64,000 nucleotides of DNA from Niabella drilacis. GTDB lineage: Bacteria; Bacteroidota; Bacteroidia; Chitinophagales; Chitinophagaceae. Where the stretch lies: NCBI RefSeq assembly GCF_900101395.1, contig NZ_FMZO01000005.1, forward strand, positions 310,001-374,000, given 5' to 3'. The notes beneath the pieces were generated by a model. That model was not told the DNA's origin and did no database searches. It worked only from the letters and a program-made list of their open reading frames with translations. Position numbers and translations under genes: made by a program. Positions 1 to 64,000 of this stretch are shown here, one piece after another; the first letter of the stretch is position 1; each line of letters starts with the position of its first letter.

Positions 1-114
1 ATTTCCTCAAATGATGATTGAAATTAGAAGTGTGCGCTCCGGAGAACATTACCTTTAATAAGAAGAGTGACAAAAACAGCGGTACAGGATATTTAAAAAG
101 AACAGCAATTGTAT

Positions 115-453
115 ATGAATGAAAATAGCAAATGGTGCACCGTTTTAATGCGACTTAAAATGGATAATGTATTGCTTAAGGACTGGCTTTCAAAGGCCGT
201 CAGCGGGCAGGTGTCTTCAGATTTTGTGGAGCAGGCAGAAATGTTCCAGCAGCAGTTTGTTGAAAAAGACCTGATCATTGATCTGCTGCGCCGGGATATA
301 GCGCTGTTGAAGGAAGAAATTGCTATCCAGGGAATGACTGATGCAAACAGCAGGCAATATACAGCCCTGGAAGAGGCCGTGCAACACCTTCTGCATGAGT
401 TTCAGAAAATGAAATGCGCGTTCATTGATTTTGTAGAACGCGGACCTAATTGA
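115..453 (+). CDS. Small hypothetical coiled-coil protein
   Basis: This reading frame encodes a 112-residue protein of unknown function. I chose the ATG at 115; the frame also opens at a TTG two codons earlier. The protein is rich in Glu, Gln, Leu and Lys, and the stretch around residues 35-70 (FVEQAEMFQQQFVEKDLIID onward) looks helical and coiled-coil-like. There is no signal peptide or membrane segment. It converges on the regulator gene, its 3' end overlapping that gene's end by 8 bases. The length and sensible composition argue for a real gene. It could be a small stress-island protein, but I do not recognise a family. Confidence 0.5.
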   Translation: MNENSKWCTVLMRLKMDNVLLKDWLSKAVSGQVSSDFVEQAEMFQQQFVEKDLIIDLLRRDIALLKEEIAIQGMTDANSRQYTALEEAVQHLLHEFQKMKCAFIDFVERGPN

Positions 454-1504
454 ACATATCTTCCAGCTTTGCATAATTTAAGATCCGGATCTTGCGCCCC
501 TCCAGGTTAATGAGGTGTTCTTCTTTCAGTTCACTGAGCATGCGGATCAGCGATTCTTTGGCTACACCAGCTATCGCTGCCAGGTTTTCGCGCGATAAAT
601 CTATATGAAAGCTTTCATCATGGTCCCTGTTGTATTTTCTGTTCAGCGTTACCAGGGTATCTGCAACTTTTTTTCGCAGGGAGTTGTAGGCAACTGCAAG
701 CAGTTGTTCCGCCTTTTCCTCAATATTGCGGGCCAGTATAGTCATGAATTTCTTCATCACCATGGGATTGCTTCCGATCAGTTCTTCAAATTCTGATCGC
801 GGGATAATCGACAGTTCCACATCTTCCATTGCTTCCGCTGTTTCACGGTAGGTGCGGCCTTCCATCAGTGGCAGATAACCCAGGAAGTCACCTTCTGCAT
901 AGAGCCCGACAATCAACTCTTTTCCATCGTCGTTTCGTTTAAAGGTCTTTACTTTTCCTTTCTGGATATAATATATACGGGAAGGATGGTTGCCTTCGGA
1001 ATAAATGATCTGTTTCTTTTTATACCGGTTAATATTCCGGTCCTTCCGGAGCTCTTCCAGGTAATCTCTGCCATAACTGACAGCGATGAGCTCATTAACG
1101 CCCTCCAGGTTACCCTGGAAGGGCTGTTTCAGCAATTCTGCTTTTTTCAACCGCATTTCGATCGCGTTCAGCAATTCTATGCTGTCAAAGGGTTTGGTAA
1201 TGTAATCGTCTGCCCCGGCTTCCATGCCCTTTCGGATTTCATTTCTTTCGGATTTGGCCGTAAGGAATATAAACGGGATACTTTGCAATTGGGCTTCTTT
1301 CTGAACCATGTGTAATACACCATAACCGTCCAGTACCGGCATCATGATGTCGCAAAGAATAAGGTTGGGATGTTCCCGGATGGCGGCGTCGATACCCTCT
1401 TTCCCATTGGGGGCAGTAAATACTTCATAACCTGCGAGTTCCAGGATCTCGGTCATGTTTTCCCTGACTTCAGGATTGTCTTCAACGAGCAATATCTTCG
1501 TCAT
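446..1504 (-). CDS. Response regulator fused to Crp/Fnr-type transcription factor
   Basis: The protein has 352 residues. Residues 1-120 form a receiver domain with the acidic pocket (E8, D9), the phosphoacceptor D52 in CDIMMP, T82 and K104. Residues about 150-265 look like a cyclic-nucleotide-binding-type beta barrel (GNHPSRIYYIQKGKVKTF, EGDFLGYLPLM). The C-terminal 80 residues are a Crp-type helix-turn-helix (LSRENLAAIAGVAKESLIRML). The frame extends upstream to 1582, but the receiver domain begins at the Met encoded at 1504, which removes an apparent overlap with the BON gene. The gene is last in a leftward cluster Hsp20-BON-regulator. No sensor kinase lies nearby, and the effector is unknown. 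I infer that it controls the Fnr-like palindromes in the surrounding promoters. Confidence 0.93.
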   Translation of the reverse strand: MTKILLVEDNPEVRENMTEILELAGYEVFTAPNGKEGIDAAIREHPNLILCDIMMPVLDGYGVLHMVQKEAQLQSIPFIFLTAKSERNEIRKGMEAGADDYITKPFDSIELLNAIEMRLKKAELLKQPFQGNLEGVNELIAVSYGRDYLEELRKDRNINRYKKKQIIYSEGNHPSRIYYIQKGKVKTFKRNDDGKELIVGLYAEGDFLGYLPLMEGRTYRETAEAMEDVELSIIPRSEFEELIGSNPMVMKKFMTILARNIEEKAEQLLAVAYNSLRKKVADTLVTLNRKYNRDHDESFHIDLSRENLAAIAGVAKESLIRMLSELKEEHLINLEGRKIRILNYAKLEDMFN

Positions 1505-1559
1505 TATGTATCGGGTTCTTAATGTACAAAAATGTTCAAAAGCAAAACCGCCTTCCTGG

Positions 1560-2210
1560 TTAGCGGACTTCGATCTCATCAATAACGGTTGTTACACCGG
1601 GTGAGCACCATGCGGCATTTTCAATCAGCGTTCGTTCCTGCCAGGAGCCCGCGGTCCCTTTAAGCGTCACCTTTCTGCCGGAGATGTCAATAGCTATTTT
1701 ATCAGATTTGATATCCGCGTTCCTTGCCATTGCTTTTTTGATCTGGTCTTTTACCAGCGCCTTACTGATCGCAGGCTTTACGGATATCAGATTGTACACT
1801 TCTTTAACGCCAAGTACCGGCTTAACCGTTTTATACGCTTCCTGCTTTTGATATTGCCACTCCACGCACCCTTCCAGCGTGATATAGCCGTTTTCCACCT
1901 TCACTTTAATGTTGTCCTGCGGTATCAGGCTGTTCCAGCGAAATGCCTCAACGACCGCCTGACCTATTTCTGTATCATTACTGTTATCTTTAGATGAAAT
2001 TTCAACGGAAATATTGACTGCAACGGCCTTAACGTTCTTGACCCTTTTGGCGACCGATTCGGCGGTTCTTTTTTTTATGTACTGATCAACATGACCGCTC
2101 AGCGTTACCACTCCGTCGGTTACCGCCACACCGATTGCTGTGGCATTCAGGATGGGCTCCCATTGAAGGGCTTCTGTTACGTCCTGCTGGATCTTTTTAT
2201 CTGATTTCAT
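1560..2210 (-). CDS. Triple BON-domain protein
   Basis: This 216-residue protein contains three BON domains at about residues 3-70, 78-146 and 150-216. Each carries the hallmark pattern of a buried GVV/GYI-TL-G turn (VAVTDGVVTLSGHV, VKVENGYITLEGCV, IDISGRKVTLKGTA). BON domains are thought to bind lipid or other hydrophobic surfaces and occur in stress proteins such as OsmY. There is no signal peptide, so it is probably cytoplasmic. It starts 3 bases after the Hsp20 stop codon, which indicates an operon. A close paralog of the same domain layout lies at 9538-10209; the two share the start MKSD-IQ-DV. Confidence 0.9.
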   Translation of the reverse strand: MKSDKKIQQDVTEALQWEPILNATAIGVAVTDGVVTLSGHVDQYIKKRTAESVAKRVKNVKAVAVNISVEISSKDNSNDTEIGQAVVEAFRWNSLIPQDNIKVKVENGYITLEGCVEWQYQKQEAYKTVKPVLGVKEVYNLISVKPAISKALVKDQIKKAMARNADIKSDKIAIDISGRKVTLKGTAGSWQERTLIENAAWCSPGVTTVIDEIEVR

Positions 2211-2213
2211 ACA

Positions 2214-2657
2214 CTACTGTTTATAAATGGAAAATGAAGTTGCTTTACGATCAGGTTTTTGGAAACCTTTGGGCAGAAGGATGAAAAGCAAACCGTGCTC
2301 GAGATGTGCATCGATCATGTGCTGCCTTACCTCCGGCGGCAAACGGATCGAGCAGGCAAACCTGTTCTGCTCGCTGGCCTCAGCAGCCTGTTCTGTTTGG
2401 GTTGAGTCAGGTCCCTGATCAAATATCCTGATAAAGAGCTTCTTATGATTTGCCTTGAAAAAAAGGTCCTTGTTTTGAAAACCGGGTGCCGCAACAGTAA
2501 TGCGGTACCGCTCTTTTTCCTCTGAGATTGTTAATGAAGGCACCGACGTTTGCCCGATAACGCCCTTTACTCTTAACCAGCTTACCCATGGAAGAATGAG
2601 CCGGTCAATGATCCGGGGAATGAAGTTCGCTTGTTGAAAAAAATATGCTCTGGACAT
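2214..2657 (-). CDS. Hsp20/alpha-crystallin family small heat-shock protein
   Basis: The 147-residue protein has an alpha-crystallin domain at about residues 42-137. Visible features are PSLTISEEKERYRITVAAPG, the LFIRIF strand, and the C-terminal RLPPEVRQHMIDAHLEHGLL with its A-x-x-x-x-G-L-L signature. Such proteins are ATP-independent holdases that bind unfolding proteins. The usual C-terminal I-x-I/V oligomerisation tail is not obvious. It is the first gene of the leftward Hsp20-BON-regulator cluster, with a Fnr-like site 88 bases upstream of its ATG, so this operon probably feeds back on its own regulator. Confidence 0.85.
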   Translation of the reverse strand: MSRAYFFQQANFIPRIIDRLILPWVSWLRVKGVIGQTSVPSLTISEEKERYRITVAAPGFQNKDLFFKANHKKLFIRIFDQGPDSTQTEQAAEASEQNRFACSIRLPPEVRQHMIDAHLEHGLLFILLPKGFQKPDRKATSFSIYKQ

Positions 2658-2744
2658 TATAGCAGGCGACGTTTATTAAGCTGTAATACGACATTCTTGT
2701 CTTTTGCGACTCTAAAGGTAATTCCGGGCAGGAAGGAATTACAA

Positions 2745-2756
2745 TGACCGGGGTCA
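2745..2756. promoter_or_regulatory. Fnr-like palindrome upstream of Hsp20 operon
   Basis: The sequence ATGACCGGGGTCAT spans 2744-2757, a perfect 6-bp inverted repeat around GG. It fits the TGAY-N4-RTCA pattern seen at eight other promoters in the window and resembles the classical Fnr box TTGAT-N4-ATCAA. It lies 88 bases upstream of the Hsp20 start in the divergent intergenic region 2658-2973. Confidence 0.6.
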
Positions 2757-2852
2757 TCATCCTGTTTGACGGATATTAGGTTCGGGGCGGTCTGGGCCCT
2801 TGCAGGAAGCATGTTCCGTGGTTGCTTTTGATTTTGGATACCGGGTGGGGGT

Positions 2853-2864
2853 TGACGGTGATCA
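2853..2864. promoter_or_regulatory. Fnr-like palindrome upstream of first universal stress protein
   Basis: The sequence TTGACGGTGATCAC fits TGAY-N4-RTCA. It lies about 110 bases upstream of the rightward universal stress protein gene at 2974 and is the second such site in this 316-base divergent region. Apart from these two sites I see nothing else in the gap. Confidence 0.5.
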
Positions 2865-2973
2865 CGAAGCGGCTTGACGGAACTCATTGACCTGGTAGAA
2901 AAAAGGCCTTTATTTTTAATATTCATCCGGGCGCGCCCGGAACTGGTTATTGAGACCCGGATAAAATAAGAAT

Positions 2974-3795
2974 ATGAAAACGATACTTGTGCTGGTAGAT
3001 TTTTCCAGGGCTGCTTTAAATGCGGTGAACTATGCCGTTGAAATCGCAAAGACCTGTAAGGCAAGCCTGCTGCTCCTATATGTTTGCAACCTGCCCGTTA
3101 ATTTTACCCAGGTACCTGTGTCACTCACAATGGATGATGATCGGCTCAACGCAGAAGCAGAGCTGGTAAAATTGAGAGTAAAGATTCACCGGAAGACCGG
3201 GGGCGGGCTCAGCATCTTTAGTGAAGTGCGCAACGGCAATTTCTTTTCCGAGGTCAGATTGTTTTGTGAGCATGTGCGGCCCTATCTGGTTATTATGGGC
3301 AGCCAGGGGGGATCCCGGGCGGAAAAGCTGGTCTGGGGCGGGCATACCCTTTATGAAATGCGGCATTTGCCATGGACCCTGCTCGCGGTGCCTTACAGGG
3401 CACGGTTTTCGTCCATAAAGAAAGTAGCCCTTGCCTGGGATTTCCAAAACCCCGCAGGGCAGCTGCCTGTGCAAAAAATTGATCAGCTTATTTCCGACCT
3501 GGGAGCCGGACTGCATATGGTCTGCGCAGGCTGGGAGGATGAAGATGCCTTTCGTTCCGGTAGTACAGCATTGAGCGCCCGGGCAGGCTTTCATCGTTTG
3601 GCCCCGGTGTTTCATTACCTGGAAAATAAAAGGACTTCAAAAAGTATCATAGCGTTTGTGGAAAAGAACAGGTTTGACCTGTTGCTGATCCTTCCCGGCG
3701 CACACTCCTTGCTGCAGGATCCTTTTTTTTCCGGTCATACCAAAAAGTTTGTTTTGCACTGCAGTGTACCTGTTGTAGCGCTGCATGCACAGTAG
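2974..3795 (+). CDS. Universal stress protein, tandem UspA domains
   Basis: The protein has 273 residues. The N-terminal UspA domain (residues 1-145) opens with the strand MKTILVLVDFSRAALNAVNYA and ends with YLVIMGSQGGS..., close to the G-2x-G-9x-G-S/T ATP-binding pattern. The second, more divergent domain (about 150-273) ends FDLLLILPGAHSLLQDPF and lacks a clean nucleotide motif. Bacteroidota commonly carry such double-domain universal stress proteins in hypoxia or stress islands. It is divergent from the Hsp20 operon and shares its regulatory region. Confidence 0.9.
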   Translation: MKTILVLVDFSRAALNAVNYAVEIAKTCKASLLLLYVCNLPVNFTQVPVSLTMDDDRLNAEAELVKLRVKIHRKTGGGLSIFSEVRNGNFFSEVRLFCEHVRPYLVIMGSQGGSRAEKLVWGGHTLYEMRHLPWTLLAVPYRARFSSIKKVALAWDFQNPAGQLPVQKIDQLISDLGAGLHMVCAGWEDEDAFRSGSTALSARAGFHRLAPVFHYLENKRTSKSIIAFVEKNRFDLLLILPGAHSLLQDPFFSGHTKKFVLHCSVPVVALHAQ

Positions 3796-3883
3796 CCGTT
3801 ACGAACGAGCGGTAACCTACGGGGATAAAGGATGTTGCAACCGGTATTGGGCGATAATTCGTATTGAACGTAAAATAAAGATG

Positions 3884-4601
3884 ATGAAAATTGATATACA
3901 CCAGTTAAGTACGATCGGGGATATCCAGGATCAGTTTCAAAAACAGTTCCCGTATTTGAAACTTGATTTTACAGGCATCCTCACCTGAAGGGGGAGGCCC
4001 CGTCGCTAGGGGATAAACTCAGCAGGCGGTTGCTGTTCAGGGAGGTGGCCCCTTTAACAGGCATCCGGTCGTTCCGTTTCGAAGCCGGCTGGACCGTAGC
4101 AGATTTTGAGTCCCGATTCTTCCGCATGCGCGTCAGGATAAAAAACAGGTCTATTGCCATAAAATGTAGTATGAATAAGCCTTTGGAGGCCAAAAAAGAC
4201 CTGATCTTTTGATAGCGGGCGCAGCGTGCCGCAAATAATGGTAACAAGCACTTCCAGGGACTTACCCGTAGCCGCAGCGCGGCGGGAATCTTTTCGGGAG
4301 AGACTTATAGTACCGGTGCGCTGCACCTCTGTTCCATCTCCTGTTCGTTGCTAATAAGCGCAACGCTGCGCTGCAGCTTTGGCCTTTAACCACTATTCCT
4401 AAAATTAACCTGACGCGCATGCGATTCCTCCGGGAAACCGGTATCGCCGTGCAGGTGGCGCGTTTCTCCGGCCGTGTCTGGATCCAGACAACGGACACGG
4501 ACGTTCTGACGTTGGAGCTACAGAACAGAAAAGGGAATGATGACAGCAGGGCTGTAGCACCGGACGGACCGCAGGACTCCGGCCTGCAGGAACAGGATTA
4601 G
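3884..4601 (+). pseudogene. Small stress-island gene broken by a stop, a frameshift and an insertion
   Basis: Three fragments in different frames read as one protein. The first (3884-3988) encodes MKIDIHQLSTIGDIQDQFQK and ends at a TGA. The second continues in another frame from about 3990 to 4122 (GEAPSLGDKL...TVADFESRFFR). The third resumes at about 4425 (ETGIAVQVARFSGRVWIQTT...LELQNRKG). Joined as FESRFFR + ETGIAVQV, the pieces restore a continuous segment of a roughly 115-residue protein. It resembles from memory a small conserved Bacteroidota protein found near universal stress genes, whose function I do not know. The break between fragments two and three is a 0.3-kb insert with inverted terminal repeats; the earlier break is an independent frameshift. 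The gene is therefore dead or expresses only a 34-residue peptide. Confidence 0.65.
4124..4422. mobile_element. MITE-like 299-bp insert with terminal inverted repeats
   Basis: The left end GCATGCGCGTCAGG (4124-4137) is the exact inverse of the right end CCTGACGCGCATGC (4409-4422); one further base pair at each side also matches. The flanks carry a near-perfect direct duplication of 9 bases, GATTCTTCC before and GATTCCTCC after, with one mismatch. Removing the insert plus one copy of the duplication rejoins the split host protein. No transposase is encoded; the interior has a 6-bp hairpin (AGCGCA-ACGC-TGCGCT, 4357-4372). These are the features of a non-autonomous miniature element. The transposase family that would mobilise it is unknown. 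Confidence 0.65.
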
Positions 4602-4703
4602 CGGGTGCTTATTTATATATAAGATCCTTATTAAGAGGCAGGCAAACAAGCCGGGTATGTAATGCTACGGCTGGGAATGGACGGGTATTTCCTGCATCTT
4701 TAT

Positions 4704-5288
4704 TTAAAACATGATCGGACGGCCCTTTTTGTAAGTTTTATTTTTGAGGTTGATCATGATGTTCAATATACTCATCAGCAAGAGCAGCAGTGCCAGCCAT
4801 TGAATAGTCTGTCTTGTTTTTATAAAAGGCAGATCGAGCAGTAAGGTGCCCACCGCAGCCGCACACCCCCCTTCGGCACATAAAAGCTGCCAGCCTTTTA
4901 ATATTTTTTTCTGAAACAGGGACTGCGCGATCTTCAAACCACCCCAGGCGATTGCCCAGGTGCCGGCAAAATATGAAAAGAGGAGAAAATTTAATAAGGG
5001 ATTGAACAGCATCAGCGAACCGGATACACTGTTTAACAGCCCTTCCGCAAGGATCCAGTTTGAATGGCTAAAAAATGTTCTCCCGGTATAGTATGCTGCT
5101 ATAAGCAATAACCCGTTCAAAAGAATGCCGATCCCCGAAAGTTTGATCAGTTGGAGATAGCTGTTCCAGGGATAAATAAGGATATAGGCACTGATACCCA
5201 GTAATAACAGGCTTACGGCCGGCACTACCGGCCACAGTGGTGGCCTTTTTGTTCTGCAGTTAATAACACCTGGCAGCATATAGGGCAT
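4704..5288 (-). CDS. HdeD-like (DUF308) membrane protein
   Basis: The 194-residue protein has about six hydrophobic segments arranged as helical hairpins (for example PAVSLLLLGISAYILIY, GIGILLNGLLLIAAYY, LLNFLLFSYFAGTWAIAWGG, TIQWLALLLLLMSILNIMI). The SVSGSLMLFNPLL and WAIAWGGLKI segments resemble HdeD/DUF308 proteins, linked to acid and general stress resistance in other bacteria. It sits in the inner membrane. It is transcribed leftward from a divergent region containing two Fnr-like sites. A DUF308-like identity is likely; the role is inferred. Confidence 0.72.
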   Translation of the reverse strand: MPYMLPGVINCRTKRPPLWPVVPAVSLLLLGISAYILIYPWNSYLQLIKLSGIGILLNGLLLIAAYYTGRTFFSHSNWILAEGLLNSVSGSLMLFNPLLNFLLFSYFAGTWAIAWGGLKIAQSLFQKKILKGWQLLCAEGGCAAAVGTLLLDLPFIKTRQTIQWLALLLLLMSILNIMINLKNKTYKKGRPIMF

Positions 5289-5386
5289 TTGTTTAAATGA
5301 AAGGGTATTCCCCTTGATCTTGTTTCATGGTAGCAAGATACATTTTGGTATTGCGGCGCTTCAATGAGCTCCGGCGGCTTTCATAA

Positions 5387-5398
5387 TGATTGCAGTCA
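5387..5398. promoter_or_regulatory. Fnr-like palindrome upstream of HdeD-like gene
   Basis: The sequence ATGATTGCAGTCAT fits TGAY-N4-RTCA and lies 99 bases upstream of the leftward HdeD-like gene. Confidence 0.55.
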
Positions 5399-5458
5399 TG
5401 CCTGTTTGGTGATGGCTGATAAAAAGCTTTCCCATTTAATGAGTATCATCGGCCGGGT

Positions 5459-5470
5459 TGACGGCTGTCA
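5459..5470. promoter_or_regulatory. Fnr-like palindrome upstream of truncated universal stress gene
   Basis: The sequence TTGACGGCTGTCAT fits TGAY-N4-RTCA and lies about 53 bases upstream of the rightward reading frame at 5523. Its presence suggests that the now truncated gene was once a regulon member. Confidence 0.5.
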
Positions 5471-5522
5471 TAGATAAGCAAAAGAACACGGCCGTAGTTT
5501 TGAATGATGAACGGGGAGCGTT

Positions 5523-5876
5523 ATGATAAAGATCTTATTTGCAGCTGACGGCATCAATATGGAGCAAGAGGCGTTTTCGTTTATCCGGGAATTGAACCGG
5601 GAAACGCCTGTATATCTGTATGGGGTCTTTTTACCAAAGCGCTCATTGCGTTATTGGTTACTGCGGGCAGGTTCTCTCTTCTTGTTACCTCCATACGATG
5701 ACCGAACGCAGCAACAGCTGATAGTCGCCCCAGCCCGGTTCGCAGCGTTATATAATAAGTACCGGAATAAGCACTCCTCCTGTTGGGGAAGAGGAGAAAC
5801 GCCCGTGTTGAAGCTAAAAAAAGAAAGCCGGTATGCGGATCTGCTGGTGATCGGTTATGCGGTGCTGCCTGTTTAA
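5523..5876 (+). pseudogene. Truncated universal stress protein
   Basis: The frame encodes 117 residues that align with the first UspA domain of tandem universal stress proteins: opening strand MIKILFAADGINMEQEAFSF, a middle region, and LKKESRYADLLVIG near the end. It then stops after YAVLPV, so the nucleotide-binding loop and the whole second domain are missing. The following 170 bases contain several stops and no clear continuation. It was probably a full 270-residue protein that has lost its C-terminal half. A short functional single-domain protein is possible but the abrupt end argues against it. Confidence 0.6.
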
Positions 5877-6052
5877 GGCGGTACGGCGCTGCGGAATGGG
5901 CTGAATAGATAGCCGGCCAGCGGGGAGCGATCATTATTGAGGGCGGTCGTGGGTGTCGCAACTGGTAAAAAAAGCTTTGTAGCAGCAATATTAAAAAAAC
6001 AGGCAACAGCCGTTGTTTGTTGCCCATCGTTAACGATAAAAAATGTAAACTA

Positions 6053-6880
6053 ATGGAAAATCTGCTCCTGCTCATTAATGATATTGCATTCAATAACAGT
6101 TCAGCGGAATTTGCCTGCTATCTGGCGGCAATGACCCGGTCCCGCCTTCAGGGGGTTTTACTGGCGGGGGGGCGGGAGGCGCTGTGCGCAAAAAGAACGG
6201 CTAACCTGGAAGTTTATGCACCGGCCGCGCCGGACAAAAAGTCGGTATTGAATCCCCGAGCAGGCATCCGGGATGATATCCGTCAATTCAGGGAGGTATG
6301 CGGGAAGGAACGGGTCTCCGGTACCGTAAACTGTCTGAAAGGAGATTCCCTGCGGGAGGCGGTATCGGCCAGCCGTTTCGCAGATCTGATGGTGGTAGAT
6401 GCAGCGATTTCACCGGATGCGGATGATAATGCATACCTCGGGCCGTTTGTCTGGGCATTGCTCCAGGCTGCAGAATGCCCGTTGGTGATCGTCTCCGGCC
6501 CGGCCTCGGAAATTGATGAAATAGTACTGACTTACGACGGCTCCGCTTCCGCCTTATTTGCCTTCAGGCGATTTGCCCGGTTGTTCCCTTGCTTTGAACA
6601 TAAGCCGGTGGTGGTGGTTGCTGCAGACCGCTTTCCGGACTGCAGGCACGAGCGATTAATTGAGGAGCAATTGAAACCATATTATACACAGATGCATTTT
6701 GAGGCCTTATATGCCAGGGATTTCGGCAGTGCGCTATTTGATTTTTACCAGAGACGGAACAATTGTTTTATCGTAATGGGGGCATCCGGAAGAACGGATT
6801 TTTCGAGGCTGGTGCCAGGCGGTGGAATGCATTTGAATGGAGGCGCTATCGGACATCCCGTTTTTATTTCCCACTTCTGA
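6053..6880 (+). CDS. Universal stress protein, tandem UspA domains
   Basis: The protein has 275 residues starting at the ATG at 6053 (MENLLLLINDIAFNNSSAEF); an upstream in-frame start at 6017 would add 12 unlikely residues. The first UspA domain ends with RFADLMVVDAAIS. The second begins EIDEIVLTYDGSASALFAF and ends CFIVMGASGRTDFSRLVPGG, which carries the G-A-S-G-R-T-x-F pattern of the nucleotide-binding loop. It is therefore more canonical than the universal stress protein at 2974. It is followed 23 bases later by the polymerase gene, so the two may be cotranscribed. Confidence 0.87.
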   Translation: MENLLLLINDIAFNNSSAEFACYLAAMTRSRLQGVLLAGGREALCAKRTANLEVYAPAAPDKKSVLNPRAGIRDDIRQFREVCGKERVSGTVNCLKGDSLREAVSASRFADLMVVDAAISPDADDNAYLGPFVWALLQAAECPLVIVSGPASEIDEIVLTYDGSASALFAFRRFARLFPCFEHKPVVVVAADRFPDCRHERLIEEQLKPYYTQMHFEALYARDFGSALFDFYQRRNNCFIVMGASGRTDFSRLVPGGGMHLNGGAIGHPVFISHF

Positions 6881-6903
6881 AAGGCGAATGCCTGATTTTT
6901 TTT

Positions 6904-7929
6904 ATGAGACAGGTTCCGGAATACAAGAATAATGACGCGATCGCCTGTATATTCCGGCAGATAGCCCGCTGTTACCGGTACCTGGGAGGCGAAGGATTCC
7001 GGGTGGCGGCTTATCAGGGCGCTGCCGAAATGCTTCTGAATATGCGCGAAGATATTGCCGTCTACGCTTCTGATATAAAGCGTTTGGAAGCACTTGATCA
7101 TATCGGCGAACGTATGGCCATGAAAATAACAGAATACCTGCAGACCGGAAAAATTGCAGTTTTCAGCCATTTGAAAAAACAGGTGCCGTATGGGTTACTG
7201 GAATTGATGGATATCAGCGGTTTTGGGCCTGCAACATTAAGAATACTTTATGACCGCCTGGGTATAAAAAACGAGGACGAGCTTGTGGAGGCACTCAATG
7301 ATCATCGGCTGGACGGTGTAAAAGGGATTGGTAAGCGAAGAGTAGAGAACATGAAAGTGCTGCTGGCGGTAACAAGAAGAGGGCAGCCGGTTTCGTTGAC
7401 CGATGCCCGGAGGATCGGTACCGCCCTGGTTGGCCTGTTAACGAAAATACCAGGCGTTCAGCGCGCCGAGCTTTGTGGCAGTATCCGTAGGAAAAAACCT
7501 TTGGTTGGAGATATTGACATACTGGTTCTCGCCGAGCCGGAAGCCCGCCGGGCCATTGTGCAAACTTTCATAGCTTCCCGGCATGTGCTGCGGGTGTTGG
7601 TCAGCGGCGTTAATAAAGCCAGCGTTTTACTCCGGTGCCGGCATATCCAGGTAGATATCCGGCTCATGCATTCCCGCGAATATGGTGCGGCGTTGCTTTA
7701 TATGACGGGCTCCCGCGGGCATACCGTCCATCTGCGGATGATCGCTAAAGAAAAGGGTTATATGATGAATGAATATGGCCTTTTTGAACGGGCAACGCAC
7801 CGGAAAATAGCAGGATCAACGGAGAAAGAAATGTACCGGGCATTGGGACTGAAGTATATCCCCCCCGAACTGCGTTTGAACAATGGTGAAATAGAATCGG
7901 CAGGTTTAAGCCGGGCAATGCATATGTGA
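6904..7929 (+). CDS. Family X DNA polymerase without PHP domain
   Basis: The 341-residue protein starts at the ATG at 6904 (MRQVPEYKNNDAIACIFRQI). Residues 1-80 match the helical 8-kDa domain, followed by two helix-hairpin-helix motifs (LLELMDISGFGPAT, DGVKGIGKRRVENM). The catalytic palm has the nucleotidyltransferase signature GSIRRKKPLVGDIDILV with two metal-binding Asp, and the third Asp in VDIRLM; the thumb contains YGAALLYMTGSRGHTVHLR. Bacterial PolX normally continues into a 3'-5' exonuclease PHP domain of about 230 residues; this one ends after ELRLNNGEIE. Gap-filling repair synthesis is the likely role. It pairs functionally with the DNA ligase at 16471. Confidence 0.88.
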   Translation: MRQVPEYKNNDAIACIFRQIARCYRYLGGEGFRVAAYQGAAEMLLNMREDIAVYASDIKRLEALDHIGERMAMKITEYLQTGKIAVFSHLKKQVPYGLLELMDISGFGPATLRILYDRLGIKNEDELVEALNDHRLDGVKGIGKRRVENMKVLLAVTRRGQPVSLTDARRIGTALVGLLTKIPGVQRAELCGSIRRKKPLVGDIDILVLAEPEARRAIVQTFIASRHVLRVLVSGVNKASVLLRCRHIQVDIRLMHSREYGAALLYMTGSRGHTVHLRMIAKEKGYMMNEYGLFERATHRKIAGSTEKEMYRALGLKYIPPELRLNNGEIESAGLSRAMHM

Positions 7930-8030
7930 GCGGGAGCCGCTGGTTTACGGGAGGGCATTAAGGCCCCGGAGCGGTAAGCGGTGAATAAGATTTATTGAAA
8001 CCTGTTTTGGGTGGCTTTTAAAAGAAAAAT

Positions 8031-9362
8031 ATGTACATCAGGCAAACATCCGGGAAGTATCATTCTGCCATAGCAGGTGCGATTATGATCGCAGTTTTCC
8101 TGTTGCTTGGCACAGTAGCGGCCGCTGCACAGGCACTGCAGCGCCGCATTAACAGGCCGCTGGCAAACCCTTCGCTGGTGGATGCGTTTTACCGTCAGCG
8201 CCAAGGGCATTTATTCTGGTTGGATTCTACCGCCGCCGCTGACGATACCCCGCAGCAGGAACTGGTGCGGATCATTAAAGAAGAGGCGCCGCTCCAGGGC
8301 CTGGATGCGCTAAAGTACCTGTCGATGCTGCCGGCTGTTACCGGCGATCCCGAACCGGGAGAACGCCTGGTGTACGACCGCAGGTTCACCGACGCGGCGC
8401 TGGCCTATTTTGGCGATCTCTGCGCAGGAGATCCCAGGTCGCGCACACGGGTAGGGAGTGATGAGATCAGCGGGAAATACGAGGAGATTGATCGCCGGCA
8501 TATCATCAGTCTTTTGAACGGGATAAACAACAGCATGCTGCTGCGCGCCACGGTAGCGGAGCTGGAACCGTCACAGCCGCTTTACCGGGCCTTAAAAGAG
8601 GAATTACAGAAACAACTGGAGCTGGGCGACCGGGAAAAGATCGCTTCGCTGATGATCAGTCTCAATAATTACCGCTGGTTTTTTCATTTCGGGTTTAAGC
8701 ATTTTGTAGTGGTTAATATTGCTGCTGCCGAGTTGAATTATTTTGAGCAGGACTCGGTAAAATTGAATATGCGGATCGTGGCGGGAAAGCCCTCCACAAT
8801 GACGCCCCGCTTTGTGACATACTGCGACCAGGTCATCCTTTATCCTTACTGGAATGTGCCCCGGAGTATCGCTGTTAATGAAATTCTTCCCTTTTGCAAA
8901 AAGAGCCTGGTGGTGCTGGATATCCTGAGGATGCAGGTGATCAGCAGCAAAGGAGTGGTCGTTGACCCGAAGCAGTTGGACTGGAAGAAGTTCACGGCAA
9001 AGAATTTTCCATATCGTTTTCGTCAGTCAACCGGCTGCGATAATGCCCTTGGAGTAATAAAGTTCAACCTGAGCAGTCCTTATAGCGTATACCTGCATGA
9101 TACCAACCTGAAATCGGACTTTGAAGCAGCGAAAAGATACTTCAGCCATGGTTGTATCCGCATCCAGAAACCGCTTGAGCTGGCAAATGAGTTGCTGGAT
9201 GAAAAACTCGATGAGCAGTTTTTAACAGCCAGCATCAGGGGACAGCAGCCTATCCCTAAAAGAATAGCAAAGCCCGTTCCGGTCTTTGTGCTGTACATGA
9301 CGGCAGACGCCACGGTGGCCGGCGCGGTACGTTATTTTCAGGATGTATATGATTTGCTATAG
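8031..9362 (+). CDS. L,D-transpeptidase (YcbB-like)
   Basis: The 443-residue protein begins with a hydrophobic signal or anchor (IAGAIMIAVFLLLGTVAAAA). Residues about 30-190 resemble the scaffold region of YcbB-type enzymes (VDAFYRQRQGHLFWLDS). The YkuD catalytic domain covers about 240-400, with the active-site motif S372-H373-G374-C375-I-R and the upstream histidine in YSVYLHDTNLKSDF. Such enzymes form 3-3 cross-links or attach proteins to peptidoglycan in the periplasm. The peptidoglycan-binding PG_binding_1 module is not obvious. 3-3 cross-linking often rises in stationary phase, which fits the island. Confidence 0.85.
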   Translation: MYIRQTSGKYHSAIAGAIMIAVFLLLGTVAAAAQALQRRINRPLANPSLVDAFYRQRQGHLFWLDSTAAADDTPQQELVRIIKEEAPLQGLDALKYLSMLPAVTGDPEPGERLVYDRRFTDAALAYFGDLCAGDPRSRTRVGSDEISGKYEEIDRRHIISLLNGINNSMLLRATVAELEPSQPLYRALKEELQKQLELGDREKIASLMISLNNYRWFFHFGFKHFVVVNIAAAELNYFEQDSVKLNMRIVAGKPSTMTPRFVTYCDQVILYPYWNVPRSIAVNEILPFCKKSLVVLDILRMQVISSKGVVVDPKQLDWKKFTAKNFPYRFRQSTGCDNALGVIKFNLSSPYSVYLHDTNLKSDFEAAKRYFSHGCIRIQKPLELANELLDEKLDEQFLTASIRGQQPIPKRIAKPVPVFVLYMTADATVAGAVRYFQDVYDLL

Positions 9363-9437
9363 CGCACCCTGGATCCTTCCTGTATTTTACAGGCTCAATG
9401 CCGGTGGCTTTTTAATGATAAGCCTCAAACCGGCCGG

Positions 9438-9449
9438 TGATGTCAGTCA
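9438..9449. promoter_or_regulatory. Fnr-like palindrome upstream of second BON gene
   Basis: The sequence GTGATGTCAGTCAT fits TGAY-N4-RTCA and lies 89 bases upstream of the BON gene at 9538. The spacing is almost the same as for the Hsp20 operon site. Confidence 0.55.
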
Positions 9450-9537
9450 TTGAAACGGGCAGGGGATGAAGATAAATTTACGATTGAAATTACGCGTTGG
9501 TTTCACAACTTTATTTACAAACATTAAAACGAAAATT

Positions 9538-10209
9538 ATGAAAAGTGACATTCAGATTCAAAAGGACGTAATGGAAGAATTGAATTGGGACCCCGTTTTG
9601 AGCGCCGCGGAAATAGGGGTAGCGGTAAAAGATGGAGTGGTAACGCTTGGCGGACAGGTGGGCGCCTATTCTCAGAAAATTGCGGCGGAAAAAGATGCAA
9701 AGAGGGTTTCGGGCGTAAAAGCCGTAGCAGAAGATATCCAGGTAGGTATTTCTCCTGCATATCGTAAAACAGATGCAGAAATCGCAGAAGCGGTATTGAA
9801 CGCCCTGAAATGGCATTCGGCTGTGCAGGAAGAAAAGATCAAAATTAAAGTGGAGGATGGCCTGGTACAGCTTGACGGGGAAGTGGAATGGGAATACCAG
9901 CGTAATAATGCCAAGGCGGCCATACAAAATTTGGCCGGAGTACGCAGCGTGCTGAATTTGATCACCGTAAAACCCCGGGTAACCACTTCAGGCGTTCAGC
10001 AAAAGATACGGGACGCATTTGAACGCAGCGCAACGGTGGATGCAGAACGCATCGGTATTGATGTTTCCGGCAGTAAGGTAACATTGCATGGGAAAGTCCG
10101 TTCATTTGCAGAAAAGGAAGATGCAGAGCAGGCAGCATGGAATGCTCCGGGCGTATCCAGTGTGGAAAATGAACTGGAAATAGACCTGGTGGAATTTGCC
10201 TTTGATTAA
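9538..10209 (+). CDS. Triple BON-domain protein, paralog of the first
   Basis: The protein has 223 residues with three BON domains at about 3-70, 78-146 and 152-218 ([42 protein letters not shown]). The frame opens upstream at 9466, but the paralog at 1560-2210 starts at the residue matching the ATG at 9538, so I use that start. It has no signal peptide. It stands alone, ends in a strong terminator and has its own Fnr-like site. The paralog pair probably arose by duplication inside the island. Confidence 0.9.
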
Positions 10210-10271
10210 AACGGCATGCGGAGGCCGGTTTATGGCTGATCCGCAACGGCCACTAACCCGCCAGCTATCCG

Positions 10272-10302
10272 GGCAGGTTTCAAACGAAACCTGCCATTTT
10301 TT
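10272..10302 (+). terminator. Rho-independent terminator after second BON gene
   Basis: GGCAGGTTTC and GAAACCTGCC form a perfect 10-bp stem around the loop AAAC, followed by ATTTTTT. It lies 63 bases after the BON stop codon. The rest of 10303-10500 shows no gene. Confidence 0.85.
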
Positions 10303-10500
10303 AGCCATCTGCTGCAATGAGCAGCGGCGTATGTCAGCATAAGAAAACAGGCAGGTCCGGAAGCATCCACATATGTGTGGCAAGGGGATAATATACAAAC
10401 CTCCCTCACCCCGGGGGAAGCTCCGCAGGTAAGAGAGGTTCTGGATGTGCATGATCGCAGATATACGCCTGTAAGCCTGCGTTGTGCAGCACCGGGAAGG

Positions 10501-10719
10501 TCAGGTTGCTAAGCCTTTAGATTCAATTTCGAAGCTAAGCTTGGCAACAATACGATACTCCGAGATTTTATTATTTTTTACAACCGCACTGTGATCTTTA
10601 ACATATACAGAGCGAATATTTTTGACGGTTCGGGATGCCTAATGAACGGCTTGTAAGGCGGCATCTTCCCAGCTTTTGGAGGAGCTGGCCATTAGCTCCA
10701 GTACTTTTATAATCGCCAT
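10501..10719 (-). pseudogene. Dodecin gene with an in-frame TAG
   Basis: Read leftward from the ATG at 10719, the frame gives MAIIKVLELMASSSKSWEDA ALQAVH, a TAG at 10641-10639, then ASRTVKNIRSVYVKDHSAVV and EYRIVAKLSFEIESKG to a TGA at 10501. This matches the 66-72-residue dodecin family throughout (KSWEDAA, ASRTVKNI, NIRSVYVKD, YRIVAKLSFE), which forms flavin- or CoA-binding dodecamers in the cytoplasm. The only defect is codon 27, where family members have Glu or Lys, so a single base change explains it. It follows the YtxH gene by 46 bases on the same strand and probably shared its promoter. Confidence 0.8.
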
Positions 10720-10765
10720 AAAAAAGATTGAGATGAAAGAAGTCTGATCAGGACCATGGCCGCAT

Positions 10766-10957
10766 TCAGGCCGGTTCCTGCTTTGTTACTTTTGTATTCC
10801 CAAATGTATTGTTGTTCCTGGCGTTCTTTTTTTTGCACGCAGCCATTATCTTTTTCCTGATATCGCTGCCTTTTTCCGGAGCAAATAAGCTGCCCAACGT
10901 TGCACCCGCGGCCAGACCGGCGGCGACCGCTGTCAATGTTTTACTAAAATGATTCAT
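10766..10957 (-). CDS. YtxH-domain small membrane-associated protein
   Basis: The 63-residue protein MNHFSKTLTAVAAGLAAGAT... has one glycine-rich hydrophobic helix followed by LFAPEKGSDIRKKI, the hallmark of YtxH-like proteins. The C-terminus is basic and polar. YtxH proteins are linked to general stress in Bacillus; the mechanism is unknown. It is transcribed divergently from the cardiolipin-synthase-like gene, and the shared region 10958-11183 contains an Fnr-like site. Confidence 0.8.
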   Translation of the reverse strand: MNHFSKTLTAVAAGLAAGATLGSLFAPEKGSDIRKKIMAACKKKNARNNNTFGNTKVTKQEPA

Positions 10958-11131
10958 GATTTTCTTTTTATTGTTAATAATCGCTAAGGTAACCTGATCA
11001 GCGACGGATAAAAATGATACGACTCAACAGGCAGAATGATGCCGGTCAATTTAACGGGAAGGTGCAGTACGAGCCGGGCACCCGGAGCCTGGTCACTGCA
11101 ATGCAGGAATTTTAGCAGTCATCAAGCGGGA

Positions 11132-11143
11132 TGATCAGGGTCA
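11132..11143. promoter_or_regulatory. Fnr-like palindrome between YtxH and phospholipase D genes
   Basis: The sequence ATGATCAGGGTCAT fits TGAY-N4-RTCA. It is 41 bases upstream of the phospholipase D-like gene at 11184 and 175 bases upstream of the YtxH gene, so it more likely serves the former or both. Confidence 0.55.
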
Positions 11144-11183
11144 TTGACTACACCGGATATTTCGGGTAATTTGATTTTTAATA

Positions 11184-12377
11184 ATGAGTTCTTTTATGTC
11201 TATTCATAAAAACAGGAAAAATACGTACGGGCCGCAGGCTGCACTGCTGCTTGTTAGAGGAGGTATTGAGTATTTTAACTTATTGCGTGACCTGATCCTC
11301 ACAGCCGAACAATGCATCCATATTCAGATGTATATTTTCCGCTATGATAATACCGGCAGGATGGTTATAGCGTGGCTGCGCCAGGCTTCAGCAAAAGGAG
11401 TACGCGTTTACCTGCTGGTGGATGGGTATGCCACACATTTGTCAGCTGATTTATTAGCGGGCATTAAAGATGCCGGTGTGGAGCTGAAACGCTTTGAACC
11501 CCTGTTTAAAAACGGAGGCTTCTATTTTGGCAGGAGGCTGCATCACAAGATCGTGGTGGCCGATGGCTGTAAGGCGCTGGTGGGCAGCAATAATATTGAC
11601 GATGACTACTATGGCCGCCCGGATCATCCTGCATGGCTGGATATGGCGTTGTTTGTGGAGGGAACAGCAGCAGGAGCGCTGGAGCAGGTATGTATACAGT
11701 TGTGGAATAAGGAAGCTGCCCGTAACCGGAAGTTAGATATGTCTGCAAAGATGCCGGTAACCCCCGGAAAAAAGCCCGGGGGTATTTCGGTAGGGATACG
11801 CCGGAATGATTGGGTACACAACCGGAGTGAGATCTGGAAAAGTTATTTCAACCTGCTGAGCAAGGCGCGGGAGGATGTTTATCTTGTAAGCAGTTATTTC
11901 CTCCCCGGAAAACGGTTGCGGCGGCAGATGAAGCTGGCGGCCCGGAGAGGCGTAAAGATCCGGGTCGTTACTGCGGGATTATCGGATGTATTGATCGCCA
12001 AGCAGGCAGAACGGTACCTGTATCCCTGGCTATTGCGCAATCGTATAGCGGTATATGAGTATCGCGACAGCGTTCTGCATGCAAAAATGGGGCTCAGGGA
12101 TGGCCGTTGGCTCACCCTCGGCTCCTTCAATATAAACAATATCAGTACTTACGCCGGCATTGAGCTGAACCTCGACGTGCGCAACCGCCCTTTTGTTCGT
12201 CAGGTAAAGCAGGAGCTGGACCAATTGATCGCTGTTCATTGTACAGTGGTAAGCCAGGACTACAGCCGCTCCCAGGGGCTGTTTGTAAGGTTTATTCAGC
12301 GACTTTCTTACAACGTTATTCGGATCATCCTTTATGTGTGTACGTTCTATTTTAAACAGGAACATTTTAACCAGTAG
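11184..12377 (+). CDS. Phospholipase D/cardiolipin synthase-like protein
   Basis: This 397-residue protein has two HKD motifs: HHKIVVADGCKALVGSNNID near residues 120-140 and HAKMGLRDGRWLTLGSFNIN near residues 300-320. Both keep H-x-K-x4-D and the G-S/G-x-x-N element. The order and spacing fit cardiolipin synthases of the ClsB or C type, which join phosphatidyl groups at the inner membrane; no N-terminal transmembrane pair is present, unlike ClsA. The C-terminus (RFIQRLSYNVIRIILYVCTF) is amphipathic or hydrophobic and may anchor it. The next genes on this strand build a lipid transport system, so membrane lipid remodelling is a consistent theme. Confidence 0.85.
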   Translation: MSSFMSIHKNRKNTYGPQAALLLVRGGIEYFNLLRDLILTAEQCIHIQMYIFRYDNTGRMVIAWLRQASAKGVRVYLLVDGYATHLSADLLAGIKDAGVELKRFEPLFKNGGFYFGRRLHHKIVVADGCKALVGSNNIDDDYYGRPDHPAWLDMALFVEGTAAGALEQVCIQLWNKEAARNRKLDMSAKMPVTPGKKPGGISVGIRRNDWVHNRSEIWKSYFNLLSKAREDVYLVSSYFLPGKRLRRQMKLAARRGVKIRVVTAGLSDVLIAKQAERYLYPWLLRNRIAVYEYRDSVLHAKMGLRDGRWLTLGSFNINNISTYAGIELNLDVRNRPFVRQVKQELDQLIAVHCTVVSQDYSRSQGLFVRFIQRLSYNVIRIILYVCTFYFKQEHFNQ

Positions 12378-12509
12378 GATAAGCAGGTTTCAATAAAAAA
12401 GGTAGCGAATCGCCATACCCTGGTGAATGATAAATATCCGGTAGGGTGCTCGCTCCGGGATGTTTCGGGCCGCTAAACAGTTATCATACCTCCTTGGGAT
12501 TTTTGTATT

Positions 12510-12995
12510 TTAGTCGCTATCTGGGCCTGCCGGTGTTTCAAGGTTAAGCAATGCGTTGTTGCTCACTTCCGTATATCGTATCTGGCCGCCCAGGTAGCCT
12601 GTCCATGAAGCCGGGCCGGCACAAATAAGAGATATGGTCATAACGATATGTGAAAGCGCCTTTGCCAGTTTTGGCGGTTTTCAGGTTGAATAGATCGCGA
12701 TAAGGGCGGCTATGCCCGGGACGATGACCGCAACTACAGTGATTGTTGCAAACTCTTCGTGTTCTTCGATCCTGTTCCGGGCAATCTCCCGGATCTGCTT
12801 AACTGTTGCTTCTGCCGCTTCGCCCGTTGCAAAAGCTATGATACCGCCGGTGGCTGCGATCAGCAGTACTGCGTATGCGGTCAGTTTTGTATGAAAACGT
12901 CCTGTATATATTCCATATAAAAGGATCAACAAGCCAGTACCGGATGCCAATATAGGCAAATGTGTTATTAATAAATGTAAATGTGTAAGATCCAT
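12510..12995 (-). pseudogene. Four-helix membrane protein gene with an in-frame TGA
   Basis: The first part encodes 104 residues (MDLTHLHLLITHLPILASGT..., TAYAVLLIAATGGIIAFATG, GEAAEATVKQIREIARNRIEEHE, TVVAVIVPGIAALIAIYST). After the TGA at 12683-12681, the same frame runs on for 56 codons (LAKALSHIVMTISLICAGPA, then SWTGYLGGQIRYTEV) to a TAA at 12510. The continuation carries a fourth membrane segment and the GGQIRHTE-like tail I associate with small Bacteroidota membrane proteins that share the E-H-E segment. Replacing one base (CGA to TGA) would explain the break. The protein may still work as a 104-residue version; the function is unknown. Confidence 0.65.
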
Positions 12996-13352
12996 GACTT
13001 TTTGTATGAAATTAACAATGCCGTTGCATTGGATAAATGGCTTTGCCCCATGATACTGCTGTTTGAGATCATCAATCTGTTGCCAGATACTAAGGGATCC
13101 GTCGGGATGTTTGCTGCGCTCAGGCGCTCCAATAGCGCCTGAGCGGGTATTGCCATTAAGGGTGCGCCTTTTTTTTCGGACACAAAGATTTCAGAACAGC
13201 CGGATTGAATAATTGCCTGGTGCAAAATGAAAACGGAAAGCACGATCAGGGGCTGGGATGATGTAGGTCATCGGTCTTTGCGCTACTATATGATAATTTT
13301 AAATATCAATGCGTGACGGATGTAACGTATGTTAAGAAGATAAGGCTGGATC
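12996..13352. other. Divergent intergenic region with a 12-bp perfect hairpin
   Basis: This 357-base stretch separates the broken membrane protein gene from the Mla operon. It holds a perfect inverted repeat CGCTCAGGCGCT-CCAAT-AGCGCCTGAGCG at 13117-13145 without a T-run on either side, and an Fnr-like site at 13259. A leftward 91-codon open frame (12968-13243) overlaps it but has no recognisable family or good composition, so I do not call it a gene. Confidence 0.5.
13259..13270. promoter_or_regulatory. Fnr-like palindrome upstream of the Mla operon
   Basis: The sequence ATGATGTAGGTCAT fits TGAY-N4-RTCA and lies 83 bases upstream of the permease gene at 13353, at about the same distance as the Hsp20 and BON sites. 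Confidence 0.55.
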
Positions 13353-14123
13353 ATGCAGCAGGAGACTTCCATAAAACTGTTCCTCGCCGAGGCCGGCGAC
13401 CTCGCCCGGTTTTCCGCGAGATTTTTCCGCGAGGCATTTCGTCCGCCCTATGAGGTGGCCGCATTTATCAGGCAGTGTTTTGTTATTGGCTACCGGTCGC
13501 TTGGCCTGGTAAGTCTTACCACCTTTATTATGGGCCTGGTCTTAACGATGCAGTTACGTCCTTCCATGGTAGCATACGGAGTGGCATCTCAGATCCCGGC
13601 GATTGTAAGTATTGCGGTAGTAAGGGAAATAGGCCCGGTGATCACTGCGCTGATCTTTGCGGGGAAGATCGGCAGCAGCATTGGTGCAGAACTGGGCTCT
13701 ATGAAAGTAACAGAACAGATCGATGCTATGGAAGTAAGTGGTACAAACCCATTCCGCTATTTAGCTGTTACCCGCATTCTGGCAGCTACCCTGATGCTGC
13801 CGGTACTGGTGTTGCTGGGTGATGCCATTGCTCTTTACGGCGCTTATCTGGGCGTTAATATCCGTGGCATTACCAGCTTTAACCTGTTCTGGTCGCAAGT
13901 TTTTGACAACCTTTCATTTAGTGATGTGCTGCCCGCTTTTATCAAAAGCTATTTTTTTGGATTTGCGGTGGGCACAGTTGGTTGCTATAAGGGATACAGC
14001 AGTCGCAAGGGTACGGAGGGGGTCGGGCGTTCCGCCAATTCGGCGGTGGTGGTGGCTTCCGTAGTGATTTTTATTATCGACCTGCTGACCGTTCAAATTG
14101 CGGAGGCCATCGGTATTAACTAA
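13353..14123 (+). CDS. mlaE: MlaE-type lipid transport permease
   Basis: The 256-residue protein is an MlaE/YrbE permease. It has five to six membrane segments and the conserved stretches QLRPSMVAYGVASQIPAIVS, VREIGPVITALIFAGKIGSS and EQIDAMEVSGTNPFRYLAVT, which include the E-Q-I-D-A-M-E-V coupling motif. It forms the inner-membrane core of an ABC transporter that moves phospholipids between the inner and outer membranes. It is the first gene of a three-gene cluster with the ATPase and the MCE protein, in the usual E-F-D order. Confidence 0.93.
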   Translation: MQQETSIKLFLAEAGDLARFSARFFREAFRPPYEVAAFIRQCFVIGYRSLGLVSLTTFIMGLVLTMQLRPSMVAYGVASQIPAIVSIAVVREIGPVITALIFAGKIGSSIGAELGSMKVTEQIDAMEVSGTNPFRYLAVTRILAATLMLPVLVLLGDAIALYGAYLGVNIRGITSFNLFWSQVFDNLSFSDVLPAFIKSYFFGFAVGTVGCYKGYSSRKGTEGVGRSANSAVVVASVVIFIIDLLTVQIAEAIGIN

Positions 14124-14136
14124 AAACAGCAGGTAC

Positions 14137-14904
14137 ATGAACATTGATATCTCAACAGGGAAAGATCGGGCAGCTGCACCGCCGGTATTGAGGATCGCGC
14201 ATCTATATAAGTCTTTTGGTGCGCATCATGTACTGGTCGATTTCAACCTGGAGTTGCAAAAAGGAGAAAGTGTGGTGGTCCTGGGAAGGTCCGGATCGGG
14301 GAAGTCAGTTCTGATCAAATGTATAATAGGTTTGCTGAAACCGGATCAGGGTACCATTATGGTTTTGGGAGTACGGGTGCAGGACGCCAAAGGCGAAAGC
14401 CTGGATCAGCTGCGGGCAAAAGTGGGCTTCCTGTTCCAGAGCAATGCGCTCTATGATTCAATGACCGTGCGTGAAAACCTGGAGTTTCCGCTGCGCCGGC
14501 ACTGGATGCGCCTGTCTCGTGAGCAGGTCAATGAGAGGGTGCTGGAAGCATTGAATGATGTGGGCCTGGCGCATACCATCGAAATGATGCCGGAAGAACT
14601 ATCCGGGGGAATGCGCAAGCGGATTGCGCTGGCCCGTACATTGATCCTGAAACCGGAGCTGATCCTTTACGATGAGCCCACAACAGGCCTGGATCCCATA
14701 ACCGGGAAGGAAATTATCCGGTTAATGACAGATATGCAGCAGAAATACAATACCACCTCCCTGATTATTTCGCATGATATGAATTGCGTAAAGATCGCGG
14801 GAAAAAGAATTGTGATACTGATCGACGGGAAATGTTATGCAGACGGAAGTTATGAAACTTTTTGCCGGAGCAGCGATGCCCGGGTTAAACAATTTTTTGA
14901 ATAG
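14137..14904 (+). CDS. mlaF: MlaF-type ABC ATPase
   Basis: The 255-residue ATPase has Walker A GRSGSGKS, signature LSGGMRKR, Walker B LILYDEPTTGLDP and an H-loop in IISHDMNC. The frame opens at 14098 inside the permease gene, but the ATG at 14137 is preceded by AGCAGG and gives a normal N-terminus (MNIDISTGKDRAAAPPVLRI). It powers lipid movement through the MlaE permease at the cytoplasmic face. Confidence 0.93.
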   Translation: MNIDISTGKDRAAAPPVLRIAHLYKSFGAHHVLVDFNLELQKGESVVVLGRSGSGKSVLIKCIIGLLKPDQGTIMVLGVRVQDAKGESLDQLRAKVGFLFQSNALYDSMTVRENLEFPLRRHWMRLSREQVNERVLEALNDVGLAHTIEMMPEELSGGMRKRIALARTLILKPELILYDEPTTGLDPITGKEIIRLMTDMQQKYNTTSLIISHDMNCVKIAGKRIVILIDGKCYADGSYETFCRSSDARVKQFFE

Positions 14905-14909
14905 ATCAT

Positions 14910-15890
14910 ATGGCAACCCGGATTTCTGATAATATAAGATTAGGAACCTTTGTACTGGGAGGCCTGTTTGTGCTGGTCTTGCTACTGTATATGATCGGCA
15001 GGAATGAGCATCTTTTCGGTACCACCTATGTGCTGAAGGCGCGGTTTCACAACGCACAGGGGCTTGTTAAAGGAAATAATGTCCGTTTCTCAGGTATACA
15101 GGTTGGCACAGTTAGAAAGATTACAATAGAGGAAAGTACACAGATCGAAGTAACGATGTCGATCGACAAAAAAATGCGGCGGGTGATCCGCAAAGATGCT
15201 GTTGTTTCTATTGGTACGGACGGCCTTGTAGGTGATAAGGTGGTGGATATTACGCCGGTTTCGCTGATCTGTAGCCTTGCCCGGGATGGGGATACATTGA
15301 CGACAAAGCCCGTTGTCAGCCTGGCTGCGCTGCTGGATACCCTGGATCATTCAGGCAGGGATATTTCCGTGATTGCTTCTGAGCTGAAAATGACCGTGCA
15401 GCGGGTTAACAGGAGCGCCATCTGGTCCCTGCTGGATGATTCTACGGTTCCTGCAGATATAAAAGTAACGCTGTCTAATATCCGGCAGGCCAGCGGCCGG
15501 GCATCGGTGATGGCCGGCGGGCTGGACCGGCTTGTGCAAGATATGCGCGCTGGCCGGGGCGCTGCCGGGATATTATTGGCAGATACGGTACTGGCAGGCG
15601 ATATCCGCCAGGCAGGCAAAAGGATCCGGTTGGCCGGTGAAACCGCCGATTCACTGATCGGCACACTTAAAAATGTGGCAGGGGATGTACAGGCAGGCGT
15701 GGCAAAGAACAATGGAGTAGTGCATGCACTGCTTTATGATACGGCGATCATAGAAAAATTGAATACCAGCCTGGATCATATCCAGAAAGGAACGGAGGGG
15801 TTCAGTCAAAGTATGGAAGCATTGAAGCACAGTTTTCTGCTGCGGGGGTATTTCAGGAAGCAGGAGAAACAAAAGAAAAAAAATAAATAA
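14910..15890 (+). CDS. mlaD: MlaD/MCE-domain lipid-binding protein
   Basis: The 326-residue protein has one N-terminal membrane anchor (LGTFVLGGLFVLVLLLYMIG) and then an MCE domain at about residues 38-115 (YVLKARFHNAQGLVKGNNVR, FSGIQVGTVRKITI, SIGTDGLVGDKVVDI). The remaining 200 residues are helical and low in aromatic residues, as in larger MCE proteins, and end in a Lys-rich tail. MCE hexamers form the periplasmic channel for phospholipids. It follows the ATPase gene after 5 bases, so the three are cotranscribed. The periplasmic MlaC and outer-membrane MlaA components are absent here. Confidence 0.92.
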   Translation: MATRISDNIRLGTFVLGGLFVLVLLLYMIGRNEHLFGTTYVLKARFHNAQGLVKGNNVRFSGIQVGTVRKITIEESTQIEVTMSIDKKMRRVIRKDAVVSIGTDGLVGDKVVDITPVSLICSLARDGDTLTTKPVVSLAALLDTLDHSGRDISVIASELKMTVQRVNRSAIWSLLDDSTVPADIKVTLSNIRQASGRASVMAGGLDRLVQDMRAGRGAAGILLADTVLAGDIRQAGKRIRLAGETADSLIGTLKNVAGDVQAGVAKNNGVVHALLYDTAIIEKLNTSLDHIQKGTEGFSQSMEALKHSFLLRGYFRKQEKQKKKNK

Positions 15891-15921
15891 AGGACGGGGA
15901 GGTACCTGTCGGAACGCAGGA

Positions 15922-16440
15922 TCATATGCTGCTTTCCATGACTTTTTCCATGTAGGATACGGCTTCCTCATCACTTACCCTGGCAAAATTCTCATAAGAG
16001 GTGCCCACACCGGGGAATATTTCGGGAAGCTACCGGCACAGCAACAATGATCTTACGGGGATTGCCGGAGCCCGGCAGCTGCCTGCAATGCAGACGCGGC
16101 TCCGGTGCTGGTGCCAAAATAGCCGGCGCAAAGGTGTCGGGCTACAGGAAGCTTTTCCAGCCACTCCGTAGCAACCGCCAATCGCCGGGAAAGTAATGGG
16201 ATGTTGAAACGATTGTAATATTTCCTGTCTTCGCGGGGTGTGAGGAGATCAAAGTACAGGGCGGCCACATTGCTTTTATGGAAGCCGGCGGCCGCCGGCT
16301 GATTGCGCTTGCTATGACGGCTGCTGCCGCTGCCATGGGAGAATATGACCAGGGTAGCAGCTCCGGGGGAGTGAACAGCTCTCCACTGAGCATTGCCCCG
16401 TCCGCCGGGATCGCTATGATATTGCGTTATTGAGCGCCGG
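15922..16440 (-). pseudogene. Remnants of an alpha/beta hydrolase and a phosphoribosyltransferase
   Basis: Leftward fragments read as a dienelactone-hydrolase-like protein: LVIFSHGSGSSRHSKRN (about 16345-16305), then in another frame NVAALYFDLLTPREDRKYYN and HLCAGYFGTSTGAASAL (16268-16060), where GYFGTSTG would hold the nucleophile region. Further left, KIIVAVPVAS and then FPGVGTSYENFARVSDEEAV to a TGA at 15922 match the C-terminal half of phosphoribosyltransferases often found beside such hydrolases. Frame changes and a missing middle section show the genes are dead. The rest of 15891-16470 contains nothing else recognisable. Confidence 0.65.
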
Positions 16441-16470
16441 CTATACTTTTTTTAAAACAACCAGGAATAT

Positions 16471-17493
16471 ATGCCAAAACAAAAAACAGCGGCTGTACCG
16501 GAACGGGTAGCGCCCATGCTTTGCAAATTAGTGAAAGAAGTGCCGGTGTTAAAAGACTATTTGTTTGAAGTTAAATGGGATGGCTACCGCATGATCGCCT
16601 ATGTACAGGATGGTAACGTACGCATGGAGTCCAGAAGCGGGCTTGACTATACGGCAAGATACCCCGAGATCGAAAAAGCGCTGAAAAGCCTGCAACGGAA
16701 CGTGATCATCGATGGAGAGGTAGTGGTTTTTAATAAGGCGGGCCGGCCCGATTTTGATGCGTTGCAACATTATAATGGGAACCATACACCGATCCGTTAC
16801 TGTGTCTTTGATCTGCTCTGGCTGGATGGTCAAAACCTGGAGCAACGTCCGCTTACCGAAAGAAAAACATTGCTGAAAAAGCTTGTTAGTAAAAGGCCTG
16901 TTTTCAGGTACAGCGAAAGTTTTGATGACGGGGCTGTTTTATATGAACAGATGCGGTCCCTGGACCTGGAAGGTGTGATAGCCAAGCGGAAGGAGAGTGT
17001 TTACCGGGAAGGTATGCGTGGTGCCGAGTGGCTGAAGATCCCGACCAGGAAGCGGCAGGAGTTCGTCATAGGGGGATGGGCCGAATCTGCCAGGGCGCGC
17101 TGCTTTAAAAGCCTTCTTTTTGGCGCTTACGATCATGGAATGTTTATATGGATCGGCCGCAGCGGTGGCGGCTACAAAGAAAAGGAGATGCCCGGGATTT
17201 TAAAAAAACTGAAAGCGCTGGAGATCAGCGATCCCCCCTTTATGAACCCCGTCCTCGACGCTAAAGGTGCGGTACTGCATTATGTGCGCCCTGAGCTTGT
17301 TGCCAATTTTGAATTTGCTGCCTGGACAAAAACAGGAAGGATCCGGAAACCTGCTATATTCCTGGGTTTCCGGAATGATAAAAGGCCGGAGGATGTGGTA
17401 AGGGAACTACCGGAAAGTGCCGGTACCATTCAACAGGAACTGAAGAAGGCGGAAACGGACCGCTCAAAACGCATCGCCGGTATGGGATATTGA
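16471..17493 (+). CDS. ATP-dependent DNA ligase (LigD ligase-domain type)
   Basis: The 340-residue protein starts with the nucleotidyltransferase motif I EVKWDGYR, with K35 as the adenylated lysine. It continues with motif III (VFDLLWLDG), motif IV (LEGVIAKR) and motif V (EWLKIPTRKRQEFVIGGW). The OB-fold domain follows (about 205-320), ending VANFEFAAWTKTGRIRKPAI. It corresponds to the free-standing ligase module of LigD, without the polymerase and phosphoesterase domains; no Ku gene is in the window. Together with the family X polymerase at 6904 it could support gap repair in non-growing cells. Confidence 0.9.
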   Translation: MPKQKTAAVPERVAPMLCKLVKEVPVLKDYLFEVKWDGYRMIAYVQDGNVRMESRSGLDYTARYPEIEKALKSLQRNVIIDGEVVVFNKAGRPDFDALQHYNGNHTPIRYCVFDLLWLDGQNLEQRPLTERKTLLKKLVSKRPVFRYSESFDDGAVLYEQMRSLDLEGVIAKRKESVYREGMRGAEWLKIPTRKRQEFVIGGWAESARARCFKSLLFGAYDHGMFIWIGRSGGGYKEKEMPGILKKLKALEISDPPFMNPVLDAKGAVLHYVRPELVANFEFAAWTKTGRIRKPAIFLGFRNDKRPEDVVRELPESAGTIQQELKKAETDRSKRIAGMGY

Positions 17494-17551
17494 TCCCTGC
17501 CGGGGATACAGGCGGGCTGCCGGTTGCTGCATTTTACTGTACCTGTGGCGA

Positions 17552-18565
17552 TTATTCGCGGCGCATTTTCTTATACACAAAGAAGCCGATGATCATGGGC
17601 AGCCAGAATGATAATGCACGGTATAAAAGGGTGATCACGAGCGCCTGGTTGAAAGGTACGCCCAGCCTTGAAAAAAAATAGGTCATACTGCTTTCGTACA
17701 GGATAAGCCCACCCGGAGCTACCGGTAACAGCGAAATGATGCGGGTGAGCAGAAAACCGGCAGATACTGTAAGCATATGTACAGGCGTACCAAAGCCACG
17801 GAACAGTGCCAGGATGGTAAAAGTGTCCGAAAGAAAGATCAGCACCTGCAGCCCGATGGCCCTGTACGCCGCACCCGGGTGTTCTTTAAAGAATGCTATA
17901 GGCCGTACCACGGGCCCGTTTGCAGCGGAGAATGTCTGCAGCATATTGCCCGGTTTCGCAAATAATTTAGCGGATGACAGCTTCTTTTTTAAAGCGCTGA
18001 TCACGCGTTTGTTGGCAAGCAGGTTTATTCCCATGCCCAATAAAAAATAAACCATAAAACCGATACCTAACAGGAGGTATAGCAAGCGGGGCATATATGA
18101 CCATAGCAGGCTAAACGCTGCTGTCAGGATGATGACGAGTTCGATGGCTGCGTAAAAACTCAGAAGCTCAACCGCTACAAGTGCAACGATATTATTGACC
18201 GCAACTTTATACTTATGCAGGTATTGAAACAGAAATGTATTTCCACTGATGCCGGCACTTGGTATGGTCTGATTGAAGAACAAAGTGATAAAGCTTATCT
18301 TGAAGAGCTTCCAAACGGTCTGACGGATGTGGATATGAAATCCTGTCAGCAACTGTTGATAAACGACCGCTCCGAAGAAATAGGTGCCGATCTGTCCCAA
18401 TACGGCCAGCAACAGCCAGCCGGGATTGATTTCCCGGAAAAGCCGGATATCTGTTTTGATTTCGCCAAAGTAGTAAACGGCAAACAGGGAAATCAGCATT
18501 GCCAGCCCATAGAAAATGAGATTTCCTTTTGAAAATAAGGTCTTTTTATCCGGTTCTTCAGTCAT
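17552..18565 (-). CDS. Lysylphosphatidylglycerol synthase-type membrane protein
   Basis: The 337-residue protein has about eight membrane segments and the LPG_synthase_TM (UPF0104) pattern: LFKISFITLFFNQTIPSAGI, then SGNTFLFQYLHKYKV, and near the C-terminus LLPVAPGGLILYESSMTYFF. It lacks a catalytic lysyl transferase domain. The frame is open to 18703, but the long version would overlap the next gene, and the ATG at 18565 (MTEEPDKKTLFSKGN) leads directly into the first membrane helix. A Met 12 codons further upstream is an alternative start. The family is associated with membrane lipid modification or lipid transport; the substrate is unknown. Confidence 0.8.
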   Translation of the reverse strand: MTEEPDKKTLFSKGNLIFYGLAMLISLFAVYYFGEIKTDIRLFREINPGWLLLAVLGQIGTYFFGAVVYQQLLTGFHIHIRQTVWKLFKISFITLFFNQTIPSAGISGNTFLFQYLHKYKVAVNNIVALVAVELLSFYAAIELVIILTAAFSLLWSYMPRLLYLLLGIGFMVYFLLGMGINLLANKRVISALKKKLSSAKLFAKPGNMLQTFSAANGPVVRPIAFFKEHPGAAYRAIGLQVLIFLSDTFTILALFRGFGTPVHMLTVSAGFLLTRIISLLPVAPGGLILYESSMTYFFSRLGVPFNQALVITLLYRALSFWLPMIIGFFVYKKMRRE

Positions 18566-18680
18566 CGCATTGAAATCATTTAAATTGAAGCCCTGTATCA
18601 TAAAAAGCAGTTGCCCGTTAGATCGCAGTTGTGTTCGATTGTTAATGCGTTGCGGATTGCCGGCTTGATTCTTTCCAGGG

Positions 18681-19433
18681 TCATAGCTCATACTGGTACC
18701 CAAGACTTATTACTGCAGCACCCGTTCTGTTTCTTCCGTTGGCGCTGTTTTTCTGGATGACGATGATGCCGTAATTACCGCCTACTTCAAGAAAAATGCT
18801 GCCGGAAATGATTTTACGTCCTAAACCCATGTGCCCGGTAATACCGGTATTAAAGCGGTGCAGGTCGTTGGCAATATTGTCTTCATTGTTGAACGACCGG
18901 GGCTGCGGATCAAGCGGCTGCGTTTTGTTTTCGTCAGGATAGATAATGCTGGATCCGCTTGTCCTGTTTTTTGCGCCTAAAAGATAACTGGCAAAGGGCC
19001 CCGCAGCTATATATACATCCCATTTCTTTTGGGGATTCAGATGGTATTTGACAAGGACCGGCAACAGGAAATATGCCAGTTTGGTTTCGCTTGTATAGTC
19101 GGCATACAGGTAGGCCGGCGCTTCCCCGGGGGGAAACAGGGGAGCCATCTCCCCGGGCACCGGAAACGCCTGCAGCCCGTTCTTTCTCCCGCCCTGAAGG
19201 GAGTACTCCAGTTGCGGCTGGATCGAGAAGCTCCTGCTGAACTTATATTCGGCATGCAGGGCAGCGTCCTGGTAGGCTTGTGACCTGTATCCGGAACTTA
19301 AAGGATTGTCTGAGCCCGCTGCATGTAAACTGGGAATGCTGACGCCTGGTTTGAAGGCAATTTCAATATTTCGCTGGGCGCGGGAAAAGCCGGCGATGGA
19401 AATAACGATTATGATAAGGATATACTTTTTCAT
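18681..19433 (-). CDS. PorT-like outer-membrane beta-barrel protein
   Basis: The 250-residue protein has a signal peptide (MKKYILIIIVISIAGFSRAQ), then alternating beta strands typical of small outer-membrane barrels: RNIEIAFKPGVSIPSL, HAEYKFSRSFSIQPQLEYSL, YFLLPVLVKYHLNPQKKWDV, YIAAGPFASYLLGAK, and a C-terminal strand AAVISLGYQYEL ending near an aromatic residue. It fits the PorT/outer-membrane-protein-beta-barrel family common in Bacteroidota. Its role is unknown. An Fnr-like site lies 105 bases upstream, the last island site on this side. Confidence 0.8.
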   Translation of the reverse strand: MKKYILIIIVISIAGFSRAQRNIEIAFKPGVSIPSLHAAGSDNPLSSGYRSQAYQDAALHAEYKFSRSFSIQPQLEYSLQGGRKNGLQAFPVPGEMAPLFPPGEAPAYLYADYTSETKLAYFLLPVLVKYHLNPQKKWDVYIAAGPFASYLLGAKNRTSGSSIIYPDENKTQPLDPQPRSFNNEDNIANDLHRFNTGITGHMGLGRKIISGSIFLEVGGNYGIIVIQKNSANGRNRTGAAVISLGYQYEL

Positions 19434-19537
19434 TTTGTTTCAGTTTTTAACAGCAGTGTCTGGTTTGATTACCGCGTATGGGCCGGAACTTCTTATCAGG
19501 CTTTATAAAATTATCACCATCACCGAAGCATTTTTAA

Positions 19538-19549
19538 TGATGCAGGTCA
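19538..19549. promoter_or_regulatory. Fnr-like palindrome upstream of the outer-membrane protein gene
   Basis: The sequence ATGATGCAGGTCAC fits TGAY-N4-RTCA and lies 105 bases upstream of the leftward barrel protein gene starting at 19433. Confidence 0.5.
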
Positions 19550-19907
19550 CCATGAGGTATGATGTCCGTTAGATCGTATTGCCCGGTAGCCTGGCCGGGT
19601 TTTCATACCTTCGGGGAGTGAGCGCATTACGATCATCCGGCGAAAAAAACTGATTGCCAGACTGATCAAAAACTGTTCTTGGTAACGCATCCCGGTACTT
19701 TGATATTTGCTTTTCTCAGGACTTGAAAAAAAGAGGGTTCCTGCCTTTGAAACATGTACCGTCCTGCTAAAAAGATGTATTAACGGCTATCCGGCAGCAT
19801 CCCCGGACCTACAGGCGAGCGGGGTATTGTTTGTGTAGTGGTTCCCGGGCTTTTAAAACCGTCGGAAGTGTGGGGTACGGTTAGGCGGGCCCGAACAAAA
19901 TTATGCT

Positions 19908-19963
19908 TGTGTAACCAAAGTAGCTGTACAGGTTTGGGAATAGTTGCAGATTTGCTGCATCAA
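19908..19963 (+). promoter_or_regulatory. Shared two-part promoter box, copy 1 (exporter gene)
   Basis: A 21-bp box with core GTAACCAAAGTAGCTGTA begins at 19908, and TTTGCTGCATCAA begins 43 bases later at 19951. The same two elements at the same spacing lie upstream of the persulfide dioxygenase gene (20804-20859), differing at 1 of 21 and 2 of 13 positions. The second element is close to the exporter ATG at 19969, so it probably overlaps the transcription start; the first is likely an operator or an upstream promoter part. Confidence 0.6.
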
Positions 19964-19968
19964 TTTTA

Positions 19969-20769
19969 ATGATAATGGTTATTGCAGGTTATCTGGCATC
20001 GGTTCTTATCGGCATTTCCCTGGGGCTCATCGGCGGAGGTGGCAGCATCCTTACGGTTCCCGTATTGGTATACCTGTTTGGGATCGACCCGGTATCGGCT
20101 ACTGCTGATTCCCTTTTTATTGTAGGGGTTACCAGTGCCGTAGGATCGGTGGCCTATCTGAAAAAGGGATTGGTGCATGTCCGTACCGCCGTTATTTTTG
20201 GCATCCCGTCCATTGGCGCCGTTTTTTTAACAAGAGCTTATATCCTTCCTTTTATCCCCGAAACGGTGTTCAGCATAGCAGGCATTGCCGTTACAAAGGG
20301 GGCATTGTTAATGTTGCTTTTTGCAGTACTGATGCTCCTGGCTTCTTACAGCATGATAAGAGGAGAACGAAAGCCGGCATGCTCCCCTGTGCTGCGGCAG
20401 CATCCCCGGTACCTGCCATTGATAATGCAGGGGGCTTTTATCGGGCTTATTACCGGGCTGGTGGGGGCAGGTGGTGGTTTCCTGATCATTCCCGCGTTGG
20501 TAAACCTGCAAAAATTACCGGTAAAGACCGCCATCGGTACATCGCTGGTCATTATTTCGGTTAATTCATTATTGGGATTTTTCTTTTCCTTAACCCATAA
20601 CGCCGTACAGTGGGGACTGTTGGGTGTTATTGCTTTTATTGCGATAGCGGGCATCCTGGTCGGTAGCTATTTTTCGGGAAAGGTGAATGGAAAAATACTG
20701 AAACCCGCTTTTGGCTGGTTTGTGCTGGTAATGGGCATTTATATCCTGGTGAAGGAGCTCGTCAGGTAG
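19969..20769 (+). CDS. TauE/SafE-family sulfite/sulfonate exporter
   Basis: The 266-residue protein has about eight membrane segments in two repeats, each carrying a glycine-rich signature: ISLGLIGGGGSILTVPVLVY near the start and GLITGLVGAGGGFLIIPALV at about residue 160. This is the TauE/SafE (DUF81) pattern. The family exports sulfite, sulfoacetate and similar organosulfur anions. Its position and promoter shared with the persulfide operon suggest that it removes sulfite or another oxidised sulfur product. Starts at residue 1 or 3 (MIMVIAGY) are equally possible. Confidence 0.87.
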   Translation: MIMVIAGYLASVLIGISLGLIGGGGSILTVPVLVYLFGIDPVSATADSLFIVGVTSAVGSVAYLKKGLVHVRTAVIFGIPSIGAVFLTRAYILPFIPETVFSIAGIAVTKGALLMLLFAVLMLLASYSMIRGERKPACSPVLRQHPRYLPLIMQGAFIGLITGLVGAGGGFLIIPALVNLQKLPVKTAIGTSLVIISVNSLLGFFFSLTHNAVQWGLLGVIAFIAIAGILVGSYFSGKVNGKILKPAFGWFVLVMGIYILVKELVR

Positions 20770-20803
20770 CCGCGATGCATGCGTGATTGAAAATATTTCT
20801 CCC

Positions 20804-20859
20804 TGTGTAACAAAAGTAGCTGTATAAAAGCCTTCATAGCAGGAAATTCGCTGTATCAA
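20804..20859 (+). promoter_or_regulatory. Shared two-part promoter box, copy 2 (persulfide operon)
   Basis: The core GTAACAAAAGTAGCTGTA (box from 20804) and TTCGCTGTATCAA (from 20847) repeat the architecture at 19908, with the same 43-base offset. The operon ATG follows at 20887, 27 bases after the second element. Confidence 0.6.
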
Positions 20860-20886
20860 AAAATAATAGTATTAAAATAAAATAGC

Positions 20887-22305
20887 ATGTTCTTTCAACA
20901 CATTTACGATCAAAACCTGGCACAGGGCAGTTACCTGGTCGGTTGCCAGGCAACCGGAGAAGCGATGGTAATAGACGCCAGGAGGGATACCGATATTTAC
21001 CTGGAGCTTGCGGCAGCAAACGGTCTCCGCATCACGCATATAGCAGAAACGCATATTCATGCCGACTTTCTTTGCGGTTCCAGGGAGCTTGCCGCTGTTA
21101 CAGGAGCAACGATGTACCTCTCGGACGAAGGAGGTAAAGACTGGCAGTACCAATTTCCACACCAGGGACTAAAGGACGGCGACCGCATCAGGGTCGGCAA
21201 CCTGAGTTTTGAAGTCATGCACACACCGGGGCACACACCTGAGAGTATCAGTTTCCTGCTGACGGACCACCCGGCCACGGATAAGCCGGTCATGCTGTTT
21301 ACCGGTGATTTTGTATTTGTAGGAGATGTTGGCCGCCCCGATCTTTTGGAAAAAGCAGCAGGGATCATGGGCACAAAAGAGGCAGGCGCCCGGCAGCTGT
21401 TCCAGTCGCTTAAAAAGTTTGCGGCGCTTCCTGATTATGTACAGGTATGGTCGGCACATGGCGCCGGTTCGGCCTGTGGAAAAGCCCTGGGTGCGGTACA
21501 CAGCAGTACCGTAGGGTATGAAAAGATCCGCAACTGGGCATTTCAATACGGAGCGGACGAGCCGGCATTTACGGAGTATCTTTTATCGGGTCAACCCGAG
21601 CCGCCCGCCTATTTTGCAATGATGAAACGGCTGAACAAGGAGCCGCGCCCCCTGCTGATAGCGGTTCCGCAGCATACCCGGTTATCCAAAGAACAATTCA
21701 TGACGGCTTACAACAAAGGTATGCGGGTGATCGATACCCGCAGTAAGGCAGATTTTGCAAAAGGGTTTATACCGGGAAGCCTGAACATCCAGGGCAATCA
21801 TTCTTTTTCCACCTGGTGCGGCTGGTTGCTGAATTACCAGGAACAGTTCATGCTTATTGCCGATGGCCATCAAATGGAGGACCTGACGCGTAAGCTGATG
21901 CGGATCGGCCTGGATAATATATACGGCTATATTTCAGATATAGAAGACCTGGGGACCCAACTGCAGGCGGCGGATCTTATTGCTCTTGACGCATTTAAAA
22001 CTGCTGTTGGCAATGCGGAGGTACAGATCGTGGATGTGCGGGGCGCGGCTGAATATGAAGCGGGGCATATAGCAGGAGCTTCCCATGTTTTTGTGGGAAC
22101 GCTTGAAAAAAACCTGGATAAGATCCGTAAGGACAAACCGGTAATCATTCATTGCCAGGCCGGTGACCGTTCCACCATTGCCTGTTCCATACTTGCAAAA
22201 AACGGGTTTAAAAATATAAAGAATTTCCCGGGCGGAATGAAAGAATGGCTAAGCGCCGGGGGCAAGGTTGTTACCGGCAATGCGGTATCGCAGGATAACA
22301 TTTAA
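20887..22305 (+). CDS. Persulfide dioxygenase-like MBL protein fused to rhodanese domains
   Basis: The 472-residue protein has an MBL-fold N-terminal half (1-240) with the metal motif HIHADFLCGS (H-x-H-x-D), then HTPGHTPES and GDFVFVGDVGRPDLL, which match persulfide dioxygenases (ETHE1-like). Two rhodanese domains follow. The first (about 270-350) lacks a catalytic Cys at the expected loop; the second (about 365-465) has HCQAGDRS with the active Cys. Such enzymes oxidise glutathione or protein persulfide to sulfite with O2 and transfer sulfane sulfur. It heads the sulfur operon. Confidence 0.92.
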   Translation: MFFQHIYDQNLAQGSYLVGCQATGEAMVIDARRDTDIYLELAAANGLRITHIAETHIHADFLCGSRELAAVTGATMYLSDEGGKDWQYQFPHQGLKDGDRIRVGNLSFEVMHTPGHTPESISFLLTDHPATDKPVMLFTGDFVFVGDVGRPDLLEKAAGIMGTKEAGARQLFQSLKKFAALPDYVQVWSAHGAGSACGKALGAVHSSTVGYEKIRNWAFQYGADEPAFTEYLLSGQPEPPAYFAMMKRLNKEPRPLLIAVPQHTRLSKEQFMTAYNKGMRVIDTRSKADFAKGFIPGSLNIQGNHSFSTWCGWLLNYQEQFMLIADGHQMEDLTRKLMRIGLDNIYGYISDIEDLGTQLQAADLIALDAFKTAVGNAEVQIVDVRGAAEYEAGHIAGASHVFVGTLEKNLDKIRKDKPVIIHCQAGDRSTIACSILAKNGFKNIKNFPGGMKEWLSAGGKVVTGNAVSQDNI

Positions 22306-22316
22306 AATAAATAATT

Positions 22317-22634
22317 ATGGGACTTTTTTCGTCGTTGTTTGGAAAAAAAGACGCAACTCAATTAGCAGCTGTGATAGCGGCGGGGGCCTTCCTGGTAGAT
22401 GTACGGACCCCCGAAGAATTTTTAGCCGGCAGTGTAAAAGGTGCGGTGAATATTCCGCTGGATCAGCTGCAGGGAAGATTAGCGGCATTCAAAAACAAGA
22501 ACGCCATTGTCGTATTCTGCAGAAGCGGTGGCCGCAGCAGTATGGCAAAACGGCTATTGACACAAAATGGTTTTGATAATGTGATCAATGGAGGCAGCTG
22601 GCAACAGGTAAACAGGATTCGGTCTCAAAAATAG
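22317..22634 (+). CDS. Single-domain rhodanese
   Basis: This 105-residue protein has the rhodanese core DVRTPEEFLAGSVKGAVNIP and the active-site loop FCRSGGRS with C68 as the persulfide-carrying cysteine. There is no signal peptide; the first residues GLFSSLFGKK are amphipathic. It probably shuttles sulfane sulfur between the dioxygenase upstream and the thioredoxin or transporters downstream. It starts 11 bases after the preceding gene and its stop abuts the next ATG. Confidence 0.92.
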   Translation: MGLFSSLFGKKDATQLAAVIAAGAFLVDVRTPEEFLAGSVKGAVNIPLDQLQGRLAAFKNKNAIVVFCRSGGRSSMAKRLLTQNGFDNVINGGSWQQVNRIRSQK

Positions 22635-22640
22635 ATGCGT

Positions 22641-22850
22641 ATGAAAAAGAATATAGGAACAACAGACAAAGCCCTGCGCCTGCTTGTGGCCGTGGCCATT
22701 TTGGGCGCCTGTCTGGCAAACCGGATCCAGGGTATAACCGCGGTGATCCTGGGGATACTGGCCGGCATCCTGTTGCTTACTTCCGTTGCAGGCATTTGCC
22801 CGCTTTACCGGTTATTCGGTATCAACACTATAAAAAAAAGAAGAACATGA
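22641..22850 (+). CDS. DUF2892-type small membrane protein
   Basis: The protein has 69 residues from the second Met (MKKNIGTTDKALRLLVAVAI); a Met two codons earlier immediately follows the rhodanese stop. It has two membrane helices and the ending GICPLYRLFGINT, which is the pattern of the DUF2892 segment often fused to rhodaneses, as in YgaP. The G-x-C-P-L-Y-R motif places one conserved Cys at the membrane surface, so it may receive sulfur from a rhodanese. Its stop overlaps the next ATG. Confidence 0.85.
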   Translation: MKKNIGTTDKALRLLVAVAILGACLANRIQGITAVILGILAGILLLTSVAGICPLYRLFGINTIKKRRT

Positions 22851-23080
22851 AAATATCAGCATCAAGTTGGAGCAGGATACGTTTATTGCGGTTAGTGGCC
22901 GGACTGTTGATCATTTTGGCAGCGATCCAAACAAAAGAATGGCTGCTGATGACCGGAGGTGTGGTGCTTTCGGCAATGGCGCTGCTGAATACAGGCTGCT
23001 GTAGCACTTCCTCCTGTAACAGGCCTGCCCCGCAAAATAATAAACAGACCGATGCTGTCAGCTATGAAGAAGTTCACTAA
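22847..23080 (+). CDS. Cys-rich small membrane protein of the sulfur operon
   Basis: The 77-residue protein has two hydrophobic helices (LLRLVAGLLIILAAIQT, WLLMTGGVVLSAMALLN) followed by a cysteine cluster NTGCCSTSSCN and a polar tail. The layout parallels DUF2892 proteins, with the extra cysteines in place of the single conserved one. The ATG at 22847 overlaps the preceding stop (ATGA). The cysteines suggest sulfur relay or metal binding, which is inference. Confidence 0.75.
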   Translation: MKISASSWSRIRLLRLVAGLLIILAAIQTKEWLLMTGGVVLSAMALLNTGCCSTSSCNRPAPQNNKQTDAVSYEEVH

Positions 23081-23288
23081 AAGCCACCTGCTGGTACTGG
23101 CTGGTGTGATCGCCGGTGCCATTGCAGGATATTGCTACTGGAAGTTCACCGGCTGCCGTTCAGGGAGCTGCGCGATCACTTCAAAACCGCTGAACAGTAC
23201 GATCTACGGTGCGGTTATGGGCGGACTTTTATTTTCAATATTTAAAAAGAAGGAGGAATCATCACATGACATTCCAGGAAATGATTAA
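23064..23288 (+). CDS. DUF6132-like small membrane protein
   Basis: The 74-residue protein (MKKFTKSHLLVLAGVIAGAI start) has two membrane helices joined by YWKFTGCRSGSCAITSKP. This C-x4-C loop between helices, followed by STIYGAVMGGLLFSIFKKK, matches the DUF6132 family found beside rhodaneses in Bacteroidota. It overlaps the preceding gene by 17 bases and the thioredoxin start by 23 bases, indicating tight translational coupling. Function is unknown, but the paired Cys fit a membrane thiol relay. Confidence 0.78.
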   Translation: MKKFTKSHLLVLAGVIAGAIAGYCYWKFTGCRSGSCAITSKPLNSTIYGAVMGGLLFSIFKKKEESSHDIPGND

Positions 23289-23559
23289 CGGCGACAAGCC
23301 GGTGCTGGTAGATTTTTTTGCAGCATGGTGCGGGCCCTGTAAAATGATGACGCCGGTGCTGGAAGCATTGAAGCAACGCATCGGGGACCGTGCACGCATT
23401 ATTAAAATTGATGTAGACAAAAACCCGCAGGCCACCGTTGCTTTCGGGGTTCAGGGGGTACCTGCCTTTATCCTGTTTAAAGGCGGAGCAGTACGGTGGC
23501 GTCAGTCCGGTGTGTTACCGGCAGGTGAACTGGAGCGATTGATCAACGAAAACCAATAA
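23266..23559 (+). CDS. Thioredoxin
   Basis: The 97-residue protein has the thioredoxin active site W21-C22-G-P-C25, the buried Asp in LVDFFAAW and the cis-Pro loop GVPAFILF. I chose the ATG at 23266, which follows a strong ribosome binding site AAGGAGGA at 23250-23257, unusual for this phylum. The N-terminus lacks a signal peptide, so it is cytoplasmic. It probably reduces persulfides on the rhodaneses. Confidence 0.93.
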
Positions 23560-23565
23560 TACAAC

Positions 23566-24129
23566 ATGATAGAATTGATAAAACAGCCCTGGCCCTGGTA
23601 TGTGGCAGGCCCGCTGATCGGTCTGACCGTTCCGGTACTTTTAATAGCCGGTAATAAATCCTTCGGCATCAGTTCCTCACTGCGGCATATCTGCGCCTCC
23701 TGTGTGCCTGCCAATATCCCGTTCTTTCAATATGACTGGAGAAAGGAAGCCTGGAATCTCTTTTTTGTATTGGGCATCTTTTTAGGGGGTGGCATGGCCC
23801 TGTACCTGTTATCGGCGCCCCATTCCATCGAAGTGCATCCCGCGCTCCTGCAGGAGCTGGCTGGTTATGGCATCACAGGTACGGATCACCTGGTACCCGG
23901 TGCCCTTATCAGCTGGCAGTCGCTGTTTACTTTAAGAGGATTTATCGTAATGACAGGCGGGGGCTTTTTAGTAGGTTTTGGAGCAAGGTATGCCGGCGGT
24001 TGTACCAGCGGGCATGCTATAACGGGGTTGTCGAACCGGCAATTACCCTCGTTGATCGCCACTATTTTCTTTATGGCAGGTGGTTTCATTATGGCGAACC
24101 TTATCCTGCCGTTCATTCTCAAACTTTAA
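23566..24129 (+). CDS. YeeE/YedE half-transporter, first part
   Basis: The 187-residue membrane protein has the YeeE/YedE (DUF395) pattern: [32 protein letters not shown] with paired Cys, and [16 protein letters not shown] with the conserved channel Cys. Full-length TsuA-type proteins are about 350 residues; here the function is split over two genes, this one and the next. The family imports thiosulfate or moves other sulfur species through the inner membrane. Confidence 0.88.
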
Positions 24130-24144
24130 ATAAAACAGTGATAT

Positions 24145-24669
24145 ATGCAGGAGCAGGGGCAATATAAAATACACGAGGCGGCCGTAACGGACAGGGATCC
24201 CGGAACACGCTCGTTAGACGCGATCTGTATCAATGAAAGCCGGCTGGAGCACAGGTGGTATCACAGCCTCAAGTACCTGGCTGTCGGGGTGTTGTTTGGT
24301 ATACTCATGGTGAAAGCCGAAGTGGTCAGCTGGTTTCGTATACAGGAGATGTTCCGGTTGCAGTCATTCCATATGTATGGCATCATCGGGAGTGCTGTGG
24401 CAACCGGTATGCTTTCGGTTTGGCTGATTAAAAAATTCAGGATAAAAACCATTTATGGTGAGCCGGTGATGCTTTCATCCAAAACCTTCAACAAAGGGCA
24501 GGTTTATGGCGGGCTGATCTTCGGTTTGGGATGGGCCATGACCGGCGCCTGCCCGGGGCCGCTTTTTGCACAGATCGGAACCGGCAGCAGCGTGGTGGTA
24601 GTTACGCTTTTGAGCGCCGTAGCAGGGACCTGGGTTTATGGCTGGCTGAGAAAAAAACTGCCGCATTAG
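24145..24669 (+). CDS. YeeE/YedE half-transporter, second part
   Basis: The 174-residue protein has a 40-residue polar N-terminal extension, then four membrane segments and the second-half signature GLIFGLGWAMTGACPGPLFA, whose Cys is the conserved channel residue. It follows its partner by 15 bases and ends the sulfur operon. The two halves together would give one pore with two Cys gates. Confidence 0.87.
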   Translation: MQEQGQYKIHEAAVTDRDPGTRSLDAICINESRLEHRWYHSLKYLAVGVLFGILMVKAEVVSWFRIQEMFRLQSFHMYGIIGSAVATGMLSVWLIKKFRIKTIYGEPVMLSSKTFNKGQVYGGLIFGLGWAMTGACPGPLFAQIGTGSSVVVVTLLSAVAGTWVYGWLRKKLPH

Positions 24670-25214
24670 CCGCCCGGCTGCCTTCGTAGCCGGCAACGGC
24701 CAGGGTTCATAAAAACGGTTGCCGGAGCTCCTGTGAATATTCCGTTTCCGGTTTTTGATTCCCGGAAGCCCATGGGCCTCCGGTACCTGCTTATATGGTT
24801 CCGCACCGTCAGGTTAAACGGGGTAGTAATTGCTCCTTGCTTCATACACCCCATAAGTGGAAGCAGGGAATTGGGAAGCCCGTAAAAAAGGTTATGGATG
24901 ATCCGGTCATAACCCTGAAAGACAGGTATACGGTCGCCATCATAGTAGAGAAACCAGTGTGTTGTTTATTCCTTAAGCCATACGGGTGATATAGTTCCGG
25001 GGACAAAGCCATCCGATAGCCCATGCATCTGGATAATAAAAATGCAGTTCCCGCTCCTGTTGAACAAGGCATCTGCCAGTACTTTTGCCGCATCTGCATA
25101 CCCCGTGCTCAATAACCCATGAAATATACGGTTGTTATACTGATCAAAGGTCTATCGCATCTTCCGCTGTACCGGCGTTGTACGTCTTAAACCCTGATCT
25201 GCCACCCTGTAAAA

Positions 25215-25226
25215 TGATTTTCATCA
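25215..25226. promoter_or_regulatory. Fnr-like palindrome upstream of the sigma factor gene
   Basis: The sequence ATGATTTTCATCAA fits TGAY-N4-RTCA and is the closest of the nine to the classical Fnr box. It is 205 or more bases upstream of the sigma factor start, so its target is uncertain. Confidence 0.35.
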
Positions 25227-25271
25227 AGCCTGGTTCAAGCTGGTTAAAGTAGGACCTTTATAAAGCGCTTA

Positions 25272-25327
25272 CACCGGAGATATACCCGGTGAACGCAGGA
25301 TTCCCAAACGGGGCACCGGGCTTTTTT
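25272..25327 (+). terminator. Terminator with a competing upstream hairpin (attenuator candidate)
   Basis: CCCGGTG (25285-25291) can pair with CACCGGG (25314-25320), which is followed by CTTTTTT, giving a rho-independent terminator. The same CCCGGTG can instead pair with CACCGG at 25272-25277. The two pairings exclude each other, the arrangement of a terminator and anti-terminator. It lies about 100-200 bases upstream of the sigma factor start. Confidence 0.45.
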
Positions 25328-25430
25328 CATTACGGATGAAGGGGCGTATTGTTGAATCCTGACCCCTGGGCAATGCTGTTGCTTTGGGGATCTGATCAAT
25401 GATCCTTTGCATCATACAGGTTGCCTGCAA

Positions 25431-26114
25431 ATGAAACGTATCTTCATTTTTCAATATCATTTTTATTTTTGCCGGCGGATAAATATTGTCTATGTTTATC
25501 CCCGGATTTTTTTTGTCAGTAAATTTCATTTTGCATCATTGGATTTCGAGTCGATCCTATACCGGATTTCGGAAAGCGACGAAGCGGCTTTCGGGGAGTT
25601 GTTTGGGAAATTTTTTCCAGGCATGCTTTCTTATGCCACGTCTTTTCTAAAAGACCAGCAGCTTGCGGAAGAAGTGGTGGAGGATGTTTTTGTAAAATTT
25701 TGGGAGAACAGGAAAACGGCCCGGGAGATCCGTAAAGTACCCTTTTACCTCTACAGGGCGGTGCGCTATGCTTCAATTGATGCGATGGAAAGGAATAAAA
25801 AATTCAAAAGCCTTTCTTTTGAAGAGATCGGGGAAGCCTTTACATTTTCCTACCTGCCCCAGGCCAATTCCCTGATAAATAAAGAAAATTGTCTGAAGAT
25901 CTCGGATGCCATCAGCCAGCTGCCCGCCCGGTGCCGGCTTATATTCCGCCTGGTTAAAGAAGAAGGGATGAAGTATAAGGAAGTTGCGCAGTTGCTGGAT
26001 CTTTCAGAAAAAACTGTTGAGAACCAGATGAATATCGCCATAAAAAAACTGGTTGATACGCTGAAGACAGACTTTCCGGAATTCTCGGCCTATTTCTTTC
26101 CCAGGAAAAATTAA
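25431..26114 (+). CDS. ECF RNA polymerase sigma factor
   Basis: The sigma region 2 (ESDEAAFGELFGKFFPGMLS, then AEEVVEDVFVKFWENR) and region 4 (ISQLPARCRLIFRLVKEEGM, YKEVAQLLDLSEKTVENQ) are clear, so this is an ECF factor of the Bacteroidota FecI-like group. The start is uncertain: ATG at 25431 gives an odd aromatic-rich leader of 36 residues, an ATG at 25407 a longer one, whereas TTG at 25539 (LDFESILYRISESDEAAF) starts where family members usually do. It should direct transcription of the SusC/SusD genes and is released by the FecR protein encoded next. Confidence 0.88.
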   Translation: MKRIFIFQYHFYFCRRINIVYVYPRIFFVSKFHFASLDFESILYRISESDEAAFGELFGKFFPGMLSYATSFLKDQQLAEEVVEDVFVKFWENRKTAREIRKVPFYLYRAVRYASIDAMERNKKFKSLSFEEIGEAFTFSYLPQANSLINKENCLKISDAISQLPARCRLIFRLVKEEGMKYKEVAQLLDLSEKTVENQMNIAIKKLVDTLKTDFPEFSAYFFPRKN

Positions 26115-26198
26115 CCGGTTTTTATTAAAAAAAAGTTGAACAGCTTTTGGGGGTTAGGGATCAAAAAAACGACTTTATTAACAAGGAATATTGCTTAT

Positions 26199-27260
26199 AT
26201 GAGCTACAATCGGTTTTTAGAGCTATTACTCAGGAAAAAATCAGGAGCATTGTCTGCTGAAGAACAGGAGGAATTAAATGGGTTCCTGGGCAATAATCCC
26301 AACTACCAGGAACTGTCCGGTATGGTTGAGCAGCTGTATGAAACACCCTTAAAAGAAATCAGGGAAGTTGATAGAACGTATTTGCGGAAACGCTGGGACT
26401 CGCTCAAACAGAGAACCGCTCAATTGCCGGCTGGCGCCGGAAATCAGGCCCCCGCAGGTAAAACCCGCCGGATGAGGTACTATATGGCCGCGGCTTCGGT
26501 TGCCGCCCTGCTTTTGGTAGGCGCTTTTTATTTCCAGAGACGGGGTCTTACAACAACCAGGGATACTGTTGTGGCCACTAAAATGGGGTCCAAAACAAGT
26601 ATGAAATTACCCGATGGAAGCCAGGTGTGGTTAAATGCGGGTAGTGAGCTTTCCTATGATAAAGATTTTGGAAAAGTAAACCGCGAAGTACATCTTTCGG
26701 GGGAGGCTTACTTTGATGTTACCCATGATGCGGAGCATCCGTTTATCGTACATACGAATAGCTTTAATATCCGGGTTTTGGGAACCGCCTTTAATGTGAA
26801 GGCCTATACATCGGATAAAGAATCGGAAGCGACCCTGGTACGGGGATCCATCGAATTGAGCATGAATAATGAGGATACCCGGAAAATACTGCTGAAGCCC
26901 AATGAAAAACTGGTTTTTAAAAAAGCGGATGACTCCCGGGAAAAGACGGTGCGGGGTGAAAGCGCTATGCCGGAGATCCGGGTTACCGGGCTGCAGACAC
27001 CCTTTAAAGACTCTGTTACAGTTGAAACACAATGGCTGCATGATTGTCTTGCGTTCAGGGATCATAAGCTAAAGGACATTGCTTCAATGATATCGAGATG
27101 GTATGGGGTTACGGTGGAAATAAATGATGCGGATTTGAAAGAAAAAGAGTTTAGCGGGTTGTTCAAAGATGAGAGCGTGGAGCAGGTGTTACATGCATTG
27201 AAATTAGCCGGTGGATTTGATTATACGATCAGTAAAAATAAGATAACGATTGTTCCTTAA
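26199..27260 (+). CDS. FecR-type anti-sigma factor
   Basis: The 353-residue protein has a cytoplasmic N-terminal region (1-85), one membrane helix (MAAASVAALLLVGAFYFQ, about 93-110), and a periplasmic FecR domain with MKLPDGSQVWLNAGSELSYD, EAYFDVTHDAEHPFIVHT and FNIRVLGTAFNVKAY. The C-terminus holds the DUF4974 domain (LKDIASMISRWYGVTVEIND). I chose the ATG at 26199; the upstream ATG at 26136 adds an unlikely leader. It holds the sigma factor inactive until SusC signals substrate binding. Confidence 0.92.
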   Translation: MSYNRFLELLLRKKSGALSAEEQEELNGFLGNNPNYQELSGMVEQLYETPLKEIREVDRTYLRKRWDSLKQRTAQLPAGAGNQAPAGKTRRMRYYMAAASVAALLLVGAFYFQRRGLTTTRDTVVATKMGSKTSMKLPDGSQVWLNAGSELSYDKDFGKVNREVHLSGEAYFDVTHDAEHPFIVHTNSFNIRVLGTAFNVKAYTSDKESEATLVRGSIELSMNNEDTRKILLKPNEKLVFKKADDSREKTVRGESAMPEIRVTGLQTPFKDSVTVETQWLHDCLAFRDHKLKDIASMISRWYGVTVEINDADLKEKEFSGLFKDESVEQVLHALKLAGGFDYTISKNKITIVP

Positions 27261-27304
27261 CTTAAAAACAAGATGCAATATGAAATGAACGGTTCATAAA
27301 CTTC

Positions 27305-27344
27305 AATAAAAAAAGGAGAATGGTACCAGCATTCTCCCGGGCTT
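27305..27344 (+). terminator. Probable terminator between FecR and SusC genes
   Basis: GGAGAATG (27315-27322) and CATTCTCC (27330-27337) form an 8-bp stem around GTACCAG. An A-run precedes it and CGGGCTTTT follows, so it may act on either strand. It would separate the regulatory pair from the SusC transcript. Confidence 0.5.
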
Positions 27345-27400
27345 TTAAACAAAGTTGTATTTGCGACAACACTTATTTATCCAAAAACCAATGTAAAGGT

Positions 27401-30400
27401 ATGCAAAAAAAATGCAATTCTATTGCCCTGTTTTGCGGCAATGGAATGGTCAAATATCTGCTAATGGCGAAGCTTGCGATTATCCTTAGTTTAGTTTTTT
27501 CGTTCCAGGCATTTGCTGACAATATTTCAGCGCAGACGATCAATATCCAGCTCAAAAATGTTTCCGTTGAAGCCGCTTTAAAATCGATTGAGGCGCAGGG
27601 CTCATACCGGTTTGTATATAAAACGGAAACGCTGCCTAAAAATAAAACAGTGAGCATTTCAGCAGAAAATGCAACGCTGAATTATGTGATGGAGAAAATT
27701 CTTCAAAATACTGCTTTGTCTTATGAGTTTCTCAATAATGCGCTTGTGGTGATCGTGCCGGGCGAGGCCAGCAAAGCCAGGATCATAACGGGGAAGGTCG
27801 CGGATACGGATGGCAAACCCCTGGTAGGAGTAAGTATCCTGGAGAAAGGCACCACGAATGGTACGGCCAGCAAAGACGATGGCAGCTTCTCCCTGAATGT
27901 GAGCGCCGCCAATGCGATACTGGTGTTTAGTTCATTGGGGTACCAGGCAAAGGAACTGCAGGCAGTCAATAATATGGCGGTAGTGCTGGAAAAGACAGAC
28001 GCGCAAATGGACCAGGTGGTCATCGTGGGATATGGAACACAGAAAAAGGGCAATCTTACCGGCGCCGTATCTACCATCGATTTTGATAAGCAGTCAATGA
28101 ATTCGAGGGCTATTACCAATGTCTCTTCCGCCATGGCAGGCCTGGCGGCCGGTATCAGGGTACAGCAGGCAAATGGTATTCCCAGCGCCAACAATAACGC
28201 CAGCCTTAGCGTAAGAGGAGTGGGGTCATTAAATACCAGCTCGGCGCCGCTGGTGATCGTAGACGGGCAGGCCGCCGATATCAGTTCGGTGAGCCCGAAT
28301 GATGTGGCATCGGTTTCCATACTAAAAGATGCGGCCTCTGCGTCCATATATGGCTCCCGGGCATCCAACGGGGTGATCCTGATTACGACCAAGACGGGAA
28401 AGGGCATGAACGGTAAGGTGAACTTTACCTATAACAACTATGTAGGATGGAAGAAGCCGACCATGCTGCCCGATTGGGCTTACAACACGCTCGATCATAT
28501 GAAGCTGATCAATAGGGTACTGCTGAATGACAAACCCGATGATCCGCCACCCTACGATGAAGCAGACTTTGCCGAATGGAGCAAGGGCATTAAAGAAGAC
28601 CCCATCAGCTATCCCAGCACCAACTGGTGGAAGGCCATTACGAAAAAGAATATGGTACAGGATCATAACATATCTGCCAGGGGCGGCAATGACAAGATCA
28701 ATTTCTATTCGTCCATGGACTATAATATGGATGACGGAATGATCCCCAACAGTGCTTTTCGACGGGTCAGTTTCCTTAATAATCTTTCCTATAAGGTGAA
28801 CGACTGGCTCCGGCTGGGGAATAATGTTACCTATATCTCCCAAAGATCAGATCCCCTGAGCAATGAGGATGATATCAACAGTATCTTTCAATGGTTCAGG
28901 GCCAGCAGTCCCTCCACCCTGGCCCAGCACCCGGATGGCCGCTACGGTGCCCCGCAACTGGCCGGTGAAGTAAGCAATAATAATCCTTTACGCACCGCAA
29001 AACAACAGCGCGGCGAAACAAAGGGCAACCGCTTCCAGGGAAAGGCCTTTGCGGTGTTCACGCCTTTAAAAGGCCTCTCTGTTACGGCCAGTTATTTTGC
29101 GACCATTTTTCAGCAATACAGCTGGGGTGGTTCGGAACCTGCGGATCTCTGGAATTTTAAAACCGGTGAGATCACCAATGATCAGTCTGCAAGTATCAGG
29201 ACCTTAAGAAATAATTTTCAAAAAAATGAACGGCAGATCATTGATGTATATGCAGATTACACCCGGTCATTTGGGAAACACAACGGCCACCTGCTCCTGG
29301 GCTATAACCAGGAGTATGCAAAAAACCAGGGGTTTGGCGCCGGCCGGCAGGGATTGCTGGGCTATGAAACGCCGGTTTTTAATGCAGCCACCGGAGAGAT
29401 ACTGCCTCCCACCGGGAATGCCAGCGATTACGCACTGCGTTCCTATTTCGGGCGCTTCAACTATGACTTCAGCGGCAAATACCTGTTTGAGGCCAATATC
29501 CGGTATGATGGTTCCTCTAAGTTTGCGCCGGAGCGCCGGTGGGGCGTGTTCCCCTCGGCCTCTGCGGGATGGGTGATCTCGCGCGAGGACTTCTTTCAGC
29601 CTTTAACTTCCGTGTTTACCAGCTTAAAACTGCGTGCCTCTTACGGTCAGCTGGGTAATAACGGTATTGGCAATTACGACTGGCAGAACTTTTATTCCGT
29701 AGTAAAATATCCCTTTAATGAAACATCCGGATCGGCCCTGGTCTATACCGATTTTGGAAACCCGCTGATCACCTGGGAAGGTACCACGGTTACCAACCTG
29801 GGTATGGATATGCGGCTGTTTAACCGGCTGGAGCTGACCCTGGGCTATTATAATAAGCTGACTCAAAAAATCCTCGCCAAACTGCCTACACCGGCAACCA
29901 CCGGTGGTATTGGCGCAGCTTTTGTAAACTCGGCAGAAGTACGCAACGCTGGTTTCGAGGCAGATGCCCGCTATACACAACAGCTGGGCAGGCTGGGTAT
30001 TGCGGCCGCCGTAAATTTTGCATATAATAAAAACCGTATCCTGCACTATAAAGGCAGCTTTATTGAGCCGCATGGCCAGAATGCCGCTGCATGGACAGAA
30101 GGTTATCCCATCGGCATATTCTGGGTAAGGGAAGTAGACCATATCATCCAGACACAGCAGGAGATCGATGACCTGAAGGCTGCAGGGTATACCTTTGCCC
30201 CTGTAACGCCCGGCCCCGGAGATTTTTTGTATAAAGATGCCAATGGGGATAAACAGATCAATGATGGAGACCGTGTGCTCAAAGGCAATCCCATACCGCT
30301 TTATACCTATGGCGGCAGCCTTACCCTGGACTTTGCCGGTATCGATCTTAGCGTATACTTTGATGGCGTAGGCAAATGGGACCGGTATTTACAATCGGCC

Positions 30401-30775
30401 GTTTATGCGCTCAATCACAACGTAAGCAATTTTGTGTTCCCTACGGAGTATTTAAATATGTGGACGCCGGAAAATAAAAGCACTACCATCCCCAAGGTAT
30501 ATAGTGGCAGTACGGTAAATGACCAGGTTTCTGATTTCTACCTGCACAAGGCCGATTATCTGAAGATCCGCTCGCTGCAGCTCGGGTACTCGCTGCCCGG
30601 CCCGCTGATCAGAAAAATGGGCCTGAATAAATTAAGGTTTTTTGCAAACCTTGAAAATTATTTTACCCGGACAAAGTGGCCGAACCTTGACCCGGAAATG
30701 ACCAGGTCCCAGAATGATGATGCGTCCTATCCCCTGGGAAAGACGGCTTCCGTTGGCCTCCAGGTTCGGTTTTAA
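27401..30775 (+). CDS. susC: SusC-type TonB-dependent transporter with STN domain
   Basis: The 1124-residue outer-membrane protein begins at the ATG at 27401 with a signal segment (LLMAKLAIILSLVFSFQAFA). An STN domain follows (INIQLKNVSVEAALKSIEAQ), then a carboxypeptidase-regulatory-like domain (ITGKVADTDGKPLVGVSILE), the plug with the DQVVIVGYGTQKKGNLTGAV signature and the SusC motif SASIYGSRASNGVILITTK, and a barrel ending in VGLQVRF. The STN domain shows that it is a signal-transducing transporter that contacts FecR in the periplasm. It imports oligosaccharides captured by the SusD protein. Confidence 0.96.
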   Translation: MQKKCNSIALFCGNGMVKYLLMAKLAIILSLVFSFQAFADNISAQTINIQLKNVSVEAALKSIEAQGSYRFVYKTETLPKNKTVSISAENATLNYVMEKILQNTALSYEFLNNALVVIVPGEASKARIITGKVADTDGKPLVGVSILEKGTTNGTASKDDGSFSLNVSAANAILVFSSLGYQAKELQAVNNMAVVLEKTDAQMDQVVIVGYGTQKKGNLTGAVSTIDFDKQSMNSRAITNVSSAMAGLAAGIRVQQANGIPSANNNASLSVRGVGSLNTSSAPLVIVDGQAADISSVSPNDVASVSILKDAASASIYGSRASNGVILITTKTGKGMNGKVNFTYNNYVGWKKPTMLPDWAYNTLDHMKLINRVLLNDKPDDPPPYDEADFAEWSKGIKEDPISYPSTNWWKAITKKNMVQDHNISARGGNDKINFYSSMDYNMDDGMIPNSAFRRVSFLNNLSYKVNDWLRLGNNVTYISQRSDPLSNEDDINSIFQWFRASSPSTLAQHPDGRYGAPQLAGEVSNNNPLRTAKQQRGETKGNRFQGKAFAVFTPLKGLSVTASYFATIFQQYSWGGSEPADLWNFKTGEITNDQSASIRTLRNNFQKNERQIIDVYADYTRSFGKHNGHLLLGYNQEYAKNQGFGAGRQGLLGYETPVFNAATGEILPPTGNASDYALRSYFGRFNYDFSGKYLFEANIRYDGSSKFAPERRWGVFPSASAGWVISREDFFQPLTSVFTSLKLRASYGQLGNNGIGNYDWQNFYSVVKYPFNETSGSALVYTDFGNPLITWEGTTVTNLGMDMRLFNRLELTLGYYNKLTQKILAKLPTPATTGGIGAAFVNSAEVRNAGFEADARYTQQLGRLGIAAAVNFAYNKNRILHYKGSFIEPHGQNAAAWTEGYPIGIFWVREVDHIIQTQQEIDDLKAAGYTFAPVTPGPGDFLYKDANGDKQINDGDRVLKGNPIPLYTYGGSLTLDFAGIDLSVYFDGVGKWDRYLQSAVYALNHNVSNFVFPTEYLNMWTPENKSTTIPKVYSGSTVNDQVSDFYLHKADYLKIRSLQLGYSLPGPLIRKMGLNKLRFFANLENYFTRTKWPNLDPEMTRSQNDDASYPLGKTASVGLQVRF

Positions 30776-30796
30776 TTTTTATTAAACTTCAGCAAC

Positions 30797-32482
30797 ATGA
30801 ATTTCAAAATTTATATAATCGCTTTTTTATTGATCCTGCCTGCTATGGCGTGTAATAAAAATTTTTTAGATAGGGCCCCGTATGATGGTGTGGGAAGTTC
30901 CAGGATCTTTGAGAACGATGCGAATGCTACATTGGCGGTTAATGGTATCTACCAGTCGGCCGCGCAAACCGCTTTTAAGGATCCGTTCCTCAATATTACC
31001 ACCAACCTGGGGCCGGACAGTTATTCTTACGGCAGGGCGGGCGCTAATGCCATATCCACGGGAATGAGCACCAGCCGCGCGGCAGGTATATTAAACCTGT
31101 ATACCAACTTCTACCAGCCCATTATGTATGCCAATGATGTAATAGCGGGGCTCAACAATAATGAAAAGGTAACCGAAGCATTGCGTAACCGACTTACCGG
31201 CGAAGCAAAATTCTTCAGGGGGCTGTGCTACTTCTATCTCTGGAATTATTTTGGGGAGGTGGTTATCCTGGATAAACCCATGCCCGTAGACGCCACCTAC
31301 TTGCCAAGGTCTTCGGTGGCCGATGTAACGGCACTGATCATCAGTGATTTTAAAGACGCAGCGGAAAAACTGCCCGTTAGTTATGCATCTGCTGATTTAG
31401 GACGGGCTACCAGCGGCGCGGCAATAGCCATGCTGGGGAAGACCTACCTCTACCTCCGGCGCTGGCCGGAGGCCGAAGCGGAATTTGCCAAACTGCTGCA
31501 GGAACCCTACACGTATGATCTCACCGATAATTTTGGCGATTCCTTTTATTGGAAAACCCAGAATAATAAAGAGTCTGTTTTCGAGCTTCAGTATACTAAC
31601 GAAGCAGGCATGGGCAGCAGCTTTGAAAAATGGTATGGAAACAGGAGCCTTGGCCAGGGAGGAGAAGATTATGCAGAGGCGGCTACAACAGCCCTGAGTG
31701 TGTTTACACACAGGGATGGCAGTGCTGTAAATCTTTCTACGATTCCAAAACGGAACGGCTACCCTGCAGGTAATACCGGGGAAGTAAGCTACGGCAAGGA
31801 CCTGGTTAAATGGTATGATACCAGCTTTGTCAATATGGATACACGGCTCCATCAAAGCGTTATTTTGCCGGGATCTACTTTTTATGGCAATAACAATGCC
31901 TATTATAAAGTGTATTGGCCTTATAGTTCCTATATTAACGCAGATACCCCTGCATTGCGCACCACCTGGTACACTCAAAAACAGCCCGCCGGTGTAATCC
32001 CGATACGTAAATTCATGACATTGGGTGAAGAAAATATCCTGAATCCGAGTACCTGCCCCACCAATTTTCCGCTGGTCCGCTTTGCCGATGTGTTGCTCAT
32101 GTATGCAGAAGCTGTAAATGAGGCCAGGGGACCGGTGCCCGAGGTATATGATGCCGTGAACCGCATCCGGGAGCGGGCGAAGATCGTGGATCTCGCTGCA
32201 GGATTGGGCAAAGACCAGATGCAGCGGGCCATCCGGCTGGAGCGCTACAAGGAACTGATGTTTGAAACACATCTGTACTTTGACGTAAAAAGATGGCATA
32301 TAGCGCATCTGACACCCGCCCAGGACCCGGTTTTCAGTCTGAACAATGATGTCCTGGATTTCCGGTTTGTTAGCTTGAGTCTTAAAAAAGTATTCAGGGA
32401 GGATCGGGATTATTTATTCCCCATCCCGGGAAATGAACGGGACCTGAATCCATTATTGACCCAGAACCCCAATTGGGATTAG
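30797..32482 (+). CDS. susD: SusD-type nutrient-binding lipoprotein
   Basis: The 561-residue protein has a lipoprotein signal ending LILPAMAC with C19. The SusD-like N-terminal domain (FLDRAPYDGVGSSRIFENDA) and the RagB/SusD C-terminal domain (LVRFADVLLMYAEAVNEARG, AIRLERYKELMFETHLYFDV) are both present. It forms the lid of the SusC barrel on the cell surface. It follows SusC by 21 bases. Confidence 0.95.
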   Translation: MNFKIYIIAFLLILPAMACNKNFLDRAPYDGVGSSRIFENDANATLAVNGIYQSAAQTAFKDPFLNITTNLGPDSYSYGRAGANAISTGMSTSRAAGILNLYTNFYQPIMYANDVIAGLNNNEKVTEALRNRLTGEAKFFRGLCYFYLWNYFGEVVILDKPMPVDATYLPRSSVADVTALIISDFKDAAEKLPVSYASADLGRATSGAAIAMLGKTYLYLRRWPEAEAEFAKLLQEPYTYDLTDNFGDSFYWKTQNNKESVFELQYTNEAGMGSSFEKWYGNRSLGQGGEDYAEAATTALSVFTHRDGSAVNLSTIPKRNGYPAGNTGEVSYGKDLVKWYDTSFVNMDTRLHQSVILPGSTFYGNNNAYYKVYWPYSSYINADTPALRTTWYTQKQPAGVIPIRKFMTLGEENILNPSTCPTNFPLVRFADVLLMYAEAVNEARGPVPEVYDAVNRIRERAKIVDLAAGLGKDQMQRAIRLERYKELMFETHLYFDVKRWHIAHLTPAQDPVFSLNNDVLDFRFVSLSLKKVFREDRDYLFPIPGNERDLNPLLTQNPNWD

Positions 32483-32526
32483 GCTTCAGACAGGCGCCAT
32501 TAACAGATCACTTTAATTCATATATC

Positions 32527-33198
32527 ATGTACCGGCTTGTGCTCATGGGTATTTATAGCTTTTTGTGCGCTTTTGCTAAAGATACGGTGGTGGTGAACGA
32601 AACCTTTAACGACCCCGATGGCGCGCTTCCCGCATTTTTCTGGAGCGAAGGCAATGCTGCTTCCGTTAAGAACGGGCGCCTTTTTATAGATGCCGATACC
32701 ACGGGAAGCCGGGCTGCCACAATTTGGCTGGACCGGGAGCTGGCCGGCGATCTGAGTGTTGAATTTGATGTGTATTTGTTATCGTCTTCTGATGACGCCA
32801 ATAACGTAAATATATTCTTTATGTACGGTGATCCCTCAGGGAGGCCGCTCCGGCAAACAGCAGCCAGCCGGCAGGATGGGCTTTACCGGCGCTATCATAC
32901 ATTGAGCGGGTACATCTTTACCAATGTTACGAATGAAGACCCCGGCAGGGTACGCTATCGCTTTCGCAGGAACCCGGGCTTTAAACGGGTAAGTGAAAGC
33001 TTTGGCCCAAGAGCAGGCCGGGGCGGGAAACTGCATATAAAGCTGGTAAAGAAAGGGGATCAGTTTGAATATTGGGAAAATAACAGGAAGACGCTGGAAG
33101 CATCGGATACCGGCCCCTGTGAAAAAGGATTGTTCGGGTTCAGGACCTGGCATACATCAATGGAAATAGACAACCTTCTTATAAAGCGAATCGGATGA
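32527..33198 (+). CDS. DUF6250/DUF1961-like secreted protein
   Basis: The 223-residue protein starts at the ATG at 32527 with a short signal peptide (MYRLVLMGIYSFLCAFA). The body looks like a concanavalin-type beta sandwich (VVNETFNDPDGALPAFFWSE, LSVEFDVYLL, GLYRRYHTLSGYIFTNVTNE, KLHIKLVKKGDQFEYWENNR, GLFGFRTWHTSMEIDNLLIK). This is close to DUF6250 and related DUF1961 domains found in polysaccharide loci, where they may bind or cut sugars. It overlaps the next gene by 4 bases (ATGA). No catalytic residues can be assigned. Confidence 0.65.
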   Translation: MYRLVLMGIYSFLCAFAKDTVVVNETFNDPDGALPAFFWSEGNAASVKNGRLFIDADTTGSRAATIWLDRELAGDLSVEFDVYLLSSSDDANNVNIFFMYGDPSGRPLRQTAASRQDGLYRRYHTLSGYIFTNVTNEDPGRVRYRFRRNPGFKRVSESFGPRAGRGGKLHIKLVKKGDQFEYWENNRKTLEASDTGPCEKGLFGFRTWHTSMEIDNLLIKRIG

Positions 33199-34367
33199 TG
33201 AACGGTTTTGTAAAATTGTTGACTTGTCTGCCTGCGATTTTGGCGGCGGCATGTATTCCGGCAATCACAGCGGCGCAGGGCAATGCCCGCTTCCAAGAGC
33301 ACCAGGTAGGCAGGGAAGGGGCGTCCACGGTTTTTTCTTATTTCAATACCACGCCGGAGAGCCCCGATGGCAAAACAATTGCCTACATCCGTTGCGAACA
33401 AGAGCCGGCGCCAGGCAAAACAAGAGTACCGGCTGCTCTCTGGATCTGCGACCGGGATATCAGCCATCACCGTAAGGTAGCGCAGATAAAAAGCATCTCG
33501 GTGCACGATGGTGCAGAAACGCAGTGGGTGGATAATAACCGGATCGCATTATTCGATGATCTGAAATTAAGGGTAGTAGCTATTCATTCCGGTAAGGACC
33601 TGCTCCGGAAAGAGCGGGTGGCTTCTGAAATAGGTCATGAAACATATAAGGGCAAATTGCTTTATTCCATCTGTGAAGGCAAAGTACCCGGTGAGCCGGG
33701 CATCTATGAACTGGATTGTAATACACAGGAAGTACGTACTGTTTTACATTTGAAAGACCTGGGAGCGCTGCCCCTGCCTGCATTTCTTAAAAAAGATTCC
33801 CTCTACCCGTTGCTGCAATGGCAATTATCGCATCTCCAGTATTCGCCGGACGGGGAAAAAATATGTTTCCGCATAGAACTGGGGCCAAAGGATGATGAAA
33901 TTTTACTGGGGGTTTGTAATGCAGACGGTACGGATATAAAGGTTTGGATAAAGCCGCTGCATTTTTTGTGGTACGACAGCCATTCGATCATCGGGCATTT
34001 GAGCAATGAGCCGGATGGGAAAAAACCCGAACCTTACGATCGGAGATTTTCGCTTACACGCTGGGATCTTAACGGGAAGGTGATCGGCCAGATGCTGGCA
34101 CCGCGGGGCAACCACCTGGCGCTATCGCCCAGCCGGGAATATGTTGCCTCAGAAAGTTTTTACCAGACCAACCCGGTGGTGTTAACGCTTTATACCATCC
34201 GGCCGGGTAAGCAGGCAAGGGAAGTATGCCGTTTTGATCCGCAGCGGGTAACCTGGAAAGAAAAGTTTCATGTAAACCCTTCTTTTTCGCGGGATGGGAA
34301 ACGGCTTTATTATTCCCGGCCGCTGGATGCGACGCATAACGGTACTTTTTTTATAGAAATCTTATAA
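33195..34367 (+). CDS. TolB/PL22-like beta-propeller protein, paralog 1 of 3
   Basis: The 390-residue protein has a signal peptide (CLPAILAAACIPAITAAQ) and propeller repeats (PESPDGKTIAYIRC, LQYSPDGEKICFRI, LALSPSREYVAS, FSRDGKRLYYSRPL). The two following genes encode paralogs along the full length. Conserved in all three are HFLWYD-IIGH, GNHLALSP, SFYQTNPV and FHVNPSFSRDGKR. The H-x-N-P-x-F-S-x-D-G-K block resembles the H-P-S-x-S-P-D-G-K blade of oligogalacturonate lyases (PL22). I infer a periplasmic lyase or binding protein; I cannot prove catalysis. Confidence 0.75.
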   Translation: MMNGFVKLLTCLPAILAAACIPAITAAQGNARFQEHQVGREGASTVFSYFNTTPESPDGKTIAYIRCEQEPAPGKTRVPAALWICDRDISHHRKVAQIKSISVHDGAETQWVDNNRIALFDDLKLRVVAIHSGKDLLRKERVASEIGHETYKGKLLYSICEGKVPGEPGIYELDCNTQEVRTVLHLKDLGALPLPAFLKKDSLYPLLQWQLSHLQYSPDGEKICFRIELGPKDDEILLGVCNADGTDIKVWIKPLHFLWYDSHSIIGHLSNEPDGKKPEPYDRRFSLTRWDLNGKVIGQMLAPRGNHLALSPSREYVASESFYQTNPVVLTLYTIRPGKQAREVCRFDPQRVTWKEKFHVNPSFSRDGKRLYYSRPLDATHNGTFFIEIL

Positions 34368-34369
34368 AG

Positions 34370-35569
34370 ATGCATATCAACATACAGGAGTATCCTGCAA
34401 AATGGTTTGCCTGGCTTACAACGATAGCAGCGGGCATCCTGTTTACAGGGCCGGTCAGGGCCCAGCAGGCGAAATCACTACGCCCCCCTCAATTAACAGC
34501 GCACCAGGTAGGTGCAGATGGCGCGTCTACGATCTTTTCTCTTTTCAATACCTGTCCCGAAAGCCCGGATGGCAGTACCATTGTTTATGTCCGTTGCAGG
34601 CAGGAGCCTTCAGGCCGGGATCATTTTACCGCAGCCGGGTTATGGGTCTGCGATCGTGATTTAAAGGAACACCGTAAAGTGACCGATATAGCCGGAACGG
34701 CCGCCCATAACGGGGTGGAGGCGCAGTGGGTAGATAACAGCCGCATCGCTTTTTTTGACAGTGGCCTGGTCCGGCTGGTAGATGTTCATAACGGTAAAGA
34801 CCTGCTGAAAAAGAAAATTAAGGCCGACGGGCTGGGACATCAGCCGTACCAAAACTACATATTGTATAATATCTATGCCAGTGATGGAAGGGGAGAACCG
34901 GGTACTTATGAACTGGATTGCAATACACAGCAAACCCGTTTGGTGCTGCGTGTAAAGGATTGCGCGAAACTGCGGCTCCCCGCTTACCTGCAACCGAAGG
35001 ATATTGATTCGCTTCAGTACTGGCGCACGCTTCATAGCCAGTATTCACCGGATGGGAAAAAGATCGCCTTCCGCTTAGATGTCGGTTCGTCCGAAAAAGC
35101 ACAACTGCTGGGTATCTGTAATCGCGATGGCACCGGTTTAAAGATCATGCATAAGGCATTGCATTTTTTCTGGTACGACAATGCCTCCATCGTCGGGCAT
35201 TTGCAGGTGGATAAAAATGGCCGACGGCCGGAAGCCCCGGAAAGAAGGTATACCCTTACCCGCTGGGACCTGGATGGGAATGTGTTGCAGGAAATGATGA
35301 CGCCTCCCGGCAACCATCTGGCTATGTCGCCGGACCGGCAGCAGTTTGTTTCAGAAACATTTTATCAGACGAACCCGGTCATCGTTAAATTATATAGGAT
35401 CGGCCATCCGGAAGCAACCGTAACAGTTGAGGCATTTGATCCCTATGATATTACCTGGAAGCGGCGCTTTCATGTGAACCCGGCTTTTTCGCGGGACGGG
35501 AAACGTATCTATTATTCAAGACCGCTCAATAAAAAATATAATGGAACCTTCTTTTGCGAGATCCGGTAA
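34370..35569 (+). CDS. TolB/PL22-like beta-propeller protein, paralog 2 of 3
   Basis: The 399-residue protein has a signal peptide (WLTTIAAGILFTGPVRAQ) and the same architecture as paralogs 1 and 3, with PESPDGSTIVYVRC, SQYSPDGKKIAFRL, ALHFFWYDNASIVGH, GNHLAMSP, TFYQTNPV and FHVNPAFSRDGKRIYYSRPL. The gene starts 2 bases after the stop of paralog 1. The start was chosen for its signal peptide. Triplication with full conservation of three histidine-containing blocks suggests the copies act on related but different linkages, or have diverged in binding. Confidence 0.75.
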   Translation: MHINIQEYPAKWFAWLTTIAAGILFTGPVRAQQAKSLRPPQLTAHQVGADGASTIFSLFNTCPESPDGSTIVYVRCRQEPSGRDHFTAAGLWVCDRDLKEHRKVTDIAGTAAHNGVEAQWVDNSRIAFFDSGLVRLVDVHNGKDLLKKKIKADGLGHQPYQNYILYNIYASDGRGEPGTYELDCNTQQTRLVLRVKDCAKLRLPAYLQPKDIDSLQYWRTLHSQYSPDGKKIAFRLDVGSSEKAQLLGICNRDGTGLKIMHKALHFFWYDNASIVGHLQVDKNGRRPEAPERRYTLTRWDLDGNVLQEMMTPPGNHLAMSPDRQQFVSETFYQTNPVIVKLYRIGHPEATVTVEAFDPYDITWKRRFHVNPAFSRDGKRIYYSRPLNKKYNGTFFCEIR

Positions 35570-35585
35570 ACTCATAATAGTTGTA

Positions 35586-36743
35586 ATGAAAGCAAGATCT
35601 GTAATACGGCATATATCGGCAGCAGTTTTGTTGTTTGGCACCATCACACTGAACGCCCAGCCGCAGCTGAAAGAGCACCAGGTAAGTCCGGATGGGATGT
35701 CGGCGGTCTTTTCGTTTTACAATACGACACCCGAAAGCCCGGATGGGAAGGTACTCGTTTATGTGCGGTGTAAGAAAGAGCCTTATGGCCGGGAAGAATC
35801 TGTGCCCGGGGAACTATGGACCTGTACCCGGGACCTGGAGAACCACCGGAAGCTGGCGGATATAGACGGCACTGTTGCACATAACGGTGTGGAAGCCCAA
35901 TGGATCGACAATGACCGGATCGTGTTTTTTGATAAGGGCCGTATCCGGATCGTTGCCGCCCGTACCGGCAAGGACCTGTTAACAAAAAAGATCAGCTGTG
36001 CAGGGCTTGGTCACTATCCCATTAACCATAAGATCCTGTACAATATCTATAGCGGAGAAGGAACCGGTGAACCGGGTATTTACGAACTGGACGGTGATAC
36101 CTTTGAAACAAAATTAGTATTGTCCAATGCAGACATAGCAAAAATACCGTTACCTTCTTTTTTGCCGGGGGATCAGGTGGCCCCCGTTAAGGACTGGCGG
36201 GCGCTTCATTGCCAGTATGCACCGGATGGAAAGAAGATCGCATTCCGGCTGGATGTGGGGCCGTTTGAAGAGGGGCAGTTACAGGGCATTTGTAACAGGG
36301 ATGGAAGCGGCCTTACGATAATGACACAAACACTGCATTCCATCTGGTATGACAATGGATCCCTGATCGGGCACCTGCGGTATGAAAAGGACGGCAAAAA
36401 GCCCGGAGACCCGAAGCTACGTTTTACACTGGTGCGGGTAGACCTGGAGGGGAATATCCTGCAGCGAAACATTACTCCGAAAGGAAATCACCTCTGCATC
36501 TCTCCGGACAGGCAATGGGTGGCATCCGAAACCTTTTACCAGACCAACCCGGTTGTGTTTACGCTGTATCCTGACGGGCATCCCGGAAAAGCGATTGAGA
36601 TTGCAAGGTATAACCCTTATGATATCGTGTGGAAGCGGCGTTTTCATGTGAACCCTGCCTTTTCAAGAGATGGAAAACGGCTTTATTATTCGAGGCCATT
36701 GAATGAAAAATATGCCGGTATTTTTTATTATGAAATTAAATAG
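35586..36743 (+). CDS. TolB/PL22-like beta-propeller protein, paralog 3 of 3
   Basis: The 385-residue protein starts at the ATG at 35586 (MKARSVIRHISAAVLLFGTI signal); the frame opens upstream at 35541, inside paralog 2. Conserved blocks are PESPDGKVLVYVRC, CQYAPDGKKIAFRL, LHSIWYDNGSLIGH, GNHLCISP, TFYQTNPV and FHVNPAFSRDGKRLYYSRPL. It retains every His of the set and both flanking genes are in the same operon-like run. The following gene is the first sulfatase, 6 bases downstream. Confidence 0.75.
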   Translation: MKARSVIRHISAAVLLFGTITLNAQPQLKEHQVSPDGMSAVFSFYNTTPESPDGKVLVYVRCKKEPYGREESVPGELWTCTRDLENHRKLADIDGTVAHNGVEAQWIDNDRIVFFDKGRIRIVAARTGKDLLTKKISCAGLGHYPINHKILYNIYSGEGTGEPGIYELDGDTFETKLVLSNADIAKIPLPSFLPGDQVAPVKDWRALHCQYAPDGKKIAFRLDVGPFEEGQLQGICNRDGSGLTIMTQTLHSIWYDNGSLIGHLRYEKDGKKPGDPKLRFTLVRVDLEGNILQRNITPKGNHLCISPDRQWVASETFYQTNPVVFTLYPDGHPGKAIEIARYNPYDIVWKRRFHVNPAFSRDGKRLYYSRPLNEKYAGIFYYEIK

Positions 36744-36749
36744 CACAGC

Positions 36750-38171
36750 ATGTATTTAAAATGGATCTGCCTGATGGTTTTTTGTTTTGGGAGCTTGTTG
36801 TCCGCTAAGGGCCAGGAAACCAGGTCGGGGAAGAATATACTTATCATTATGACGGATGAGCAATCTGCTGATGCTATGAGCGCTGTTGCCGGTAACCGCT
36901 ATCTTCATACACCGAATATGGATGCGCTGGTAAAAAGCGGTATTAGCTTTACAAGGGCTTATTGCGCTAATCCGCTCTGCACACCTTCGCGTTCGGCGAT
37001 GTTCACAGGGCGGTACCCGCATGAGCTGGGCATTATGGATAATGAAACGCCCAGGTCCGACACGGTACACTTTCCCGTAATGGGTACTTTTTTTTCAGCA
37101 AAAGGCTATGAAACCGGGTATGTGGGTAAATGGCATGTGCCGGCATTTCCTTTAAAGAATAAACAGATCAGTGGATTTCAATGGGCCGAAAATAACCAGT
37201 TGGGAGGCGCCGACAGCCTGTTGCCGGGCTCTGCGATCCGGTTCATCAATAAAAAAAGAAAGCAACCCTTTTTACTGGTCGTTTCCTTCGTGAACCCCCA
37301 CAATATATGCGAATGGGCAAGGGGCGACCGGCTTCCGGACGGTAACATCGCAACACCGGTGTCCGCTGCCGGCTACCCGCCGTTATTGCCCAATCATGCA
37401 CCCTCAGTCAATGAAAGCGATATTAACCGGGATCTGCGCAAAGCCGTGCAGGCAAACCCGAAATTCCCGGTGGGGAATTTTACAATGGAACAATGGCAGG
37501 CCTACAGGTGGGCTTATTACCGGTTGGTTGAAAAAACAGACGGCTATATAGGCCGGGTTTTAAAAGCACTGAAGGCTTCGGGCCAGTATGAGAATACGCT
37601 GATCGTATTCCTGAGCGACCATGGCGATATGCAGGGCGCTCATCAGTGGAACCAGAAAACGGTATTTTATGAGGAAGCTGCGCGGGTTCCGTTTATCTTA
37701 TCAGGCCCGGGGCTGGAGCACAAAAGATCGGATCGCCTGGTCAACACCGGCATCGACCTGATCCCTACTATTTGTGCCTATGCAGGTATTGATCCTTCCA
37801 TTGCATTACCAGGCCGGGATGTATTGCTCCCGGGTGCAGATCGCCGGTATATTGTTGCAGCAAACAGGGTCGCTGTTGGTGTAAATATTTTCCCCGGGAA
37901 AAAAAGTTTTAAACCCGAAGGGCGGATGGTACGCAGCGCGCAGTTCAAATACTGGATCTATGATGAAGGCCGGCAGCGGGAATCCTTGTTTGATATAGAT
38001 AAAGACCCCGGTGAAATGAAGGACCTGGCGCGCCTTCCGGCATACAGGAACGTATTGGAAACGCACCGGCGGTATTTAAAAGAATGGGCAGAAAGATATA
38101 AAGATGCAAAGGCCTTGGATCTGTTGGATCATATACCGGAGCGCCTTGCCACTGAGGCACAGAAGCGCTGA
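36750..38171 (+). CDS. Sulfatase 1 (Cys-type)
   Basis: The 473-residue protein has a signal peptide and the S1 sulfatase motif C77-T-P-S-R, whose Cys is converted to formylglycine. Metal ligands are visible in IIMTDEQSADA (with D in place of the more usual D-D) and in LSDHGDMQGAHQ. It hydrolyses sulfate esters in the periplasm. The C-terminal domain ends in a sulfatase-type region (ESLFDIDKDPGEMKDLA). The replacement of the first Asp pair by D-E is shared by choline-sulfatase-like and some polysaccharide sulfatases. Substrate is unknown. Confidence 0.9.
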   Translation: MYLKWICLMVFCFGSLLSAKGQETRSGKNILIIMTDEQSADAMSAVAGNRYLHTPNMDALVKSGISFTRAYCANPLCTPSRSAMFTGRYPHELGIMDNETPRSDTVHFPVMGTFFSAKGYETGYVGKWHVPAFPLKNKQISGFQWAENNQLGGADSLLPGSAIRFINKKRKQPFLLVVSFVNPHNICEWARGDRLPDGNIATPVSAAGYPPLLPNHAPSVNESDINRDLRKAVQANPKFPVGNFTMEQWQAYRWAYYRLVEKTDGYIGRVLKALKASGQYENTLIVFLSDHGDMQGAHQWNQKTVFYEEAARVPFILSGPGLEHKRSDRLVNTGIDLIPTICAYAGIDPSIALPGRDVLLPGADRRYIVAANRVAVGVNIFPGKKSFKPEGRMVRSAQFKYWIYDEGRQRESLFDIDKDPGEMKDLARLPAYRNVLETHRRYLKEWAERYKDAKALDLLDHIPERLATEAQKR

Positions 38172-38355
38172 GTTTGTTGATATTCCTCCAGCAAAAGACC
38201 TCATCGCCCGGGCACCATACCGGTTTGAATCCGGGCCCCAAAACCTTCTGTAACCGTTCGGGGTTCGGAGCAGTGGCAATGCAGAAGCGCAGAGACTTTT
38301 TCAAAAATTCAGTGTATTCAGTGGCAACAGGAGTAGCCATAAAGCAAAATAAAAA

Positions 38356-39906
38356 ATGATGATGATACGATTGGTCAAAAACAGGCCCTATGTAAAGCGC
38401 GTTCAACGTGACGCGTGTTTTCTTCGACCCGGTAGACGTCTTCACGCACGGTTCAGGCCGGTGATCCTTTTCCTGCTGACGTTTCTTTGCACAGGGGCAT
38501 TGAGTACATCGGCACAGCAAAAAAAAATGAATGTGCTGTTTATCATTGCAGACGACCTTAATTGCGACCTCGGCACTTACGGGCATTACCTGGTCAAATC
38601 CCCCAATATTGACCGGCTGGCAAAAGAGGGGATGCAATTTACAAATGCTTTTTGCAATTTCCCGCTATGCGGTCCGTCGCGTGCCAGTATGATGACAGGG
38701 CTTTACCCCGATCAAACGGGCCATTATAAGCTGCGCGATTATATCCGGCAGCATGTCCCTAATGTAATTACGCTATCGCAGAATTTTATGCGGCAGGGGT
38801 ACACCGCTGCACGAGTGGGGAAAATATATCACTATGATAATCCTAAAGGCATCGGTACACCCGGTAATGATGATTCCGCGTCCTGGAATGAACGGTATTA
38901 TCCCAGGGGAATTGACAGAGACTTAGAAGATAAGATTTTTTCACTGAAACCGGGCGCTTTCGGAGCCACCTTAAGCTGGCTGGCTGCAGAAGGAAACGAT
39001 GAAGATCATACGGATGGAAAAGTTGCCCTGAAAGCAATTGAATTGCTCAAAAAGTATAAGGACGAAAATCAACCCTTTTTCCTTGGTGTGGGTTTTTACA
39101 AACCGCATACACCTTTTGTAGCACCCGCTAAATATTTTGATCTTTATGACGTTAACGACATAAAACTGCCTCGTATTGATAATAACTATTTTTCTACTTT
39201 GCCCAAACCTGCGGTAGCAGGATTACAGTATTACAAAGAGCAGTTAAATATGCCTGATTCCCTGGCCAGGAGGGCCATCCAGGGTTATTATGCCACCATC
39301 TCTTTTTTAGATGCGCAGGTGGGAAAAGTATTACAGGCACTGGATAGCCTGGGTTTAAAGGAGAATACGATTATTGTATTCACGTCTGATCACGGCTATC
39401 ACCTGGGCGAACATGAGTACTATCAGAAAAATACATTGTTTGAAAATTCGGACAGGATCCCGATGATTGTTTCTTATCAGGGTATGAAACAAAAAGGAAC
39501 GGTGAGCCGTTCTATTATTGAGATCATAGATTTGTACCCCACCCTTAGTGATCTTGCTGGCTTGAAGGTGCCGGCTTATGTTGTGGGGTACAGTTTTAAA
39601 AGTATTTTGAAGAGCCCGGGTCAAAAAACAAGGAACAGCGCTTTAAGCCAGATGAGCGGCGGGTATACACTGAGAACACCGGATTACCGGTACACGCGCT
39701 GGGGAAAAGGGGGCAAAGGAATGATCGAGCTCTACGACAGGGTTAAAGATCCGGGGGAGATGAAGAACCTGGCAAATGATGTATCATATGAAAAATTGAT
39801 CGGCCAATTGGATGGTCAGTTGAAGGAGCGCATTCAAAAAGCCGCCGTTCCTCCTAAAGGATTAACGGTTTTTAAAAAAGCAGGAGATGATAAAAATGTA
39901 CATTAA
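38356..39906 (+). CDS. Sulfatase 2 (iduronate-2-sulfatase-like)
   Basis: The 516-residue protein has the motif C105-G-P-S-R and the metal motif IIADDLNCDLGTYGH, with VFTSDHGYHLGEHEYYQKNT in the second half. The C-x-x-x-R context with GPSR and DDLN is typical of the iduronate-2-sulfatase-like branch. The start is preceded by a 35-residue basic leader before the signal (VILFLLTFLCTGALSTSAQ), so a Met further inside could be the true start, but no better Met precedes the signal. Its end overlaps sulfatase 3 by 11-20 bases. A 184-base gap precedes it. Confidence 0.9.
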   Translation: MMMIRLVKNRPYVKRVQRDACFLRPGRRLHARFRPVILFLLTFLCTGALSTSAQQKKMNVLFIIADDLNCDLGTYGHYLVKSPNIDRLAKEGMQFTNAFCNFPLCGPSRASMMTGLYPDQTGHYKLRDYIRQHVPNVITLSQNFMRQGYTAARVGKIYHYDNPKGIGTPGNDDSASWNERYYPRGIDRDLEDKIFSLKPGAFGATLSWLAAEGNDEDHTDGKVALKAIELLKKYKDENQPFFLGVGFYKPHTPFVAPAKYFDLYDVNDIKLPRIDNNYFSTLPKPAVAGLQYYKEQLNMPDSLARRAIQGYYATISFLDAQVGKVLQALDSLGLKENTIIVFTSDHGYHLGEHEYYQKNTLFENSDRIPMIVSYQGMKQKGTVSRSIIEIIDLYPTLSDLAGLKVPAYVVGYSFKSILKSPGQKTRNSALSQMSGGYTLRTPDYRYTRWGKGGKGMIELYDRVKDPGEMKNLANDVSYEKLIGQLDGQLKERIQKAAVPPKGLTVFKKAGDDKNVH

Positions 39907-41401
39907 TAATTGCACAGAAATGATAGCGCAGTGGTTAGGGCCTGTATACGATAGGCGGGTGTCCCTGATCGTGCTATTTGTTTTATTGCTGACAGGATCC
40001 CTGGATCAGGTAGCAGCCCAGGGAGCCAATTCGGCTAAAGCGCCACGTAAACCCAATATTATTTATATACTGGCGGATGATATGGGCTATGGCGATCTGA
40101 GTTGTTACGGGCAGCAGCGTTTTCAGACCCCCAATATCGATCGTATTGCCCGGGACGGAATACAATTTATGCAGCATTATGCCGGGACTGCAGTATGCGC
40201 CCCTTCCCGCTCTTCGCTGATGACAGGGCAAACCACTGGTTATACGCCTATAAGAGGTAACAGTACCGGTAATAAAAAGCCGGCCTCCCTGCCGGATACT
40301 GTCATCACCATAGCAGAGCTTATGAAGCAGGCAGGCTATGCCACCGGGGCTTTTGGCAAATGGGGCTTAGGAGCAGTGGGCTCTGAAGGCGATCCCAACA
40401 AACAGGGCTTCGACGAGTTTTACGGGTATATTTCGCAGGGGTTGGCCCATAGCTATTATCCGGATTTTTTAGTACACAACCAGCAAAAAGTTATCCTTGA
40501 AAAAAACTTGCCGGATAAAAAAGTGGAATATGCACCAGACCTGATCCACCAGCAGGTATTGCATTTTATCGATAAGAACCGGGACCGGCCCTTCTTCATT
40601 TATTACCCTACCACCATCCCGCACGCCGAGCTGGCAGCACCCGAAAAATATATGGCAAGGTTCAGGGGAAAATTGTTACCCGAAAAAACATTTAAGGGTG
40701 TAAGCTATGGGGCACCCAATTACAAAAAGGGCGGCTATGAAAGCCAGCCGGAAGGGCATGCCGCATTTGCCGCTATGATCACTTTATTAGATCACCAGGT
40801 GGGGGAAATACTGGACCGGCTGAAACAATACGGGCTGGATGACCATACACTCGTTATTTTTTCATCCGATAACGGCCCGCACCTCGAAGGGGGTGCCGAC
40901 CCTGAATATTTTAATAGCAATGGCCCTTACAGGGGGTACAAACGGGATCTTTATGAAGGCGGTATCCGCGAACCAATGCTGGCGCGCTGGCCGGGTCATA
41001 TTGCAGCAGGTAGTAAAACGGATAGGATTACTGCATTTTGGGATGTGATGCCTACGCTTGCGGAGCTCGTACATGTAAAAACACCCGCCAATACCCAGGG
41101 ACTGTCTTTTTTACCCACACTTTTGGGCAAAGGAACGCAAAAGGAACACGATCATCTGTATTGGGAGTTTCATGAGTTTGGTGGCCGGCAGGCTATCCGG
41201 AAAGGCAGGTGGAAATACATTGTATATAACGTGCTCAATAAAGAAAAAAGAAAAGCACAGTTGTTTGACCTGGATAAAGATCCCGGCGAACAGGAAGACA
41301 TTGCCCTTCAATATCCGGATGTTGTTAAAGAACTGCAGGAGGTGATGGAACAGTCAAGAGTACCTGCACCGCAATTCCCTTTCATCGAAAGTTTAAAATG
41401 A
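39896..41401 (+). CDS. Sulfatase 3 (arylsulfatase A-like)
   Basis: The protein has about 501 residues, with C101-A-P-S-R, the metal motif YILADDMGYGDLSCYGQ and VIFSSDNGPHLEGGADPEYF near the middle. The YGDLSCYG block is typical of arylsulfatase A-like enzymes in polysaccharide loci. I prefer the ATG at 39896 over 39887 because it follows GCAGGAG. It has a hydrophobic signal (LIVLFVLLLTGSLDQVAAQ) and ends in DLDKDPGEQEDIALQ. The stop overlaps the next ATG. Confidence 0.9.
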   Translation: MYINNCTEMIAQWLGPVYDRRVSLIVLFVLLLTGSLDQVAAQGANSAKAPRKPNIIYILADDMGYGDLSCYGQQRFQTPNIDRIARDGIQFMQHYAGTAVCAPSRSSLMTGQTTGYTPIRGNSTGNKKPASLPDTVITIAELMKQAGYATGAFGKWGLGAVGSEGDPNKQGFDEFYGYISQGLAHSYYPDFLVHNQQKVILEKNLPDKKVEYAPDLIHQQVLHFIDKNRDRPFFIYYPTTIPHAELAAPEKYMARFRGKLLPEKTFKGVSYGAPNYKKGGYESQPEGHAAFAAMITLLDHQVGEILDRLKQYGLDDHTLVIFSSDNGPHLEGGADPEYFNSNGPYRGYKRDLYEGGIREPMLARWPGHIAAGSKTDRITAFWDVMPTLAELVHVKTPANTQGLSFLPTLLGKGTQKEHDHLYWEFHEFGGRQAIRKGRWKYIVYNVLNKEKRKAQLFDLDKDPGEQEDIALQYPDVVKELQEVMEQSRVPAPQFPFIESLK

Positions 41402-43761
41402 ATCGAACCAGCTATATAGGATCCCTGGTCTTCGGACTCGTGTTGTCGCTGGCGGTGCAGGCATCGGGAGTGAACCTGGCTGCCAAATGGCCTGCGTACT
41501 GGATCACTTGTCCGGGCGTGGTTCCAACAGGCTATGGGGTGTTTCATTTTCGCAAAAGCTTCAGCCTGTCGCATCAGCCGGCAAGGTACCTGATCAATGT
41601 TTCGGCAGACAACCGGTATCGTCTTTTTGTGAACGGGGTACCGGTAAGCCAGGGCCCCGCCAGGGGCGACCTGCTGCATTGGTACTATGAGCAGGTAGAT
41701 ATTGCCCATTGCCTGAAGCAGGGGAGCAATACGATCGCGGCGGTTGTCTGGAACATGGGGGAACACCGCCCGCTGGCGCAAATTAGCTGCCAGACAGGAC
41801 TGATCGTGCAAAGTACGGCAGCCGGAGATTCGGTGATCAACACCAGCCAGGCATGGAAAGTGATGCACAATGCTGCTTATACCCCGGCTACGGCCTACAA
41901 TTATTTTGCTGGCGCCACGGACAGCGTTGATGCGGCCCACTATCCCTGGGGATGGGAGCAAACAGGTTATAATGACAGGGGCTGGATGGATGCCGCGCTG
42001 CTGGAGCGGGGCACTCCCTACGGATCGGGTACCGGCTACTCCTGGGTGCTTACACCACGGGATATACCACCGATGGAGGAAACAAAACAACGTATGGGTA
42101 TCGTTCGAAAGGCGGACGGGGTCAGCATTCCGGGAGCATGGCCTGCAAAGAACGGGAGATTACTGGTACCGGCCAACAGGAAAATTAAGCTGTTGATCGA
42201 TCAGGGCTTTCTGACAACCGGTTACCCGGAGTTGTTGGTCAATGGCGGCAAAGATGCCCGGATAAAATTGAGCTATGCGGAGGCATTGTTTAAGAACGGG
42301 AGGAAAGGCGATCGCAATGCTGTGGAAGGGTACGAAATGATCAAAGCGCCGTCGGATTATTTTATTACCGATGGCGGGAGGCAGCGTTTGTTCCGGCCCC
42401 TGTGGTTCCGCACCTGGCGTTATATACAACTGGAAATAGAAACCCGGCAGGAGCCTTTGGAGGTAGAAGATATTTATGCAATGTATACCGGCTATCCTTT
42501 CAGGGAAAATGCTTCCTTTGAAAGCAGTGATGAAAGCCTGCAAAAGATCTGGCAAACAGGTTGGCGCACGGCCCGGCTTTGTGCGCATGAAACCTATTTT
42601 GATTGTCCCTATTATGAGCAGTTGCAATATATAGCGGATACACGCATACAGGCGCTGATCTCTTTATATGTAAGCGGCGATGACCGGTTAATGAAAAAAG
42701 CGATCCGTTCCTTTAACCGGTCGCGCACTTACGAGGGCATTACGGACAGCCGTTTTCCCGGCTATAAGCCACAATTCATTCCCCCTTTTTCCCTGTTCTG
42801 GATCAATATGATCCGGGATCACTGGATGCACCGGGGCGATACGGCCCTGGTAAAGGAATGTCTTCCGGGGATCCGGTCCGTGCTGTCCTGGTTCGAAAAT
42901 AAAGTAGACCCGCAAACCGGAATGCTGGGCGCTTTGCCACACTGGAACTTTGCAGACTGGGCCAAGCCCTGGCCCTGGAGTAATGAAAAACCTTTGGGCG
43001 GAGTGCCTCCGGGCGGACTTACAGGCGGATCATCCGTACTAACGCTGCAACTGGCCTATACGCTGAGGGATGCTGTTGAATTGCTTTCCCTGGTGAATGA
43101 AAACGACCTGGCGGTCCATTATACCGTCCTATATCAATCCTTACTGAAAGCCGTAAAGAAGAACTGCTGGAATGAGAAGCGACAATTATTTGCAGATGAT
43201 CCGGAACAAAACAGTTTCAGCCAGCATGCCAATATCATGGCCGTGCTGTCGGAAGCGCTGCCGACAGAAAAGCAGGGAATGCTTGTCAGCAGGATCATCG
43301 CGGATACCAGCCTGGTTCAGGCAACCCTGTATTACCGTTTTTATTTATTCAGGGCATTAAAAAAGGCTGGAATGGCCAATGTGTATTTAAAAATGCTGCA
43401 ACCCTGGAAAGACATGCTGGCGCTGGGATTGACTACTTTTGCAGAAAAGCCGGAGCCGGCACGATCGGATTGTCATGCCTGGAGTGCCAGCCCGAACTAT
43501 GATCTGCTGGCGCTTGTCTGCGGTATTGAGCCGGCAGCGCCGGGATTCAGATCTGTGCGCATAGCGCCTGCTCCCGGCGGGTTAAAGTATATAAAAGCAA
43601 CAATGCCCCATCCGTTGGGTATGATCCGGATGGATCTTTCCATAACCGGTGATAGATGGACGGGAACAGTAACACTGCCGGCCGGATCGGATGGCCTGTT
43701 TGTATATAAAGGGAAAACTCAAAAACTCAACCCGGGCAAAAACAGGATTAACTATGCGTAA
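41398..43761 (+). CDS. GH78-like alpha-L-rhamnosidase
   Basis: The 787-residue protein has a signal peptide, an N-terminal beta domain (FRKSFSLSHQPARYLINVSA, NRYRLFVNGVPVSQGPARGD) and a six-hairpin catalytic barrel of the rhamnosidase type. The catalytic block YFDCPYYEQLQYIADTRIQA (about 398-417) matches the GH78 D-C-P-x-x-E-x-x-x-x-x-x-D signature with the proposed acid Glu. It releases terminal L-rhamnose in the periplasm. It overlaps the stops and starts of both neighbours, so it is cotranscribed with sulfatases 3 and 4. An unsaturated-uronyl-type activity is a lesser possibility. Confidence 0.85.
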   Translation: MNRTSYIGSLVFGLVLSLAVQASGVNLAAKWPAYWITCPGVVPTGYGVFHFRKSFSLSHQPARYLINVSADNRYRLFVNGVPVSQGPARGDLLHWYYEQVDIAHCLKQGSNTIAAVVWNMGEHRPLAQISCQTGLIVQSTAAGDSVINTSQAWKVMHNAAYTPATAYNYFAGATDSVDAAHYPWGWEQTGYNDRGWMDAALLERGTPYGSGTGYSWVLTPRDIPPMEETKQRMGIVRKADGVSIPGAWPAKNGRLLVPANRKIKLLIDQGFLTTGYPELLVNGGKDARIKLSYAEALFKNGRKGDRNAVEGYEMIKAPSDYFITDGGRQRLFRPLWFRTWRYIQLEIETRQEPLEVEDIYAMYTGYPFRENASFESSDESLQKIWQTGWRTARLCAHETYFDCPYYEQLQYIADTRIQALISLYVSGDDRLMKKAIRSFNRSRTYEGITDSRFPGYKPQFIPPFSLFWINMIRDHWMHRGDTALVKECLPGIRSVLSWFENKVDPQTGMLGALPHWNFADWAKPWPWSNEKPLGGVPPGGLTGGSSVLTLQLAYTLRDAVELLSLVNENDLAVHYTVLYQSLLKAVKKNCWNEKRQLFADDPEQNSFSQHANIMAVLSEALPTEKQGMLVSRIIADTSLVQATLYYRFYLFRALKKAGMANVYLKMLQPWKDMLALGLTTFAEKPEPARSDCHAWSASPNYDLLALVCGIEPAAPGFRSVRIAPAPGGLKYIKATMPHPLGMIRMDLSITGDRWTGTVTLPAGSDGLFVYKGKTQKLNPGKNRINYA

Positions 43762-45730
43762 GTTGAATATATTGAAACGGATAAATCATCGCCCTGGTGT
43801 GTGTGAACACACACCAGGCAAAATACAACATGTAAAATACCTGTACCTCTGTTTCCTGTTTTTGTACCTTTTACAGGGCATTACGGTACATGCGCAACAA
43901 AGGCCCCATATACTCTGGATCACTATTGAGGATACCTCGCCGGAGTTCATTGGCTGCTATGGCAACAGAGCGGCGCATACGCCTAATATAGATCGGCTCG
44001 CAAAAGAAGGTGTGCGGTTTTCCAATGTGTTCTCAACGGGCACGGTCTGCTCTCCCAGCCGCACAGCGATCATCACGGGCGTAAAGACCTATTGCACGGG
44101 TACCGGGCATCACCGCAGCGCTTTCCCCGTTCCTGTATTTATGAAGGGATTCCCTTACTATTTGCAGCAGGCAGGTTATTATACCTCCAATTCCGCCAAA
44201 ACGGATTATAATGTAAGCAATGAAACCGCCTATACACAAGAGGCCTGGAATGAAAGCAGCGTAAAAGCGGGCTGGTGGAACCGAAAGCCCGGACAGCCCT
44301 TTTTTGCGGTATTTAATTTTAATGCATCGCATCAGTCCAATACGATGACCAATCCTTACGCACAATATAAAAAGGCCATTTGGGCAAATCTCAGTGCAGA
44401 CGAAAGAATAGCCGATGATGCTTTTGAAATGCCCCCCTTTTATCATAACTCCCCGGAGATGAGAAAAGAAATGGCACGTGTGTATAATTCATTATCATTA
44501 ACAGATAAGCGTATTGGAGAACTGCTTGACCGTTTGAAAAAAGATCATCTTATGGACAGCACCATCATTATCTTTTATGGTGATCATGGTGAAGGTATTC
44601 CCCGGGGAAAGACCAATGGTATCAGTTTTGGGTTTCGCGTACCATTTGTGATCTGGTTTCCTGAAATGTATAAGCACCTGTCGCCCTGGGGCACAGATGT
44701 AGTCACGGATGAACTGATCGATTTTACGGATCTGGCCCCAACCATGATCTCACTGGCAGGAGGTGTAAAGCCTGCCTATATGAGCGGAAGGGCTTTTATG
44801 GGGACAGCGAGGAGGAAAGCGCCGGAATACCTGGTACTGTCCTCCGACCGGTCGGATAACGGCCCCGACCTGGTACGGGCTGTAACAGACGGCCGTTATT
44901 TTTATGCAAGAAACTTTATGCCCTGGATGCCGCAGCTCCGCTATATCCGGTATATGGAAATCGGAACCATCAAACAGCTAATGAGAAGCGATTGGGAGAA
45001 GGGGGCTTTGGATCCGTTGCAGCAAAGCCTGTTTGAGCCAAGGCCTGCCGAATTTTTATTTGATACAAAAACCGATCCCTGGGAAACCCGGGATCTTTCA
45101 GGTGCTGAAAATGAACAACGGGTGTTACGGAAAATGCGGGGACGCCTGGAAAAAGAAATGCTTTCGGAAAAAGATATCATGCTGCTGCCTGAAGGAGAGC
45201 TGGATACCCTTTCAACACATATTACTCCTTATGCATACCGTTTAAACGAAAAGGCATATCCCTTTCATCAGATCTATGCGGCGGCTTCGCTGTCCGGTTT
45301 CCGCACGCCGGAAACGCTGAAAAAACAGTTAGCTTTGTTAAAAGATCCTGACAAAATAGTCCGTTACTGGGCGGTAACAGGCTTGCGCGCGCAAAAGGGA
45401 GCTGCGTTAAAACCCTATAGATCCCGGTTATTGCCGTTGCTGAAGGATGCATATCCGCCGGTAGCCATAACCGCTGCTGCTATATGCTACGAGCTGGACC
45501 AGGATCCCCGGGCAAAGGATTGTTTAACTTATCATATATTGGGCAAAAACCAGTATTGGGCATTGATGAGCGTAAATTTTTTACTATATAGTCATTATAA
45601 AAAACCATTCATTGAGCCGGTGCAGCAATGCCGCGGGCTGGAGGGCAGGAGCTATGCTGCCAAAGCCGCCTGTATGGATTTCCTGGGAAGCCTGGGCCTG
45701 GTTCTCAATGATATGGATCACCGGCAATAG
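43754..45730 (+). CDS. Sulfatase 4 with HEAT-like C-terminal extension
   Basis: The 658-residue protein begins at the ATG at 43754, overlapping the rhamnosidase stop by 8 bases. It has a signal (YLYLCFLFLYLLQGITVHAQ), the motif C99-S-P-S-R, ITIEDTSPEFIGCYGN and FYGDHGEGIPRGKTN. The domain after residue 480 carries HEAT-like repeats (LALLKDPDKIVRYWAVTGL, SRLLPLLKDAYPPVAITAAA). Sulfatase 5 has the same architecture, so the two form a subfamily in this locus. The repeats may mediate protein or glycan binding. Confidence 0.9.
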   Translation: MRKLNILKRINHRPGVCEHTPGKIQHVKYLYLCFLFLYLLQGITVHAQQRPHILWITIEDTSPEFIGCYGNRAAHTPNIDRLAKEGVRFSNVFSTGTVCSPSRTAIITGVKTYCTGTGHHRSAFPVPVFMKGFPYYLQQAGYYTSNSAKTDYNVSNETAYTQEAWNESSVKAGWWNRKPGQPFFAVFNFNASHQSNTMTNPYAQYKKAIWANLSADERIADDAFEMPPFYHNSPEMRKEMARVYNSLSLTDKRIGELLDRLKKDHLMDSTIIIFYGDHGEGIPRGKTNGISFGFRVPFVIWFPEMYKHLSPWGTDVVTDELIDFTDLAPTMISLAGGVKPAYMSGRAFMGTARRKAPEYLVLSSDRSDNGPDLVRAVTDGRYFYARNFMPWMPQLRYIRYMEIGTIKQLMRSDWEKGALDPLQQSLFEPRPAEFLFDTKTDPWETRDLSGAENEQRVLRKMRGRLEKEMLSEKDIMLLPEGELDTLSTHITPYAYRLNEKAYPFHQIYAAASLSGFRTPETLKKQLALLKDPDKIVRYWAVTGLRAQKGAALKPYRSRLLPLLKDAYPPVAITAAAICYELDQDPRAKDCLTYHILGKNQYWALMSVNFLLYSHYKKPFIEPVQQCRGLEGRSYAAKAACMDFLGSLGLVLNDMDHRQ

Positions 45731-45741
45731 CAATTGAAACG

Positions 45742-48540
45742 ATGAAGAAATTAAAAGTCCTTATTTGTTTTTTATTTTTGGTGATTGCAGGTACAACCGG
45801 CCTGCAGGCACAGGATACGCAGGTAAAGTATTTATCGGGCCGGGGGGCAGATGATACGGTTAACTGGAACTTTTTGTGCTCTGCGGGAAGGCGGAGCGGC
45901 AAATGGACCTCCATTGCAGTGCCTTCCTGCTGGGAGCAGCAGGGGTTTGGTGCCTACAACTATGGACACGATCCTTTAAAGGAACGGCTGAATGAGACCG
46001 GCACTTATCGCTATACATTTACGGTGCCGGCCGGCTGGAAGAACCTGGAGACCCGGATCGTTTTTGAAGGGGTGATGACGGACGCAGAAGTGCATATCAA
46101 TGGCATGCCCGCCGGGGCCGTGCACCAGGGCGCTTTTTATGAGTTTGGGTACAATATAAGTAAGCTGTTGAAGTTTGGCGGCAAAAATGAATTGCAGGTA
46201 TTGGTAAAAAAGAACTCCGGCAATGCTTCGGTGAACGAAGCGGAGCGCACGGCGGACTTCTGGATGTTTGGCGGTATATTCAGGCCGGTGTATTTAGAGG
46301 CGAAGCCCAAAATGAATATTCAGCGGGTGGCAGTGGATGCACGGGGCGACGGGGCATTTACCGCGGATGTTTACCTGTCCGGTTTTCGCCAGGCCGCTGC
46401 TGTGCAGGTAAAATTGACCCCATTGCCTGTAAAGCCATCTAAAACAGGAAAAACAGTAGTGTTGTCGGCAGCTGTTACAGGTGCAAAAACCCAGATCAAA
46501 GGAACGGCCGGCAATGTACTGACCTGGACACCCGAGTTGCCCAACCGCTACCGTGCTGTATTTGAGTTGCTGGACCAGGAAGGCAGGGTCCTGCATCGCT
46601 ATAACGAAACCATTGGTTTCAGAACGGTAGAAGTGCGGGATGCCGATGGGGTATATGTGAACGGGGTACGCATTAAAATGAAAGGCGTGAACCGGCATAC
46701 ATTTCATCCAAAGTATGGCCGCACTTCTTCAAAAGCACTGAGTATCCGCGATGTGAATACTATAAAGGACATGAACATGAATGCGGTGCGGATGTCGCAT
46801 TATCCGCCTGAAAAACATTTCCTGGATGCCTGTGATTCGCTGGGACTCTTTGTGCTGGATGAGCTCACCGGCTGGCAAAAACCTCCCTATGATGATACGG
46901 TTGGATTGAAACTGCTGAAGGAAATGGTTATAAGAGATGTGAATCACCCCGGTATTCTGTTATGGGACAATGGCAATGAAGGCGGCAACAATTATACGCT
47001 GGATACTATGTTTGGTAAGCTGGACATCCAGCAACGGGAGGTACTGCATCCCTGGCAGCAGTTCGGGAAATTCAATACAGCGCATTATATCAGTTACAAC
47101 TACCTCGCGCATGATGATCACAGCCGGCGTAAAATATTTTTGCCCACTGAATTTATGCATGGGTTATATGATGGAGGGGCGGGAGCCGGACTGGAAGATT
47201 ACTGGCAGCAAATGTGGAGGGATCCGCTTTGCGCAGGAGGCTTTATCTGGGACTATGCAGATGAAGCACTGGAAAGGACCGATCGTAACGACAGCCTGGA
47301 TACCGACGGTAACCATGCGCCCGATGGGATCCTGGGCCCTTATCTTGAAAAAGAAGGAAGTTATTACGCAGTCAGGGAAATATGGGCGCCTGTATTTTTT
47401 GAGCAGCGATATATTACGCCTGCATTTGACGGAAAGTTCAGGATTGAGAACCGGTTTATCTATACGGATCTGAAAGAATGCCACTTTGAAGCAAGCTGGA
47501 TAAAGTGCCCCGGCCCGGGAATGAAAGCCCCTGTTGAAAAAGACCTGGCAAAGCCGGTGACTGTTTCGCTTAAGCCCGGGCAGAAAGGTACCTTAGAGGT
47601 GGATATGCCCGGAGGCTGGATGCGCTATGATGCATTGCAGATCACCGCCAGGGATCCTTTTGGCCGGCTGATCCATACCTGGACATGGCCCGTTAAAAGT
47701 GCCGGGCAAAGCGCTGCTGAACTACTGCCGCGGGTAACATATGGTGCTACCCGGCTTTCAGAAGAGGGTGATAGCTGGCAGGTAGCGGTGGGGGAGCTTC
47801 GGCTCAGCTTTAATAAGAAAACGGCCTTGCTGACCCGTGTAATGAGGAACGGCGTGGTGATCCCTTTATCGAACGGGCCGGTGCTCATCAGCAGGGAACA
47901 GGTCTTAAAGAAAGTGGCTTGTTATCAGCAGCAGGATACGGTTTACCTGTCTGCATTATATGAAAGCGGCAATGATTTTACCTGGAAAATAGGCCCCGAC
48001 GGGTTGGCCCGGCTCACGGTAAATTATGAACCAAAGAATAACAACCTCTTTGCAGGTGTATCTTTTGATTTTCCCGAGAGCGAGGTAACGGGTATACGCT
48101 GGTTAGGCAACGGTCCTTACCGGGTATATAAGAACCGGCTGAAAGGTGCGTCCTTTGGCCTTTGGGAAAAAGCTTACAACAATACCGTTACCGGGGAATC
48201 GGGTTATATATATCCTGAATTTAAGGGCTACCATGCCGGAACTTATTGGGCGGAGCTGGGTGCAAAAGACAAAAAAGGTTTTACTGTATATATCGCATCG
48301 GATGATATTTTCCTGCGCCTGTTTACACCGCCAACACCCAGATCTCCGGCTAAAACGGCAATAGAATACCCCCCGGGCAATATATCCTTTTTGCATAGCA
48401 TCAATGCGATCGGCACAAAGTTCGATAGTCTGCAGGGCCCGCAGGCCGCGCTCAACCCCTTCAATGGCTATAAGCTCTATGAAGGCCTGCTGCAGCTGAA
48501 GCTGGTCTTTGATTTTAACCCGGCCCCGCCTGAACAATAG
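45742..48540 (+). CDS. GH2-family glycoside hydrolase
   Basis: The 932-residue protein has a signal peptide (VLICFLFLVIAGTTGLQAQ) and the GH2 order: sugar-binding domain (WTSIAVPSCWEQQGFGAYNY, TGTYRYTFTVPAGWK), immunoglobulin-like domain, TIM barrel (MKGVNRHTFHPKYGRTS), and a C-terminal beta region. The acid/base is in WDNGNEGG at E413 and the probable nucleophile in LPTEFMHG at E470. Activities in this family include beta-galactosidase, beta-glucuronidase and beta-mannosidase; the exact one cannot be told. It follows sulfatase 4 by 11 bases. Confidence 0.9.
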   Translation: MKKLKVLICFLFLVIAGTTGLQAQDTQVKYLSGRGADDTVNWNFLCSAGRRSGKWTSIAVPSCWEQQGFGAYNYGHDPLKERLNETGTYRYTFTVPAGWKNLETRIVFEGVMTDAEVHINGMPAGAVHQGAFYEFGYNISKLLKFGGKNELQVLVKKNSGNASVNEAERTADFWMFGGIFRPVYLEAKPKMNIQRVAVDARGDGAFTADVYLSGFRQAAAVQVKLTPLPVKPSKTGKTVVLSAAVTGAKTQIKGTAGNVLTWTPELPNRYRAVFELLDQEGRVLHRYNETIGFRTVEVRDADGVYVNGVRIKMKGVNRHTFHPKYGRTSSKALSIRDVNTIKDMNMNAVRMSHYPPEKHFLDACDSLGLFVLDELTGWQKPPYDDTVGLKLLKEMVIRDVNHPGILLWDNGNEGGNNYTLDTMFGKLDIQQREVLHPWQQFGKFNTAHYISYNYLAHDDHSRRKIFLPTEFMHGLYDGGAGAGLEDYWQQMWRDPLCAGGFIWDYADEALERTDRNDSLDTDGNHAPDGILGPYLEKEGSYYAVREIWAPVFFEQRYITPAFDGKFRIENRFIYTDLKECHFEASWIKCPGPGMKAPVEKDLAKPVTVSLKPGQKGTLEVDMPGGWMRYDALQITARDPFGRLIHTWTWPVKSAGQSAAELLPRVTYGATRLSEEGDSWQVAVGELRLSFNKKTALLTRVMRNGVVIPLSNGPVLISREQVLKKVACYQQQDTVYLSALYESGNDFTWKIGPDGLARLTVNYEPKNNNLFAGVSFDFPESEVTGIRWLGNGPYRVYKNRLKGASFGLWEKAYNNTVTGESGYIYPEFKGYHAGTYWAELGAKDKKGFTVYIASDDIFLRLFTPPTPRSPAKTAIEYPPGNISFLHSINAIGTKFDSLQGPQAALNPFNGYKLYEGLLQLKLVFDFNPAPPEQ

Positions 48541-48761
48541 AACAGTGATGGAAAAGAGGCTGTAGCAAAATCCTGGAGGATCATTGTCGAAAGGCTTCCC
48601 GTTTCAAAAATGCTTTAACCGGCCTGCAATTGCAGCGGCTAAAAGGGTTGTGCCGCGTAAGCACGGGGCTCCTATGGAGCCCGGATCTTAATAATGATAC
48701 GCTGCTATAAACACGTTGCTCCTTACGGAGCAGGAACCTTTGATGATGCCCCGGCTTTTGA
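48541..48761. repeat. Hairpin-rich flank of the tandem repeat
   Basis: Before the first repeat unit the sequence holds perfect hairpins GGGCTCC-TAT-GGAGCCC and TTGCTCC-TTAC-GGAGCA, similar in style to those inside the repeat. No gene is evident. Confidence 0.5.
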
Positions 48762-49750
48762 AGCAATGCCTGAATAGCAATACGGTTATCCCGGGCTTTC
48801 AGACGAAGCATTTGCAGGAAGCGTCTTATAACCCTGAAAGGGCTGGGTCTGGTTAACCGCGTGTAAAATGCGCGGTTAATGACGGGAGCCCTGGTTGAAC
48901 CCCGGCGGGGTTCAACATAGCCTTCGCAAATGGAGCGGCGGTTACGCCGCCGGCTATGCGGTCATTAAACCCCGTTCGGGGTTAGCTGCTTAGCTTGACG
49001 CGCGTGCAATAGCGATCGGGGGCCTTTTTTGGGCAAAGAAACGGTACAGAAAAAAGATAACCGTACATGAATTTTGCGGCGGTGATGGTCTTTTGTGTGC
49101 GACATGTTACTGGTGCATTCTCTGGATTTACTTTCTTACAGCGCGATTTGATTGGTTACAACGTTAAACAGCAATGCCTGAATAGCGATACCGTTATCCC
49201 GGGCTTTCAGACGAAGTATTTGCAGGAAGCGTCTTATAACCCTGAAAGGGTTGGGTCTGGTTAACCGCGTGTAAAACGCGCGGTTAATGACGGGTGTCCC
49301 GGTTGAACCCCGGCGGGGTTCAACATATCCTTCGCAAATGGAGCGGCGGTTACGCCGCCGGCTATGCGGTCATTAAACCCCGTTCGGGGTTAGCTGCTTA
49401 GCTTGACGCGCGTGCAATAGCGATCGGGGGCCTTTTTTGGGCAAAGAAACGGTACAGAAAAAAGATAACCGTACATGAATTTTGCGGCGGTGATGGTCTT
49501 TTGTGTGCTACATGTTACTGGTGCATCCTCTGGATTTACTTTCTTACAGCGCGATTTGATTGGTTACAACGTTAAACAGCAATGCCTGAATAGCAATACG
49601 GTTATCCCGGGCTTTCAGACGAAGTATTTGCAGGAAGCGTCTTATAACCCTGAAAGGGTTGGGGCTGGTTAACCGCGTGTAAAACGCGCGGTTAATGACG
49701 GGTGTCCCGGTTGAACCCCGCCGGGGTTCAATACATCCTTAGCAAGTGGA
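48762..49750. repeat. 408-bp tandem repeat, 2.4 copies
   Basis: Unit 1 is 48762-49169, unit 2 is 49170-49577, and a third partial copy runs from 49578 to about 49750. The exact period of 408 is given by AGCAATGCCTGAATAGC at 48762, 49170 and 49578. Each full unit contains consecutive perfect inverted repeats: TTAACCGCG/CGCGGTTAA, GTTGAACCCC-GGC-GGGGTTCAAC, GCGGCG-GTTA-CGCCGC and AACCCCG-TT-CGGGGTT (48853, 48894, 48935 and 48968 in unit 1). Units 1 and 2 differ at few positions. A 65-codon frame repeats in the units (49067, 49475) but looks incidental. Confidence 0.85.
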
Positions 49751-50223
49751 CCTAATAAATAACAGGAGCCCATAAGACTGGCCGGTGCTCAGAGAGCCGC
49801 GGGGTTTGGATTTGTTGCAATATGCTGCTTCAATGAAATAAGATGAAAAAAAATGAGAGACCTTTTGGGGGTTTCTCAAAAAAAAGCCGACTATAAATAA
49901 GAGTATTGTTGATAGACGCTGCACCGGCAATAACAGTACTATAGCGTTGCGCTATTGTTATAAGATTGCAGGTATAACGATTGCTCTTTAACACTAAAAC
50001 AGGCAGGATAAAAAGAAGTGCCCGGCATTTTTCAGGATCCTTAAACAGAAGGTATACCGGTATTGTGATGATTGTTCAGGAGCCCGGCGTATACACGGAG
50101 GACCGGGCAATGCCGTTACTGTTTTTTGACGGCCTGGAAAACCTGTTACAGATTGAACCAGGTCTTATTCCAGTTGAAGTGACCTTACAAAAGAAGACCG
50201 TTTTATATTAAACCATATAGCGA
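49751..50223. other. Intergenic region before sulfatase 5
   Basis: About 470 bases without a convincing gene. A rightward 76-codon frame at 49981-50211 begins MLFNTKTGRIKRSARHF and has no recognisable family; its end lies 12 bases before the sulfatase start. I see no clear promoter. Confidence 0.4.
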
Positions 50224-52083
50224 ATGAAAAAGAGCGATTGCAGGAAATTCCTGCCGGTGGTTATGATCTGCTGTTGCTGGCCGGTTTTAATGCAGGCCCG
50301 GCAGCCCGAAAGTGCAGCAAAAGAAGCGCTACCCAATATCCTCTGGCTCACGTCCGAAGATAACAGTCCCCTCTTAGGCTGCTATGGTGATGCGATGGCT
50401 ACGACCCCGAACCTGGACCGGCTTGCAGGTGAAGGTTTTTTATATACACATGCCTATGCCAATGCACCTGTATGTGCTCCTTCGCGCAACACCATCATTA
50501 CCGGGGTGTATGCCTGTGCAGCCGGGAACGATGGCATGCGCAGCTATTATCCGAAGTCGGATATGGTTCGTTTGCTGCCGGAGTATTTAAGGGAAAGAGG
50601 GTATTACTGTACCAATAATTCAAAACAGGATTACAATATCGCAGATGTAAAAAAAGACCTGTGGAATGAAAGCAGCAATACGGCACATTATAAGAACCGC
50701 AGACCCGGGCAACCTTTTTTTGCCGTATTCAACACGCTCATCTCACATGAAAGCTGTTTGCATAAACCCGATTCAGGCCGGCCCAAACATGATCCGGACA
50801 AAGTGAAATTGCCCCCTTACCAGCCGGATACCAGGGCCATCAGGACCGATTGGGCACGCTACTATGATTATATCGAAAAAATGGATGCCTGGGTTGGCGA
50901 AAAATTACAGGAGCTGGAAGCGGCCGGGCTGGCGGAAAATACCATCGTGATCTATTATGGCGATCATGGCGGCGTGTTGCCCCGCAGCAAACGCTATGTA
51001 TATGAAACCGGCACCCGCATCCCCTTTATTATAAGAATACCGGAGCAATTTAAGAAGCTGTACCCGGCGGCAACAGCCGGCTCAAAAGTTAACCGGCTGG
51101 TCAGTTTGGTAGACCTTGTGCCCACCCTGTTAAGTATTTGCAATATCCCTGTTCCGTCGTATCTGCAGGGACACGCTTTCCTGGGAAAACAAAAGTCGCC
51201 GGATCCGCAATATGCCTATATGTTCCGGGGCCGTATGGACGAACGTATCGATATGTCGCGGGCTGTGAGGGATCATCGGTACCGTTATATCCGCAATTAC
51301 ATGCCCTACCGTATTTATGCACAGCATATCGATTATTTGTGGAAAGCCGCAGCCATGCGTTCCTGGGAGGAGGAATATTGGCAGGGAAGGTGTAATGAAG
51401 TGCAGTCCCGCTTCTTCCGGGCAAAACCCGTTGAAGAATTATACGATACGGAAAAGGATCCCTGGGAAGTACGCAACCTGGCTGATGATCCGGCATTCAA
51501 AAATGTATTGCTGCGGATGCGGACGGAAAATACAAGATGGATGAAGGAAATAAAAGACGCGGGCTTTATACCCGAGGGAATGATAAAAGCGATCACAAAG
51601 GGAATGACCGTTTATGACTATATGCGCTCCGGAGCTCAGCCGATGGATCAGCTCATTGCAGTAAGTGACCTTGCCGGTTTTGCAACCATAAAAGATATTC
51701 CAGGGCTTTCAAAATACCTGTCGGACCCGGATATGCTGCTGCGGTATTGGGCGGCAAACGGTTTGTTACAGCTGGGCGAAAAGGCCCGGGGGGCGCTTCC
51801 TGCATTGAAAAGATCTTTAACCGATGCTTCGCCCGATGTGGCCATTACCGTTGCAGAAACTTTATACCGGCTGGGCGATAAGAAGGCAAGTGAGCCGGTG
51901 TTGTTAGTGGCACTAAACAACCCCGATATTATGGTACAGGTACACGCCCTTAATGCAATCGATAACAGCTGTGTGCGGAACGGGCAGGTCCGCAAAGCCG
52001 TGACGGCACTGGCTGGAGAGCCGGCTGCTAAAAAGAATGAATACATCTCCAATATCACAAAATGGATCTTAAATAAACCATAG
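50224..52083 (+). CDS. Sulfatase 5 with HEAT-like C-terminal extension
   Basis: The 619-residue protein has a signal (VVMICCCWPVLMQARQ), the motif C84-A-P-S-R, WLTSEDNSPLLGCYGDAMAT and YYGDHGGVLPRSKRYVYETG. Residues after 470 show HEAT-like repeats (GLSKYLSDPDMLLRYWAANG, LKRSLTDASPDVAITVAETL, ALNNPDIMVQVHALNAID). It pairs in architecture with sulfatase 4. The repeat region at 48762 separates it from the GH2 gene, so it probably starts a new transcript. Confidence 0.9.
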   Translation: MKKSDCRKFLPVVMICCCWPVLMQARQPESAAKEALPNILWLTSEDNSPLLGCYGDAMATTPNLDRLAGEGFLYTHAYANAPVCAPSRNTIITGVYACAAGNDGMRSYYPKSDMVRLLPEYLRERGYYCTNNSKQDYNIADVKKDLWNESSNTAHYKNRRPGQPFFAVFNTLISHESCLHKPDSGRPKHDPDKVKLPPYQPDTRAIRTDWARYYDYIEKMDAWVGEKLQELEAAGLAENTIVIYYGDHGGVLPRSKRYVYETGTRIPFIIRIPEQFKKLYPAATAGSKVNRLVSLVDLVPTLLSICNIPVPSYLQGHAFLGKQKSPDPQYAYMFRGRMDERIDMSRAVRDHRYRYIRNYMPYRIYAQHIDYLWKAAAMRSWEEEYWQGRCNEVQSRFFRAKPVEELYDTEKDPWEVRNLADDPAFKNVLLRMRTENTRWMKEIKDAGFIPEGMIKAITKGMTVYDYMRSGAQPMDQLIAVSDLAGFATIKDIPGLSKYLSDPDMLLRYWAANGLLQLGEKARGALPALKRSLTDASPDVAITVAETLYRLGDKKASEPVLLVALNNPDIMVQVHALNAIDNSCVRNGQVRKAVTALAGEPAAKKNEYISNITKWILNKP

Positions 52084-52190
52084 CCGAAATACAACTCCAT
52101 TTCAACAGGTTACAACTTCTGACCATGAGCGTATAGCGTCATACGAGTAGGATTCCCCACCCCTGTTTCACTTAATAAATAAATTAAATT

Positions 52191-54491
52191 ATGAAACCAT
52201 TTAGATTGCCTTTATGCCTGTTTTCATCATTGCTTTTTGTTTTTTCATTTATTTCCTGTAAAAGATTCAGCGTTCCCATTGATCCCGGGCCCGGTGACAG
52301 TGGTAGCATCGCTACCCTTATGGCTCCCAAGGTCAAACCGTTGCCTGTTGTAACTCAGGAGGAATGGGAGTCGGGTAGCAGAACCCCCGGAGATCATACC
52401 CAGCATATGTTGGGCCTGGCTTATTCTGAATCGGATCCTGACCGGATTTATATGGGCCAGGATGTATCCAATGTTTGGGTATCGCGCGATTTTGGGCAGA
52501 ACTGGAACACCCTGAAATGTCTTGGGTTAGGCACTTCTTTTATTTATTCCATAGAGGTAGATCCGCTTGATAAGAACCGCGTTCTGGCGGCGGCGGGATG
52601 CCGCCAGTTTGATGCGGTAAATAAAGCCTACCAGGGCATTTATCTTTCAAAGGATGGGGGCATTACCTGGCAGCAGAAAACTCCGAGGCAACAGTTGTCT
52701 GAAGTTCGCAGCAGCACTAAATTAATCGCCTACGCGCCTTCCACAAAAGATCCCGGGAAAGGTTATGCTACCCGGTGGTATGCCGCCTTTTGCGAGGGTG
52801 AAGCGGGCGCCGCTGACGATGGGTTTCTTACTTCTGCAGATGGGGGCGATACCTGGACTGAATTGAGGAAACTGCCGGCTGCTACTTTTGGAACGGATAT
52901 CCGTGGTCTGAAAGTACATAAAACCAAGCCGGAAGAAGTTTTCTTATATGGCAGTAATGGGCTCTTCCGTTTTGAAAATGCCACCGATCCCAACGGAGCG
53001 GTGATCCGGTTAAGTGGACGCCCCGGTTCGGGTTTGCCGGAAGGGGATGTAAGAGGAAGTATCTATCAATCGGATGATGGGCAGGTACTGATGGTTGCAG
53101 TAGCTCAGAAAGGTATTTATAAATCAACCGACGCCGGCGATACCTGGACCCTGTTCTATGAATGGAACGAGATCGCCTATTGCTACGTTAATGAAAAACA
53201 CACGAATATGATCTTTGCAGTGCCCCGCGAAAAAAACGGAGCACAAATTCGTGTTAGTAACGACGGGGGGCTGACCTGGACCAGCCCTGCAAAGGATGAT
53301 GTGCATTATCGCGCTGGTTATGATAACAGCGACTGGAACCGGAAACTGAACGGTCAGTTTACCTATATGCTTCCCGATCCACGCGACCCCCGGCGGGTTT
53401 TTATACACACCAAATCCAAAAACTTCCGCTCAACAGACGGTGGCCTTACCTGGGATATATCCGATAATGGATTCAACGGAGCTTCTCATAGCGACATCTG
53501 GAATGAGCAAATGTTTGACCCCACCAATCCGGACCGGTTCTGTTATTTTATGGTTGACCGCTCCTATGCTTACACCGATACCCGTGGTAAATGGTTCTAT
53601 GAGAGTACGATCCAGCCGGGCCCGCTGGGTTTGAACGGACGTACCTGTATGGCCGGCGCATTGCACCCTACCGAACCGGTTATACTGGCAAGCGTGGGAA
53701 AGTCGCCCGTAGGGCAATTATTGCGTTCCCCGGATAATGGGAAGACCTGGACGGTGGTGAGCGAAGGCAATAAGCAACGCTGGTGCATTGCTTTTAACCT
53801 GCAGCATCCCGACACCTGTTACCAGTGGCGTGAAAGATCTGTTGATGCCGGAAAAACCTGGATGCAAATGCCCAATATGCCGGCGAATGCCATTCTTTGT
53901 GGAGTGGCCCGTTCCGACGGCAGGGTCTTATATGCGATAGATCTAAAAAATACGGCAAAAAAAGTGTGGCGTTCCATCAACAGCGGCGATTCCTGGGAAC
54001 AGGTTATAGAAAGCCCCTGGAACCTGACACTGCCGGGAGATGACGTTACCTGTGTGTTCCGCATCAATCCCAAAAACCCCGATATCATATATACCAGCAG
54101 CGCCAGCGGGCACATCACGGAATGGAATGTAGGTACTTTGCCTGCCAGGTCAAAGGATATGATAATCACCGGCGGTACAGATGTTAACTTCTCTGCAAAC
54201 CGGTTTGCCATTGATCCAAGACATCCTAATGTGATGTATGCAATTAACGACCGTGTTAACACCGGCAATAAGTTCTTTCGCACCATAAATGGCGGCCACT
54301 CCTGGCAGAATATCAGTAACTACGTTACCCAGGGTTCCCTTAGCGGCTTAGCCGTGTCGCCGGTAACCGGTGAAGTGTTTATTTCCGGTGAAAATGGATC
54401 GTCTGTTATGCTGCCACCTTATGCTACAAGAAATACGGCATATGATGCAGTACCTTATATAAGCAATCTTCTTACAGAACCATACAATTAA
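52191..54491 (+). CDS. Asp-box beta-propeller lipoprotein 1
   Basis: The 766-residue protein has a lipoprotein signal ending FSFISC (C23). Its many Asp-box repeats (S-x-D-x-G-x-T-W: LSKDGGITWQQKTPR, TSADGGDTWTELRK, KSTDAGDTWTLFYE, VSNDGGLTWTSPAKD, RSTDGGLTWDISDN, RSPDNGKTWTVVSE, SVDAGKTWMQ, SINSGDSWEQVI, TINGGHSWQNIS) indicate a large double propeller, similar in layout to GH74 xyloglucanases and sortilin-type proteins. It is probably surface-exposed. No catalytic residue is assignable, so binding or hydrolysis are both open. Confidence 0.75.
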   Translation: MKPFRLPLCLFSSLLFVFSFISCKRFSVPIDPGPGDSGSIATLMAPKVKPLPVVTQEEWESGSRTPGDHTQHMLGLAYSESDPDRIYMGQDVSNVWVSRDFGQNWNTLKCLGLGTSFIYSIEVDPLDKNRVLAAAGCRQFDAVNKAYQGIYLSKDGGITWQQKTPRQQLSEVRSSTKLIAYAPSTKDPGKGYATRWYAAFCEGEAGAADDGFLTSADGGDTWTELRKLPAATFGTDIRGLKVHKTKPEEVFLYGSNGLFRFENATDPNGAVIRLSGRPGSGLPEGDVRGSIYQSDDGQVLMVAVAQKGIYKSTDAGDTWTLFYEWNEIAYCYVNEKHTNMIFAVPREKNGAQIRVSNDGGLTWTSPAKDDVHYRAGYDNSDWNRKLNGQFTYMLPDPRDPRRVFIHTKSKNFRSTDGGLTWDISDNGFNGASHSDIWNEQMFDPTNPDRFCYFMVDRSYAYTDTRGKWFYESTIQPGPLGLNGRTCMAGALHPTEPVILASVGKSPVGQLLRSPDNGKTWTVVSEGNKQRWCIAFNLQHPDTCYQWRERSVDAGKTWMQMPNMPANAILCGVARSDGRVLYAIDLKNTAKKVWRSINSGDSWEQVIESPWNLTLPGDDVTCVFRINPKNPDIIYTSSASGHITEWNVGTLPARSKDMIITGGTDVNFSANRFAIDPRHPNVMYAINDRVNTGNKFFRTINGGHSWQNISNYVTQGSLSGLAVSPVTGEVFISGENGSSVMLPPYATRNTAYDAVPYISNLLTEPYN

Positions 54492-54503
54492 CTCAATGTA
54501 GAT

Positions 54504-54540
54504 AAGGCGTTCAATAAGGTCTTGTTGAACGCCTTTTTTT
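54504..54540 (+). terminator. Rho-independent terminator between the two Asp-box genes
   Basis: AAGGCGTTCAA and TTGAACGCCTT form an 11-bp perfect stem around a 10-base loop, followed by TTTTT. It lies 13 bases after the first Asp-box gene stop. Confidence 0.85.
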
Positions 54541-54560
54541 AAACCATAAAACGCTTAAAG

Positions 54561-56912
54561 ATGAAACCCTTTAATAATAGTTTGAGTTTTTGCACGCATT
54601 GCGTTTTGAAAAAGACAATTTTCTATGCCGCGTTTGCCGCGTTATTTTTGATCGTTGCCTGTAAAAGAGATTTTTCGAAGGAGCGGGAAAGTGCGAACCG
54701 GGGCGCTGGCCCGAGAGCCCTTACGGCAATGATACCGCAGATAAAGCCGTTGCCTGTAGTATTGAAGGCAGAGTGGAACCCGCCGAATTACTATGAACCC
54801 GGCGATCACACACAGCATATGCAGGGGATTGCCTATAGTGAGGCTGACCCCAACCGCATATATATGGGGCAGGACGTTTCGAATATATGGGTATCTACAA
54901 ACTTTGGTCAGAGATGGTCTACCCTTAAATGCGGAGGGTTAAACAGTAATTTTGTTATGTCTGTAGAAGCGGATCCTGTAAATAAGAACAGGATCCTCGC
55001 CGCTGTCAATTGCCGCCCGTATGCTGAAATAAATTCAAATTACCAGGGTATATATCTGTCTACCAATGGTGGTGTCAGCTGGTCTATAGCAGGAAATGGC
55101 GGTCGCACCACGCTATCGGCGGTACGCAGCAGTACAAAGCTGTTTGCGTATGCACCAACCTCAAAAAATGGCACCATGGCTGCGAGGTGGTACGCCGCCT
55201 TTGGAGAGGGACATGACAGCATACCTGCCCAGGACGGTTTTTTAACCTCCGGCGATGGCGGTGCCAGCTGGGTCCAGGTCAGGAACTTACCTAGATCAAC
55301 CTATGGAGAAAATATCCGCGGTATAAAAGTGCATAAAACAAATGCCAACCAGGTCTTTTTATATGGCAGTGCCGGCTTGTTTAAAATAACAAATGCAACA
55401 GCGGCATCGGGGACCGTCTATAAATTAAGCAACGACGTCGACGCCGCCGGGAAGTTGCCGCCAGGCGATATCATGGGCAGTCTTTACCAGTCAGACAACG
55501 GGGATACCCTTATTGTAGCGGTTGTTAAAAAAGGCGTGTATAAATCTGCTAATGGCGGTACAAGCTGGGCCGCTATCTTACAATGGACTGATATTAATTA
55601 TTGTTATGTAAGCGAAAAGAATTCCAATAAGATCGTTGCCACGCCCGTCTCAAATGCGCATCAGATACAGATAAGCGACAATGGCGGATCCGGTTGGTGG
55701 AGCCCGGCAACGGCGGATGTGCACTATCGTCCGGGCTACGATTCGGCCTGGAATAATAAATTGGGAGGAACTTACGCGCATGTGTTGTTTAACCCGGGCA
55801 ATGGGAGTATCTTTATGCACTCCAAGTCGAAAAACTATATCTCAACGGACGGGGGGCACCGGTGGGATCCATCGGATAATTATTATAACGGTTCTTCGCA
55901 TAGTTCTATTAATGAGGATCAGATGTTTGACCCTAATACTCCGGATCGGTTCTGCTATTTTATGGTGGACAGAGGCCCTGTTGTTTCCACACTGCGGGGG
56001 CGATGGTTTAATGAGTTTGCAAAACCCGGGGGTGCGGGCCAAACCTGCATAGGAGGCGCATTGCAGCCGGGCACCCAGGTGATCCTGGCTACTGTTGGGA
56101 TGAATGGTGTTGGCCAGTTACTTCGTTCAACGGACAATGGGGGTAGCTGGTCGGTCATACTTCCGGAATCCAAAAACAGGTGGGTGGTAGGTTTTAGCCT
56201 GCAGAAAACAAATGTATGTTACCAGTGGAGGGAAAGATCGGATGATGATGGCGCAAGCTGGCATCCAATGTCTGATATGCCGGCCGGTAGTGTGTTGTGT
56301 GGTATATCAAGAACAAATGGCGATATTATTTATGCAATGAAACTGGAAAGCGATGGCAACACCAGGAAAATCTTCAGGTCCGCCAATCAGGGGAAGGTCG
56401 GATCCTGGAGTACAAATCCCATTATCGAATCTACCTGGGACCTGACGGTTCCGGGCAAAAGCACGGAGTTTGTATTTAAAGTGCATCCCCAAAATAATAA
56501 TATTGTGTATACCAGCAGCGCAAACGGGGAAATTACCAAATGGGATTTGAGCAACGGAACGTCAACGGACCTGGATATTATTCCGGGCAGCGCCGCAGCA
56601 GGGACGGATTATATTCACCGGTTTGCTATTGATCCGCGAAATCCTGACATTATGTATGCGATTAACCAACGGGCCAATACCGGGAATAAATTTTTCCGGT
56701 CAGTAAACGGGGGTGCAAGCTGGGAAAATTTAAGCAACTACATTCCCCAGGGATCGGTGAATGGTTTGGCTGTTTCCCCTGTTACGGGCGAAGTGTATCT
56801 ATCCGGTGAAAACGGCTCTTTGGTCATGCTTCCTCCGGATAATGTGAGTACGAATACGGCATTTGCCGCGGTGCCGTACACCATGCATCATATCACAACC
56901 TTTCCCTATTAA
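54561..56912 (+). CDS. Asp-box beta-propeller lipoprotein 2, paralog of the first
   Basis: The 783-residue protein has a lipoprotein signal ending LFLIVAC (C34). It is a paralog of the preceding gene along its length, sharing KPLPVV near the start, HTQHM, YSEADPNRIYMGQDVSNIWV, and the ending GEVYLSGENGSLVMLPP. Asp-box repeats include LSTNGGVSWSIAG, TSGDGGASWVQVRN, KSANGGTSWAAIL, ISTDGGHRWDPSD, RSTDNGGSWSVILP and SVNGGASWENLS. An upstream terminator suggests separate transcription. Function is as uncertain as for its paralog. Confidence 0.75.
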   Translation: MKPFNNSLSFCTHCVLKKTIFYAAFAALFLIVACKRDFSKERESANRGAGPRALTAMIPQIKPLPVVLKAEWNPPNYYEPGDHTQHMQGIAYSEADPNRIYMGQDVSNIWVSTNFGQRWSTLKCGGLNSNFVMSVEADPVNKNRILAAVNCRPYAEINSNYQGIYLSTNGGVSWSIAGNGGRTTLSAVRSSTKLFAYAPTSKNGTMAARWYAAFGEGHDSIPAQDGFLTSGDGGASWVQVRNLPRSTYGENIRGIKVHKTNANQVFLYGSAGLFKITNATAASGTVYKLSNDVDAAGKLPPGDIMGSLYQSDNGDTLIVAVVKKGVYKSANGGTSWAAILQWTDINYCYVSEKNSNKIVATPVSNAHQIQISDNGGSGWWSPATADVHYRPGYDSAWNNKLGGTYAHVLFNPGNGSIFMHSKSKNYISTDGGHRWDPSDNYYNGSSHSSINEDQMFDPNTPDRFCYFMVDRGPVVSTLRGRWFNEFAKPGGAGQTCIGGALQPGTQVILATVGMNGVGQLLRSTDNGGSWSVILPESKNRWVVGFSLQKTNVCYQWRERSDDDGASWHPMSDMPAGSVLCGISRTNGDIIYAMKLESDGNTRKIFRSANQGKVGSWSTNPIIESTWDLTVPGKSTEFVFKVHPQNNNIVYTSSANGEITKWDLSNGTSTDLDIIPGSAAAGTDYIHRFAIDPRNPDIMYAINQRANTGNKFFRSVNGGASWENLSNYIPQGSVNGLAVSPVTGEVYLSGENGSLVMLPPDNVSTNTAFAAVPYTMHHITTFPY

Positions 56913-57010
56913 GCCGGTAAAAATGGATTTGTAAACAGCGTAGCCGGCCTTCATTGTGATACTGTTCCAATAACTTCAATAACGATAACCGTAATTAAAA
57001 ATTTTTCTGA

Positions 57011-57862
57011 ATGCAGGTGCGATTTTTATACCTCTTCTTTTTTGTATTGGCGACAAATTTCCTGTTTGGCCAGAGTACGGTGGTTTATAAAACCATCGAC
57101 ACGCTCCATCTGAAAATGGAGATCTATGAGCCACGGGGTATGGATGCAAATGTAAAGCATAAAGCTATCGTGTTTTTCTTTGGCGGTGGCTGGACAAAAG
57201 GAAGCCCGGCGCAGTTCCGGTCGCAGGCTGCCTATTTTGCAAGTAAAGGATTGGTTTGCTTTTTGCCGGATTACCGTGTGGAAAGCCGGAACCGGGCAAC
57301 ACCTTTTGAAGCATTGAAAGACGCCAAATCCGCGATCCGGTTCCTAAAGCAGCATGCCGGAAAATTTCATATCGATAGTGCCGGGATAGTGGCAGCAGGC
57401 GGTTCTGCCGGCGGACAGCTGGCTGCAGCAACGGCACTGATCAGCGATTATAATGAGCAAACGGATGACTTAAAGATCAGCCCGGTTCCTGCAGCGTTGG
57501 TATTGTTCAATCCCGTAATTGATAATGGTCCCGGAGGCTATGGTTATGACCGGATCGGGGAATCCTATCTCCATTTTTCTCCCCTGCACAATATCCGGAA
57601 AGGCGCCCCGCCCACGTTGATCCTGCTGGGTAGCAACGATCATCTGATCCCTGTTGCAACAGCTGAATATTATAAGACCGTCATGGAGAAAGTAGCCAGC
57701 CGGTGCGACCTGGTGCTCTATGACAATGCGGGCCATGGTTTTTTTAACCCCAACAAAGAGCGGAGCAATTTTTTTTATAAGGAAACGCTTAAAGAAGCGG
57801 AACGTTTTTTGAGATCCCTGGATTATATAACTGCAGACCCGGAAAAGGGCGCTGCCAATTGA
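57011..57862 (+). CDS. Alpha/beta hydrolase (BD-FAE-like esterase)
   Basis: The 283-residue protein has a signal peptide (LFFFVLATNFLFGQ), then the esterase core with FFFGGGWTKGSPAQF, the nucleophile motif GGSAGGQ (S132), LLGSNDHLIPV with an acidic residue and NAGHGFFNPN with the catalytic His. This is the carboxylesterase or feruloyl-esterase-like family common in polysaccharide loci, suggesting removal of acyl groups from the glycan. It ends 13 bases before the dehydrogenase gene. Confidence 0.85.
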   Translation: MQVRFLYLFFFVLATNFLFGQSTVVYKTIDTLHLKMEIYEPRGMDANVKHKAIVFFFGGGWTKGSPAQFRSQAAYFASKGLVCFLPDYRVESRNRATPFEALKDAKSAIRFLKQHAGKFHIDSAGIVAAGGSAGGQLAAATALISDYNEQTDDLKISPVPAALVLFNPVIDNGPGGYGYDRIGESYLHFSPLHNIRKGAPPTLILLGSNDHLIPVATAEYYKTVMEKVASRCDLVLYDNAGHGFFNPNKERSNFFYKETLKEAERFLRSLDYITADPEKGAAN

Positions 57863-57875
57863 GCATTTACGGTTT

Positions 57876-59981
57876 ATGATTATACGGTTATTAAGTATCA
57901 GTTTTTGCATGCTATGTGTAGCAGCGTCCTGCGGGGTTTCTGAAAACAGGAATGTTGACTGGCCGGAGTACCTGGGCGGCACGGACCGGAATCATTATTC
58001 CCCGCTCAGCCAGGTACATGCGGGCAATATTAATAAGCTGGAAATTGCCTGGACGTTTCATACCGGTGAGCCGGGCGAGATGCAATGCAGCCCCATCATG
58101 GCAGGAAAAACACTTTACGGGGTTACTGCATTGAACCAGCTCTTTGCCCTGGATGCGGAAACCGGCGCTGAGCGATGGAGGTTTGCCCCGGATACGGTTC
58201 GGTCGGCTGCTACCAACCGGGGCGTGGCTTACTGGAGCGGGGGCGGTGAAGCGCGGATCCTGTTTGCCCATCAATCCTGGCTTTATGCCGTTGATGCAAA
58301 AACAGGAAAGCCGGTAAGCAGTTTTGGTGCGAATGGCCGTGTGAGTCTTAGAGCAGGGCTGGGGCCCGGCGCTGCTGATAAATACGTGGTGTCTACCACC
58401 CCCGGCACCGTTTATAAAAATACGATCATCATGCCCATCCGGGTGGGGGAGGGAGCCGGTGCAGCGCCGGGCTATATACAGGCCTTTGATGTGCAAACCG
58501 GCCGCCTCACCTGGGTATTTCATACCATCCCGCATCCCGGCGAAAAAGGATACGGTACCTGGCCGGGGGATGCCTGGAAAGACCCGGCGATAGGAGGCGC
58601 AAACAACTGGGCGGGTATGGCACTGGATAAAAAGCGCGGCATTGTTTATATACCAACGGGGTCCCCGGCCTTTGATTTTTACGGTGGAAACCGGAAGGGG
58701 GCCAATTTGTTTGGCAATTGTATCCTGGCGCTGAATGCAGAGAATGGAAATTATATCTGGCATTTTCAAACGGTAAGGCATGATCTGTGGGACCGGGATC
58801 TGCCGGCGCCCCCCAACCTGCTAACCATCAAAAAGGATCATCAATTAATGGATGTGGTGGCCCAGGTAACAAAGTCGGGGTATGTATATGTATTGGACCG
58901 GGATACCGGCCAGCCGGTTTTTCCCATAGATGAAGTGGCAGCTCCCGCTTCTGTGATGGAGGGAGAAGCCGCCTGGCCCACACAACCCATACCCCGTTTA
59001 CCCGGGCCATTTGCAAGGCAGCGGCTTACCGATGAAGATATTACACGGTTCTCCGATAAACGGGATTCATTGTTAACGGTTTTTCAAAATAGCAACAAAG
59101 GCGCCTTTCATCCCCTGGAATTTAAAAATACCCTCCTGTTCCCCGGGGCCGATGGCGGTGCTGAATGGGGTGGTGCAGGGGTAAGCCCCGATGGCATCCT
59201 GTATATAAATGCCAATGAAATGGCCTGGTCTTTTAGCCTGAGCCGGAAGAAAGAACAGGCCGGCCATGCGGGCATGAGCGGCCGGATCCTTTACAATAAC
59301 AACTGCGCGGCCTGCCACAGGCCGGACCTGGCAGGTAATCCAGGTAGCGGCTATCCCAGCCTGCAGGCGCTCAATAGCAGGATGAAAAAACAGGAGGTGC
59401 TGAACATTATGAAAACCGGCAGGGGAATGATGCCGGGGTTTACAACGATTACGGATCAGCAAAAACAGGCCATTATCGGTTTCTTATGGGGACAGGAAAA
59501 AACAGAGGCTGCTGACGATATAGCAGTAGCAGCGGGGGGCTCCTCTGTTCCTTATGAATTTAACGGCTATAACAAGTTCCTGGATGAAAACGGGTTGCCC
59601 GCCATAACCCCTCCCTGGGGCACCCTTACGGCTATTGATCTGAATACGGGGCAGCATAACTGGCAGGTACCCCTGGGCGAAACAGCATCGTTAAAAGCAA
59701 AAGGGATACCGGCTACCGGCACAGAGAATTATGGAGGCCCGCTGGTTACCGCAGGCGGGCTGTTGTTTATTGCCGCTACAAAAGATGCAAAGTTCCGGGC
59801 CTTTGATTGTAAAACAGGAAAGCTGTTATGGGAGTTTCCATTACCCGCCGCAGGTTTTGCAACGCCGGTTACTTATGCCATTGATGGTAAACAGTACATC
59901 GTTATTGCCTGCGGTGGTACAAAGCTGGGAACGGCTAAAGGGGACGTTTATATCGCTTTTTCACTGCCCCGGGAAAAATAG
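57876..59981 (+). CDS. PQQ-dependent dehydrogenase with cytochrome c domain
   Basis: The 701-residue lipoprotein (C19) starts with WPEYLGGTDRNHYSPLSQVH, typical of membrane quinoprotein dehydrogenases. Propeller blades carry GVTALNQLFALDAETGAERW, GGANNWAGMALDKKRG and NYIWHFQTVRHDLWDRDLPA. A cytochrome c domain is inserted near residues 470-535 with C477-A-A-C480-H481 and the later Met in MMPGF. It oxidises an alcohol or sugar in the periplasm and passes electrons to the haem. The layout resembles pyrroloquinoline quinone glucose-type dehydrogenases; the substrate is unknown. Confidence 0.88.
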   Translation: MIIRLLSISFCMLCVAASCGVSENRNVDWPEYLGGTDRNHYSPLSQVHAGNINKLEIAWTFHTGEPGEMQCSPIMAGKTLYGVTALNQLFALDAETGAERWRFAPDTVRSAATNRGVAYWSGGGEARILFAHQSWLYAVDAKTGKPVSSFGANGRVSLRAGLGPGAADKYVVSTTPGTVYKNTIIMPIRVGEGAGAAPGYIQAFDVQTGRLTWVFHTIPHPGEKGYGTWPGDAWKDPAIGGANNWAGMALDKKRGIVYIPTGSPAFDFYGGNRKGANLFGNCILALNAENGNYIWHFQTVRHDLWDRDLPAPPNLLTIKKDHQLMDVVAQVTKSGYVYVLDRDTGQPVFPIDEVAAPASVMEGEAAWPTQPIPRLPGPFARQRLTDEDITRFSDKRDSLLTVFQNSNKGAFHPLEFKNTLLFPGADGGAEWGGAGVSPDGILYINANEMAWSFSLSRKKEQAGHAGMSGRILYNNNCAACHRPDLAGNPGSGYPSLQALNSRMKKQEVLNIMKTGRGMMPGFTTITDQQKQAIIGFLWGQEKTEAADDIAVAAGGSSVPYEFNGYNKFLDENGLPAITPPWGTLTAIDLNTGQHNWQVPLGETASLKAKGIPATGTENYGGPLVTAGGLLFIAATKDAKFRAFDCKTGKLLWEFPLPAAGFATPVTYAIDGKQYIVIACGGTKLGTAKGDVYIAFSLPREK

Positions 59982-60011
59982 GTTTTAGAAGAAAAATAAA
60001 AAAGAAGGACA

Positions 60012-61625
60012 ATGAACAGGTTGATTTTTATGACCATGTTGCTAACGGCCATTCAGGTAAGCGGCCAGCCGGCAAAGAGGGCTGAGGCTGGTCGCCCCAA
60101 TATCATATACATCATGAGTGATGACCACGGTTACCAGGCAGTGAGCGCCTATGGCTATGGGTTGAACCAGACACCGAATATCGATCGCCTTGCAAAAGAA
60201 GGCGCCTTGTTTACAACGGCCTGCGTCACCAACTCGTTATGTGCGCCCAGCCGGGCGGTAATGCTTACCGGCAAGCACAGCTTCATCAATGGTAAAGTGG
60301 ATAATGTGCAGCATTTTGACTGGAACCAGGACAACTTTCCCAAGCTGCTGCGTAAAGCCGGCTACCAGACCGCCATGGTAGGTAAAATTCACATGGACGG
60401 CCTGCCGCAGGGGTTTGATTATTCGGCGGTATTACCCGACCAGGGCGATTATTATAACCCCGATTTTATCATTAATGGTGTAAAACAACAGATCCATGGC
60501 CATGTAACAGAGATCACCACAGACCTGGCGTTGAAATGGCTGAAAGGGCGTGATACCACAAAACCCTTCTGCCTGCTCTATCACCAGAAAGCACCGCACC
60601 GGGCATGGATGCCTATAGAACGGCATTATAAGGAATATACGGGGAAGACCTTTAAAGAACCGGCAACCCTGTTTGACGATTACAAGGGCAGGGGCACTGC
60701 GGCTAAGACCGCAGAAATGAATATCGGTAAAGATATGAACTGGGCCGATGATGACAAGATAAAACCCGAAGTATTGGAGGAACTGAAGCTGCATTCCCTC
60801 ATAAAATGGGATACAGCGTCTTATAACAGGAGCATGCGGAGAATGGATGCGGCCCAGCGCGCGGCCTGGGATGCCGTCTATGACCCGATCAATGAAGATT
60901 TTAAAAAACGGTATCCCACGATGTCGAAAGAAGACCTGATGCACTGGCGTTACCAGCGCTATTTGCAGGACTACCTGGGCACCATCGCCGGGGTAGATGA
61001 AGGAGTGGGAGCCGTACTGGACTACCTCGATCAAAACGGGTTGACGGAAAATACGATCGTGGTGTATACATCCGACCAGGGATTTTATATGGGGGAACAT
61101 GGGTGGTTTGATAAACGCTTTATGTACGAGGAATCACTGAAAACCCCTTTGCTGATCCGTTATCCAAAAGAGATCAGGCCCGGTACAAAAGTAGATGCCC
61201 TGGTGCAGAACCTGGATTTTGCGCCAACCTTCCTCGATTATGGCGGTGCAAAAATTCCGGCCGATATGCAGGGGGTATCATTCAGGAACCTGGTCGCCGG
61301 TAAAACCCGCAAATGGAGGGATGCTATTTATTATACGTATTATGAGTATCCATCCATTCATATGGTAAAACGCCATTACGGCATCCGTACCAACCGGTAC
61401 AAGCTGATCCATTTTTATTATGATATTGATGAATGGGAGCTGTACGACCTGCAAAAAGACCCGCATGAAATGCATAGTGTATATAATGATCCCGCGTACA
61501 GGAGTGTGAGGGACAATATGCACAAAAAACTGGAGGCACTGCGGAAGAAGTATAAGGACAGCGATGCCAGCGACCAGAAGTATATGAAAAGCTATTTGTC
61601 GGCAACATCAAAGAAAAAGAAATAA
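60012..61625 (+). CDS. Sulfatase 6
   Basis: The 537-residue protein has a signal (LIFMTMLLTAIQVSGQ), the motif C77-A-P-S-R, IIYIMSDDHGYQAVSAYGYG with the D-D-H metal block and VYTSDQGFYMGEHGWFDKRF. It belongs to the large arylsulfatase-like group with N-acetylglucosamine-6-sulfatase-like features (SDQGFYMGEHGWFDKR). It follows the PQQ dehydrogenase by 30 bases with AAGAAGGAC as a plausible ribosome binding site. Confidence 0.9.
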   Translation: MNRLIFMTMLLTAIQVSGQPAKRAEAGRPNIIYIMSDDHGYQAVSAYGYGLNQTPNIDRLAKEGALFTTACVTNSLCAPSRAVMLTGKHSFINGKVDNVQHFDWNQDNFPKLLRKAGYQTAMVGKIHMDGLPQGFDYSAVLPDQGDYYNPDFIINGVKQQIHGHVTEITTDLALKWLKGRDTTKPFCLLYHQKAPHRAWMPIERHYKEYTGKTFKEPATLFDDYKGRGTAAKTAEMNIGKDMNWADDDKIKPEVLEELKLHSLIKWDTASYNRSMRRMDAAQRAAWDAVYDPINEDFKKRYPTMSKEDLMHWRYQRYLQDYLGTIAGVDEGVGAVLDYLDQNGLTENTIVVYTSDQGFYMGEHGWFDKRFMYEESLKTPLLIRYPKEIRPGTKVDALVQNLDFAPTFLDYGGAKIPADMQGVSFRNLVAGKTRKWRDAIYYTYYEYPSIHMVKRHYGIRTNRYKLIHFYYDIDEWELYDLQKDPHEMHSVYNDPAYRSVRDNMHKKLEALRKKYKDSDASDQKYMKSYLSATSKKKK

Positions 61626-61628
61626 GCT

Positions 61629-63731
61629 ATGGATTGCAGCAGGTTGAAAGCCATATTGACCGCATTTGTTTTTTGGGCCGGTACAGGGATGCGGGAGGCT
61701 GCGGCCCAGGAGGTAAAAGATGTTTTTACGCCATGGAAGTACATCCACAGCAGCAGCCAGTCGCTTTATGGTTACCTGGCCGATAAGGCGCTGCTGAAAT
61801 TGAAGCAGCGGCAAACACAGGTAAATGCACTGGCGTCAGCAGAGGGCTGGAAAAAAAGGCAGCATAGGGTCAGGCAGGCTTATACGCAGGTACTGGGCAG
61901 CTTCCCTTCCCGGACGCCTTTAAATGCGGTAATCACCGGCACACTGCAAGATGAAGACGTGAAGGTTGAAAAAATATATTTTGAATCGTTACCGGGCTAT
62001 TATGTAACGGCAGCGCTCTTTATGCCGGCAGCGCGTAAAGGAAAACTGCCCGCCATTCTTTATTGTGCAGGGCACAGCAGTTCCGGTTTTCGCAGCAGGC
62101 CTTACCAGAATGCGATCCTCAATTTTGTAAAAAAAGGATTTGCGGTCCTGGCCTTTGACCCCATAGGACAGGGAGAGCGGCGGCAGTATGCAAAGGATAC
62201 AAGCCGGAAATTCAGCCCTACCCAGGAGCATTCATACCCCGGCAGCCAGTTGTTCCTTACCGGCAGGTCGCCCGCATATTATTTTATCTGGGATGGTATA
62301 CGGGCTCTGGATTATTTGTGCAGCCGCCCGGAAATAGATACCACCCGGATCGGCATTACCGGGAGGTCCGGAGGTGGTACACAAACTGCATATATCGCCG
62401 CTTTTGATGACCGGATCAAAGCGGCAGCGCCGGAGTGTTATATTACCAGCTATGAAAAGTTATTAATGACCATGGGGCCGCAGGATGCCGAACAGAACTT
62501 TGCCGGCGCGATCGCGGCGGGTTTGGATATCCCGGATCTGTTGATCTCTTTTGCGCCGAAACCCCTGCTGATCGTGAGCACCACCCGGGATATCTTCAGC
62601 ATCCAGGGGGCAAGGGATGTTTTTAAAGAAGCAAAGCGCGCTTATACCTGGTTGGGACAACCAGACCTGGTGGGTATGACCGAAGATGATGCGGAACATG
62701 CCTCCACCCGGAAGAACCGGGAGGCCACATACCGCTTTTTTCAAAAATACCTGAAAAACCCCGGTAGCGCTGTGGATGAACCTGTGCCTGTCTTTAAACC
62801 GGAAGCACTGAATGTAACACCCGATGGCAATGTATACCTCGCTTTGGGCGGCGCTAACCTGCAAACACTTGCCCGTAACCATATGCAGCAGATCGTAAAG
62901 GATCGTGCTCCTGTTAAGGGAGAGGAAGATTTAAGAAAACGTGTGAGGGCTGTAACGGGTTTTGATCAGCCACGGGGAATGGAGCCGCCGGTGTTTTCGG
63001 GGAGGGAGCTTCGTAAACAGTATGCCATCGAATCCTATTTAATAAAAAGCCCGGCCGGGTACTACCTTCCGTTTTATTGTTTAAAACCACCGGATGGCAA
63101 CAGCAGGAATAAAAGCAACGCTGTGCTGCTCCTGGACGACCGGGGAAAATCGGAAGCCATAAAAGAAGGCTCAATGGCCGATTCCCTGGCGTTGGCCGGA
63201 TATGAAGTGGTAGTGCCGGATCTGAGTGGTTTTGGTGAGCTGGGGAACGGGTATATAAAAGGTGGGGATGCATATGTAGACGGAGTGCCGCTGAATCTTT
63301 GGTATACCGGGATTTTAACCGGTCAGTCGTTGCTGGGGGTGCGGATGAAGGAGCTTTCCGTACTGACAGACTGGATAAAAATGGAGCATAACAAAATAAT
63401 GGGCGTGGCAAGAGGCGTGCTGACCACCGACTTATTGCATATTGCAGTGATGCGGAGCAATGATATCGCATCGCTCTGGCTGACCGATCCGCTGATCTCC
63501 TTTCAGTCCGTGATCGAAACGCCGGCTTATAAAACGCAATATATCCTTTCGGCCGCTGCCGGATCCATAAAGCAGTACGACCTGTGCGACCTCGTAAATG
63601 CTTATTCACGGAAAAATAAGCTGGTGATGATGAATCCCCGTAACGGCGGAGGAGGCATCATCGCAGACAAGGGGCCTGTGTTAATGGAAAATTATGGAAT
63701 AGCACCCGGTCCGTTTTTGGAAGTTCAATAG
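61629..63731 (+). CDS. Large two-part alpha/beta hydrolase (acetyl xylan esterase-like)
   Basis: The 700-residue protein has an N-terminal alpha/beta hydrolase domain with the nucleophile in GRSGGGTQTAYIAAFDD (S247) and AFDPIGQGERRQYA before it. The C-terminal half (about residues 490-690) repeats hydrolase-like strands (AVLLLDDRGKSEAIKEG, YEVVVPDLSGFGELGNG, IMGVARGVLTTDLLHI), probably a degenerate second domain. The family occurs next to sulfatases and glycosidases in Bacteroidota and Planctomycetes and may deacylate glycans. It starts 3 bases after the sulfatase 6 stop. Confidence 0.8.
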   Translation: MDCSRLKAILTAFVFWAGTGMREAAAQEVKDVFTPWKYIHSSSQSLYGYLADKALLKLKQRQTQVNALASAEGWKKRQHRVRQAYTQVLGSFPSRTPLNAVITGTLQDEDVKVEKIYFESLPGYYVTAALFMPAARKGKLPAILYCAGHSSSGFRSRPYQNAILNFVKKGFAVLAFDPIGQGERRQYAKDTSRKFSPTQEHSYPGSQLFLTGRSPAYYFIWDGIRALDYLCSRPEIDTTRIGITGRSGGGTQTAYIAAFDDRIKAAAPECYITSYEKLLMTMGPQDAEQNFAGAIAAGLDIPDLLISFAPKPLLIVSTTRDIFSIQGARDVFKEAKRAYTWLGQPDLVGMTEDDAEHASTRKNREATYRFFQKYLKNPGSAVDEPVPVFKPEALNVTPDGNVYLALGGANLQTLARNHMQQIVKDRAPVKGEEDLRKRVRAVTGFDQPRGMEPPVFSGRELRKQYAIESYLIKSPAGYYLPFYCLKPPDGNSRNKSNAVLLLDDRGKSEAIKEGSMADSLALAGYEVVVPDLSGFGELGNGYIKGGDAYVDGVPLNLWYTGILTGQSLLGVRMKELSVLTDWIKMEHNKIMGVARGVLTTDLLHIAVMRSNDIASLWLTDPLISFQSVIETPAYKTQYILSAAAGSIKQYDLCDLVNAYSRKNKLVMMNPRNGGGGIIADKGPVLMENYGIAPGPFLEVQ

Positions 63732-63794
63732 GGGCGTAAACCAGCGTAGCTCCCGGGAGCCTAAAAAGTTGTTCTGGAACCCAATGTATAAGAT

Positions 63795-64000
63795 ATGAAA
63801 TATTTCAGCTTTGTTCTTTTATGGTTTTGTTTTTTGAGGCCGGGTACAGGCCTGGAGGCCCAGGTCCGGCCGGCTTTAGGTGACTACGAGGAGTTATTTG
63901 ATGGCGTTAGCTTAAAAGGATGGAAAGGCGATCCGGCTTTGTGGTATGTAAAAGACAGCCTGTTGGTGGGGGAGATAAGGCCTGGCAAAGAGCTGAAGCG
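63795..64000 (+). CDS. DUF1080 (3-keto-disaccharide hydrolase) protein, 3' end outside window
   Basis: The visible 68 codons encode a signal peptide (MKYFSFVLLWFCFLRPGTGL) and the opening of a DUF1080 domain (YEELFDGVSLKGWKGDPALW YVKDSLLVGEI), with the typical F-D-G-x-x-L-x-G-W element. Members of this family are now known to cut 3-keto-glycosides made by dehydrogenases. The gene runs off the window, so only the N-terminus is certain. Confidence 0.85.
   Translation, partial: MKYFSFVLLWFCFLRPGTGLEAQVRPALGDYEELFDGVSLKGWKGDPALWYVKDSLLVGEIRPGKELK

Follow-up and report, generated by a model that had tools for sequence, protein, structure and literature searches.

A stress-gene island in Niabella drilacis with a common, precisely positioned and sometimes paired DNA box at many predicted promoters

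Introduction

The FixL-FixJ-FixK/FnrL system of Alphaproteobacteria combines a PAS kinase, a receiver step and an activator of the Crp family, whose sites have a TGA-N6-TCA core. In rhizobia, the FixL-FixJ-FixK relay senses oxygen. FixJ and FixK are separate proteins of one cascade, and the output domain of FixJ is of the LuxR type. Kinases of the FixL type bind haem and are inhibited by oxygen. An arginine in the distal pocket of FixL is thought to be important for oxygen. FNR of E. coli has a Crp fold, glutamate and arginine in its recognition helix and TGA half-sites in a TTGAT box. The mycobacterial DosR regulon includes Usp, Hsp20 and P-type ATPase targets; DosR has a LuxR/NarL-type output, and its kinases have other sensor domains and its operator is another one. 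The promoters of Bacteroidota have -7 and -33 elements unlike those of E. coli sigma-70.

According to a figure legend in PMC5682007, TAnnTTTG is the Bacteroidetes promoter consensus. Excerpts of PMC2908626 give as low-oxygen targets in Alphaproteobacteria the cbb3 oxidase with a P-type ATPase and FixG, UspA, OmpW, Hsp20, alcohol dehydrogenase and FixL itself. An Hsp20 gene with a TTGA-N6-TCAA anaerobox appears in an excerpt of PMC11784457. Low-oxygen sensing and the switching of survival genes in Bacteroidota are seemingly little described; a search by title and abstract opening, with preprints and most subscription journals outside it, found no paper on a receiver-Crp regulator of Bacteroidota. 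Here, a 42-kb stress-gene island in Niabella drilacis is reported, in which many predicted promoters contain a common and precisely positioned DNA box, sometimes paired.

Results

Distribution of the palindrome

The window (the whole stretch of DNA analysed, 64,000 nt) contains 13 TGAYN4RTCA sites, versus 2.69 ± 1.72 (maximum 8) in 100 dinucleotide shuffles. Ten of them are intergenic. The initial annotation listed nine palindromes, and all nine are present at its positions; the sites within ORFs (6274, 7205 and 45709) are not among them, nor is the intergenic site at 11037, which scores among the best. Its description of six of the nine as [AG]TGAY followed by RTCAT holds with 19538 read on the minus strand, while on the plus strand five of the nine fit.

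The whole genome (6.10 Mb) contains 396 sites, versus 139 for the reversed control. The first site of the cluster is C16:294199, about 16 kb upstream of the window start, and 23 of the 39 sites in the 419 kb examined of this contig (C16) are within C16:294000-336000, the 42-kb island. All gene calls were made by our own ORF rules, and the genic/intergenic split follows a rule of at least 90 aa. The density in the island is 2.46 sites/kb in intergenic DNA versus 0.09/kb in genes, so that here the pattern is not as frequent within genes as between them. The intergenic bias is clear only in the island: the densities are 0.024/kb intergenic versus 0.045/kb genic in the rest of C16, and 0.10/kb versus 0.05/kb in 781 kb of other stretches of the genome. 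Since the pattern is not clearly intergenic outside, the island is the signal. Its 8.1 kb of intergenic DNA contain 20 sites, and the 41 kb of intergenic DNA in the rest of the contig contain one. A stress regulon with a common palindrome, as proposed earlier, is very likely.

Promoter architecture

The promoter model was trained on the best 80 REC-Crp loci of 566 relatives, with the sequence of N. drilacis left out; at three of the 80, ORF calling did not recover the fusion. These 80 loci contain 438 sites versus 54 reversed-control sites. Among site pairs within 120 bp, the spacing of 22 bp is seen 33 times and every other spacing at most four times, and the reversed control gives zero pairs within 120 bp at the same loci. 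The sequence TANNTTTG begins 45 bp (n = 56) or 23 bp (n = 20) past a site, with 0 to 3 cases at each offset away from these two peaks. The promoter predicted from these best 80 loci is stereotyped: two TGAY-N4-RTCA boxes are placed 22 bp apart, and the nearer box lies 23 bp before TANNTTTG. The earlier reading took palindromes singly; in the relatives the unit is the box pair with the -7 box.

The exact pattern of a site, 45 bp and TANNTTTG is seen across the phylum in 97 instances from 59 of 198 genomes, a tally that takes in 38 instances from genomes outside the class. The 32 genomes with the fusion account for 45 instances and the remaining 166 for 52, and TCA is present at the proximal box in 28/45 versus 10/52 of them (p = 2e-5). 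The N. drilacis genome has zero instances, as many of its -7 boxes deviate by one base or are imperfect; a scored model was therefore used instead of the exact pattern. At 16 bits or more, the model has 10 matches in the 42-kb island, one in the other 377 kb examined of the contig and one in a Markov shuffle. Three matches are seen in the 781 kb of other stretches, one of which is located 1.4 kb from a second REC-Crp gene. The features of the window are as follows (proteins by Pfam; composite scores in bits).

446..1504, minus strand: REC-cNMP-HTH_Crp_2 fusion regulator, 352 aa (also by translation and alignment)
1560..2210, minus strand: BON-domain protein, probably in the same operon as Hsp20 and the fusion
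2214..2657, minus strand: small heat-shock protein (Hsp20), gene at the head of the probable operon
2745..2756, minus strand: proximal box of the putative Hsp20-BON-REC-Crp promoter; -7-like box from 2720 (minus); composite 16.7; no good distal box
2853..2864, plus strand: distal box of the putative Usp promoter, with the proximal box at 2875-2886 (TGACGGAACTCA) and a weak -7-like box from 2911; composite 16.0
2974..3795, plus strand: universal stress protein
4704..5288, minus strand: HdeD-like (DUF308) membrane protein
5387..5398, minus strand: palindrome preceding the HdeD-like gene; composite below 9 bits
5459..5470, plus strand: proximal box; partial distal box at about 5437-5448; -7 box TAGTTTTG from 5495; composite 29.1
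5523..5876, plus strand: ORF of 117 aa downstream of the 5459 promoter, no Pfam match
6053-6880: ORF of 275 aa after the 117 aa ORF, no Pfam match
9438..9449, plus strand: proximal box; -7-like box from 9473; composite 20.2; weak distal box
9538..10209, plus strand: BON-domain protein (ORF from 9466; ATG at 9538 chosen as start)
10766..10957, minus strand: YtxH-like small protein (E = 1.5e-8, below the curated cut-off)
11037..11048, minus strand: distal box; proximal box 11015-11026 (TGAGTCGTATCA); -7-like box from 10991 (minus); composite 27.0
11132..11143, plus strand: palindrome preceding the PLD-like gene; a shortened TAATTTG seen by eye at roughly the expected distance; composite below 9 bits
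11184..12377, plus strand: phospholipase D-like protein
13259..13270, plus strand: box of the proximal type without a distal box; -7-like box from 13294; moderate composite of 13.7
13353..15890, plus strand: Mla-type operon (MlaE permease, ABC ATPase, MlaD)
18681..19433, minus strand: outer-membrane beta-barrel protein
19538..19549, minus strand: proximal box, with a partial distal box and a -7-like box from 19513 (minus); composite 23.6
25215..25226, no strand assigned: palindrome preceding an ECF sigma gene; lacks the promoter geometry; probably chance

Six of the ten intergenic window sites match the promoter derived from relatives, and four score below 16. Two full boxes are present only at 11037; the second box is partial or absent at most other sites. 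Seven composite matches in the window reach 13 bits or more, and in six of them the -7 box contributes 2.9 to 5.3 bits. Among the sites proposed initially, 5387 and 11132 are genuine palindromes with composite scores below 9 bits, and 25215 does not fit the promoter geometry and is likely a chance palindrome.

Predicted targets

Among the targets predicted in relatives are Hsp20, Usp, BON, the cbb3 oxidase and the system itself; this list is in-sample, since the model was trained on the same loci. Among the 110 of 183 targets that were scanned, 10 are COX1/FixO proteins. In N. drilacis, the cbb3 operon (P-type ATPase, CcoNO, CcoP and CcoG) has a composite match of 20.0, located 36 bp before its first ORF; the FixLJ-K regulon has an operator upstream of its cbb3 operon. 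No composite match of 13 or more was found in a second FixO stretch (C40).

The fusion and the kinase

The fusion matches Response_reg (E = 5.5e-29), cNMP_binding (7.6e-22) and HTH_Crp_2 (6.3e-15). Its receiver has Asp9, Asp52, Thr82 and Lys104, as in a response regulator with a Crp output, and the phosphorylation residues are conserved across the fusions aligned. The only cysteine is Cys51 in the receiver, and the Crp part has none. The NCBIfam FixK (Caulobacter) model gives 67.8 bits, below its cut-off of 300. For the fusion and each of the two kinases, the 25 top-ranking NCBIfam matches listed include no equivalog model that exceeds its cut-off.

That the fusion is the only Crp/Fnr protein in the window had been used to select it as the regulator. 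This says little, as the genome has four more HTH_Crp_2 matches above the cut-off, including a plain Crp on C25 and, on C18, a second fusion that has a kinase of its own. Both fusions have the recognition residues E-S-L-I-R. In the tree, the C18 fusion groups with two Chitinophagaceae relatives, and the island fusion is on a longer separate branch. The fusion of the island is still the best-supported candidate, because its own operon carries a box (2745, composite 16.7) and tandem sites track the fusion in other genomes. In 198 genomes of the class, the tandem pattern is present in 71/97 with the fusion versus 28/101 without it (Fisher p = 2e-10, kinship ignored), where some genomes "without fusion" may be false negatives, since only the 10 best first-look candidates were scored in most genomes, and incomplete MAGs also blur this class. 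The tandem copies number 233 in fusion-bearing genomes versus 48 in the others, and the reversed pattern is seen at one place in all 198. Of the 233, 67 have listed places, and 21 of these 67 are within 30 kb of a fusion gene.

The base before TGA is G in 52/158 half-sites of loci with the -S-R helix versus 12/180 of loci with the -I-R helix (p = 6e-10), and position +5 also differs (p = 7e-4), although the helix types separate on essentially one tree branch. When every TGA-N6-TCA of the loci is counted, the difference in G before TGA is smaller (22% versus 11%). T is found before TGA in 26/180 and 11/158 half-sites, which is no preference. The sites had been called Fnr-like, and this name is loose, given the absence of this T and the location of the only cysteine.

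A PAS histidine kinase gene is located at C16:300280-301869, 8.6 kb from the fusion gene, and a second copy is on C18. In 65 of the best 80 loci of 566 relatives, REC-Crp has a PAS kinase no more than 300 bp away. PAS1 of the N. drilacis kinase matches FixL (1d06, E = 1.3e-12) and DosP (7.8e-10). Of 64 kinases tested, 62 align at the FixL haem position, and 61 of these have histidine there. With its FixL-like PAS and proximal haem histidine, the kinase resembles a FixL-type haem sensor in sequence; at the column of the FixL distal-pocket arginine it has leucine, and in this feature it departs from FixL.

Discussion

A mechanism can be drawn from the boxes, their spacing and fixed -7 distance in relatives, the statistical association with regulator and kinase, and the predicted targets. 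We consider it fairly probable that a FixL-like kinase acts through a fused FixJ/FixK-type activator on a two-component regulon, with the sites as its operators. The PAS histidine kinase would phosphorylate the receiver of the fusion (446-1504), and the phosphorylated fusion would bind, as dimers, a single TGAY-N4-RTCA box or two of them spaced by 22 bp. Measured from its centre, the nearer box precedes the T of TANNTTTG by about 29.5 bp, which corresponds to about -40 if TANNTTTG is the -7 element. At this position, the bound protein could replace the -33 element in class II activation, and the farther box would be about two helical turns upstream. We infer that binding would activate the Hsp20, Usp, BON, envelope and cbb3-oxidase genes and the operon of the fusion itself, probably at low oxygen.

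It can be speculated, more tentatively, that this is a widespread low-oxygen switch of Bacteroidota, in which a single Crp protein, controlled by phosphorylation, combines the FixJ and FixK steps and acts as a dimer pair two helical turns apart in place of the -33 element, and that N. drilacis has two such sets, of which one runs a dedicated stress island. The composite promoter is precise enough for regulon prediction in many genomes, and phosphorylation control of a Crp-family protein acting at Bacteroidota promoters becomes a testable question.

The candidate system shares with FixL-FixJ-FixK/FnrL the FixL-like PAS kinase, the receiver step, the Crp-family activator, the site core and the target content. 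It differs in that receiver and Crp are one protein, in that the boxes are paired at 22 bp before a Bacteroidota -7 box, and in that T before TGA is not preferred. With FNR it shares the Crp fold, the helix Glu and Arg and the TGA half-sites; unlike FNR, its Crp part lacks the cysteine ligands of a 4Fe-4S cluster, a receiver is present and the half-site is not TTGAT. The Usp, Hsp20 and P-type ATPase targets and the two-component control resemble DosR, whereas the output here is HTH_Crp_2. The earlier label of a dormancy regulon is an analogy; the closest content match found is the FNR/FixK low-oxygen regulon of Alphaproteobacteria, as far as excerpts of PMC2908626 describe it.

Chance palindromes are an extremely improbable explanation, refuted for the set as a whole. 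The pattern is indeed common genome-wide and not clearly intergenic outside the island, but the intergenic contrast between the island and the rest of the contig is about 100-fold, the pairing and the -7 distance are fixed in relatives, and 0/100 shuffles reached 13. It is rather unlikely that the second fusion on C18, with its adjacent kinase, governs the island and that the island copy is a duplicate whose role is another one or lost. C18 has retained the kinase-regulator operon seen in most relatives, it is the copy grouping with the Chitinophagaceae relatives while the island copy has the longer branch, and the recognition residues are the same in both. However, the island copy retains its receiver and helix residues in an operon with its own box, and the 20 kb around C18 contain one composite match of 13 bits or more.

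Another unlikely reader of the sites is the plain Crp/Fnr protein on C25, alone or jointly with the fusions, REC-Crp being merely a target. This protein (C25:36735, helix ETISR) has Glu and Arg at the base-reading positions. In the search for plain Crp, which covered 80 of the 101 fusion-less genomes, such a protein was found in 24 of the 28 genomes with tandems but without the fusion (best matches 27-38% identical to the Crp half). It is directly beside a tandem in at least five genomes (G221, G227, G231, G322 and G324), a minimum, as the listing of tandem places covered only some of the genomes. In genomes such as G324, G231 and G221, the tandem 22-bp box pair beside a Crp gene is shared with the fusion loci, while the receiver is absent and the open frames are 243 to 295 aa. 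Exclusive control by the fusion is rejected by the tandem sites in 28/101 fusion-less genomes, and the plain Crp in such genomes indicates that the architecture is not exclusive to the fusion. Against the C25 protein, tandems are commoner with the fusion and, among the listed places, cluster near its gene, and the base before TGA shifts with the helix type of the fusion and is not the T of the FNR box. Plain Crp is also present in 25 of the 52 examined genomes with neither fusion nor tandem, and therefore it alone is a poor predictor of tandems. The eight exception genomes that were opened have TANNTTT at exactly 23 bp in five of 12 tandem loci.

Extent of the Palindrome Cluster

The window has 13 occurrences of TGAYN4RTCA; 100 shuffles give 2.69 ± 1.72. 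Ten of the 13 sites are intergenic, all within 2745–25226. The initial annotation described nine palindromes as a candidate stress regulon of the receiver-Crp fusion (REC-Crp; 446–1504, minus strand), and all nine are present at the coordinates it gave. The whole genome (6.10 Mb) contains 396 sites versus 139 for the reversed pattern, used as control. In the 419 kb examined of C16, the contig carrying the window (C16:310001–374000), 23 of 39 sites fall between C16:294199 and 335215. Reading the contig beyond the window thus indicates that the window contains only a part of the cluster. In the island C16:294000–336000, 8,134 bases are intergenic, and these contain 20 sites. The rest of C16 examined contains 1 in 41,229 intergenic bases, and forty other stretches of the same genome contain 10 in 100,083. 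Genic site density is 0.045 to 0.09 per kb across all three.

Gene content of the island (identities within and upstream of the window from Pfam)
Window 2745: predicted promoter of the Hsp20-BON-REC-Crp operon
Window part: receiver-Crp fusion, BON, Hsp20, Usp, DUF308/HdeD-like, second BON
Window part: L,D-transpeptidase, MlaE/ABC/MlaD, LPG-synthase-type membrane protein, outer-membrane barrel
Window part: PolX-like, phospholipase D-like, ATP-dependent DNA ligase
Upstream of the window: proteins of the Usp family (one scores below the Pfam cut-off)
Upstream of the window: two alcohol dehydrogenases, PPDK/PEP-synthase-like protein, second Hsp20
Upstream of the window, C16:300280–301869: PAS-PAS histidine kinase
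Upstream of the window: cation P-type ATPase, pyridoxamine-oxidase-like protein, polysaccharide deacetylase

The PolX-like DNA polymerase (6904–7929) and the ATP-dependent DNA ligase (16471–17493) within the stress island hint at a repair function. Beside the island is a sulfur module (19969–24669: TauE/SafE, MBL-rhodanese, rhodanese, thioredoxin, two Sulf_transp proteins), with no supported box of its own. An ECF sigma factor and FecR-type anti-sigma pair (25407–27260) lies directly past the island end.

Promoter Architecture

A contig scan for fusion relatives gave 566 loci, of which the best 80 were kept. These 80 loci (1.35 Mb) contain 438 sites versus 54 reversed controls. Among site pairs within 120 bp, a 22-bp spacing is seen in 33 cases, and every other spacing in at most 4. 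The sequence TANNTTTG, the Bacteroidetes promoter consensus according to PMC5682007, begins exactly 45 bp after a site in 56 cases and exactly 23 bp after one in 20; offsets outside the two peaks have between 0 and 3 cases each. The aligned promoters consist of TGAT-N4-ATCA, ten bases, TGAC-N4-RTCAT, about 22 bases, and TANNTTTG. When the distal box alone is required, the proximal TCA is seen with T in 54/55, C in 45/55 and A in 52/55. Taking TANNTTTG as the -7 element would put the box centres near -40 and -62. Such an arrangement would correspond to that of a class II activator, with another dimer two turns farther upstream. The palindromes are a promoter class and not mere palindromes, and the original observation is both confirmed and strengthened.

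A three-part score matrix (distal box, proximal box, -7 box) was built from the relatives only, and the Niabella drilacis genome serves as an independent test. At 16 bits or more, the island has 10 matches, the other 377 kb of C16 has 1 and the Markov-shuffled contig has 1; at 14 bits, the numbers are 10, 4 and 2. Another 781 kb of this genome contains 3 matches at 16 bits or more, one adjoining the second fusion, on contig C18. The one strong composite promoter near this fusion is at C18:88870.

In the window, the model recovers 2745, 2853, 5459, 9438, 11037 and 19538. Site 13259 scores 13.7, and 5387, 11132 and 25215 all score below 9 bits. The regulon proposed initially holds in outline, errs on one site (25215) and falls short in extent; the cluster begins before the window. 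In most of the window promoters one of the paired boxes is partial or absent; 11037 shows the pair most clearly, and of the seven -7 boxes, six are imperfect. Two exact tandem pairs (boxes 22 bp apart) of this genome, C16:294199 and 294306, are upstream of the window. Since the predicted promoter at 2745 precedes the operon of the fusion itself, autoregulation is probable.

Predicted Targets

In the 80 loci, 199 promoters score at least 18, and 183 have a downstream ORF. Pfam was applied to 110 of these 183 ORFs, and the target calls are in-sample. The first 25 of 50 families include HSP20 (18), 2-hydroxyacid dehydrogenase (17), COX1/FixO (10), PAS kinase (8), BON, Usp and YceI (5 each), and OmpW, alcohol dehydrogenase, P-type ATPase, receiver-Crp and radical SAM (2 each). 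Direct predicted targets, again in-sample, are 22 of the 27 ORFs closest to the island's second Hsp20.

Systems of this kind classically target the cbb3 oxidase. Contigs C38 and C40 of the genome carry FixO. The 20 kb around the C38 copy contain a single match of at least 13, which scores 20.0; a gene for a heavy-metal P-type ATPase begins 36 bp after it. The C40 stretch contains no composite match of at least 13.

cbb3 operon, with composite promoter
C38 (fetched locus L164:7198–14805): P-type ATPase, fused CcoNO, CcoP, CcoG

The predicted target list of the relatives is close to the predicted alphaproteobacterial FNR/FixK regulons, which, according to PMC2908626, include P-type ATPase, cbb3 subunits, FixG, UspA, OmpW, FixL, Hsp20 and alcohol dehydrogenase. 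A rhizobial Hsp20 gene with such a box upstream shows about 50-fold higher, FnrN-dependent expression in microaerobic cells (PMC11784457). The fusion system would work in a manner like FixL-FixJ-FixK, but by the tests made it is a member of neither FixK nor FNR.

Sites and Regulators across Genomes

In a set of 198 genomes from the class, exact tandems are seen in 71 of 97 with the fusion versus 28 of 101 without it (odds ratio 7.1, p = 2e-10, uncorrected for relatedness). The copies number 233 versus 48, and the reversed pattern occurs at a single place in the whole set. The fusion gene is within 30 kb of 21 of the 67 tandems (out of 233) listed for fusion-bearing genomes.

The fusion is present in 71 of the 99 tandem-bearing genomes of this sample. 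Of the 28 others, 24 have a Crp protein without receiver (plain Crp) that is homologous to the Crp half of the fusion. In at least five fusion-free genomes, plain Crp is directly beside a tandem (G324:C49, G231:C34, G221:C10, G322:C168 and G227:C39, as genome:contig). Plain Crp is seen in 25 of 52 examined genomes with neither fusion nor tandem. Its presence in tandem genomes without the fusion indicates that the architecture is shared more widely among Bacteroidota Crp proteins. Between the two main helix types, G before TGA is seen in 52/158 versus 12/180 half-sites, a shift that recognition of these sites by the fusion would predict; this contrast is one split on the tree. Position +5 also differs (p = 7e-4), and for all TGA-N6-TCA in the loci, G before TGA is 22% versus 11%. 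In Niabella drilacis, the fusion is the leading candidate for the Crp protein that binds these sites, and low oxygen is a candidate signal.

The REC-Crp Family and Its Candidate Kinase

The 80 kept relatives show 46–63% identity across nearly the entire protein, and their hosts include Chitinophagaceae, Sphingobacteriaceae, Weeksellaceae, Fulvivirgaceae and others. The receiver phosphorylation residues and the recognition-helix Glu and Arg are conserved in the aligned fusions. A PAS histidine kinase is within 300 bp of the fusion in 65 of 80 loci, often overlapping the regulator's start. At the FixL haem-His column, 62 of 64 tested kinases, including that of Niabella drilacis, align, and 61 of the 62 have His. 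The PAS domain of this kinase matches the FixL and DosP structures in sequence.

When this genome is compared with such a kinase, the top two matches are one adjoining the C18 fusion and one in the island, the next being at 2e-25. The genome thus has the set twice, once as the usual operon and once dispersed within the island. Its two fusions are 59% identical and have separate positions in the tree. The second REC-Crp, with the PAS kinase directly upstream, is at C18:90256–92608 (fetched locus L139:10253–12608), with a Usp-family gene nearby.

On Niastella vici contig17 (fetched loci L074, L076), about 97 kb separate two REC-Crp genes, and the stretch fetched around each has no PAS-kinase match. 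The REC-Crp proteins of Chryseobacterium (L098, L101, L105, L110 and L113) nest in the Pedobacter side of the tree, a placement that suggests lateral transfer.
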